64,000 nucleotides of DNA, from assembly GCA_016946835.1 (NCBI GenBank), contig JACVTC010000044.1, positions 1,210,428 through 1,274,427 on the forward strand, given 5' to 3'. Below are positions 1 through 64,000 of the stretch, one piece after another. This DNA comes from Neocallimastix lanati (nom. inval.) (taxonomy: Eukaryota; Neocallimastigomycota; Neocallimastigomycetes; Neocallimastigales; Neocallimastigaceae). Position numbers and translations under genes: made by a program. Positions within the stretch are counted from its first letter, which is position 1; every line of letters starts with the position of its first letter. The notes under the pieces are model-generated. The model saw only the letters and a program-made list of their open reading frames with translations. It was not told the DNA's origin and did not search any database.

Positions 1-29
1 ATTATGTAAATAAATGTAAATTTCGCAAT

Positions 30-62
<33 letters not shown>

Positions 63-239
63 GTGAAATCAAAATTATATATTAATATTTAAAAAAAATA
101 ATACAATTACTTATTAATATTAAAAAAAAAAAAAAAAAAAGAATAAAAAAATTTTATTTATATGTAGTAAAAAATTAATTCAAAATTTAAAAAATTATTA
201 TTTTATGTTATAAAAGAAACAAACAATAAAATATTTATA
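1..239. other. Gene-free AT-rich DNA
   Basis: Poly-A runs and short AT words only. No coding or RNA signal is seen. Confidence 0.7.
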
Positions 240-3200
240 AGTTAAAAAAAAAAAACTATTATTTATTCCTTAATAAATAAAAAATACCATGAAAAAATTA
301 AAGAGAGAAAATAAAAAATTATAATAGTTTTATAATGTTCTTTTTAAAAATAAATAATCAGTTTAAGTAAACGAAAAAAAAAAAAAGATAAAAAAAAAAC
401 AATGACTTAGTTTAAATCAAAGATAAAATGTATATTTATAATATATATATATAAAATATCAATATATAATTAATAAATATATAATAAAAAATAAATAAAA
501 AAAAAAAAAAAAAAAAGATTTGTATATTAATAATACTAATAATAAATAAGTAAATAATTATTAAGTATATAAATTATAATTTTAATGAATATAATTATAC
601 AATTGATAAATTTTTATTTAATGAAATTAAATATTAAATAAATATTTTTATGTTTTAAATAAATAAATTAAATATTATCTGAATGAATGTATAATTATTT
701 ATTAGATAAATATTAAATTCACTAAAACTTTTATTGTAAATAACAGATAATACATATTAATAATTTAAAAAACATTATATAAAATTAAAAAAGTAAAAAT
801 ATATAATAAATAATAAATAATAAATAATAAATAATAAATAGTATATAATAAATATTAAATAATAAATAATGGAATAATAGTAATAATTAAAAGGAGAATT
901 TATTAAAAGTAATTATTAAAAAGAATAAATAATATAAATTTAATAATAAGCAATAAATATTAGAAAATAAGTAATAGATCATTAATAACTAAAAAATGAA
1001 TAAAGAATCAATAATACAAAAAATTCAATTATCAATAATAATAAATAAAAAAAAAGTTTTTAATCAATAACATAAAAAAAATAATAAAGAAGATATTTAT
1101 AATTTTTATTAATCAAATATATAAAATGATTAATGACTTTTGTACTAAATAATAATTAATAATAGTAATATTATCAATAATTATAAAAGTAACTAAATTA
1201 GAATAAAATAATATAATAAATAGTGAATAGAATAAATATTTAAAATAATTAAAGGAAAAAAAATTATTACTTATTTCTTAATTATAAATAAAAATACCAT
1301 AAAAAAGAAATGAAAGTGAGAATTATTTATTCTATTTAAAAATAAACATTCATTAAGTAAATAAATAAATAAAAAAAAAAGATAATTAAAAAAAATACAA
1401 TGAATTAGTTTAAATCAAGGATAAAATGTATATTTACATTAATAATATATCAATCATTTTTATATTATTCAATCATTATTTTTATTTTTTTTATATTATT
1501 ATTATTTTTATGAAATAAATAAAACTTTTACAATTCAATGTACGTAATCATTTTTCTAATATCATTTTAAATTCTTGTAATCATGAAAAGACATAATAAA
1601 AAGTAATAAATTATAAGTATTAATTAAAATAAAAGAAATTGACAAATAAAAATAGAAATAATGATAAAAACTTTTTTAATTTCTTTTCTTTAACAAATAT
1701 AAATATATATCCAAAAAGAATAATAATAAAAAAATTTATTTTTACTTTTTATATAATTATATAAAAAACAATAATAATAAAAATAAGCAAATTTCAGAAA
1801 TTAATAAACAACTTATTAATAATAGAAAATGAATAAAAATAATAAGTATGATATTATTTTTTTTTCCTAATAAATAAATAAAATATTACTTTAATACATA
1901 TTCATTTATTCATTAGATAAATAAAAACATTTTATTTAATAATACTAATTATAATAAAATAAATAATAAATATTTAATAATAATAATAGTAAATAATAAT
2001 TAAATAATTAATTGAATATTTTATTAAATAAATAAATTATTATATAAATGAATATATAATTTTAATATAGATAAATTCTTAATATTAATCATTTGCAATA
2101 ATGGAAGATAGTAAATATTTATTAATAAAAATTAATTATAAATATTTATAATTAATTTTTAAATTTTAAATGAATGTTTTTATTAATTAAATAAATAAAT
2201 TAAATATTATCTAAATGAATATAATTATTATTAGATAAATTTTTAAGTAATAAAAATTTTATTTATGGTAAATAATATAATAATAAAATTAATATTAAAT
2301 GAATATTATTATTTATTAAATAAATAAATTATATATTATATTAATGAATATATATTTATAAATTGGATATATTTTATTTTAAAAAAAAATATTTAAAATA
2401 GTTTATAATAAATATAAAATAAACAATATCTATATATAAAATAAAAAATATTGAATATTAAATAATGAATAATAAATGAAAGTATGGTTAATAAATTAAT
2501 AATAATAATAATAAATAATAATAAATATGATATATTCAATAACTATTAATGATTAAGTAATATAATAATTAATAATTAATAATAAATAATAAATAATAAA
2601 TAAATAAAAGAATCGTTTAGTATATTAAAAAGTTATAATAATAATAATAATAATAAATAAGTAAATAATTATTAAATAAATAAATTACTGATAATTTTAA
2701 TGAATATAAAATTATACAATTGATAAATTTTTATTTAATGAAATTATATTAATATTAAATATTAAATAAATGTTTTTATGTTTTAAATAAATAAATTAAA
2801 TATTATCTGAATGAATGTATAATTATTTATTAGATAAATTTTTATGAATAAAAATTTTATTTATATTATATAATAATAATTATAAAATTAATATTAAATG
2901 AATATTATTATTTATTTAATAAATAAATTAAATATTATCTAAATGAATATACAATTATTTATTAGATAAATATTAAATTCAATAAAACTTTTACTGTATA
3001 CATATTAATAATTTAAAAAACATATAAAATTAAATAAGTAAAAATAAATAATAAATAATAAATATATTTAATAAAAAAAAATAAATAATGAAAAAAATTA
3101 GGATACTAATATTAATATTAATATTTAAAATAAATATTGATAATAATAAATAATACAAATAAATAATAAATAATTGAATAATAAATAATTGAATAATAAA

Positions 3201-3795
3201 TAATAGAATAATAAATAATAAATAATAAATAAGAAATAAGAAATAAGAAATATGAAATATGAAATTATAAATAATAAATAAATAAATAATAAATAAATAA
3301 ATAATAAATAATAAATAATAAATAATAAATAATAATAAAAAGACTATTTTTTAATAAATAATAAAAAATCAATAATGGATAATAATTAATAATAATAAAT
3401 AATAATAAAAAGGAGTACTTATTAATAATTAATTATCAATAATTAATAAAATTAATAGAAAAAACTATTTATTAATAAATAATAAGTAATAACTATTTAA
3501 TAATAAGTAATAAATATTAGAAAATAATTAATAGATCATTAATAACTAAAAATGCATAAAGAATAATTGATAAAAAAATTCAATTAATAATAAATAAGGT
3601 ATTAATAAAAAATATGAAAAGATCAATAAAGAGGATATTTAAAATTTTTATTAATTAAATATATAAAATGTTCAATGACTATTGAACTAAAAAATAATTA
3701 ATAAGTAATATTAGCAATAACAATGAAAGTAACTAAATTAGAATAAAATAATATAATAAATAGTGAATAGAATAAATATTTAAGAAGTAAAAAAA
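240..3795 (+). repeat. Diverged direct segmental repeat in AT-rich DNA
   Basis: Three blocks recur in the same order and orientation. Block X (about 241-440 and 1255-1440) shares the 'aataccat' region and a 'gtttaaatcaa..gataaaatgtatattta' end. Block Y (about 541-725 and 2651-2850) shares the 'attatctgaatgaatgtata' stretch. Block Z (about 941-1241 and 3499-3785) shares 'gtaactaaattagaataa' and its flanks. Shorter Y-like copies also lie near 2040, 2200 and 2930-3005. Copy one therefore spans about 240-1250 and copy two about 1255-3795, the latter enlarged by extra Y units and heptamer repeats. No gene is seen inside. Confidence 0.65.
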
Positions 3796-4414
3796 GTTAT
3801 TATGTTATTTTTCTGTTATAATAATATTGATATTCGAAATAGGAAATCAAGTATTTTATTAATGATATTATCGAAAGAGGAATTGCTTTTATAATTAAAT
3901 TATCTTAACTTCACTATCATTCACAACTTTTTATATTTTTTTTTAATAAAAAGCATTAACGACTTTTTTTTCTTATAGGTCAATATCAAAATATATTTAA
4001 ATTTTTTATTTATCTTATTAAAATTTATATTTATTTTATAAATAATTGTTTTATTTATTTTTAGTATTTATTTTTTATTTCCTACTAAATAACTTTAATA
4101 AAATAGAAAGAAGGAATAAATCTATCTTTTTTATGTTTATTTATTCATTTTTAATAATTCTGATTATTTTTTATATAATTCAAAGTTTTTTTTTTCTTGC
4201 TATAATGAATATCTTTCTTTCCTATAATTATAAATTTTTATTTTTTATTTTTTTATTTTTTTTTCAATTTTATTATTCTATTTTTATATATATATATATT
4301 TTATATTTTTATTATTATTTTTTAATCAAATTATTCTTTCTTTTTACTAAATTTATTATTTATTATTTCGTTTTTCTTCTTTTTTATCTGTCGCTCTTTT
4401 ATTATTTTAATTCT

Positions 4415-4451
<37 letters not shown>

Positions 4452-4714
4452 TTCAATCAATTAAGCAAAATTTTTTTTTTTTTTTTCTTATTTTTTATAA
4501 TCAATAAATAAATAAAAAATTTTCTTTCGCAGGTTCGAATCCTTCTCATTTCCTAAAAATTTTCTTCAATTTTTCAATTATTAAAAATTCAATAAATAAT
4601 AAAAATTTTTATTTATTTTTATTTTTTCTAATCATATTTTTTATTATTATTATTATTATTATTTTATTAATAAAAAAAAAAATTTTTTTTTTCCATTTTT
4701 TTTATTATTATAAA

Positions 4715-4761
<47 letters not shown>

Positions 4762-4827
4762 ATTTTTTGATTTTTGATTTTTGGATTTTTTGTGGAACTT
4801 TAATTTTTTACGAAATATAAATTTCAA
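3796..4827. other. Gene-free AT-rich DNA before gene A
   Basis: Contains a run of Phe/Tyr/Ile-only reading frame (4046-4420) that is a by-product of T-rich DNA, and poly-T tracts of about 15-45 bases near 4470 and 4716-4760. A lone tRNA T-arm-like word lies near 4530 without a matching 5' half. This stretch probably includes gene A's promoter, but in DNA this AT-rich no TATA element can be singled out. Confidence 0.6.
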
Positions 4828-7800
4828 ATGGAATGTCATGAAATTTCGAAAGTAAGTAAAAGTCAATTTTTTATTTTTTATTTGATATCAATTACTGTAA
4901 ATAATTCTTCTGATTACGAATTTCACTTTATTTCATTGACTTTTCTATTCAAAACATCGAAAAAAAGTGACCTTTTGAAAAGTTTAATTTTTTTTTTTAA
5001 AAAAAATTTTTATACCATTAAAAGGCCTAAAAAAAATAAAAATGTTGGGAAGTTTAAGGTATGATTATTGGAATGAAACATATATGAATCCATTTTTTAT
5101 AAAAAAATAATAAAAAAAATTGTTTATTTAAATGTATTATAATTTAAGGAATAACAAAAAAAATTATTAAAATAAATTTTGAATAAAATAATTATTAAAA
5201 AAATGATTATACAGAATAATATAATTATTTAATTATTTATGTAATTAACAAAAAAATTTTTTTTAGAGGTAGTTATAGTTTAAATTTAATAATTAAAAGT
5301 AAAAATGTTATAGTCTTGTTGTTTAAAAAGAAATAAAGATTATAGAAAAACCCTTTTTTTTAATTGTATTGTTAATATTTAATTCATTATAATACTTATG
5401 AAACAAAGATTGAATGAAAAAAAATTATAAATCTATTTTATGAATATGATTATCCTTTTTTTATATATATATATATTATTTTAAGTAGTAGGATACTAAT
5501 TTTTTTTTCTTTTGATAAAAAAATTATTATCATTAGTAATTCCAAAAACTTTCTATTTCAGATCTTTCTGTTAACGGTCCTGTTTCTAGCTCGTAAAGTT
5601 TCCGCTGAAGTTACAAGTATGTAATATATAAATAACCATTTCTATGAATTTTTAAAATCGACATGACCAATAAATAATCTAATAAACTTCAATTATTAAT
5701 AAATTAAAACCTTTCTTTTTATGAATAATTTAATAGTATTACCGGTATGTGGACGTGCCAGTGATGATATAACACCAGAAAGTACTACAGCTATTTGTAA
5801 TAAGAGTGGTGGTGGTACTATTACAACTGGAAATTATTGTATAAATGAAGAAAAAACCGAACTTTATAAGTCTGATTCCACTAAATGTGAGAAAGTTACT
5901 TTAGTAGCGAATACCTATTATGTTTTTGTATGTACCGATGAAAATACATGTGCTCTTAAAACTGGTGGCGATATTGATACAATAGAAAATGATGCCAAAT
6001 TATTAGTATATCAATATGTTGATAGCAAATTAAAACAGATAAAGAATAATCGATATGTCTTTGTGAAAGGTAGCACTAATCATAAATTAATTAGTTGTCC
6101 AAAAGGTGATCTCACTTTTGCTACAAATGGTAAATGTGAGATTGCAGCAGCAGGGGTTTATATGAATCCTAGAACGGAATCTAGTGTTACTGATCCATTG
6201 ATTGTTGTAGCAGCAAATACTTTAATTGCTTCACCAAAAACACCAGTAGTTGGAAGTTTTTATTTGGATCAAAGTAGTCAAGACAATAAATTAATAAGAT
6301 GTTCCAGTACTACGGAATGTGTATCCGATACCCCTGTTAAAGGTGTTTATATAGATGAGACTTCCCAACCTGATTATAATAAATTAATTACATGCGATGA
6401 TAGCACTTGTTCATCTGATGCAGTTAATACTGGTGGTGCAATAAAATATTATTTAAATCTTGGGGTCACTAATAGCTTGGAAAATGCCATTGTCAAGTGT
6501 GACACCGAAAATAAATGTTCCAGAGAAAATGGTGTCAATGGAGCTTATTACCTCAACAGTGGATCAGATAATAGCAGCGAGCTTCTCATTAAATGTGACG
6601 CCACTAAATGTTTCACTATGCACTATTCCTATTCTGAAACGAAGACGAGTGACGCTTTTTTGGATAGAGGAAGTTTTGCTAACAATAAATATGTCAATGT
6701 AATAAAATGTATTGCAGCGACAGGATGTTCAAATCCTATATTAACAGCAGGAGCCGATAATTTTTATTACTTTATTAATGGTGGTAGTACCAGTATCAAT
6801 GATGCCATTATTACCTGTACTGGTGAACCCTTGGAATGTACGGCAGGTAAGGGATTGGCAGAAGGGTTCTATGTGGATTCTGTGGACGATAAGCGTGTTA
6901 TTAGCTGCGACTCCTCGTCCTGTGTTTCTACTCCGGGAAGTAAGCTTCAAGGCCATGCCTATATTAAGGCAGTAGCTTCCGGCAAAAAGGATAATATAAT
7001 TACTTACGACAAAGCAACTGGTAAATTTGTAACCACATCTAAAAAGGATGATATAGGTACTGATGAAGATAAACTATATTATATCGATGGCTCCAATCCA
7101 AAAAAATTAATTTCTTGTATAGGGGCTACCAGTGGTGGTGGAGAATGTACCTCGGCTACACCTACCATGGGAAGTAATAAGTATTTATTCTATCCTGATG
7201 GTACAGATCCCACTGATCATACGATTGTCTGCTCCTCCGACGGTTGTATTTCCTCTAAAGGTAAAATAGGATTTAAAAATTATTATTATTATTTTTTTTT
7301 TATTATTTTCATTGCATTAGACCTTTTAGAATTTTTTTTTTTTTATTTTTTTATTTAAATTTTTTTTATATTTATTAAAAAATTTATAGTTTTTTTATTT
7401 AGCTATTATTTTATTTAATTTTTATTTTATTTAATTTAACATTATTTTTTTTAATTTTTTACATTATTTTATTTTTATTTTTACTATTTTTTATTTATTT
7501 TTTTCATTTTATTTTTTATTTTTTTATTTTTTATTTTTATTTTTTAGTTATATTTAGATAACAGTTTTTTTTTTATTTTATTTTTTTTTTTAATTTTAAT
7601 TTCTGTTTTTTATTTATCATCATTTTATTATTTTTTTTTCTATTATACATATTTTATGTTATATTTTATATTTCATTTTCATATTTATTAGTTTTTAGTT
7701 TTTATTTCGTTTCATTCATCGTTTTTATTATTCTTTTTTTATTGTTAGTTTTAGTTTAGGTGTTTTTTTATATTTTATATTTCAAAGATTTCGTTTTATT

Positions 7801-7833
7801 TTTAAAATTTATTATGACATTTTATTTTATTTT

Positions 7834-7864
<31 letters not shown>

Positions 7865-10800
7865 ATTTATTATATTTTTTTATTTTAAAAATTATCATAA
7901 AATATATCATATTTTTTTTATTTTCATAATATTAAAAGTATTAATTATAATTTTTTTATATTTTTTTAAATTAAAGGTTTACAAACATGTACCAAAATTG
8001 AAGAAAGTAAATGTTATGTTGGCTCAGCCGGAACAGCCATGGATGAATCAAAACATTGTTTACATACTGATGGTAAAATTTATTTGAGTTCTAATTCTGA
8101 TGGAACTTGTGGGGCATTAACTCTTCCAACAGGTTCTACTATTACCCCTTACATATTTGAAAGTGCTGATTATACAGCAGAAACGTTTGGTAATTCAGAT
8201 GTTAATGATGCATTAATTTATTCCTGTGACAGCCAGAAATGTACTCAAATTATTTCATCAGGTTTTAAAGGTACCACTTTATACTATACTTGTAGTGATG
8301 GATTATGTAATAAAGTAGCATCACTTGTCGTTGGTCAAACATATTTAAATGGAGTAGCCACCATTAGCGCTACTCAACCTTATCTCACTTATGGATTAGT
8401 TGAAGTTTCAGGAGGTACGGAAATTTCAAACTGTAAAACGGTCTCTAGCCCATCTGGCATTTATTATAACTATGCCGTTCCAAGTCTATTACCTAATGCT
8501 TTGATTAAATGTGAGAGTAGTAAATGTAGAGCTATCGATGGTGTCGCCAAAAAATTTTATATTTCTTCCAAAAAGTTAATTGAATGTGACGAAAATTGTG
8601 CTGTTGTATCAGATACAGATCTTGCTAATAAATATAGTTCTGGTTATTTGCTTGATTATGACAGCCAAGTGGGTGAACTAGATATCTTTACTAAATTAAT
8701 TTCTTGTACCTCCACTGAATGTACCAGTGTTACCCCAGTCGTGGGTTCTTATATTAATAAAGGAGAAGCTGAAAAAATTATTAATTGTTTTGACATCAGA
8801 GAAGTAAATTGTGAAGCCCATAGACATGGTGGGACCAATGATAAACCAACCTACTATTATGATGGCATAAGTAAAAAGCTTATAAGCTGTAACGGCAACG
8901 GTTGTTCCTTCGTGGACAAAAACTATAAGGGTTATTTTTTGAATTCTGGAAGTTCCTTTTTGAATTCTGGAAGTTCAACAAAGCCCATCATTAAATGTAC
9001 TGGAGCGGCCACGAATCCTTGTACGGCGGAAGAAGTTACGGAGACGACCTGTTCCAAAGCCGGTAGAGTGAAAAAGGTCGGTGGGGACATCTACCTCTGT
9101 GTCTCGGCCAACGATGCGGATGACCACATAAATATGGCCACTGCAACAAAGCAATATCGATCCGTGGTCGCCGCCAATGAATTCCCCGGAAATAATGCCA
9201 GTACCGATTTTACGGTAAGAGTGGACAACGACGGAAAGGTCCTTCTCATGGAAGATGGCATTTCTCTGCCAGCTTGTGGAAGTACCTGTGTAGAAAACAA
9301 ACATTGCTTTGATGGAACGATAATTAAAACTAAAGTTGGTGGAGATGAAACTACTTGTATTCCAATTACAAACGAAGCCAGTACCCCAAACCCTAACCCT
9401 GTTCTTTATTTTAAAGAAGACACTACAAAAGTTGATGCAGGAAATGTGGATAGTAACGTTTATGCATATAAATGTACTTACAGTAGTACAGCTAATGATG
9501 CAGGTACTTATGATGCCACAAGTTGTGAAATAATTAAAGGTTATGTTGCAACAAATATTGGTACTAATTCTTTATACTGTAGTGGATGGAAGTATGATAT
9601 ATGTACTTTTGCTGTTACTGCTACCGGATTAGGAACAACATGTGAAAAAGTAAAATTAATTAATGAAGGTAAAATTTGTACAATTCCTGATGGTGTAGAT
9701 CTCGGTGATGGAAGTGTACTTTTCTATCCAACAGAAGCCAATGAATACTACGGTATTCGATTAACAAGTAACACTGGATTTGTAGGTCTTGAATTAACGT
9801 CAACTTCAGCGATGGTCACTTCAAATCTAAGTAAGTTAAATTTTTTTTTTTACATAAATTAAAATAGTTTCATAAAAATTATTTAGAATGGAATTAATTG
9901 GAAGTAAATTTAGAAGTTAAAAAGTATATATCTAACTTCAAAATTTTTTTTTTAATTCAATTTTTAAATGAAAAGATTTCAATAAGAATGGTTATCAAAT
10001 AAATCCTGCCGCTCTCGGTTCTTTGAAAAAGGCCTTGATTAAATGTACATCCCCCAGTAAAATTAGTACTTGTACGGTTGTAGATGCTAAGGAAGGTTAT
10101 TATCATATGGGTAATACTACATCTGATCCAGTGAAAGGAACTGGAAATCTTATTAAATGTACTAAGGGCAGTGGATGTGTGGTAGTCGATGGTGCCGCTG
10201 GTGACTATTATATTGATGCTTCTGATACTTCCAAAATCATTCATTGTGTTGATGAGTCCGGTATTCTTTGTACAAGTATTCCACATCAAGGAAGTGCCAG
10301 TAGTCCAACGCATTATGCATCAGCTGATGATAAAGTTTTGTACACTTGTAATAATGATGGTTGTATTAAAGAAGATAGTGCCATTTCAGGTTATTTCTTG
10401 AATAGCGCAGGAACTTCAGGTAAAACTTTAATAAAGTGTGAATCAGAACAATGTGTGGAATTTGACGATGTTACTGCCTATAGTGGTGTCGGCTCAGTGA
10501 AAGTTACTTCCGATGGTCACGCATTTCTATGTGTGGATGTCGGATGTAATGGGGCTGGTGAAGTTGAAATTAAGACTCTCTCCACACCAATCTACAAAAC
10601 CATAAGATCGGGTAATTTATTCCCAGGAAGTCCTCATGCCACTGATATTACCGTAAAATTCGATAAGGATGGAAGCGTTTTTCTTCTTGATCCTATTAAC
10701 TATGGTTTAACCGCTGGTATCACAGAAACTACAGTTGGCACCTACGTTTATTTCTTTGACATGAATGGTAATAGGGTGAATCCTCCAACTTCTGGAACTC

Positions 10801-13800
10801 TCCCCAATGTCTCGGCCTATCAATGTGAATATAAGGAAACAGATAATGAACTGGCTGACGGTACCCTAGCACTTGAACAATATTGTGTACAAGTGAAAGG
10901 TTTTGCAAAGATTCCAGGAACGAGTAACTTTGTTCAATGTAGTGGATGGCGTCGTGAAGGTTGTACGATCACTACTTTGAAGTCTTGTGACCCTGAAGAC
11001 GAAGGAAAACTCGGTACCGGCAATAAGATTTGTTTAGGAACGGAGACCTTGTCTCTTCCAACTGGGGCATCTTCGGTCTACACTGCTATTAAGATTAATG
11101 ATATCAATACCTACTATGGTAAAGGAAAATCTGATTATGCTATCAGTCTTAAATTAACTTCAACTTCAGCAATTTCCATCAATCCAGAAGGTAATTTAAT
11201 ATTTTTATTTTTTTTTTTACTTAAAAAAAATAAATTTAATAAAAAAATAAAATAAAATAAAAGTATATATATATTAATATAAAAATAAATATATCATTAG
11301 ATTATTTTTTAAAAAAAAAATAATAGTTTAAAATATAAAAAAGAGAGGTATAAAAGTATTAAAAATCATAAAATATTTAAAAAAAAAGTTTTAAACTGAA
11401 TAGTAATGAATATTATAAAAAAAAAGTTTTTAAAAAGTGCAATTAAATTATTAATAATCATATTTTCAGATTAAAAAAAAATTTATTTTTTAAAATATTA
11501 TAAAAGAAGAATATATTATAATGTATGAAAAGGAAATGGTTTAGAAATATAAAAAACAGTTTTAAAATATATAATTATGACATTAATCATTTAATTATTA
11601 AAGAAATATTTATTATTATTAATTATTAATACATTAAACTATATTAAATTTTATATAATAATTTTGGTTATTTAATAAGGCTCTAAAAACATTATTAAGG
11701 TGGGTAATGAATATAATCTTTATAATGTTGCTAGTAATGCCTTTAGTAAAAATACAGATGGTTATATTATTGATTTATATAATGAATACTATGGTAATAC
11801 CTATCGTGAAAGAGAATTAATACACACTATATATAAAATGCTTTTCTCTTGTTACAAGGGTACCTGTACCAAGAGCAATGGTTACATTCTTTTCAAAGGA
11901 AAAGTTTATGAAAACAGTTCCAGTGGCACAGGAGAATGGACTGAGGTTCCAGAGGCCAGTCAAGTATGTACTTCTAGTACTGATGTAGGTAAGATCAAAT
12001 ATGAAAGTACGCCCAAAATTCAACTTTGTATACCTGGTAATCCAAGTCCAACTTTAGTGGATATTGCTTCCGATATATATTTCTTACCATCTGGAAATAA
12101 TGTTAAAATGTATATTAGTTCAAATTCGAATCAAATTATTGGAACTCCTGATCCTGTGGATGGTTATTACTACATAAAGGATAATAAGAAAGAAACTACC
12201 GCTGATACAACAAACGGAAAATTAGTAAAATGTAAAAGTAAAACCTGTACCGTTATGTCGACCATTGCTGATGGCTTTTATTATAACGTTTTTACGGATA
12301 AATTAATTAAATACACAACGACAGGAGGATCACAGACTCATGAATTTGTCGCTGATATTGGTTATTATCTTGATAATGAAAACGCCTTGGTTTACTGTGA
12401 TGGAGAAGAATGTAGTTATAGCGATGAAATTGGATACTTTAAGAACACCGGAGATACCACCACGAACATCTATATTCAATGTACGGTCAGTGGATGTAAA
12501 GCCATTCCTGACCCAACAGCAGAGTGTAACACTGATTCACAGGTAGGTCATTTGACGAAAGGTGGAAAACTTTGCCTCAAGAATGGTGTCACGAAGGAAT
12601 TTGCCTCGTCCACTCAATTGGTTTACTACCAAAGTGGTAGTGTTTTCAAGTACTACGTCAATAAAAGTACCTACTATGGTTTAATAAAGATGACCACGAA
12701 TTCGATGGTTCTCGATTTCAATAATCTCAATTCCGATTATTGTGTCGATAGTAGTACTTTAGTAGCGACACCTACCAGTACCTGTAGTTCCACACTTTAC
12801 CATTGTAATGTGGATGGTGTCTGTGTGGATTCGACTTCGGAAGAAACTCTCCCTGAATCCATTCGTAATCAAAAGATTGTCGCCGAAGTGGAAGAAGAAG
12901 AGTCTACGAGTGCTATAGACTTAAAGATTGAATGTGATGTCCGCTCCGGAGAAAATTGTAAGTCCTTTTTTTTTTTTTTATTTAAATATAATAATCTATT
13001 TTTTTTTAACTAAAAAAAAAATATTAGTCATTTATTATTTTGAATTTTATAGAATATTTTTTATTATAAATAATGAATATTTTTTTGAGACTTAATGAGA
13101 AAAACAATTTAAATATTAAAAAAAAGAAAAATAAAATTAAATTATTTCGATATTAAATGATTTTTTGTATAGAATTGTTAATGATTTCTTTTATTTAGTA
13201 ATATCTACTAATTCAATATTTATTAAAACATTTTACTTTTTTTTTTTTTTTTATAATTTTTTTAAAAACAAAAAAATCCTAGGTGACAATGATTACTATC
13301 TGGTGAGTAAGGAGGAGAATTACGCTCTCGGAGAGGATCACGGCGCCCTCTTCTATTGTGATCCTGAAAAGCAAAAACCAATCTGTACTGAAATCTTTGA
13401 TGTCGGTTACTACATCAAGGACAAGGAAGCCATCTTCTCTTGTAAAGCAGGAAACAACGGATTAGATTGCTCTCTTAACAAACTTACCGATGAAAATAAT
13501 GCCTGTAATACTAACAGCATCGGTAAGCCCTTCTTGAACCAAAATAAATTGGCCCTTTGTCTCGACTACGATGAGGGTGCTACGACCGCCTACGCCATTG
13601 ACTTGACGCCTACCACCTCTGGAAACTACCTCATTAAGAAGGATTCCTCTAACCTCTTCGATATTCCTAGTGACCGAGACTATGCCATCGTAAGTGTGAA
13701 GGAAAAGATCATCACCATCAATCTCAACTACACCAATAAGCTAAAGTATGTCTATGCGAATAAGGATGCTAAGATGAAGCTTCTGGAGAAGGGAGATACC

Positions 13801-13893
13801 TGTCCTAAAAGCAATGGAGCCTTGGACGAAACCAAAATTTTAGAATTGAATTGTGTCAATAGTAAATGTACTACGAATTTGAACCTTTCTTAA
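4828..13893 (+). CDS. Scaffoldin-like repetitive secreted protein A (fungal cellulosome), about 2,186 aa
   Basis: Probable non-catalytic scaffold of the fungal cellulosome, secreted to hold dockerin-tagged plant-wall hydrolases. Exons: 4828-4851 (tentative), 5562-5616, 5737-7260, 7977-9830, 9976-11190, 11680-12957 and 13283-13893, ending in TAA. Exon 2 encodes a hydrophobic signal core (IFLLTVLFLARKVSA). After it come dozens of G-Y-Y-L-N ... L-I-K-C ... C units, two FPG modules (about 9000-9300 and 10490-10720), YCI-type modules and CSGW modules (about 9580 and 10935). There is no GPI tail, so it is probably released. Exons 3-6 all begin and end in phase 1. The first exon is uncertain: the same donor at 4852 also serves an ATG at 4838 if the acceptor at 5536 is used. 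Gene B is a paralog with nearly the same exon plan. Membership of the scaffoldin family is recognised from the repeat type; cohesin function is inferred. Confidence 0.85.
4852..5561 (+). other. Gene A intron 1 (tentative)
   Basis: A GTAAGT donor at 4852 and a pyrimidine-rich acceptor ending ATTTCAG at 5561. It holds only AT-rich DNA and short open frames without coding character. If exon 1 lies elsewhere, this is simply upstream DNA. Confidence 0.35.
7261..7976 (+). other. Gene A intron 3, 716 nt, T-rich
   Basis: Donor G|GTAAAA and acceptor TTAAAG|G, phase 1. The interior is almost entirely T with A on the sense strand and has no other feature. The same position is interrupted in gene B by a 998-nt intron. 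Confidence 0.85.
8936..8977 (+). repeat. 21-bp in-frame tandem duplication inside gene A
   Basis: Two 21-base copies (8936-8956 and 8957-8977) differ only at the last base and encode FLNSGSS twice. This is a very recent slippage or unequal-exchange event inside a repeat unit. Confidence 0.9.
9831..9975 (+). other. Gene A intron 4, 145 nt
   Basis: GTAAGT donor and GAAAAG acceptor, phase 1. The matching intron of gene B is 2,099 nt. Confidence 0.85.
11191..11679 (+). other. Gene A-specific intron 5, 489 nt
   Basis: Donor G|GTAATT and acceptor AATAAG|G, phase 1, very AT-rich. Gene B has continuous coding sequence at the matching place (about 25475-25545). Confidence 0.8.
12958..13282 (+). other. 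Gene A intron 6, 325 nt
   Basis: GTAAGT donor and TCCTAG acceptor, phase 1, splitting a Cys codon (T|GT). Gene B has an intron at the same codon. Confidence 0.85.
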
Positions 13894-14603
13894 AAACATT
13901 TGATCCTTCCTCTTTTTTATTTCCTATAAAATCTAATTAAAAATAAAAAAAGAAAAGAAAAGAAAAAAAGCAATTTAATATTATTTAAAAAAAAAAAAAT
14001 TACCCTTTCATAAAAAATTATTTAATATTATTTATAATTTACCGATTAAAATTAAAAAATTTTTTTTTACCTAACATTTGTTTATTTATATTTAATGGAA
14101 ATAAAAAAAAATAGTGAAGAAACCGTTTTAAGACATGTTGTAATATCTTTATTTAATTATTTTTTATATTATGATAATTTTTGAATATATGTAAATAATG
14201 TAATTTAACAATATTTAATTAAAAAAACAAAAAAAAATTAAATTGAAATAAAAATAAAATAATAAATATTGTTTTTTTTTATAAATATAATTCACCTTTT
14301 TATAGTTTTAAAAAATATTGTTATGTAGTAAAGACGAACTAAAAATTAAATAGTTATATATTTTATTTTATAAAAATCAAAAAACAAACAATAAATAATT
14401 TACAAAATAAAAAAGAATAATTTAATAAAAATAAAATATTATTTATTTCATTTAAAAATAAATATAAAAAAAAATAAAATAAAACAAAATACTTTATATT
14501 TTTATTTTTTATTTTTTCATCTTATATTTTATTTATTTTATAGAATTAAAATAGAAAAAGAAAAAGATTCTTTAAATCACAACTATTTTGTATTTAATAA
14601 ATA

Positions 14604-14647
14604 AAAGAAAAGAAAAGAAAAGAAAAGAAAAGAAAAGAAAAGAAAAA
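14604..14647 (+). repeat. (AAAGA)n pentanucleotide microsatellite
   Basis: About eight to nine perfect tandem copies of a five-base unit. Confidence 0.9.
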
Positions 14648-15730
14648 AATATGTTATTATTATATAATATTATGAAACCCTTTTTTTTATTAGAATGAAT
14701 TATTAGAATTCAATGAATCATGATATTTTAAATCTATTATATTTAGTTATATTTATTAGAAAAAAAAAGGTCATTTATTTATAAAAGTTTCGTTTTATCT
14801 CTTTATATCTATTTTATATTTTTTTAATATCACTTAAATAAAATAATATTAAATCATTAAAAAGAATATATATTTATTTATATAATTCTAATAGTTTACA
14901 TAATATTTTACTATTAATTATTTTATTTATTTAAAAAGTAAAAAATAAAGAAAAAATAAAGATAACTAGTATTATAGTATTTTTATTTTTTATTTTTAAT
15001 ATTTAAAATTAACAATCTTTATATATATTTTTCTTATTTGAAGGTATTAATTTTCAAATTTTTTTTTTTTTTACTCTAATGGCGACTGAGGTTAGTATAA
15101 TCTTTATTAATTTAAATTTCATATTTTATTTAAATTTACTTTCTAATACTTCTTTTATAGTATTCAATTTTTATGAATGAGAAAAAATATATATATATTA
15201 ATTATAATTATTAATAATGAAAATCTATCTTGATGCTATGGAAAAGATTTAAAAAAAAAGATGACCGAAAGTTTCATTATAGAAAATTGTTATATTTACT
15301 TTAGCTCGTAAAGTCTATAGCATTTTTTCTTCTTTAAAAGAAAAAACAAATTAAAAAAAAAAAAAGTTTTATTTGTTTACAGGAATTATGAAATTGTAAA
15401 GAAAAAAAAATAAAAAATGTAATAAAACAAAAAAGATCATTTCAATTGATTATTGATTATTTGTTGTTAAAACTTTTTATTTTCATTCTTTTAATCATTT
15501 AGATTTAGTAGTTAAGTAGAAGGTTTACTTTTATTTAATAACATTTATTCTTATTAAAGTATTACTTAATTAAATGAAATAAAGAGAATTATTTTTATGA
15601 AATTAAAAATAAATAGCTTTCCCTTAACTTTTATTATAAATATATAAATATATATATATTTTTTTAATAACTACTTTATTATTGTTTATTATTATTATTA
15701 GTATTTATTCATTAATATAATAATTAATAT

Positions 15731-15813
15731 TTATTATTATTATTATTATTATTTCTTTATTATTGTTTTTACTATTATTATTATTATTATTATTTCTTTA
15801 TTATTGTTTTTAC

Positions 15814-15873
<60 letters not shown>
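15731..15873 (+). repeat. (TAT)n trinucleotide array with a duplicated interruption
   Basis: A long TAT run. The interruption 'ttctttattattgtttttac' occurs twice in tandem within it, showing a duplication of about 50 bp. Confidence 0.85.
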
Positions 15874-15874
<1 letters not shown>

Positions 15875-16230
15875 AATTAAGAGACAATTTGTATTTATTA
15901 TTTTTTATAGATTATTTATTATCTTATACAAAACTATTTAATATTTAATACTATTATTGTTATTATCTATTATAATTATAACTGAGCATTTATTATTGAT
16001 TATTTATTGCTATTATTTCCTAGTTACTATTGATAATTAGTAATATTTTATTTATTATTTATTAATTAGTAGATATTGGTTATTTTATCTTAAAGTATTA
16101 TAAAGTTTAATGTTTATTTATATTTAATAATTATTTATTATAATAAAACTATTATTAATTATATATTTAATATTTATTAATAATCATTAATAATAATAGT
16201 TGTTATTGTTATTAATGATTATTAAAAATT

Positions 16231-16545
16231 ACTTATTTATTATTTATTATTTATTATTTATTATCTATTATTTATTATTTATTATTTATTATTTATTATT
16301 TATTATTTATTATTTATTATTTATTATTTATTATTTATTATTTATTATTTATTATTTATTATTTATAATTTATTATTTATTATTTATTATTTATTATTTA
16401 TTATTTATTATTTATTATTATTTACTTATTATTTATTATTTATTATTTATTATTTATTATTTATTATTTATTATTTATTATTTATTATTTATTATTATTT
16501 ACTTATTATTTATTATTTATTATTTATTATTTATTATTTATTGTT
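16231..16545 (+). repeat. TTATTTA heptamer minisatellite
   Basis: Near-perfect seven-base tandem array of about 315 bp. It yields an artefactual IIYYLLF reading frame. The same unit recurs on both strands elsewhere in the window. Confidence 0.9.
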
Positions 16546-17545
16546 TTTTTATTATTTATAATTTTGGCTATTAGAAGGATTTTTTTTTATATTTTATTTG
16601 AATCCTTTAATAAATTTTAAATTTCTATTTTAATATAAAAACTAAAAATTTCATTTTTGAATTTCATTTTTCAATTTTATATTTCTGTTTTTGAATAAAA
16701 GATAAATAATTGAAAAAGAAAAATAAAACTTTGAAAGAAGAAAAGTTTTATAGAAAAGTTTTTTAATTCTTTATTCATTTTATTCTTTATTTTTTTTATT
16801 GTTTTTATTTCTTTTGGTTTCTTTTTTTTTTTTTTTATGATTTTTTATTTTCTCTGATTTTTATTAAAAGAGAAATATTTTGAATTTCTTTTTTCTTTTT
16901 TTAATAAAAATTTTGAAATTAAAAATCATAAAAGTATATCAAAAGAGTTAAAAAAAAAAATAAAAACTTTTTTATACAGTCATAAGAAATAGATAAAAAC
17001 ATTCCTTTATTCCCTTTTTTTTCTTTCTTTTTATAAAAAAAAAAATTTATATATAAAAAATATTTTAATTGCAAAAAAACTCTTAACAAATTCTATCATT
17101 ATCAGTAAAATTAAACATAAAAATGTTTAATCGAAGAATATTAAAGTAAAAAAATGATTAATAATATTTTTGTATTGTTTTTTTTTTTAATAAATTTTAT
17201 AATTTTTAAATAGATAGAAAAAGACTTTTTATAAAAGAAATATTATTTTTTTTTAATTTAAAATATATATTTTTTAAAGAATAAAAAAAAGTATTCTTTG
17301 AATATGAAATATTTTAACAGTTTTTACAAATTGTTCAAAAATAAAAAAAGAAAATAAAGATTTTTTCATTCTTATATAGAATAATAAAAGTTATATAGCT
17401 TAAATTATATTTTCAGTTTAAATAAAAGATGATGAAAAAAAATGTAGTTTAAAAAAATCATTTAAAAATAAATGAAATAGAAGAAACAATCAAAAATAAT
17501 ATTTTTTAAAAATCAAATAATAAATAATCATTTTTTTTGGAATAT

Positions 17546-20500
17546 ATGTTTTTATTTTTATTTTATTTATCGTAAAAATAGTAAATACTAAACCTTTTTT
17601 TTTTAATTACATTGTATTATGATAGGTTTTCAACGACGTTGATTACTTTACTTGCTATTCTAAATCATCATAATGTTAAAGCAGCAGGAGAACTTTCAGG
17701 TAATGGTTTTAAAAAATTAAAAATAATTGTTATAACAATCATAATTTATTTATGGAATATTTTTTAAATAAAAAAAAATATTATTTATTAATATTATTAT
17801 TTTTGATATAATGTTTTTGAAATTAGCTCTACCCTTTTGTGGAAATGCATCAAATTCTAATAGTCCAAAAAATACAGGAGCAGGATGTCTAAATGAAAGT
17901 GGTGCTGGTAATATTGCCAATGATAAATATTGTATAAATAAAGAAAAAACTGTCATATTTAAATCAACTGTTGGTGGAAGTGATTCATGCCTCGAAGGTC
18001 CTACATTAGAAGCTAATAAGTATTATGTTTTTGATTGTACCGGTGGTAGTTGTGTATATAAAGATTATGATGCAGTAGAGTCACTTGAAGGAAATGACTT
18101 AAAATATGTCATTTATAAATATGAAAATAGTCAATTGAAACAAATAAAGAATGATAACACGGTCGTAATCAACGGAAAATTGTTTAACTGTCCAAAGGGC
18201 AATATCTCAACTTTTGCGGATAATGGAAAATGTGGATTAGCCAGTAGTAGGGTTACTAACCCTAATGATGTATACATTAATCCAAAAAACGATGGATCGA
18301 TCACTTCTGCCTTGATTACTGTAGGTGAGAATGGTGCAGCAACAGCTAAAACGCCTGTCGCTGGAAGTATTTATTTGGATTTAAACAGTAAAGATCTCTC
18401 TGAAGATGAATACTACAGATTAATAAAATGTACCTCTGCAACGGAATGTACTATCATTAATAGTCCTGAGGATGGAACATACTTGGATGAATCCACAGAA
18501 AGTTCTTCAAGCTATACCAAATTTATTAAATGTAAAAATGGCGTTTGTACGAGTGAAGATGTTAGTGTTACTCAGGGAGAGACTGATATCTATTTCAATA
18601 TTGGCATTAGCAGTGGTTTAACAAATGCTCTTCTCAAATGTGTTAACCCTAGTGCCGCTTCTTCTTGCACTAAAATTACTCCTACCAATGGGGACTACTA
18701 TCTAGAAAAAGATGGAGGAAAATTGATCAAGTGTTCGTCCACAGGATGTGCCTTCGTGGAGGCCTCGACCACAGGAGCCTATTTAGACAGTGGTTCAAAA
18801 AGTGGAAGTGATTATCCAAATGTTATTGTCTGTACCACACCCATTGAGTGCACTTCTATTGCAGGAACGACAGATGATATCTATATTAATGCAGCGAAAA
18901 CAGCAAAAACGGATGCTTTACTTAAAAGTAATGGCAGTATATTCAGCGCAATAACCGGTAACGCAGGATTCTACATCGATTCTAAAAACGAAAAGAAAAG
19001 CTTAATTAGTTGTACCAGTGACGGTACCTGTACTGCCGTTGCAGGAAATACCGGCATCAGTGTTGGCTATATTTCCGTTTTAGATGCTAAAAAAATAATT
19101 TCTTATGATGGTTCTGCGTTTGCTGAAGCTGCTGGCTATAAAACACCAGATACCTATTATATTGATGGAAGTGACCCGGCCAATAAAAAAATTATAGAAT
19201 GTAAAACAAGTACAGATACAGTTTGTACAAATAAATCTTACACCGTTTCTTCCAAATATACCTTTTTTGATAATACTGGGGGTGTCATCATTACCTGTTC
19301 CTCTAGTAAATGTGTCGGTTCAAAAGGTAAATCACGGTTATTTTCTTTATTTTATATAGAGATATAGTTTTTTTTATATATATATATATAAAGATATAGC
19401 TTTTTTTTTTGTTTTAAATTAAAATCAATTTTTTTTTTTACCATTTTTACCAATTTTTTTTGATACGGTTGGTTTTTTTTTTTTTTTTTTTTTTTTTTCT
19501 AAAATTTTAAAGGATTTGGAAAGTTTTTTTTTTAAAATAAAAAATAGAAATTAAAAAGAAAAAGTGGAAAAAGAATTGATAATAATTTTTCACTTTTTAT
19601 TTTATTTTTTTATTTTTATTTTTTTATTTTATTTTTTATTTTTTATTTTTTATTTTTTATTTTTTATTTTTAAAATAGGACTTATTTGAAAAAAAAAAAA
19701 AAAAAATTGAAAATGAAAATGAAGATATCATTTTCATTATTTTAATTTTTTTTTTTTACTATTTTTATTTTTTATTATTTTTTATTCTAGTTTTTGTTTT
19801 ATTTTCAAGTTTTTATTTTATTTTCTATCTAGTTTTATATTATTTTATGATGTTGAAAAGAGTTGAAAAAATTTTTTTTTATATCAGAAAAAGAAATTTT
19901 GAAAGAAAGAAAAGAAAAAAAAAATTATAAATATATAATTTATATAATTTATATAATTTATATAATTTATATAATTTATATATATATTATATATTTTAGA
20001 TATTTTAGATATAATTTTTTTTTCTTTTCTTTTCTTTTTTTTTTTTTTAAATAATTAAAAAAAAAAAGTGAATTTTATTTTTTTTAAAAGATAAAATATT
20101 ACTAGGACTTTTATTATCTTTTTTAAAATTTTTCATTTTTGTTATATTTTTTTTTTTTTATTTAATTTATTATAGAAAAAAAATTTTTTTTTTGACTTCA
20201 AAAGAAAATAATTTTTTTTATAAAAAAAAAAAACTTACCTAAGGAAATAATGACTAACCTTTCTCTCTTTTACAAACTTTCCTTTATATAACCATTTTTT
20301 TTTTAAAAAAAAAAAAAAATCAAGGTTTACAGTATTGTTATGAAGAAACTTGTAAAAAAGTAGCTGATGGTGATGGTATTACAGCTGGTGAATATTGTAT
20401 CTCCACAAATGGAAAAATTTACAAAAGTTCTTGTACACTCCAAACAGAATTTACAAATAAAGTAACCGTTAATGGAAGTAACTACGTATTAGCCACTGCT

Positions 20501-23500
20501 ACTGCTGCGGATGTCGCCTTTGCTAACGCGGACGGAAATTACCTCTATCAATGTAATAGCAGTAATATCTGTGAACAGGTGACCGAACCGGGTTTCTTTG
20601 ATGATACCACTGACACCCTCCTTATTAGTGATGGTGCCAATGCATACACGGCGGAAACTGGCAATGAAAATTCCTATTATCTCACCAAAGCCAACCAATT
20701 GATTCTTTGTACAGATACTGGTGTTGCTAATTGTAGTCCCGTAACTAGCCCGACAGGTTTTTATTTGAATTCTGGTGCAAGCATGAGTATTATCGAGTGT
20801 AACGGATCGACCTGTGTGTTGAGAGATGGCGTCGAAAATGACATCTACGCCAACTACGGAGCAAATAAAGATGCCGACACCAAACTACCACTCATTAAAT
20901 GTGATGAAGATTCTTGTGACGAAGCAGCAGTTGCATCTGCGGATGTAGGAACCCATTTTGATTCAGGAAATCCGGGAAAAGTGATTGAATGTCCCACGGA
21001 AAGTGGAGCCTGTGAAAACCCTACGGCGAATGAGGGCTATTACGTTATTAGTGCCAACGATGAAAATATTATTCAGTGTAAAACGGTTGGAGGAAAATTA
21101 ACCATTAGTAAAGTTGCTCATGGCGGTGATACCAATAAGCCCGTCTACTACTTGAAAGGTGACAGTACCATCAGCAAGCTGATTAAATGTAACAATTCTG
21201 GCTGTACAGTCGTCGATAAGCCCTTCAAAGGTTACTATATCTCGGAAGTCGATGGCAACCCTGCGGTGCTTTCCTGCAACGGCACCACCTGTAAGGCGGA
21301 GACATCGATCGCGACGACCTGTTCCAAGGCCGGTCAAGTCATCCTCTACCCTACCGGTGAGGGACAAGACAGTTACGTTTTTGCATTATGTTCTTCAACT
21401 GAGAATTCTTATTTGATGATTATTATCAAAAGCGATGGACATTACGATAGTTTTTACGAAACCTTAACCTTGGCGAGTGCCAGTGACTTCCCTGGAAATT
21501 CTTCACAGAAGACCATTACGGTCAAGGCGGCAGAAGGTCATGTCTTCCTTCTCGAGGACGCTAAGCTTCCAGAATGTGGAACGAATTGTCAAGGTACTAC
21601 TGATGGTAAATACTGTACTTATACTGATGGTGTAAATTTAAAAATTAATAAATCTGATGGTGCTAGTTGTGTTACAAATGAAGCTTTTACAACACTATTG
21701 AATACTATATTTAATAGTGCTACCGAAACAGGAGATTATCCAGCTTACTTTAAAGATGATTATGATAATACTGCCACTGTAACAGAGGCATTCATGTCTT
21801 ATATGTGTACAATTACAGTTTCAGGTGACACAAAAACACTCAATAGTTGTAAATTAGTGAAAGGTTATTCAACCAAAACTAATTATTGTAGTGGTTGGAA
21901 AGGAGACAAATGTAGTAGTACAACTTGTAATAATAAATCAGGAAGAATAAGTGAAAATAATGTTAGTTTCCGAGGAGGAAACGATGTAGCACTACCAACA
22001 GCTCCAGCAACGGGAAATATAGTTATCTATAGTGAACAACCAAACGAATGTTATGGTATTCCTGGAGGTCAATATGTTTATCTTTCCTTGACAGCTAAAA
22101 CAGCCTTAGTCTCTAATGAAAAAGGTAGGTTTATTATTATTTAATGAAGTATATAAAAATATTATATAAATGAAAGATGATAGTAGTGGATGGAATAATT
22201 TATAATTTTTCATTAAAAAAAAAATCAATTTCCATGGCTCTTTGCCATATTGCATTATAACTTTTATTCGAATGAAAGATTTTTTATGTTTTATCAATAG
22301 AAGAATATAATTTTTTTTTAGAAAAAAAAGAATATATATATATATATAATGTGAATATTTATAGAGAGAGAGAATGATTTAATAAAATATTGTTTGTTTT
22401 TTAACAATTATTTATTAACAGTAATAAATAGATATAGATAGATATTTATAGAAAAATAATATTATAATGATTACTAATGAATTAAAAGATCTTTTTATTT
22501 TTTTTAAAATAGAGAAGAAAAGAATTATTTATTTTGTTAGTTAAAAGAAAAAAAAATAATTAAAATTTTTATTTAAAATTTATAAAAGAATTAATAAATA
22601 AAATGTATATAATAATGTATACAATAAATGAAGGGAAAATAAAAAAAAAATTTTTTATTTAATTGATAAAAGAAAAATAAAATAAAAAATCAAAAAAATA
22701 AGAAAAATTTGAAAAATAGAAACAAAAATTTTAAATTTTATGTCCATAGAAATAAAATAAAATTGAAAAAAAAAAAAAAAAAGAAATGAAAAGAAAAAGA
22801 AAAAGAAAAAAATTAATTTAATTATTTATTTATAATTTAAATATTCGAAGCAAAATAAAAATTTAAATAATAATGAAATAAAATAAATGAAGAAGAAAAA
22901 AAAAAAGATATGAAGAGAGCAAAAAAATAAATAAATAAATAATAAATAATCAATAATAAATAATAATTAATAAATAATCAACTATTAATAATCAAAAATA
23001 AATATTAAATATAATATATTATTATATAATCAATAATAAATAATAAATAATAAATAATAAATAATAAATAATAAATAATAAATAATAAATAATAAATAAT
23101 AAATAATAAATAATGAATAATGAATAATAAATAATAATAAATAATAAATAATAAATAATTGAATTATTAAATAAAATAAACGAAAAGAATAAAGATATGA
23201 AGAGAAAAAAAAAAGACTTATTTATAATAATAATAATAATTAATAATAGAAAGATAAATAATATTGATAGAAGATATTTATAAAATATAAATATAGAAAT
23301 ATAGATAGATACAAAAATATATGAAATAAAATAGAGAATAGGATAGTTAGAATATAGAAATAAAAAAAAAAAGATCACATAAATAATAAATAATTGATAT
23401 ATATTTATATATAATGAGATAAAAAAGAAAAATCAAAAAAAAAAAAAAAAAAAAATATAGAATAAAGAAAAAGAATAATATATAAAATATTGATTGAAAT

Positions 23501-23781
23501 ATTCATATAAAATATAATAAATATATATATATAGAAATATAAAATAGAAATACATGAAATGAAATAAAAAGAAATATAATTGATTATATAAAATAAAAAA
23601 AAATATATATATAAAAAAAAAATATATATATAAAATAAAAAATATATATATATATTTATATATTATGAAATAAATTATTGATAGTATAGAAATAATTGAA
23701 TATAAAATCAGATATTTAGTATATACATATATATATAAAAATGCTATATATTTAATAGAAAATAAGAAATAAGATATCAAA

Positions 23782-23813
<32 letters not shown>

Positions 23814-26800
23814 ATATAAAAATATAATATAAAAATTGATAAAAATAAAAATAAAATTATATAAGAATAAGAGATCATATAAATTTGAGAAAATAGATAT
23901 TTATGAAAAAATATTTTATTTCAAAAGAAACATAAATACATTTATAAAAGTATATTTATAAATTGTTATCTCAAAATAGAATTATTATATTTATATTTAT
24001 ATATTTATTTACCTGATAATTGTTTACAATTCTAAATATTAATACTAATCATACTTTACTTTTTTTTTTTTCTTCTAATACATTTTTTTTCTAATTTATT
24101 TATTATGAATGCTTCAATACCATTATAACGACAATTATCTTAATGACCACTATTATATATAATAATAATCATGGGGAACTATTATTATCTATTTGTCATG
24201 ATGGCAACCTTTTTTTTTTTCAGGTTTCCTTAGTCAAAATGTTGGTTATCAAATCAATCGTTCACAAATAGGTGATATACATAATGCCCTGTTGAGTTGC
24301 ACTGCCTCTGGTTGTACCGTCCAAGATTCCAATGAAGGTTACTATCTCAACGGTGACAACCTCAACAAGTCCACCAAACAATTAATTAAATGTGGTAACA
24401 GTGGATGTTCCTATGTAGCAGCTGCGGACAAGGCGTACTATGTAGATGCCGTCAATCCCTCAAAGATTATATACTGTGAAACTGCAAGTACTTGTCAATC
24501 CATCAGCCATGACGCCACCACCTATGCTCCTAAACACTTCCTCGCTAAAGATGATACCTCTCAAGAAGTTATCACCTGTACTCCTAATGGTTGTTTCGAG
24601 GAAGACGTAAATCTTCATGGTTATTTCATTAATGGCGCAGGTACCGAAGGAAAGAGCTTGATTAAATGTGAAGGATCCTCCACCAAGTGTTCTCTTGTCG
24701 ATGACACGGACACCTACGGCAGTACGGTCGGTAAGTTGAAAGTGGTCGACGGTAAGGTCACGATGTGTGTCGCCGTCGGTTGTAGCGGTTCCGGAGAGGT
24801 CGCCATCGAGACCACGAATGCGGCCCCGCTCTATCGAACGATCACGTTGGCCAGTAAAACTAATTTCCCAGGAGCTACTGACACTGAAATTTACGTTAAA
24901 ATTGCAAATGATGGCAGTGTCATTCTTCTTGAGGATAACCTCACCACCAATGAAAGGAAAGTCAGTGTTAAAGACAATTTAGATCAATATCCAACTTCGG
25001 ACGTGGAAGGTCAAAAGGTCTTCTTTTATTACTTTGAAGGAGATGACGCTATTGGCCCATACTTATACTTTCCCACATGGATATCAAAAGATATCATTGC
25101 CTATCAATGTACCTACGTAGCCTCGGATAATTTGTATGGAGAGAACACCCCCGCCATCACCAAACAAAAGTGTCTCCGAGTGAAAGGTTTTGTCACCCTC
25201 GGTGACGGTAGCACCGTTCAGTGTAATGGATGGCTTCGTGACGATTGTCATCTCTTCACCCCAAAGGCCTGTGCCGCCGGTGATGAGGGAAAACTGGGTA
25301 CCGGTAAAAAGATTTGTTTCGGGGAGACGAACACCGTCCTCTTGCCATCCTCTTCTCAAAAGACACCAAACTATATGGCCTTTGTTCAGGAGGGAATCAA
25401 CAGCTACTACGGAAAGTTGAAGCCGGACGTCTTGACCTATCTCGAGTTGACCTCCAACTCGGTCATCGCTATTGATCCTCCTCCAATCACTGAGGATGGT
25501 ACCGTCATCACCGATGCCCAATTCGTCATCCAAATGGGAACGGAATACAAGCTCTACAAATACGTTAAAGCTACCTCGAAATACGAATTGGATAACACGA
25601 ATGGTGTATATGGAACTCATCGTATTGGCAGCACGAATACTTACATTTATTATAAAGCCCTCGCCAATGATGCCTCCACCGTCCTCTTTGACTGTTATCT
25701 GGGCGTCTGTAAGAAGACCCAGGGTTATATCTTGGTGGGCACCTCCATCTACAGTAATGTGGGTTCGGACGCTTGGGCGGATAAAACATCGGATACTAGT
25801 ATTGTCACTACTGCAGACGCTGCTTCAGGAACTGTTGGAAAACTTAAAATAATTACGGACGGTAACAACAAATTGCTTAAAATTGGTTATAAAAAGGCGG
25901 AAAGTGCTGAAGGTTACGAATATGGCGATAGTACTAGTAAATATTTCTTTGGCACGGACACTGATTTGAAGCTCTATAAGTTAGGCGATGGTATTGTGGC
26001 CATTCCAAAGCCTGATGATGGCTATTACTTTATTAAAAATAACTTGGTCGTTGAATCAGGAGCATTAGTAGGAGAAGATAAAGTAGATGCTAAGATGGTC
26101 GAATGTAGCAATGGAAAATGCAAAGTCATCACTCCAGCCGCAGGCTATTATGCCAATCCTATCGGGGTAAAGTTAATTAAATGTACGGATAACACCATCA
26201 GTAATTGTAGTTTTGATAACACCGCAGGTTACTACATTGATAATAAGAATAGCCTTTTCTATTGTAATGGAACTAAATGTGAACTTAAGGATGAAGTGGG
26301 ATACTTTGTCAATGCCGGGGACACGACCACCAACAAATACATTGAATGTACAAAGACCAAATGCCAAGCGAAACCCGCTCCAGAGGCTTCGGTCACCTGT
26401 ACGGAAGGAAACATCGGTAAATTAGTCTTGGATGAAACTGTCGTGAAGGTCTGTCTTGCCAATGATATTATGGTCACCTTTAGTTCAGGTAGCTATATGA
26501 TCGCCTACCAAACTGGAAGTGCCTATAAGGGCTATGTGACAAAGATTAGCTATAGCGGTATACTTTCAGTGAGTGAGACGGCCATCAAATTAAATTTCGA
26601 TAATACCTATTCAAACTATTGTGTCACCAAAGCCACCATGGAGGCTGCACCTAAGACTCAAGCTTGTACCGAAGGAACGCAGATAGAAGTCATGTGTAAC
26701 GTCGATGGTGTCTGTTTGAGTGCCGACACCACCGCCGAAACTCTTCCAGATTCCCTTCGTAACGTGAAGGTCGAGGAAGTCAGCGGAGAGGAGGAAAGTA

Positions 26801-27277
26801 GCAGTGCTGCCGATATCAAGATTGAATGTAGCGTTCGTGACGGATCAAACTGTAAGTATTTTAATATTCTATATATCAATTATTTTTTTTTTTATAAAAA
26901 AAAAAAAAGTAAAAAAAAAAAATATAGTAAAAAAAAAAAAAAAAAAAGTACTAAAAAAAAAATGAGAATAATAAATAAAATAAGAATAAAAAATTTAGGA
27001 TTATAAAACTAAGAAAAATAATAAATATAACAATAATAATAATAATAATAAATGTATAGTAATGATAGTGAATATATAGTTTATATTAGTGAATATAAAA
27101 TAATACTAGTAATAATAAAATATTAATATTAATAGTAAATACAAAATAATAATAATACTAATAATAGTAATATAAATAATAATTTATAAAATAATAAAGA
27201 TAATATTAATAAAGAATATAAAGTAATAATATTAAAATTAATAATAATAATAATATTAATAATAATAGTGAATATAA

Positions 27278-27318
<41 letters not shown>

Positions 27319-28384
27319 TAAAATTATTACAATAATAATAATAAAATAGTAATAGTAGTAGTTGTTGATATAAAATATATTTGAATTGATGGAATCAGAT
27401 TTCTAATAAAATATTTATATTATTTTTTTTGCTTTTTAATCTTTACATAAAAAATAATAGGTGAGGAAACCTATTATCTCATTGATAAACAAAATGATTA
27501 CTCTGTCCTAGAAGATGGTGTCGGTACCCTCTACCAATGTGTCAGAAATAAAAATGATCAAATAACCTGTACCGAGAACTTCAGTATCGGTTACTTTATC
27601 GTGGATAGCACCCGCGGTTACTACTGTCGTGAGGAGGCCAGTGCCATCAATTGTTCCCTACTAGGAGATCGTATAAAGACCACGGCCACGACCTGTTCTG
27701 CTGTTGGAGATATTATCTTTAACAGTAGCAGTAATAAGCTCTTCTTCTGTCAAAAAAGCTCAGGTGCCACCACGGAAGCCATCGAACTGAACAGTAACAA
27801 TTCAGGCAACTATGCCATTCCAAAGAGTACAGAATTGGATATCTTTGGTCTCGCCAACAACCAATATGCTCTCATTACCATAAATGATAAGATAATTACC
27901 TTCAACAATACCTGTAAGTTTCTTTCTCCCTCTAAATTATATTTTCATTCATTTTATTTATAGTTGGAAATGAAATTTTATTACTTTAGTATTATTGTTG
28001 TTATTAGTAACTCTATTTTTTTATTTTTTTAACCAATTTACCTATACTATATAATTATATTAACAAATTTATAATATTATACTAATATATATACCTTTTA
28101 TGTTCATATAATTTTCACTGATTTCCTATTAAATTACCACTTTCACCGCTACATTAAACAATATATATATATGTATATATTTTTTTTCCTTATTTGAATT
28201 TCTAGATAAAAACAACTTATTGTATGTCTATGTCAACGAAAGCCAAGCCGGAAAGAATAAACTCATTGAAAAGGGTGATACCTGTCCAAAGACCACCGGA
28301 AGCTCTCCTACCTGGGATAGTGATAGTATTGTAGAACTAGACTGTAAAAATGGTAAATGTGATGTAGTTGCACCAGCAGCTTAA
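17546..28384 (+). CDS. Scaffoldin-like repetitive secreted protein B (fungal cellulosome), about 2,219 aa
   Basis: Tandem paralog of gene A with the same inferred role as a secreted scaffold for dockerin-bearing enzymes. Exons: 17546-17571 (tentative), 17626-17699, 17827-19326, 20325-22124, 24224-26851, 27461-27913 and 28206-28384, ending in TAA. The total is 6,660 nt and stays in frame. Exons 1-2 give a signal-peptide-like start: M, a run of Phe/Leu, then a TLITLLAIL core ending near AAG. The body carries GYYLN/LIKC units, FPG modules near 21486 and 24868, CSGW or CNGW motifs near 21890 and 25226, and an acidic Ser-rich linker near 26790-26820. No GPI tail is present. Intron positions match gene A except that A's intron 5 is absent and an extra intron lies at 27914-28205. 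The first exon is inferred from splice phase only. Ligand binding is not shown by the sequence. Confidence 0.86.
19327..20324 (+). other. Gene B intron 3, 998 nt
   Basis: Phase 1, in the same position as gene A's 716-nt intron. Holds poly-T runs, TTTTTA tracts and a short ATATAATTT array near 19930-19985. No gene is seen. Confidence 0.85.
22125..24223 (+). other. Gene B intron 4, 2,099 nt, repeat-expanded
   Basis: Donor G|GTAGGT and acceptor TTTTTCAG|G, phase 1. About fourteen times the length of the matching gene A intron. Filled with A-rich DNA, a heptamer array at 23031-23115, AT dinucleotide runs near 23520-23820 and poly-A. Open frames on the other strand here are low-complexity artefacts. 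Confidence 0.85.
23031..23115 (-). repeat. TAATAAA heptamer array inside gene B intron 4
   Basis: Complement of the TTATTTA minisatellite seen elsewhere, about twelve copies, followed by degenerate copies to about 23158. Confidence 0.85.
26852..27460 (+). other. Gene B intron 5, 609 nt, AAT-rich
   Basis: GTAAGT donor, AATAATAG acceptor, phase 1, splitting a Cys codon as in gene A. Contains long imperfect (AAT)n runs at about 27025-27350. Confidence 0.85.
27914..28205 (+). other. Gene B-specific intron 6, 292 nt
   Basis: GTAAGT donor and TTCTAG acceptor, phase 1 (T|AT). Gene A reads straight through the matching codons near 13725-13745. Confidence 0.8.
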
Positions 28385-28795
28385 AGATATTCCTGACCAT
28401 TCCACTCTGCAATGTTCATAATACTTCATCATCTATTGAAAGGAAAAACCTTTACTTTAAAAAAAAAAATTTATTTATATATATTAAAAAAAAAAAAAAA
28501 AACTATTAAAAAAACTGTCAATTGAAAACTTTTAAATATATAAATAGTTATTTATAAAAAATAAAAAAAAAAAATATTGTAAAATATATTTTGACATAAA
28601 AGAAAAGAATATTTTTAATAATTATTCGCATAAAAGCAATCATTATAGTTTATTTATTATTTAAAATATGAAATATTATATAAATATATATATTATAAAA
28701 TATATTTAAAATTGTTTATAATTTTTGTAATAATTTATTTAAAAAATAAATCTTAAAAATTAAATTCATAATAAAAAAAACCTATTTTATATTAT

Positions 28796-29210
28796 TCAAT
28801 TATTTATTACTTAATTATTTATTATTTATTATTTAATATTTATTATTTAATATTCAATTATTTATTATTTATTATATAATTATTATTAAGTATTATTTAT
28901 TATTCATTATTTATTATTCATTATTAAGTATTATTATTTATTATTTATTATTTATTATTTATTATTTATTATTTATTATTTATTATTTATTATTTATTAT
29001 TTATTATTTATTATTTATTATTTATTATTTATTTATTTATTCATTAGTTATTATTTATTATTTATTATTTATTATTTAATTATTTATTATTTATTATTTA
29101 TTATTTATTATTTATTATTTATTATTCAATTATTTATTATTTATTATTTAATTATTTATTATTTATTATTTATTATTTATTATTCAATTATTATTAAGTA
29201 TTATTGTAAA
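28796..29210 (+). repeat. TTATTTA heptamer array
   Basis: Imperfect seven-base array with interspersed CAATTATT variants. Confidence 0.85.
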
Positions 29211-30902
29211 TAATCTTTTTTCTATAGTGAATAATACATTTTTTAGTTTTATATTAAAATCTTTATATTTAATAATATTATTTTATGATTATACAATTAT
29301 ATTTTTTTTATTAAAAATGATCTTTTTTTTTATTATTAATACTTTTTATTATTTATTTTTAAATGATTTCATTTATAGTTCTAAGTATTAACTTCTAAAT
29401 TATAAATAATTATTTTTAAATAATTATTATTCAATAAAACTTATAAATAGGATATATTTTTAGTTTTTCTTTTATTATACTTTTTTTAAAAAATGCATTA
29501 TCGATACAAAACCTTTTATTTTTTAATAAAAAAAAAAAAAGGTATCAATCTAATTTCTATTTATATAAATATATATATATTTTATGATTATTTTTAATTG
29601 ATCTATTATACATAAAACTTTTCAAATTCAGTAGTTTGAACCAAAAAAAACTTTTGAATGATATTTAATTGAGATTAATTAAGGTATATTTTTGAAATTA
29701 AGATTTTTAAAAGACATTAAAAAATAAAAATAATTACAATACTATAATTTATAAATTAATTAAATAATTTACCAATAATCCTGATTATTAAAGTTTTAAC
29801 GTATCGTTGATTTTACAAGAATCCATAAATAAAATTAAATAATTAAAAAAAAAAAAAATGATTTCATGTATAATTCATTATTTTAATAAATATTATATCA
29901 AAATAATTGCAGGTTCGACTTAAAATTTTACCAATAAAAAAAATATTTTAACATTATAAATATTTTTTGTGGAAAAAAAAAATAGGCCATTTAATCATAA
30001 AAATAGATGAATAGATAATATAATTAAAAAAAGTAATTATGGTAGAAATTTAAAAAACATTGTTAACTCTTTCAATTAAAACGTATTCTTAAATTTCATT
30101 TTTATTAAATATTTTTTCTTTTCTTGTTTCTGAATGTAATGAATTCAATATGAATTCTTATTAAATATTAGATCTTTTATTTAAAATAAAAATAATTTTT
30201 AAATTAGAATCAAGTGAAAACTAAAAAATTTGTTTAATTTCTCTTAAACTCTCTCTCCTTTTTTTTTTTTTTTTTAATTATAATATCCATATTTTTAGTT
30301 TATTCATAAATATTTAATTGAAGTGATTGAAATGTTTTCAATTAATAAAATATTTTTGTTACTTTCAAATCTTTTCATTCTATTTTCACCCTTTTCATAT
30401 TCAATTTAGTTTTTTTAATTTTATAATATTTTTTCATTTTTATATTTGAAAATTTTATTTTGTCATATTTTGAATTATTTTATTTATTTATTTTTTTAAT
30501 ATCATTGTCCATGTACAGATTTCAATTTCAAGTTGATATTAATTTATTTAATATTAATAAATAATTGATTTATCCATTTAGCAAATAATAATATACTAAA
30601 TGGTAAAATACCTTTGTAAGTGTTTTCTTTTCCCATTTTATAAATAAAATCATAAAAGAATTTAAAAAAAATATTTGTGAAATAAAATTAAAAGTAATAA
30701 AAAAAATAGTAAAAAAGTGAGATGTAATTGAAAGAAAATATAAAGTATTAATAAAAACAAAATAAATTATAAAAACTATTATCAAAAGAAATTTTCAAAT
30801 TTCTTTTCATAAAAATAACAGTTTACCTAATTTTAATGGCACTTTCTATATACAAAAATATATTTAACTTATGCAATATATATAATTTTGTGAATGAAAA
30901 AT

Positions 30903-31135
30903 ATCAATAATTATTTATTATTCAATTATTTATTATTATTTATTATTTAATTATTTATTATTTATTAATAAATACTCTTTTTATTATTTATTATTTATTA
31001 TTTATTAATAAATACTCTTTTTATTATTTATTATTTGTTATTTATTAATAAATACTCTTATTATTATTTATTATTTATTATTTATTATTTATTAATAAAT
31101 ACTCTTTTTATTATTTATTATTAATTATTCATTGA
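30903..31135 (+). repeat. Composite repeat: heptamers plus an 'AATAAATACTCTTTTTATTA' block
   Basis: Four successive copies of a block of about 50 bp, each joining TTATTTA heptamers to a fixed word containing TAAATACTCTT. Related words recur near 31970, 32310, 39245, 39405 and 39475, and in complement near 3340 and 3410. Confidence 0.7.
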
Positions 31136-31434
31136 TATTATTAGTAGATATTATTATTTATTTATTATATTAATAAATGGTTTTATTATTATTTTTTTTT
31201 TATTAATTATTTAATTTTATAATTATTTTTTATTAATAATAAATTCTCTTTTGATTATAATTTATTATTATACATTTAATATATATTAATAAATAGTTAT
31301 ATTTTATTACTAATTACTTATTATTTATTACTTGCTATTACTTAATTATTATTTAAATATTTATTAAATATTATTAATTAATAAAGACAATTTATTTTAT
31401 TAAATTTTTTTTATTATCATTATGTACTTTTTAT

Positions 31435-31780
31435 TTCAACCCATCCTCAGGGACAGTAGGAATATTGAGGTAGTAAAACACTTTCATATAGGCGGATATT
31501 ATCCCTTCTGGACTACTTTTCTGAGTGTTCAGCATTGGCGTCCTGACATATATATCATTGCTAAGAATTTTTCTTAAACGCTTTCTCTTGGAGTGCTTCT
31601 ACAATTCCTAAATTCCCTTTGAAGCGAGGCCACTATAATCTAACCCATGATGATATATACTAGTCTCTTTAGCAGGCATAAACGTTAGAAAGATTGCAAT
31701 TTAGTAGAATATATCTACATGGACACATGAAATCATGTACCCAAATATTAGTAATTTCTTTATAAATAGATTAAATAACA
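31435..31780 (-). pseudogene. Probable decayed LINE (non-LTR retrotransposon) fragment
   Basis: This stretch is clearly less AT-rich than its surroundings. On the minus strand, short reading frames broken by stops and shifts give an N-V-Y-A word followed, one base out of frame, by A-K-E-T and then Y-H-H-G-L-D-Y. That order resembles the N-V-Y-A-P-A-K region of APE-type endonucleases in LINE elements. A further open segment of about 50 codons lies nearer 31440-31580 and is not recognised. It is too short and broken to be functional. The LINE assignment is tentative. Confidence 0.35.
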
Positions 31781-31991
31781 GTATTTGCGCAACCCTCTCA
31801 GTTTGGACATTATCTTAACTATAAAACTTAGGATATTTAGAATAACAATATATATATGGATATATTCATACCTATAACCTTAACCCTTTAACCCTAGTAA
31901 AAACCTCTTGTGATGAATACTTGATACAATTATTAATTAGTTATATCTAATTATTTATTATTTATTAATAAATAGTTTTTTTATTTCTACT

Positions 31992-32288
31992 TACGGGGAG
32001 TGGGGCATTTCGCCAAAATGAAAATTATTAAATAAATAAATGAAATTAAATATTATTAATATATTATAAATATTGATGTATTTATAATTTTGAAGTAAAT
32101 ATTTAAATATATTTTTATAATTTAAATATTATAAATAATTATTTTATTACTAAAATATTGTTGTTTTAATATTATTTTTTACAAAATATTAAAAAATATA
32201 TATAAATATTAAATATAATAAAAACAAGTTTTAAAAATTTTTTTTAATCTTTATTTATTTATTCATTCATTTATATCAATACGCCCCT
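31992..32288. mobile_element. Possible MITE-like element with GGGGC ends
   Basis: An isolated G-rich word (GGGGAGTGGGGCATTTCG) at the left and an ATACGCCCC word at the right bound about 295 bp of AT-rich DNA. Inward from GGGGC, both ends continue into similar TAAATAAATAAA tracts in opposite orientation. The match is weak and no clear target duplication is seen. Confidence 0.2.
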
Positions 32289-32719
32289 ATTTATTATTTA
32301 TTAATAAATAGTCTTTTTATTACTATTTATTATTTATTATTTATTTATTGTTTGTTAAATATTTAATTATTTGTTATTTATTATTATTTATTTGTTATTT
32401 ATTATTATATAAATTATTATTTAATATATATATAATTTATTATTTACTATTTACTATCTTATTATTTATTAAATATTAAATATTATTCAATTATTAATTA
32501 TTTATTATTTATTATTTATTATTTAATTATTTATTATTAATTATTTATTTATTTATTTATTTATTGTTTGTTATTATTATTATTTATTTGCTATTTATTA
32601 TTATATAAATTATTATTTATTGTATATTCTAATTTATTATATATAATTTATTATTTAATATTTACTATCTTATTATTTATTATTCATTATTTATTATTTA
32701 TTATATATATAATTTATTT

Positions 32720-32724
32720 ATTTA
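32720..32724. repeat. Target-site duplication, left (ATTTA)
   Basis: Five bases directly before the left LTR, identical to the five bases after the right LTR at 38889-38893. The AT-rich context makes a chance match possible. Confidence 0.7.
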
Positions 32725-32980
32725 TGTCAAAAATATTATGTTAAGAAACACTCAAATAAGTTATAATAAACACAATAATAAATATATATGGATTAGTAGT
32801 TTTTAGAAAAATATTTTTTTATAACAGTATAAATTATTTTTATTCTCTTTTGTATAAGATATGATTTTTTATAAAATAATAATTCCATGATTTTTATACT
32901 TTTTATTTTAAATATTAATACAAGTAATTGGTCATTATTTATATTAAAGATAGATTAATTAAATTAATCATTATTTGACA
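32725..32980 (-). repeat. Copia 3' LTR
   Basis: 256 bp, TG...CA ends, downstream LTR relative to the element's coding strand. Nearly identical to 38632-38888; differences cluster near 32860-32870. Confidence 0.93.
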
Positions 32981-32999
32981 TTCCCCCAAAAATCTAGCT
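32981..32999 (-). promoter_or_regulatory. Polypurine tract next to the 3' LTR
   Basis: On the element strand, TTTTTGGGGGAA directly precedes the LTR's TGTCA. This is the expected place and composition for the plus-strand primer. Confidence 0.75.
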
Positions 33000-33054
33000 T
33001 CAAAAAAAAAAACTTTTTAAAAGATAAAAAAAATGAAGATAGATTTTAATATAA

Positions 33055-36000
33055 TTAATTAATTATTTTCGTTAATAAGGTATTTCTAAATTTGTCCATT
33101 AAAGAGTTATTTAAGTATTTTGTAAAACCATCAGCAAGGTTGTCCTTTGATTTTATGTATTTTAATTTTATAATTTTCTTATTTACTAAATCCCTAATAT
33201 GATGATACCTAATATCAATGTGTTTTGATTTCGGATTTATTGATTGATTTTCACTATTATATATTGTTGCTTTATTGTCTACGAAAATTGTTATTTCTTT
33301 GATATTTATGTTTAATTCGTTTAGTAAATTTTTGTACCATAATGAATGTTTTGCGCATTCACTTAAGCTATAATATTCAGCTTCTGTAGTTGAGGTGGAG
33401 ACACAGTGCTGTAATTTGGAATACCAACTTGTTGGAGTGTCCCCCATTAACATGAGAAATCCAGAAGTTGATTTTCTTGTATTCGGATCGCCAGCAAAAT
33501 CGGCATCTACAAATATTTTTAAATTCATTCCCTTTTCTATTTTGATTCCATAATTTTTTGTATATTTGAGATATCTAAAAATTTTTAAAACATTCATCCA
33601 GTCTTCTAAGTTGGGATCTGTTGATTTTCTTGAAGCTCTACTAACAGCAAAAAGAATATCAGGACGGGTACAGATAGCTAAATATAGTAAATTTCTTATT
33701 GCACTTCGGTATTTTGTTTCATTGAATTTCTTGGTTCTTAGATTTGGATTTACTAATGGCATAAGATTTTTTACTGGTGTTAAGTTGTTAATATCGAATT
33801 TATTTAAAATGTCATTTATATATCTACCTTGATGTAAAATGTAACCATTTAAAGTTTTGGTAAATTTTATTCCAATTACAAATTCAACATCCCCAATATC
33901 CTTTATATTGAACTTCCTTTGAATAGATTGTTTTACTTTATTTATTTCTTGATTTGTTCCTGCAATGAGAATGTCATCAACGTATACTGAGAGAATACAA
34001 ACTATTTCCTTCCCATTGTTTAATTTAATATAAACACATGGCTCACTTTTTATTCTATTGAAACCTATTTTTATCAATTCTTCATTGAGTTTATCATTCC
34101 ATTCTTTACCAGCTTGTTTTAAGCCGTAAAGAGCTTTGTGAAGTTCCCAAAAAGATTTTCCGTAAGATGGATGACCCTCTGGTGCTTTCATGTATATATG
34201 CTCATTTAATGGTGCATTTAAATAAGCTGAATTGATGTCTATTTGAACAATATTGAAATTTTTCTGAACCGCGATAACTGTAATGATTCGAACTGTATCC
34301 TGTTTTAGTGTTGGTGCAAATGTTTCTTTGTAGTCGATACCGTACTGTTGAGTGTATCCTTTTGCAACTAATCTTGCCTTTCTTTTAATAACATTTCCGT
34401 TTCATCTCTTTTATACTTAAATACCCATCGTGATGATATTACGTTGGATCCTGATGGTACTGTTTTAACAATTTTATAAACATCAAGATTTTTCATGATT
34501 TCTAATTCTTTCTTGATTGCGTTTAGCCATTCTATTTTATCTTTAAATTTGAATATATCCTTGAAGTTATATGGTTCAATTAATGTATTTTCATTAATTT
34601 TCATGTCTGATTCATCTGTGTTGTTTATTTTTTTTCTTTTATTTGAATTAATTATAAAATTGTTTAAATTCCTTTTTGAATTTTTAGGATGTTGATAGTT
34701 TTGGTTTTTCTCTTTATTTGTGTTATATTTATTATTAATGTTGTTAATTTCTTGTTGGTTTTCTGTTGATATTTTGTTGTTATCATTTTCAGTCGTATTT
34801 TTAATTTCATTATTAATATTGATTGAATTATTATTGAAATTGTGATCATTTGAATTTAACAATTCCTGATTGAAAGTATTGTTACTATTATTGATTGTAT
34901 TATTGTCAATAGTATTGTTGTTATTTTCATTATTATTATTTTGATTACTGTTATTAATGATAATTTTTTCATTATTATTTTGATAATTGGGATAATATTT
35001 ACGACTAATTCTATTTGTTTTAGAAGATTTATTTTTGGATTGATTTTTAATATTTTTATTCTGGTTAATATTTCTATTCTGGTTAATATTTGTTGTAGCA
35101 TTTCTTTCATTGATAATATCTGTTATTTTATTATTATAATCATCAATTTCATTACGGTATCTAAGTCGGTTTAGACAGTTGCTCTCCCTGAATTTGTTAT
35201 TGGAATGAATACGATTTAAAAAGGAATTTCCTGGTTCATTTTCCATAAATTCTACAGTGCGAGATTGGATGATTTTATTATTGATAACATCAAGAATTTT
35301 GTAAGTGGAAGGATGATCGCAATATCCAAGAAAAATACCAGGATGTGAATTATTGTCAAATTTTGATCTTAGTTCCTTTGGCACAAAGAAATAGACTCTA
35401 CATCCGAATACTCTAAATGTATTGTAATCTACAGGTTTATTATAAAATACTTCAAATGGAATTTTGTTTTGAATGCCTTGATGGGGAAGTCGATTATGAA
35501 TATAGTTTGCAGTATCAACAGCAAACTCCCAAAAATCATGACTGAGTTTAGCGTCGTTAAGAAGTGATTTTGAAGAAGCAATGAGTATACCATTAAATCT
35601 TTCAGCCCTTCCATTTTGAGAAGGGTTATAAGGAACTGAAAACTGATGATGAATTCCATTTTCTTCACAGAAAATTTGAAATTTACTATTTTGAAATTCC
35701 TTCCCATTATCAGATCGAATTGCTTTGATATTTATATTTAATGAATTATAAATTTTATTATACCAAATGATAAATTTGTTAAATACATCATTTTTATTTT
35801 CAGTGAAGATGACCCATCCATATCTAGAGTAGTCATCTAAAATTGTAAGGAAATACTTATTGTTATTTATTGAAGGATTAACAGGTCCTACAAGATCTAG
35901 ATGTATTAATTCTAAAATTTGTTTAGTCTTATTGGTAGATGGTTTAAATGACTTATTTTTTAATTTGGAATTAATACATACTGGGCATTTTAATTTTAGA

Positions 36001-37653
36001 TTGATATTACTTAATTTATTTTTTATTTTAGAAATATCATAATGACCTAGGCGTCTATGCCAAAGGTCTATTACTTGTTGGTTATTTGATACTGTATAAT
36101 TGATTTCGTTATGTTTTGTTGAATTTAAATTTGTTTGGTGTTTGGAAGTGAAAATTTGATATGTATTTTTATCATTAGATAAAGATTTATAAATTCTATT
36201 TCCATTATTATCATAAATTAATACTTGTGGGGAGTTGTCATAATTATTGAATATTACTTTATAATTTTGAGAAATTAATTGATTGATTGAAATTAAGTTT
36301 CTCTTAATATATCTTGAATAATAAACATTTTTTAAAATGAATTTGTTGTTGTTAATGAATCCTACAAAATCGCCACAAAATTCAGATAATACTTCTTTAC
36401 CATTCGCTAGTAAAATTTTTGTTTTACATTTTTTAATGTTAGTAAGAAATTTTATGTCATTAATAGTACTGATTGATGCACCTGAATCTAAAATCCAAAC
36501 TATGAAGTTATTATTATATATATTACTATTTTCGTGATTTTTATTATTTATTCTTTCTAAACAATTAATTTCGATTGCATTGTCAGAGTTATAATCTTTA
36601 GAAAAATCTTCTAAGTAGTCGTCTTTATAGTTGTTGTAATTGCTTATTGAATATAAATGCTTGTTATTAATTATACTTTTATTATATTTTTTGTTCAATT
36701 TTCTTCGAATTTTCATTGATTTATTTTCATTGTTTTGATTCAAGAGCTTATTTCTTTTATACTTATAACATTCCTTTTTGTAGTGGCCGTATTTTCCACA
36801 TAAGAAACATTTTCCATTTTTTCTTCCTCTTATTTTTAAATGCTTATTATTTTGTTTATTTTTGTTTTCAGTTTGTAAATTAAAAATATTTTTTGCGTTT
36901 TCTTCTTGAAGTTTTCTTTCCTTGATGTTCGAGAAAAGAATATCTGGTATTATTCTTTTTACGTAATTGCAACATTTTATCCATTCATTATTGTACTGGA
37001 AAACATTTATCCACCTTAGATTTTCAGGTAAGGCTCTATTCAGAATCCCTACCTTTACACTATCACTCATGTCTGTATCGATGATTTCCAATTCATCGAT
37101 CATATTTTGAAGTGTTGCAAGGAAGATATGTATGTCATCATCTGTGGTAAATTTCAATCTGTTTAATTTATTTCGTAATAGCATTTTTTGATGCTCTTCT
37201 CCTAAAGTAAAGGAATCTTGAAGGAAGTTCCACATTTCGAAGGCGGTCTTACTATGGCTTTTTATTATTTCTTTCGTTTTCTTTCCCAGGCTATTATTAA
37301 TTATCCATTTGACCATGATGTCATTCTTGATATCTGTTTGGGTTGTCCCAATATCGTAAACAAGAGAATTATTAAATTTATCTTTAATGTACTTATCTAA
37401 ATCTTCTTTAATATCCTTCTTTCTCAATTTTTTTTACTTTTGGTAAACTAACGTATTCATCTAGATTATTGATGATTAAGAGGTCCAATATGTTAGTTTT
37501 CCAATCTTGGAAGTTTTCAACCGTTAATTCGGTAACATGATTGAAATTCTCGGAGTAATTGAAAGAGATTCCTTTAGCGAAGAAATTACTTTCTGATTCG
37601 GGAATTTCGATGATTTGGTTTCTGGAGTTACTTCTTGAATTGTTTCTGCTCAT
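33055..37653 (-). pseudogene. copia gag-pol polyprotein with two single-base frameshifts
   Basis: Read on the minus strand. ATG at 37653 starts an 81-codon Gag part, and a +1 shift around an A8 tract near 37425 leads to the next frame. That frame carries the rest of Gag, with a CCHC zinc knuckle (C-F-L-C-G-K-Y-G-H ... C, about 36770-36810). It continues with protease (L-D-S-G-A-S, about 36480) and integrase (H-H-C-C near 35965-36060, then the D, D and E regions near 35900, 35720 and 35600). It breaks in early reverse transcriptase near 34400. The last frame holds the RT active site (Y-V-D-D, about 33985) and RNase H with T-E-A-E-Y near 33390, ending at 33055. Low-complexity Asn-rich sequence at about 34650-35150 separates integrase and RT. 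The shifts may be real mutations or homopolymer errors. Confidence 0.85.
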
Positions 37654-38276
37654 TTTCTATTTTTTATTTTTACCTTCTTATTTTAATTAAAAGTATTTAT
37701 GTTTTATTATTTTCTTAATTTATTTTTTATTGCTTTTCTTTAATTTGTCTTTTATATATTTTTTATTTCTTTAGTTAGATTTTATTTTATTAAATTAAAT
37801 AATGTAAATTGTAATTAATTTTGATTGGTTCTATTTTTAGTGACAATTTATTATTAATCTATTTATATAGATTTTTTAATGATTAATATTTAAAAAATTT
37901 AATTTAAAGATATTAATATACATTTTTTTTTAATATTGATGGAGGAATTAGTATAATTTTATTATTATTGAAACCTATCATTTTGATTCTTTTATTAAAT
38001 AATGTGAATGTGATTATGTTACTATTCCTTTTTTAATTAAGAATAAATTATTTTTATTAATGTTTATTATAAAGTATTGTATATATTTATATTACGAACA
38101 ATAGTATAAAGAGATTAATTTATTTATATTAAGTGTATTTAAAAATTTTTGTTATTGTTGTGAAAATGATTATATCATTAATTGTTCATATTTAATATAT
38201 TATTATAATTTCATTTTAATTAAAATCTTTATTTTAATTATTTATTATATAATTGAATTTTTTATTATATTTTTCC

Positions 38277-38384
38277 CAGCTTATATAGCATAGCTGACAT
38301 GTTATGTTCTTTTATCCTCAGCTTATATAGCATAGCTGACATGTTATGTTCTTTTATCCTCAGCTTATATAGCATAGCTGACAT
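38277..38384 (-). repeat. 42-bp tandem repeat in the copia leader, about 2.6 copies
   Basis: Copies start at 38277, 38319 and 38361 and are identical where they overlap. Each holds a near-palindromic AGCTTATATAGCATAGCT. It lies between the 5' LTR and the gag start. Confidence 0.92.
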
Positions 38385-38604
38385 TTTGTTTATTTTCAAA
38401 TTCAATTATATTGATATTGGACTTCTTTGTACAATTATTTTAAATATTAAAGATTCCACTTTTATTTTAGTTTTATAATTTATAAATATTTATATATATA
38501 TATAAATAATTAAAAATTAATATTTAATAATAAATATATAAATTTCAAATTTATTTAATGTTAAATTTTTATTTTAAAAAAAATACTTAGCTTTTATATG
38601 GATT

Positions 38605-38631
38605 AATCGGTTGAGATTGAGACTCTTAATC
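38605..38631 (-). promoter_or_regulatory. Primer-binding site matching half of a tRNA-Lys
   Basis: Directly inside the 5' LTR. The plus strand reads GGTTGAGATTGAGACTCTTAATC, resembling the D-arm to anticodon-loop part of tRNA-Lys(CUU), where CTT would be the anticodon. This fits priming by a 5' tRNA half cut in the anticodon arm, as known for copia with initiator tRNA-Met. Confidence 0.6.
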
Positions 38632-38888
38632 TGTCAAAAATATTATGTTAAGAAACACTCAAATAAGTTATAATAAACACAATAATAAATATATATGGAT
38701 TAGTAGTTTTTAGAAAAATATTTTTTTATAACAGTATAAATTATTTTTATTCTCTTTTGTATAAGATATTGTTTTTTTATAAAATAATAATTCCATGATT
38801 TTTATACTTTTTATTTTAAATATTAATACAAGTAATTGGTCATTATTTATATTAAAGATAGATTAATTAAATTAATCATTATTTGACA
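38632..38888 (-). repeat. Copia 5' LTR
   Basis: 257 bp with TGTCA/TGACA ends, upstream LTR relative to the coding strand. It should carry the element's promoter. Confidence 0.93.
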
Positions 38889-38893
38889 ATTTA
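38889..38893. repeat. Target-site duplication, right (ATTTA)
   Basis: Matches 32720-32724. Confidence 0.7.
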
Positions 38894-39515
38894 TTATTAA
38901 CTATTTATTATTTATTATTTATTATTAACTATTTATTATTTTTTATTATTTATAATTTATTATTTATTATTTATTATTTATTTATTATTTATTATTTATT
39001 TATTATTAACTATTTATTATTTATTATTTATTATTAACTATTTATTATTTTTTATTATTTATAATTTATTATTTATTATTTATTATTTATTTATTATTTA
39101 TTATTTATTTATTATTTATTATTTATTATTTATTATTTATTATTTATTATTTATTATTCAATTATTTATTATTTATTATTTATTATTTATTATCAACTAT
39201 TTATTATTTATTATTCAATTATTTATTATTTATTATTATTATTATATTAATAAATACTTTTTTTATTATATTATATAAAAAATAATATATAGTATGTAAT
39301 ATTATAATATTTATTATTTTATTATTTATTATTTTTTATTAATTATTAATTATTAATTATTTATTATTATTTATTAATTATTAATTATTTATTATTTATT
39401 ATTAAATACTCTTTTTATTATGTACTATATATTATTTATTATAAAATATTTATTATTTGTTATTATTTATTAATAAATATTCTTTTTATAATTTATTATT
39501 TAATTATTTATTTTA
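38889..39515 (+). repeat. Heptamer array with a 109-bp duplication
   Basis: TTATTTA repeats follow the retrotransposon. The block starting TTATTATTAAC at 38891 recurs at 39000 with the same internal variants, giving a 109-bp tandem duplication. Composite AATAAATACT words occur near 39245, 39405 and 39475. Confidence 0.75.
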
Positions 39516-40534
39516 ATTATTAAAATACGTAAAATATATGGGTTATAAATATCAAATATACTGAAACAAACAGTAGAATTGTTAATTTATAAATCTCAAT
39601 GTATTAATATAATAACATTTAATTTAAAGTATTTAAGTATTTGTAATTCTTTATTATATAATAAATAAGTAAACCCTTTGTGATAAGCTATTTGTCAATA
39701 TAAGGAAAATATCTGAAATAATGAATTGTAATAAATAACGATGCGGATTACATTATATACTAAAAAAAGTAGTATAAATGACAAAAATAATATAGCTAGT
39801 TATAAAAGAACTAATTTTTATACACTAAGATTTCAGTCATTCAATTAAATAGAAGCATAATTAACAATTTATTTTAGTAGTTATTTCTAAAACCACAAAG
39901 CAAATATATATAAAAAAATTCACGCTTTGATTATAATCAAAGATGATATAAAAGCCAATATATAAAAGATATTCAAACAAATCTGAGATGGTATATAAAT
40001 TTCACCATTCAAGAGAAAGGTTTCCATCATATAAATATTAAATATAAATTAAATATTATAAAGAGATATAAGAAATTCATCTAATATTAATATTATAATA
40101 TTCATATTATAATAAAGTAATTAAAATACAATAATACAAGGGAAGTTCTTTTAAGAATACCTAATTCGAAATAAAGAATTAGTAATATGTAAGAATTATT
40201 TTATTTATATAAAATTAAATAGTTTAATATTTTATGATGACATTTACTATATATATAATAAATAAAAATTACTTTTTATTACTATTAGAGAATAAAACAT
40301 TCAATATTTATACCAATATGAATAAACTTTCTAATATAATTATTTTTTTATATATATTTTTTTATTTATTTTGCAATTTTTAAGCAATTACATTGGTAAT
40401 TACAATACTTTTTTACATTTAATTACAAATACAATTAGGATATAATATGATAATAATGGTTGATTTTTTTTTTATAATATTATTAAGGGTATATCTATAA
40501 TTTGATTTTAAATAATCCATATATTTCTTTTTTT

Positions 40535-40578
<44 letters not shown>

Positions 40579-41026
40579 CATTTTTAAACAATATTAATTC
40601 TTTTAATATTAAATACTATATCTAATATAACAATACATTTAATAATAATCTTTTTTATATATTATCTTTAATTTTTTTATACATAGTCCTTAAATATTAA
40701 TAAATATAAAGTTGTTAAATAGTTTTTAATAATTACTAATAATAAATAATGTCATTTAGATTATAATTATAAATAAGAATTTTAAAATAAAAAAATAAGT
40801 TTTATATTATATATAAAAATCGGAATAATATTTTTTATGGTAAATCTATTAAAATAATATAAAAGTTCTTTACCATTATTATTTTTATATACAATAAATT
40901 ATTTAAATATTTATAATATTAAACTTTTTTTTTTTTTTTTTTTTATATATATATTATTAGATGATATATTTATAAATATATGATATATATATTGAAATTA
41001 TATATGAATTATTCATTCACTCCATC
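39516..41026. other. Gene-free stretch downstream of gene C
   Basis: Less repetitive AT-rich DNA with an 18-bp perfect palindrome at 39925-39942 and a poly-T tract at about 40532-40579. Probably contains gene C's 3' untranslated region and terminator near 40900-41026. No gene is seen. Confidence 0.6.
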
Positions 41027-44000
41027 CTAAAAGTGAACAAATAATGCAAGAAGGAAGAGAGCAAGATATAAAGTAATTGATGGTATTGACCTTGAAGCAA
41101 AGGCTCCACTTCCACCTTCATTATTGGTTGGTTTAGGAGCAGTTGTAGTTGTTGATGACTGTTTCTTCGTTGTTGTTGTTTTAGGAGCAGTCGTATTATC
41201 TTCATTAGTCTTTTTGTCAGTGGTCGTGGTAGACTTCTTAGAAGTCGTAGTGGTTGTAACAGTAGCTTCAGTTTTAGTGGTTACTTCTGCTTCACTGGAA
41301 GTAGTAGTAGTAGTAGTAGTTGTTGTGGTAATAGCTTCAGTTGTAGTTGAAACCGTTGTTTTCTTAGTGTATGTTCTTGTTGATCCTTCAGTAGAACTAT
41401 GTTCACTGTTTGGTTTCTCAATCTTTTCTTCATCAAGATTTTCCTTTTCTTCTTCACATTTGTAGAAGTTATTACTCTTCTTTAGGTAGCTACCACTTTC
41501 ACAATCTTCCTTTGCTACCCAACGGAATTGTTCTTCTTCAATTTCTTCTTCATCATCAGCATTTGATACGCCTTCGGCAGCCTCTTCTTCTTCTGGTTTT
41601 TGTACCTTCACACAAACATACAATTCTGTTCCAGTTTCAGCTCCTACAGGTAATACATTACCTTCAATGCATTCAACTGGTTTACATGTAACATCAACAG
41701 GAACTAATGGTTCTTCTACTGGTTTATTTTCTTCAACAGCTCCTTCTTCTTCTGGTTCTTGTTGGTTTTCTTCTGCATTTTCGCCTTCACCAGGTTCATC
41801 TTCACCTTCATTTTCTGCTTCGCCTTCTGGCTTAGTTTCTGTCAATCCTTCCTCTCTAGTAACAATTGGTTCTTCTCTTTCTTCTACATTTTCACTTTCA
41901 ACTAAACCATTCAACTTGCTGAGATCAATGTTACTAATTTCAATTTCATCGTCTTCTTCATCCTCTTCTTCTTCTTCATCTACAGTTTCAACACATTCAT
42001 ATAAGTTCTCCTTATTGTAGGCAATGAAGTAACCTTCCTTCTCAACATCCTTACAGATTAATTGATCAGCATTTTCATTTGGTTCACATTCCTTCAATAC
42101 ATCATCTACCATGTAGTAACCTCCAGTTGTAGCTTGAGTACATTCAATTTCTTTCTTTTCATTCTTGATACATTGAACCATTTCATTATCGATGGTTAAT
42201 TTGCTTCCAACTTCCTTGATATCTTTACAAGCAACTGTACCATTTGTTTCAAAGGCACAGTCAACATAGCTACCATCATCCAACTTGTAAATACCTTCTT
42301 TCTCTACAATACTGTAACCACTGTTTCCTTCTTCATCTCGCTTACTAACACGTTCTGGATCAAACTTTACAACATTGAACTTTTCATTTTCAATACTAGC
42401 ATAATCCTTGAAGTATCTGATATCTCCTGGTTGAATGACATAACAGTCACCATTGACACTACACATGTAACCAATCGTGTCTGACTTGGCATAGTCCTCG
42501 ACACTACCAATGGCACGGTTATCACCATTCATAAAGTAGTAACCATCAAATTCTTGTTTGACGACATCAATACCCAACTTGTAGATCTTGTTATTGACAA
42601 ATTGGTAGCGTTCAACATACTTTTCAGTGCTAATGCATTGGTTATCATCCTTGACGAGGTAAATAGCATCATTGGCAACACAGAGATCTCCACTGACCAA
42701 TTCACCTTCATCTACTGTACAAGAAGTTCCTTCAACCTTACATTGAGTATCAATAGTTGTGGCATTCATGGCATTGTCAATGACAAAGTGGACAATATTC
42801 TTGGAGACCGGAGCGCGGTTAAGATAGTTACTCATTTTCTCTGGAACTATATCAGTACACTCACCACCAGCTTCGCACTTCATAAAGATACTCTCTGTCA
42901 TTTCACTGGAACTAAGAGCAACATTATTCTTAACATCAAAAGCGTAATAACCATCATCTTCAATAACACCAATACTACTTTCCTTAATAACAAGTATTTC
43001 TCCGTCTTCCTTTCTTACATAGAATGGATTTTCATCACTTCCCTTTACACATTTATTAATATTTACATCCTCTACAACATTGACTTCATTAACAAAGTAG
43101 ATTGAGGAATCAATGATACAATAAGAACCAACTTCCAAAGTCTCACTATCACTTGTACATTCACCATTTTCTACCTTACAATCACTAACTTCAATTCTCC
43201 AGGTATCACCTTTACGTATACCAATGGAATTTCCATTAACACTATTAATGTAAGCTCCTTCTTTCAATTCATCAAGTCCAATGACTTTATTTCCAGTTTC
43301 GGTGACTTCAATAATGGTTTGAACGACATCAGTATCGAGTTTACATCCAATATTTAATTCATTGAAGAAGTAAAGACCAGGTTCATCAATTTTGGTTAAA
43401 TTGGTTTCCACAGTTGTGAAGATTTCTCCCTTTTCGTTCAAGTAAAGAACATTAGGTTCAACGGTTACGGTATCACATCTGTCTTCACCACAACTGTACA
43501 TTGTAATTTCTTCACCATTGTCTTGTTCGACTTCTTCACCTTCTTCATTCAAATAGTAGTAACCCTCATTAGCAACTCTTATACCGTCATTACTCAATTG
43601 TAATAATTTATCACCTGTGGATTTAGCATTAATCAAGGATATTACTTCACTCGTGATATACTTCGTTTTTCCTTCACTACTGATACAGTTTGCGTTTTCT
43701 GATGTGGATGTCGCTTCATCGACTAACACGTAGAATTCATCATCAGCAATACAGCATCCACCAGCTTGAAGAGTTAATTTAGCATCAGTCGTACGACAAG
43801 CCTTTCCTTTCTCGTCTTTTACTTCATTAGCTGTACATTTCTTTGTAGCTATACCTTTAGACCAGAAGTATTCATCATTACTAACAACCATTTGAGTTCC
43901 TGCTGCCTTATTGACGTAGATACCAAGTTTCTTACTGTTGGAGATATCAATTTGTGTAATCTTTCCATTTTCTTTCACTTCAACTTCTATGGCATTTCCT

Positions 44001-47000
44001 ACAATTCCATTTTCAGCTAAAACATCGTAGTTTGTTCCAAAGAAGTAATAACCAGCTTCGCCTACAACAGACCACTTACCATTATCGTTTACCTTCAATA
44101 ATGGGTGTTCTTCTGCGATAACATTGACAACAAGAGCATTAGCACTTGGATTGGCCTCATTACAGACACCCTTTGAACATTTATATACATAAGCACTGAC
44201 AGGTTCCTCACTTTCGACAGCTAATGAATCTGACTTTCCAATGACAACATAACCATTAAGTGACAACTTATAAATATTGTCACTTTCCATCTTAACAATA
44301 GTCTTTTCAACAGCATCAAAGCCATACTTTATTGTATCTTCGGAGGTAGAAATACCAATGACAGCACCTTCCTCAATAATTGGTTCAACTTCTTCTTCAT
44401 CTTCTTCTACTGGATTTTCTTCCGTTTCATTTATGGTTCCATCGGTTTCTTCTCTCTTTCTTTCAGTTACAGTAACACCTCGAGTAATAAAGATTAGTGA
44501 CTTGCCATCAACACATATATCACCAGTTCTTAAAGTTGCTTCAGAAGTAATAGTTCTACCATCTTCACCGATTGTACATTCTGGAATTTCTTTAGCTTTC
44601 TGCCATTTTGTTTTATATTCCACAATAACATTACCATTTTCATTACTTTGATTAATAAATACACCTTTTACCGTTTGATCTATTATACTTCTAATAACTT
44701 CACCACCATTCTCAACGCGATAGGCGTATTTAATATCATCACCGTCAACAGCGGCTTCACCCATTCCATTAAAGAAGTAATTTCCTTCAACAGTAGTAGT
44801 ACGCCATGTCTTACTTTCGACGTTGAAATAAAGAATGGTTGGTTGTTCCTGTGCATCATCAGCCATATTCAAGTAATAACCTGTGGTTAAGTTTTCTTCT
44901 AATTTACATACTCCATTTTCACATTTATAAGCATTAGCCTTATTCTCTAATGAACTTCCATAAACCTTGTTATTCTTTCCAACAACGTAAAGTCCATTCT
45001 TCTTTATATTCTTAAAGGCTTGTCCACTAATACTATATAACTTCTCTCCTACAAGGAAGTAATATTCCGTTTGATCATAACTAAAGATGCAGTTTATACT
45101 GTCAATGGTATCATTGCTTAGTTCACTCTTTGGAATGCAGAGACCTAATTCATCATCATAACATAATTTCGTGCTATCAATTGTTTCATCCAATTCATAG
45201 GAACTACACATTCTTCTATCATTCACATCGACATTATTACTAATCTTTACAGCATCTTCCCAACCATCAGTATTATTGCTTTCAATCATCAATTCATCAT
45301 ACTTATAGTATCCGATTCTATTTTCAGATTCAGTAATGTCAATAACTTCTCCATCAACGATTTCATAGACCTTCCAAATTCTACGATTACTCTCGGTAAT
45401 GGAATAACCGTCCTCAAAGAAGAAGTAAATTCCATCTTCAGTGACCATTCTCCATTTTTGATTTTCATGGTCGTATTCAACTATACTAGTCTTCTTTGTA
45501 GCACTGTTAATAGAGTATTGTTGTTCCTTAAATTCATTAATGATATTACTATCACAATAGCTACCTGTGTAGTAACATAATTCTTCATCCGAGGTAATTT
45601 CAGTCCATTCAGTATTAATAAATGGTGAGGATCCCTGTAATACATAAAGACCCTTTCCAACAGCTTCCATGTATTGTGGATGGATCTTGAATAATTCTCC
45701 ATTAATGAAGACAAAGACATCTTCTCCATTATCATTTCCAGAGAAAGTATTGTATACAATTTTTTCGTTTGTGGCATCATAAGAAATACTTTCATCTATG
45801 TACATGGAACCATAACGAATAAATGTTCCTTCTTTCACACTATTTACGTATATATTATCCAATGTGTATTCAAATTTTACAGCATTTTCATAATTGGTAT
45901 CATAGAGACAATAGTTTTCATTATCATTTTTACATTTACCGACCAATTTCAATTCGCCATTACTAGTTAAGTAATAGGCATTACTGAAATAGGAAGATTC
46001 GTCTATATAACCTTCACTGTTAAAGAAGTAGTAACCTTCCTTATTTATATTAATAAATTTATTAGTTTCTGGATAATATTTCATTATTCTGTTAACACCG
46101 GTACCAGCAGCATTAATAATGACATCTTGATCAATATCTAAACCTTCCACCTTAGCACAATCACTAGTATCACAATCAATAACAATAGGTGGAATTTCTG
46201 GATAAGTGGTACTGTATTCTTCCCAACTACTGTTCAATACATATATACCTTTAGTTAGGATCTGTACAGAAGTACCATCAAGTCTATATAACTCATCATC
46301 TACCAATCTGTATTTAATTGTAGTAGTACTTCCAGAGTAGCACATAGTTTTGCTGGAATCACTGGTTTCTCCTTCTTGCACTTCAACAACATACAATTTA
46401 CCTCCAGAGTAGCATACATCGCCTGTAGAGAATACCATATCATTCTTTTCTGGCTTACATTGATTTCCAGTTATAACACATTTATTATAATTCATTACAA
46501 TTTCTCTTTTTCCGTTGTCTTTATTAACAATAATCACTTTACTACTATCCAAGTTTGAACTACTGATGTAGTAACCATCATTACCACTATAATAAGCATA
46601 AACAATGTCATCAGGTGTTTCTACACTTACATTATCCTTCTTTGTTTTATTAATTGTAGCAGATAACCTATCCTCATTATAGAAATAATAATTTCCCTTC
46701 TTATTTTCAACATTCCATTTACCACTCTTGAATAATACATTATTTCCTTTACTATCATAATAATACTTATTAGTTGATCCTGCTGCAACAGTATTACATT
46801 CATAACGATCAGATCCTTCTATTTTCTCTCCTTTAGTATGTCCATTATCATCCGTCGTATACACATCATATACATTACCACATTTATAAGCTGTAGCTTG
46901 GACTCCATTAGTAGATGTTATTAACTTTTTCTCTGTGTTATCTATAATATAATATCCATCATAACTGTCATCAAATAATGTAATGTAGTTCTTACTAACC

Positions 47001-50000
47001 TTTGATAATAATTTAGAATGATACATTCCAGCAAATAATATTGGATTATTTCCAAGGAAACTATATGTACTTCTATAGTCATCGTCATCATAATAAATGC
47101 TTTTATCATCATCATATCTTATACAGTTTATTTTTGAACTTGAACTACTCTTTTCAATATCATCAATTGCCAAATAGAGTCCCTTATAATCACCTTCCAC
47201 AACAACACAAATTTCACCAGCTTTAATTGTTTGTTTATCTCTTGTATTTTGACATGAATTTTTACGGGTACTTGTGCATTTGTTAATAACAGATTTCATT
47301 TTTATCTTTGTACCATCATCATCATCTCTCTTTCTTTTTGTATTTTGCTCTTCTTCAACTGTATACTTTTCTGGAACATTCATAATTTGAATAGCAAGAC
47401 CTTCTTTTTTCAAATCTGCTTTGTTTAATATATATCCATCACCATTACCACTATAAATTGATCTTACTCCTCCTGGTAATACTCTCCAATCATCGATACT
47501 ATCATTGTTTTTATATAATACTCTAACATCATAAAGACTAGTAACATTGACTGTACTTCTGTATGGATCCATGTTATAAATTGAATTCTTAAATATGTAA
47601 TATCCTGGATCAGAGACTACTTCAAAGTATTGTTCACTATCATCAAATATATATACTCTTCCATCTTTGCTATTATCAATATATAAATATTTATTTTTCT
47701 TTACATCTACACTTCTTTCATTATCTAAAACAACATTGTTAGTTCTAATATCTGTTTTAGCATATTTGAACTTAATATTATCATTATTTATAGTGTATAG
47801 AATATCATTTTCTAAAATTACAGACGATAATGTACATTGCTCAGTATTAACAGTATTCTTTTTACAGTAATGTTTAATAACTTCCCAACTTCTTGACTTT
47901 TCAAGATAACGAATCATTTTTTCACTGGAAGCTTTATTAATATAGATACGTTGATCTACAGGTTCTTTCACTTCAACACAACCAGTCTTAGTGCATTCAT
48001 AAGCTCTCGACTTATTTAAGTCAGTATCAACAGTTACACCAGTTCTTGTATCAGTAGATATAATGTAGTAACCAAGTTCTTTTTCATATAACTTCACTAT
48101 TGCATCATTGGTCAATTTAATTATTTCTTCTTTTTCTGGTCTTTCAAGGAATTTTGATTTTCTGTAGTGATAGTAGATATCACTACTTCCATAGTTTTCT
48201 ATACATACTCCAGTATCCTTAGCTTTTATAAAGTTTTCAACATAAAGCATTACTGGCTTCTGAGTAACCTTTCCTGTGCTATCTTTTACAATATTGAGAC
48301 AATAGCTATTTCTTTTTAAATTAACTTTAGACTTACAGAGAGTAATATCTTTTGAAGAATCATACTTGTAATTACAAAGAACGGCTGGTTCAGTAACACA
48401 TTTATACTTTTCATTTTCACGAGTACATTTTATTATGTTCTCATAATTACCAGAGTCTATATAATAACCTTCTAATGCTTCTTCTTCATTTTTCATGTTA
48501 CAATATCCATTAGTACATTTCATAACGTTTTCCCATGGTCCATTTAAGTAATATCCATTTCCATTTTCAACAAAGCTAATAGTGTTTTTCTTTGCGTCAC
48601 ATTTAAGGATTCTACTATTATATAAGATATATTCATCTGATAATCCTCCTCCACAAGTATTTTTAATGTTACAACCAGCTTTTGTACATACGTACATTTT
48701 GAATTTAGAATTAACAGATATATCTAATGTTTTTCCTACAATAACATTAACTAACTTATTAGCATTATCAATAATATATACACCTTCATCCATAATATAT
48801 ATTTCATTATTATAATTAATCTTATACATTGTACCATCAATTGGTATATAAATATCTACATATTTCTCAGCAATTCCTTTTTGATAATTATATATATTCA
48901 CATTTTCATTTGAATAGCCCCAACCATTCTTATAATTAATACAGGCAAGTGATGATTTATCAACAATAATATATGTATTATCTTCAGCAGAATAGCACAG
49001 TTGTCCGGAGGCTAATGATTTTTGTGACTTACATTTTCCTGTACTGTATTCGTAGGTACAAAGTGGAATTTCATTATTATCCTTGGTACATACCTTTCCA
49101 TTACATTTTACCATATAATTATTATCTTCTTTCCAAATTGAACTGTCTTCATTAGTTCTTCCAATTAATACAGTATTATCTAAAGAACTTACTAATTTTC
49201 TGTAATTACGAATATTTCTAGAATAATATTTATTAGCAGAGTAGACAAATCCATCAATATAGTAGTAGTTTTCAACATTTGCACTATTTGTTAAGGATAA
49301 ACAATTTGGTTCGTCTATACCAGTATTTATTTCTTTAAATGCGAAATAGACATTATTACCACTAACACAAATATTACCTGGGCTAATTATTGGTTCATTT
49401 CTATAATCACTGTAAGTTTCAGTGTCTGGTTCGTCCTTATAACTAATGTAACAGGTATTTGTTTCATAGTATAATAATGTACACTTTGGAAGTTCTTCAT
49501 ACGTTAATAAACTACAATTAGATTCATCACAATTATATACAACATTTGTGGAAACATTATTAATATTTAATTTTGACAAGTAATAACCTCCTCTAATTCC
49601 AATTACATTTTTCATATCCTTACATTTCATTGTTGTACCAACCTTAATACATTCATAAATTGTACTAACTTGTTCATCCTTCTGAGTTACTAATTTTTCA
49701 GAAGCATTTAAAACATAGTTTCCTTCTTGAGTCACTGCTTTCCATTCATTACATACACTATTAGAGCATTTTCCAACCATTAATACACCTTTAACATTTT
49801 CATAAAGATGAACACCATTTTTATCATCACTATTAATAATAGAACAACTTCCACTTCTGCAATCATACATTGCATTATTTCCCTTCAAGTAGTATCCATT
49901 TGGTGCTACTATTGCTCTTGAATCACTAATGGATACCGCAATATATCCAACACTAGCTTCAGGTAACAAATTATTATTAATGACATCAATAGTGTTAGAA

Positions 50001-53000
50001 GTTAATTCAACACCTGCTGTTCCTCCAGTACATAATTTATATTTACCACCAATTAATGCAATATTACCAACTTTCTCATTTGTACATGAGGTGTCAATTG
50101 CTTCCTCATATAATACACAATTATTTGATGTACATTGAATAATTGGTAATATTTCTTTATCAGTAATCTTCTTATAATCTGTTTTATAGTTTACGGCAGC
50201 ATTTAAGTACCAACCACTATTAATTTCACCATTAACTTCATAACATCCAGATTCTTTTGTACATTTAATAAGCTTTCCAGGATTTTCTGCATTTAAGTAC
50301 CATCCTTCCTTTAACTCCCTTTCCTTACAAATTGGTAATCCTTTAATATCATATCCTCCTTCATCTCCTTCCTTTTTCTTTTCTGGTAATATGCATTGTA
50401 TTAATGGATAATTCCTTGAAGATCCTACTCTAAAGCCTTCATTTACTCCTTGCTTTCCATTAAATGTATATTCGTCATTAATAGTGTGACAGTTTCTGTA
50501 TTCACAATAAACTAATTCTACGACATTTTTATCATTATCTGTTTTCAAATAATAGTTATCATTTGGAATTTCATTTCTCTTACATTCACCACTTTCTTCA
50601 CATTGGTATAACGTTCCTTCATTTTTATCATCAATTATATTATCTTCTCTCACAACAACGTTTGTTTTCATCTTCAGTTGATAGACGGCATTAGATTTAA
50701 CGCTCAATAATACATCCATTCCATCTACACTGATACCTGGGAAATTAGAAGCAACAGCAATATTAGTAATAGCGTCTACTTCATCCTTACCAATATCTAT
50801 AACTCTATTTAATGTATGACATAGTTTAAATCCTTCGTTATAAATTAAAGTTCCAGTACTATCACATTTAACAGCTTCCTTCGCAATAAGAATTTCAAAT
50901 TTACTTGTAGTATCGTATTTGATATAGCGCTTATCACCAAATACATTATTGAAATACCAACCATTACTTGGTATCGTCACAGATTCACATTTCACACCAT
51001 CATCGCCTGAATTTTTACATTCATAAAGACTTCCATTTGCATTACCTAAACTCGACAATATTTCTCCGTTACTACCCAATAATATATAACCTTCTCCATT
51101 ATATTGTTTAATATAATCTTTCTTTTCTTCAATAATTAAACTCTTATCATCTTCAGTTACTGAAATACTGCCAAATGATGATCCCTTTGATAATGTAATA
51201 ACAAAGAACTTCGAGCTATCATCTGTTTTCTTTATTTCTTCTGGAGCAGATCCTTTTTTAATACACATTTTATATTCTTGGAATGCGCCATTAGTGTTTG
51301 TTATTCTGACCAACTTTCCAATTTGTTCTTCGGAACACTTATTATTCGTTGGAGATTGGAATAAAATACTTTCTTCATTAGCTATTACACAATTTCCATT
51401 CATACAATTAATAATACTCTTTCTATATTTAAGGTCATTGTTTACTCCTGAATTGATATAGAATCCATTACCTATTTCATTACTTTCAAGTAATTTACAA
51501 ATTTTGGTTGAATTACAGTAATATAATTTATTATCTTCTTCACTTTCATTTGAATCTGTGCTTTCTTTTGGATCTGTAATTAACATTTCATTAGAACTGC
51601 TAATTAAGTAATATCCTTCGCCCTTGAATTGAACTACATAATTACTATTTACCTCAACAAGGAAGGAATCAAGTGTTTCTGCACCAGGGAATTTATGATC
51701 ACCAGAAATTAAATAATACTTATCATCTTCAATAGCAAGACTACTTCCACCTGCAACTTTAATGCTACTTCCATTTACCTGTCCAATCTTACTTCCAGTA
51801 GAGTCTGTACACTTCGCATAGTCACATAAAATATAGCTTCCTGCTACATTCTTATAACCTGATATAATACCACATTCTCCATTCTTACAATAGTACATTT
51901 GATTTCCTTCTCCTTTAGCATTATCAACAGTATTTGCTAGAATACTTCCTTTAAATATTTCTACATTAACACCAGTCGTAAATTGTTGTTCACAAGTTGG
52001 ACTGGTATCCTCGTCCTTGATTTTGTAATATTTATATATCTTATTATTGTAGATACAGTATTCATTTTCTGGAATTACCTTATTACTGATCTTACATCCA
52101 CTACTACATTGTGGTAATCCCTTATTAATTTTTGGATTTTCTTCATCAATATAACCTATACCAATAACATAATTAGCATAAACTACAGCATAATTTTTTC
52201 CGTTAGGGAATATATTATTTAATGAATATTGAGAAAACTTTCCAGCTTCTTCTGTTATTTTTATTTGAGCCTTAGTTTTTCCACAGAATATATATTGATT
52301 ATTATTGTAGATAAAATCACCTTCGCCCTTGCATCCACTGTTCACATCAACAACTACACAACTTCCAGATATACATTTTATGGCTTTATAATCAGATTGA
52401 CCACTAACGTACCAACCATCAGAGATAGTTTCACCATTTGCATATTTTAATTCGCACTTTCCAATACTTGAATTACAGGTGTATAAAGTATTTAAGCTGT
52501 CAGATTTATTTGCTAATCTTTTTTCTTCTGTGTTAATTAAAACATAGTTATCAGTTTTCAAGATATTTATACTATATTTTGTTGCTTCTGCAATAACTGA
52601 TATACTCTCATATCCTGGGAAATTACTTTCAACTGAATAATAATTATTTGTTGTGCTTTTACTAAATCCAATTTTTATAGAATTATATACAACAAATTCA
52701 TCCTTGTTATTTTTATCGGTCATAATACATTTAGTTTCATCATTATTATTTTTACATTCAATTATATTATCATATCTTTCCGATCTGTAGTAACCGTAAT
52801 TTGGACTTTCAACAAATTCACAACGTTTGGAATCCTTATTACATTTGTATAATACATTTCCATCAGCACCTCCACTACTATTGTTTGTTATTACAGCATT
52901 TGATGAAGATAATAGTAGGTAACCATCAGTAATAACCATAGTTACAATTTTACCACTATCACTAACATTCACTAAGATTTTATTTCTAAATTCTGCTTCA

Positions 53001-56000
53001 GGGAATGTATTTTTAAGATTAATAGTTACTGGATAATAACCGTCACTCGAATTATCTTCGGAACTACAAACCTTTATAGTGTTATCTTCATTGATTAGAG
53101 CACCTTCTCCTGCAACTTCACATTTACTTTTTAGAGTACTTTTATTATAGTATTCACATCCAATAGTACTACATTTTGAGTATCCTTCACCACCAATAAC
53201 GTAACCATAGGTAAGATAACATTTACTGCTAATACTACAATCATATAATGATGCTCCATAATGTTTTTCATTTACTTTACTGGTATCTAATTTCCTGAAA
53301 GTAGCATCAAATAATTTTATATTATTATCAGTAAGGGGTTCACATTCTCCATCTTCAAATGTATATATTTTCCCATTACTTATACAACTTTGTTTTTCTT
53401 GTAATTCTTCATTATTTTCAGTTATACAACTATTATTTTTATCACTTTTTATAATACCTACTTCGTCTTTCTTACAATTTGGTATACCTCCAGCATTTAT
53501 GGCAGCACTTGCTTCACATTTTTCAGCCGTGCATTTAATGAGTGCATCATTATTACCAGTAGCTGCATAATTTTCAAATAGTAATCCTTCATTAGCATTA
53601 ATAAATTCACATTTTCCACCTCCACATACAGCTATAGCATTTTCCTTTTTACCTGTTTGTTTTGAATTTAAGAAATACTTCTTATTTCCTTGTTTATCAA
53701 TTTGATAACATTTTCCATTTTCACATGTATAGCCTTCAACATTTTGTGGAGAAATTTCATTAGAAATCATTTTATTATCTTTGTCAATAAAGATATTTGT
53801 TCTTTCATTATTTTTAACTTTACTATATCTTACAGTTGATAATTCATTCATAATGTAGTAATTTGTACCATCATAAATATCTCTTTTACTATTATTTTCA
53901 TTGGAACTTAATATATATTGATTATATAAACCAGTACTAGGCTCTCCATTAATTGTTAATTTTCCATTGTTATATTGTATTGTAGGATCTTCATTAATTT
54001 CACATTTTCCATTGATGCAGTAATACAACTCTCCTTTATCACTATTATAGTAGTAACCATCCATAATTTGAGTTGTAACTTCCTTGTAACTTCCATCTGC
54101 TGTCTTCATTCTTATAATACCATTTACTAATTCATAACCTAAAATAGGTGGTTCTCCTGCATCTTTAATAATACAAGCACTGCCAATTTCACACTCATAC
54201 TTACTGTTTTCATTAATTTTAATATAAACTTTACTTAATTCATTTTTATTAGAAATATATTTATATATAAAGTAACCATTTCTTGTATCATAATCATATA
54301 CGATTTCTTTTTTAACACTTTTATTATTAATTTGAATGTTTGATCCTTTCTGAAGATCGGAATCAGCTGTTAAAGTTTTCTTACTAAGTAATACACTTTT
54401 ATCCTTTAAACAAACAACATCTTTATCACTATCATTGTTAGTAGCAACTCCTGGACATTCTTCAACTTCTTTAATGTAATCCTTAAATGTTACTTTGTAT
54501 TTACTAATATCTACCATAATATATCTGTAATTTGTACTTGCAGATGGGAATTTCATATTTGGAATTGAGTAAACATAATTAATATTAACCTCCCCTATAT
54601 CCTCAATACCTATTTCACCTTTGTTACATAATTTAAATTTAAATTTTTTAGTATTATCATCCAACTGATGTTGTCCGTCTACATCTATCCAGACAGGTCC
54701 ATCCATTACAACATTATAAATATTATTATTAGGATTACAATTCACATTTTTGCTTGCATCTTCTTCATTAAATTTAATAGTAAGACACAATTTTTCATCA
54801 TTCTTATTGCATCTATAGTATTGTTTATTAGTGTAATCTAGATAATAACCACCTGTCACAGAAGCTTCTTCACATAGTCCATATCCCCAACCAGTACAGA
54901 AATAGAGCTTATTACTGTCAGAATCATAATAGTAACCGTCTATTTTAACTTGTGTAATCATATTTGCTGCATCAATTTCAAAGACAGCAAACTTATTAGA
55001 TCCAGTAACCTCTTTTATCCATGGAATGGTGTTTGCATTTTTAATTGGAATAATAATCTTTTTAGCTTTTTTCATTTCTGGATCAAGTTTTACGTTATCA
55101 TTTACACACCATGTTATCACACCATCTTTTAACATATATTTGGCACTATTCGTTGAACAACTATTTTCAAATTGCACTTTTGTACATGATCCCATATTTC
55201 CACTCTTTATACATTGAATAATACTTCCATCAGCACTAACATACCATCCATTTTTAATATTTTCTACAGATATTTCTTTAAATTTAAGTTTATCACTAGT
55301 ATCTTTATAATTCTCTAATATTGGGTTTTTTAATTTATCATCTGCCCCATTTAAATAATATCCTTCTCTTAAACTATTTGTATAATACTCAGCGCATTTA
55401 TTATCAATACAATTAATTACTTTTTCACTAGTTTGTATATACCAATCACTAACAGTATCCTCTTTTTCACAAAGAATATTTTTACATTTTAATAATTTTC
55501 CATTTTCACCATTTATGTAATATTTAATGGTATTATCAATAATCAGCCCTGTGCTGTCATTTATTTGGTTACTTTTATATTTTATTAAATAATCTTCACT
55601 CATTCCAGTAATAAAGTAACCTTCATATGGTGGGTTGTATTTACTACATTCCATTATGTCATTTTTATTTTTCTTACAATTAATCATATAATTATCTTCT
55701 TTAATGTAATAAAATCCTTCTTTTGGTTTTGCGTATCCGACACAACTATTGGAAGCATCACCAGTCTTAGGACAATTTATAAGTAAATTTTCAGAATCAC
55801 CACTTGGGAACCATTTATAACGTATATCTTTTCCAAATTCTTTTTTATTACAAACATTATTTTTACAGGATATAAGATTTAATCCAGTTTGGATGTAGTA
55901 ACCATCATTAGGTGTGGCATAACTACATCTTATTTCACCAACAGATTTATCACAACGAATTAATTGGTTAGTCAAGTCTTCACTCTTATAATATCCTTCA

Positions 56001-59000
56001 TAAATATTTGTTTTTTTCTCGCTACAGGAACTTTGATTACAATCAATCAAGTAATTCTTTTCATATGGAAGATAGTATCCTACTTTATTAACAATTTCTG
56101 TACAACCACTAGGGTCACAATTGTCTTTACATGATAAAAGCTTATAGGTACTACTAATGCAATATACATTACTGGAAGTATTCACTGTATTAGAATATTT
56201 ACAATTATTATCTTTATCACAGCTAATAGTAGCGTAACTTTTGGTATTAAGATCAGAATTTGGATATGTTTTTCCAGCACCAGCTTCTTCGCTACATCCA
56301 GTACTTGAACATTTGTACACTTTTCCTGTTTGATTAGAAGTAGCAATGACTTTACCATAATTTCCATTATTAATGAGATAGTAAGTATCTTCGGTAAAAA
56401 CAACGGGAAGTACCTTTTTATTATCAACATATTTCATTTCTGTTCCTATAATATATCTAGTAGTTGTTTGAGTTAAAGTAGCCTTTTTTGGATTACTTCC
56501 ATCAGGTACAGTACATATTGTATTCTCTTTTATTGTACCAGCATGTGCTAATTCTGAACACCACGTATCCTCTTGAGGTTGTGAGTACTTTTCACAGCCG
56601 CTTGTACTACATTCTAATGCTTCACTAGAAGAATTTATATAATATCCGTTTTTGCCATTTGTAAGATCATTTTGTTTTATTATTTCGGAAATTGTATTAC
56701 TACTTGTAATCAATAAATTTTTATCGCCAAAATTAGCAGGATCATCATCTGGTATCGTTGGATTGACATAATAATTACTTAAAGTAGTAGGTACAGAACA
56801 TTTCCAGACATTTTCTTTATATTCACATACTACCACTTTATTATTTCCGTTTGGTTCATCTAAAATTTTTGAAGTGTTTTTATCAACAATATAAGCAACG
56901 CTTGAATCAGTATATGTTGGAAAATCTAAAAAGTCATTCTTTTTCACTGATATATATTGACTTTTTTGATTATCTTTAAGAACCATAAATTTCGCGTTTT
57001 CATCGTCATCTTCAATTTCATTACATGCATACTTTCCTGTACAGTATATTACAGGATATTTCAGAAGTGCAATGCCTTCTTTATTTTCATTTATGTATAT
57101 TCCATTTACATCAGCTTCTTTCAATTCCCATTTAGCTGCTTCAGCTTCTCTTTTTCTTGATGCGGGGGTTTCTGGTTGATTTCCATGAATTAAAGGTTTA
57201 ACATTAGTTCCTGTTTCACCGTTCAAATAATATTTGTTTTCTTTTTTATTATCGTCTACATCACTATCCTTAATAATTTTACATGAAGTTTGTTCACACT
57301 TAATCAATCTCTTTCCGTTATTAGAAATGAAAACACCACGATAGATATTTCCAGAACTTTCAAGAGAAACTTTCTTACAAGTTTTAGCTGTAGAATCACA
57401 TTTGATTAACACCAAAGCTTTTTGACTATCATCTACAAAGTAGTTATTTGGTTTTTCAATTTTGTTACATTCTTGTTCTGTACATTCAATAATTTTATCA
57501 TCGGAATCTTCGCTGTTCAAGTATGTATTTATCTTTATCTCGTCTTCATCTTCGAAAATATCAGCAGGAGCTTTGGATACACATTTATCCTCCCCACAAA
57601 TTATAAGGTTTTTGTTAAATTCAAGATAATAGCCACTTTTTTCAGCTTGTTTAGTTTCACAGTAAACTGCTTCTTTTTCAGTACCTTCTTCGGTATACTT
57701 TTCACTTTTACATACAATTAAAGAACGATTTTTAATTCCATTTATATAATTACCAACTGTAGGTTTATTATTTTCTTCCTTTGGATCTTTTGCTTCACAA
57801 TCCAAACTTTCAGAACACTCTATTAAACCTTTTAATGAATTAGTAAAGAATAATCCTTTACCAAATTTATCTTCCTTCACCTCACATTTACCACCTGTGC
57901 AGTGAATAAGCTTTGCGTTATGTTCAATTTTATTAATGGGGAATTTTACTTCCTTATTCACAAATACATCATTTTCAACAAAAGATTTTGTGGTACATTC
58001 AAATTGATCTGGATCAGCTTGACCATCAGCTACTTGTTTTTTTGTACAATAAACAATACCATTTGCTCCAGTACTTCTGTCAACATAGTATCCCTCATCT
58101 AATATTTAAAATGGGATTAAATTAAATATTAGTAATAAATAAAAATTCAAATAAATAAATTATTAAAATTTCTAAAAATTTTAATTCTTTCTATGGAAAA
58201 TAACACTTACTATTTTTATTTGCTTCGTATAAATTTTCTTCAGTTAAAACTTCAATACCAATAGCTTTAATTTTAACCAATTGATATTTATTTGATGAAT
58301 TTTTATTTACAAATACGGCACCGTTATCTTTCATTTCAATTTCAACATTGTTTGTACAGTAGTAGAATTTACCATTCTCCTTCTTTACTATATCATTATC
58401 ACTAATACATGTCGAACTCTTTTCAACCAATTTTATTGTTCTATTGGTCTTATCTAATTTAACCGCTATATTACTCTTAGTGGTAACCCCTGGGAAATTT
58501 CCACTTTCAACTGTAATTAAGAATTCTTTATCTACATTAAATAATACTCCAGTAGCACTTTCACAGAATTTATTTTCTGATAATGAAAATTTACCAATAC
58601 TGGTACAACTTGCAGTACTATAGGTACTACAAGTTGTCTTTGATGTACACTCTATACCTGTTTGGGATTCAGATGAATTCAAATAATAACCTGGTGCATC
58701 TACAGCCATTAATTTACATGTTGCAGAAGGGGTACTGCCACAATCAATTAATGGATACGTTTCTTTGGTAGACACATCAGCATTAAGATTATATCTAACA
58801 GGGGTTATTGAAGCTGTATCTTTAGCATATACTCCATTACTTCCAGTTAATTTAATTATTGTACCACTTTGAGTAGTTATTACAATATTTTTGTTATTAT
58901 CAATTACGTAGTAGTTACTTGTACTACAATTTCCTTCGTATTTATCGCTTGAACTATTATATTTACAAATTTCGCCATTAGACTCTTGTACATCTGGTTT

Positions 59001-60033
59001 ATCCTGTTTATAGGATAAACATTCACCATTTACACATTCAAAATATTTTCCTGTACTGTCGTCTGCGCTACAGAGATCTTCTATTCTACCAACGATTTTA
59101 CTAGTACTAGCCTTCGCACAGTCATAACCTATAAATTTATAATAATATTATTAACCAATTCTAAAATATTATTTAATTACTTAATTAAGTTCAGAATAAT
59201 TTTATTTTTACCAGTGGAACCATAAACAGTATTCAAAAGAATTGTTTCCTTTGTCGGTTCTACTACATAATAATTTTTGGATACATCCAAATTAAAGATC
59301 GTATTACTCTTGTGTTGTACTAAGAAATAAGCAGGAGGTGTAGTATTATCAGCAAACTTCAATGTTGGATATTTTTTAGTTCCACCACTGACTTCATATT
59401 CAGCAAGACAAAGGGAAATACCATTAGTGCTATCGTTCACAAGTTTACCAATGTTTTCCTTTGTACATGATACTGTGGGTGTTTCTAGTACTTTACATAT
59501 ATTTTTTGCACATGAAGCATATTTTCCTGATTTTAATTTATAAAAACCTGTATCCGTTTTTGCAATTCCATTATCATGATTATTATCATATTTATATTCT
59601 GCGATATAGCCTTCATGGTTAGTTGCGTCTGTTTCTACATAATGATAGCCGTCATTAGTTGCTGTACCTATATTAAAAAATAAAATTAATCATTAATTAC
59701 TAGTAATTTTAGATTTAAATTATATTATAAAATACTAACAAGTTGGATCCGCTTTTGGAGTACCATTATCATCCACAAATTCACATGTACCTGCACCTAT
59801 ATTAATTAATAATATGTAAAATATTTAATACTATCTGAAAAAAAATATTTTCTTAATTCACATATAAAATACCTAAAGCAGTTCCTCCATATAGTAAGCC
59901 CACCAATAACGGTAGACTGATATTATAATTAAATAAAGTAATAGAAAAAATTAATAATAAAGATTAACTAATATTACTGATGAATTTTTTTAAATATAAC
60001 AGTAGTTTACCTTAAATATTTAAAATTAACCAT
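41027..60033 (-). CDS. Giant anchored scaffoldin-like protein C (ScaA-type), 6,189 aa
   Basis: Probable primary scaffoldin of the fungal cellulosome, displayed at the cell surface to collect dockerin-bearing enzymes. Exons on the minus strand: 60033-60011, 59916-59873, 59796-59740, 59667-59212, 59128-58211 and 58098-41027, ending in TAG. The total is 18,570 nt and is in frame. Residues 1-22 form a clear signal peptide (MVNFKYLS then LPLLVGLLYGGTALG). The body is dozens of GYYLN ... LIKC ... C units. FPG modules are concentrated at about 50.7-58.5 kb and YCI/GxxC modules at about 42.6-49.4 kb. Residues about 5870-5966 are Glu-rich, 6065-6160 Thr-rich, and the last 29 are a GPI-type tail. Five Lys-Arg sites followed by acidic residues break the repeats. 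Mass is near 690 kDa by length, in the range I recall for ScaA. No dockerin, CBM or enzyme domain is seen. Confidence 0.9.
41030..41116 (-). other. GPI-anchor-type C-terminal signal of protein C
   Basis: The last 29 residues are a small-residue stretch (GGSGAFAS) as possible cleavage site, a short spacer, then a hydrophobic end (TLYLALFLLALFVHF). This is the classic layout for GPI attachment. A single-pass membrane anchor is the alternative. Confidence 0.75.
41117..41405 (-). other. Thr-rich stalk of protein C
   Basis: About 95 residues of mostly Thr/Ser with Lys and Pro, including a run of ten Thr. Typical of an O-glycosylated stalk that lifts a surface protein off the wall. Confidence 0.85.
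41700..41990 (-). other. Glu-rich acidic region of protein C
   Basis: Residues about 5870-5966 are dominated by Glu, Asp, Asn and Pro with few Cys, between the last repeat units and the stalk region. Could be a flexible or calcium-binding spacer; no known domain is recognised. Confidence 0.8.
58099..60010 (-). other. Five short 5' introns of gene C
   Basis: Introns at 60010-59917 (94 nt, phase 2), 59872-59797 (76), 59739-59668 (72), 59211-59129 (83) and 58210-58099 (112), the last four all phase 1. All are GT-AG. Donors include GTAAAC, GTATTT, GTTAGT, GTAAAA and GTAAGT. They crowd into the first 2 kb, leaving the remaining 17 kb intronless. Confidence 0.85.
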
Positions 60034-63000
60034 TTTCTTTTATTTGGTATGAAAAGTAGATATAAAAGAAAACTATTTACAAATTCCTCTATTTACAGTT
60101 ATTAAATTTCTTAAATAGTAAAATTAAAAAAAAATTATATATATATGTATATACAGAAGCTATATGAATATTTTAATTAAATATATAAAGCAGTATTGTT
60201 AATAATATTATTATAATAATCATTCTAAATAAAACTATATTATAATAATGAACTTTTTGCTCATATATTTAAAATATTTACCTTTATTTTATTGAGAATT
60301 AAAATATTATTTTTTATATTTATTATTTATATAATATTTTTAAAATAGATAAAGAAAGTAAAACAAAAATATATATTTATATTTAAAAAAAGAAATTCAG
60401 TAATAAAAACTTCCCTTTCGTAAATTTTTATACTAAATATTCCTTCAATAAAAAAAATATAATTTTTATTCACTTTAATTTAAAAAATAATATTTTATTT
60501 TTAATTAATTAAAATTATATTATCATTGAGGAAATTTACCTTTTTATATTGTTTTCTTCCTCTTTATCTTTTCTATACATTTTTTATTAACCCATTTCCA
60601 TAATAAAAATTATTATATATTAAATATAATTATAATAATGTTAACCCATATCAATTAATATGAAAATAAAATAAAATAAAATAAAAAAAATATTATTAGA
60701 AATAATAATAATAATAATAAAAATAATAATATTAATGAATAATTATAATAACAGTTAATAATAAAAATAATAAATAATAATAATAATAATAATTGTACTT
60801 TATAATAATAATAATTATAATACTTAATAATAATAATAATAATAGTTTTAATAAAGTTATTAGTTAATATTGATATTTAATAATAATTTTAATAATAAAT
60901 AATAATATAAATAACAATAATAATAATAATTATGATAATAAAAATAATATAAACAATAATTATAATAGTTAATAATAACAGTAGTTAATAATGATAATAG
61001 TAATGATAATAATAATAATAGTTGCTAATAATTATAATATTATTATTAATAATAAATAAAACTTGAAAAGAATAAAAATAGTAACAATAATATTATTATT
61101 ATTAAAAAATTAATAATATAATTTAAAAATAAAAAAATTAAATTTAAATTAAAAAAAATTATCATTAAAATTAAATTATTGATAATAAGATGTTAAAAGA
61201 ATTTTATTATAAAATCATAAAAAGCTGTATATAATAATATAAGTATAATTATATTTAAAAATAAAAAAGTAAAAATTATAATAATAGAATAATTAAAATT
61301 CCTAAAAAATTATAATAATGTAATTTTTATAAAAAATAAAATGATTAATAATAAAAATAATAAAAATACTGAAATTATTATAAAGAGATAAAAATTAATG
61401 GTATAAATAAAAAAAATAGAATAAAAATAAAGATATTCTGTTATACATATACTCTTTTCTATTCATATTCTTAATAGTAATGAACATTTTTATACTGAAT
61501 TCAATAAATATATATAAAAACAATAAATTCAATAAAATTTATAATTATATTTTTTTCTCAAAAGAAAAATATATTTATTTAAAGTCTTTGTATATATTAA
61601 AAAAAGTATCAATTAAAATATTCTAAGAATAATTAAAAAAAAAAGTAATATAAAAAAATAAAAAAATTAATTATTAATAAAAATAAAAATATTAATAATA
61701 ATAATAATAAAATGATTATTAATAATAAAAGCATAAAGATTATTAATAATAAAAATATAAAATTATTCATAATAAAAATGATAAAAAAATATTGAATATT
61801 AATAAAAATATTAAAGAAAATAAAGAAAATAATTAAATTGATTCAAAAATATTATAAAAACTATTAATATAAATAAAAAAAAGTATTTCATGATTATATT
61901 AAATAATATTAAAAAAACTATTTAAAATTATGAATTTGATAATTATAATAATATTAATAGAATTATTAAAAAATTAATAAATAAAATAATAAAAATATAT
62001 ATAAAAATAAGAAAATAAATCATGTTAAATATATTATTAATAAATTAAAAATTAAATTATATATAATTAAAAATTAAATTATATATAATTAAAAAAAATT
62101 ATTTCTTATATTCTTTGGAATTAAAAATGTTGTATTGATTTCAGCGCTCTAATATGTAATTATTAAGTGTAATAGTTTTATTCCTCTTCATATATTCCAT
62201 TTATTATTATTAGCTTAGTTAAAAAAAAAAAAAAAAAAAAATAAATGAAAAAATTTTCTGATAATTATTAAAAACTTTATTAGTATTTCATACATATCAT
62301 TTAAAACAACACATAAATGAAACTGTTATTATCTTATATAAAATACAATATAAAAAAAAAAAAAGAATTAAATATAAAGTGACAATTATAAATATATTTG
62401 TATTAGAAAAATTATTATTTAAAGTAATGTAATCACTAATAAATAAACATAACACTATTAATAAAAATTATTATAAATGAATTTTAAATTACTATTTTAT
62501 TACAAAAAGCACTCTTATTGAAATAATATTTAAAGTTTAATAAAAAAAAATAAAATTATTATATAATATAAAAATATTATTAATCAAAGAAAAAAAATAA
62601 AATAATGAATAATGTGGTTTTTATTATTAAAAATGAATGTTTTATTATAAAAAATAAATATAATGACATAAATAATATTAAATTAGTAAAATAAAAAAAT
62701 AGACTAAATATAGAAAAATATTATTAATAATAAAAACAATAGTAATATTAAAAAAATATTAAAGTAAAAAAAAAATTGATAAAAACAAAATTATAATATA
62801 TATATATCAATAATTAAATATAAAAATAAAAAAATAAATGAATTAATATTAAGGAAGTAAATAGTTAAATTATAGATGTTTTTTTTTTCCTTTTAGTATT
62901 TTATTATATATGTAATATTTGCTATTTATTATTTTAAAATTTGATATTAATTATGCTTATTAAATTAGGTTTATTATTAATAATCTTTTAATATTTATTT

Positions 63001-64000
63001 TTTATTGAATATTTACTATATAGTTATTCTTTTTATTATTTGTTACATATTATTTATATATTACTTATATTTAATAATTAATTATGAATAATAAATATAA
63101 TGTAAATTTTATGTCTCTCCTAAAATAATATAAATTCTTAATATTAGTTTATCATATTAGCTTGGTTGTATCATAATTTGATTATTGTCATAATAAATAA
63201 TTAAAAAACATAACCTCCATTCTCTCTTATTAATTGAAGGCCATAATTATATATAATAAAATATAAACTAAAAGATATGTTAAACACTTTTAAAATTAAA
63301 AACTAAAACTGCCTCAACAGTTTTAATTTTTTATTTATTATAATATTATATTAAAAGGATTAAGATATAAGAAACTAAAAAATATATATATATAATATTT
63401 TATAAAAGTTAAAGTTTAAATAATTCTCCATTTGAGAAAAAACAATAAATTAAAAAAAATTTTCTTATAAAATAAAGTTTTACTGGAAAATATATTTAAT
63501 ATAAATTAAAGATTATTTCCGATAAAATGTTAAATTTTTAATAAATTATTACCAAATTATAAATAATACACTATTAATATATATTGATTTATTTTAATTA
63601 ATTTTAATTTATGAATAATTAAAAGTATTAGTTTTTATTTTATTTATACTATAAATATATTATTATATTTAAATTTATTAATATTATATAAATAAAAAAA
63701 AATATTAGTTAATGAAAATTTAAAAATAAAAATTACATAAATATTTATTATTATTATTATTATATTATTATTATTATTATTTCTTTTAAATAATACCTAT
63801 ATTATTATTATTTACTATTCTTAATCAATTAAAATTATTAAAATAATAATTATTTATTAATTATAAAATTACTAATTATAAATATTAATACTAATTTTTA
63901 TATGTTTATTTATTATTTTTTTAAATATATTATTAATTATATATTGAATATTTATTATTAATTAATAATTATATAATTATAATATATTAATATTATAAAA
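60034..64000. other. Upstream region of gene C, gene-free
   Basis: AT-rich DNA with imperfect (AAT)n runs (about 60690-61080 and 61680-61800), poly-A tracts and a small hairpin near 63306-63327 (AAACTG ... CAGTTT). Presumably contains gene C's promoter just above 60033, but no element stands out. No other gene or RNA is visible. Confidence 0.6.

What the first reader, a model, noticed from the sequence alone, without database searches (positions are those of the whole stretch)
4828..60033. Cluster of three giant scaffoldin-like genes in about 55 kb
Two tandem paralogs (A, B) and a much larger convergent relative (C) share four module types and all carry signal peptides. No dockerin, CBM or hydrolase gene is nearby. 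Such a cluster could encode primary and accessory scaffolds of one cellulosome, an arrangement I do not know to have been described for gut fungi.
Basis: partly seen in the sequence, partly recalled or inferred. Interest (0 to 1): 0.8.

Follow-up and report, generated by a model that had tools for sequence, protein, structure and literature searches.

The report
Gut-fungus cellulosome scaffold gene cluster
This stretch of an anaerobic-gut-fungus-like genome holds two secreted and one giant, probably surface-anchored scaffold-type protein genes side by side, an arrangement that recurs at two other places in the same genome; the proteins look like the known fungal cellulosome scaffolds, but that was not tested directly.

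Summary
The three genes are real. A (2,186 aa) and B (2,218 aa) are tandem, 35% identical and end without an anchor. C (6,189 aa, 694 kDa) is convergent and ends in a Thr-rich, GPI-like hydrophobic tail, also present in 7 of 7 relatives whose ends I read. All three share two repeat modules (~28-aa "GYY", ~107-aa "FPG") at scores not reached by shuffled or reversed controls. No Pfam family passes its cut-off. The genome (199 Mb, AT-rich) has at least 150 fungal-dockerin hits and many C-like giants. Best reading: fungal scaffoldins (ScaA type), C anchored, A/B released. No ScaA sequence could be compared and binding is untested. New here: the arrangement recurs. A fourth member lies just outside the window, and two other contigs carry same-strand A/B-type genes plus a convergent C-type giant. 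Giants on five contigs sit about 250 kb apart; none of the 150 best dockerin hits lies on a scaffoldin-bearing contig (suggestive only, p about 0.09). "Primary plus accessory scaffold" is not supported as a plug-in hierarchy: no dockerin was found in the scanned parts of A, B and C. The near-identity of C to its C90 copy may be gene conversion or an assembly effect.

The parts
4828..13893 (+). Gene A: secreted scaffoldin-like protein, 2186 aa, 235.5 kDa, exons 4828-4851 (weak), 5562-5616, 5737-7260, 7977-9830, 9976-11190, 11680-12957, 13283-13893; 21 GYY repeats, 6 FPG modules (1 weak), no anchor
17123..28384 (+). Gene B: tandem paralog of A, 2218 aa, 237.6 kDa, exons 17123-17145, 17626-17699, 17827-19326, 20325-22124, 24224-26851, 27461-27913, 28206-28384; 26 GYY repeats, 5 FPG modules, no anchor
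41027..60033 (-). Gene C: giant scaffoldin-like protein, 6189 aa, 693.9 kDa, exons 60033-60011, 59916-59873, 59796-59740, 59667-59212, 59128-58211, 58098-41027; 33 GYY repeats, 11 FPG modules (1 weak)
49841..59650 (-). Part of C that holds most GYY repeats and 10 of the 11 FPG modules (up to residue 3252; limits approximate)
42050..49501 (-). C-terminal half of C: diverged units of a third Cys-containing module (boundaries set by hand)
41030..41395 (-). Thr/Ser-rich stretch and hydrophobic C-terminal tail of C (GPI-anchor-like; Thr-rich limits approximate)
32725..38888 (-). Copia-type LTR retrotransposon between B and C (LTRs about 32725-32980 and 38632-38888, 99% identical); not part of the scaffoldin genes; its polyprotein was not found in the fetched C90 stretch

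Best explanation
A, B and C (and D just upstream) are secreted scaffoldins of the anaerobic-gut-fungus cellulosome. C carries tens of GYY repeats, about ten FPG modules and an array of a third module on one roughly 700-kDa chain tethered to the cell surface by a GPI-type tail. It would display many dockerin-bearing enzymes on the fungal surface. A and B are shorter scaffolds of the same modules without an anchor and would assemble released complexes. Shown: gene structures, shared modules, no dockerin in the scanned pieces, a tail of one plan in C and 7 of 7 sampled giants, the recurring arrangement. Inferred: surface anchoring, dockerin binding, which module binds, and co-function of neighbours.
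For: Spliced reading frames and signal-peptide-like starts. Shared modules with controls. GPI-like Thr-rich plus hydrophobic tail in C and 7 of 7 sampled giant relatives; A, B and D end without it. At least 150 dockerin (PF02013) hits in the genome, 0 of 14 control genomes. Many C-type giants; for 15 loci, C included, the tables give one open frame of 5,649-6,327 aa (one of them, C390:1.22 Mb, shows stops in its last third). The published description of fungal scaffoldins fits: over 500 kDa, repeat-rich, no homology to bacterial cellulosome parts, bind fungal dockerin, a large group of varied size with and without transmembrane anchors (PMC8262932, passages). Reported scaffoldin counts run from 23 to 101 over seven gut-fungus genomes, 96 in Neocallimastix cameroonii var. 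constans (PMC12341934, passages). Constraint on C: dN/dS about 0.27 against the C121 copy over its N-terminal 1,900 residues. No relative in GTDB genomes by one close-range pattern scan.
Against: No ScaA reference sequence could be compared, so membership rests on features. No binding data. The Foldseek search found no solved cohesin or other fold at E<=0.001. In the literature passages an anti-ScaA antibody did not detect ScaA in the native cellulosome or in cells, and the fungal cohesin was called elusive. Exon 3 of A and of B evolves with little constraint between blocks (dN/dS 0.82 and 0.71). Several paralog hits contain stops, so part of the family may be decayed.
Confidence: 0.72

Rival explanations
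1. The proteins are surface and secreted adhesins or polysaccharide-binding proteins: GYY arrays grip plant cell wall or fungal glucan, and dockerin binding is absent or secondary.
Confidence: 0.17
2. A and B are adaptor scaffoldins that plug into C, giving a multi-tier complex as in some bacteria.
For: Neighbouring genes, shared modules and the anchored versus unanchored split.
Against: No dockerin domain in the scanned pieces of A, B or C at E<=1 (small end exons not scanned).
Confidence: 0.06
3. The C90 block is only a diverged haplotype or an assembly by-product of the window's block, so recurrence is weaker than three independent blocks.
For: C and its C90 copy have 0 mismatches over window 59605-52606 and 99.65% identity over 61541-59543, close to the end of contig C379, which is the window end. 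The reading frame of the C90 copy is broken at about window 52400-51000, where the DNA is still nearly identical with a few gaps.
Against: In exon 3, A and B differ from A' and B' by 28% and 34% of residues (other exons less, 14-25%), and the B-C intergenic DNA by about 25%. The C41 block is clearly different (C 45-56%, A exon 3 49%, B exon 3 40%).
Confidence: 0.35

Closest known systems
ScaA-type scaffoldins of Neocallimastigomycota (Haitjema 2017, not held; seen through passages of PMC8262932, PMC10978972, PMC12341934)
   Same: Giant, repeat-rich, secreted, no Pfam family above cut-off and no bacterial counterpart found, multi-copy in a dockerin-rich gut-fungus-like genome, some with anchor-like tail and some without
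   Different: The tandem-plus-convergent clusters and the spacing of giants were not described in the passages and listings I saw
Bacterial scaffoldins (clostridial type; recalled)
   Same: One chain with many repeated modules, an anchored form and released forms by analogy
   Different: No bacterial cohesin, dockerin or CBM among the Pfam rows for the scanned pieces of A, B or C
Bacterial YG / glucan-binding and choline-binding repeats (DSR-E, TcdA-A2; repeat names recalled)
   Different: GYY repeats carry a two-cysteine pattern and no sequence match was found

Membership tests
Fungal scaffoldin (ScaA type) | Sequence similarity to known ScaA or to the cohesin3 HMM | not testable with these tools
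   No ScaA sequence or HMM on hand; Haitjema 2017 not held
Fungal scaffoldin (ScaA type) | Very large, repeat-rich secreted protein | tested here: met
   C 694 kDa, A 235.5 and B 237.6 kDa (A and B below the 500 kDa quoted for the conserved group), 80 GYY and 22 FPG modules, signal-peptide-like starts read by eye
Fungal scaffoldin (ScaA type) | No homology to bacterial cellulosome parts | tested here: met
   No Pfam family above cut-off, no PDB sequence match with E below 0.24 for the two pieces tried, no GTDB relative for one 264-aa query in a close-range scan
Fungal scaffoldin (ScaA type) | Multi-gene family in a genome with many CBM_10 dockerins | tested here: met
   At least 150 PF02013 hits; many paralogs
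Fungal scaffoldin (ScaA type) | Binds fungal dockerin | not testable with these tools
   Bench assay needed
Fungal scaffoldin (ScaA type) | Some members anchored to the cell | tested here: inconclusive
   GPI-like tail in C and 7 of 7 sampled giants, read by eye; no predictor or experiment
Bacterial-type adaptor scaffoldin | Carries its own dockerin | tested here: not met
   No PF02013 or bacterial dockerin among the Pfam rows for the scanned pieces of A, B, C (small end exons not scanned)
YG / choline-binding repeat proteins | Matching repeat fold | tested here: inconclusive

The most novel reading that the evidence does not exclude
Fungal scaffoldins are organised as dedicated scaffold regions, kept apart from the enzyme genes: tandem released scaffolds convergent to a GPI-anchored giant, repeated as paralogous blocks, with giants spaced about every 250 kb on a few contigs. 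The GYY or FPG module is the long-sought fungal cohesin. The repeated blocks give the fungus matched sets of surface-bound and released scaffolds that diverge at different rates.
Probability: 0.25. Interest if true: 0.75.

Novelty: new member of a known kind. Interest (0 to 1): 0.5.

Why it matters
The cohesin of fungal cellulosomes is described as elusive in the passages read. Two module families defined with controls, covered by one fairly confident model that is best in the GYY repeats, give short constructs for dockerin-binding tests. The recurring anchored-plus-released gene blocks and the regular spacing of giants suggest that scaffold supply is organised at genome level, which can be tested in other gut-fungus genomes.

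Full report
What is there. Reading the splice junctions gives three complete gene models. A: 4828-13893 (+), 7 exons, 2186 aa. B: 17123-28384 (+), 7 exons, 2218 aa. C: 60033-41027 (-), 6 exons, 6189 aa, 693.9 kDa, mostly in one exon. Each has one terminal stop. A's first exon is the weakest element. A and B align end to end at 35.4% identity. Between B and C lies one Copia-type LTR element, about 32725-38888, with 99% identical LTRs.

Ends. C ends in an acidic, then Thr/Ser-rich stretch and a hydrophobic tail. All 7 giant relatives whose ends I fetched have the same plan, with [RK]-[SN]-x-P-S before the hydrophobic run in 8 of 8, C included. A, B and D end without such a tail. Reading the tail as a GPI signal is an inference by eye.

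Genome context. The window is the end of contig C379 of a 199.0-Mb, 762-contig genome. PF02013 (fungal dockerin) gives 150 hits, the number scored out of 1,440 candidates, so a lower bound, against 0 of 14 control genomes. Neocallimastix cameroonii var. constans has 187.1 Mb, 18.2% GC, 543 dockerin proteins and 96 scaffoldins (PMC12341934, passages), so a Neocallimastix-like gut fungus is likely; the species was not determined.

The cluster recurs. Protein searches place A-like and B-like genes in order on two other contigs. On C90, read in reverse: D' (454.6-456.7k), A' (439.8-446.3k, exon 3 72% to A), B' (424.8-431.4k, exon 3 66% to B), then C' (398.4-415.6k) convergent. On C41: seven places with D/A/B-type hits on one strand from 42k to 122k (best for A exon 3 49% at 74k, for B exon 3 40% at 117k), then a convergent giant at 133.7-150.8k (47-56% to C by thirds). 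Gene borders on these contigs were not modelled, and some hits contain stops, part of them because the queries run into introns. In a tree of 17 N-terminal rows, C and the C121 copy join the C41 giant with 100/100 support; the tool warns that long branches meet there. L017 (the C90 copy), L032 and the partial hits L035-L043 were left out of that tree. D, just upstream of the window, is about 30-43% like A except its last exon, 77% identical over 194 aa, which suggests a local exchange.

Uneven divergence. C and C' have 0 mismatches over window 59605-52606 and 99.65% identity from 61541 (the limit of what I fetched) to 59543. In protein the middle third is 99% where it is open, the last third 97% and then 94%; from about 40950, just past the stop codon of C, DNA identity falls to about 76%. 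The reading frame of the C90 copy is broken at about window 52400-51000. This fits recent gene conversion or an assembly overlap at the contig end; I cannot tell which. dN/dS (Nei-Gojobori, from tblastn alignments): C versus C121 0.27; A versus A' exon 3 0.82, exon 4 0.52, exon 5 0.21 (212 codons only); B versus B' exon 3 0.71, exon 4 0.47.

Giants across the genome. Merging hits by hand gives 28 C-type loci, fragments and the window's C included, 18 of them on five contigs that are 3.1% of the genome. Spacing on these contigs: 11 intervals of 205-346 kb, mean 266 kb, CV 0.144, reached by 0 of 20,000 random placements; this leaves out two loci (C379:988k and C390:226k) chosen after seeing the data, and keeps three whose frames are broken (C90:398k, C90:1229k, C390:469k). 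With all 13 intervals CV is 0.376, reached by 4 of 20,000. None of the 150 best dockerin hits (52 contigs) is on any of 21 contigs with scaffoldin hits; by contig draw p is 0.09, so suggestive only. A further class with frames of about 3,250 aa sits on other contigs.

How it most likely works. C would hold many enzymes on the fungal surface; A, B and D would do so in released complexes. Dockerin binding, the binding module, GPI attachment and joint function of neighbours are inferred. The papers read say that fungal scaffoldins bind dockerin, come with and without anchors, and that the cohesin is elusive (PMC8262932, passages). A tortoise gut-fungus study reports many ScaA homologs (PMC10978972, passages). 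I found no mention of scaffoldin gene clusters in 10 searches, most results seen as listings only.

Verdict. Ordinary as protein family (fungal scaffoldins, very probably), uncommon as genome arrangement.

Noticed in passing
window 32725-38888: Young Copia-type LTR retrotransposon between B and C; its polyprotein is not found in the C90 stretch fetched (L054), so it probably inserted after the blocks split.
   Followed up: partly
C379, C90, C41, C357, C390 of G000: C-type giant genes are spaced about 250 kb apart on five contigs (11 intervals, mean 266 kb, CV 0.144; 0 of 20,000 random placements; with two dropped loci restored CV 0.376, 4 of 20,000).
   Followed up: partly
L053 (C379:1205400-1210500), just upstream of the window: Fourth A/B-type gene D whose last exon is 77% identical to A's last exon while the other matched parts are 30-43%: possible local gene conversion.
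   Followed up: partly
C212, C511, C102, C75, C320, C415 of G000: A further scaffoldin-like class with open frames of about 3,250 aa.
   Followed up: no
window 52605-61541 versus C90: Practically identical DNA at the end of contig C379 next to regions only about 76% alike; gene conversion or assembly overlap.
   Followed up: partly
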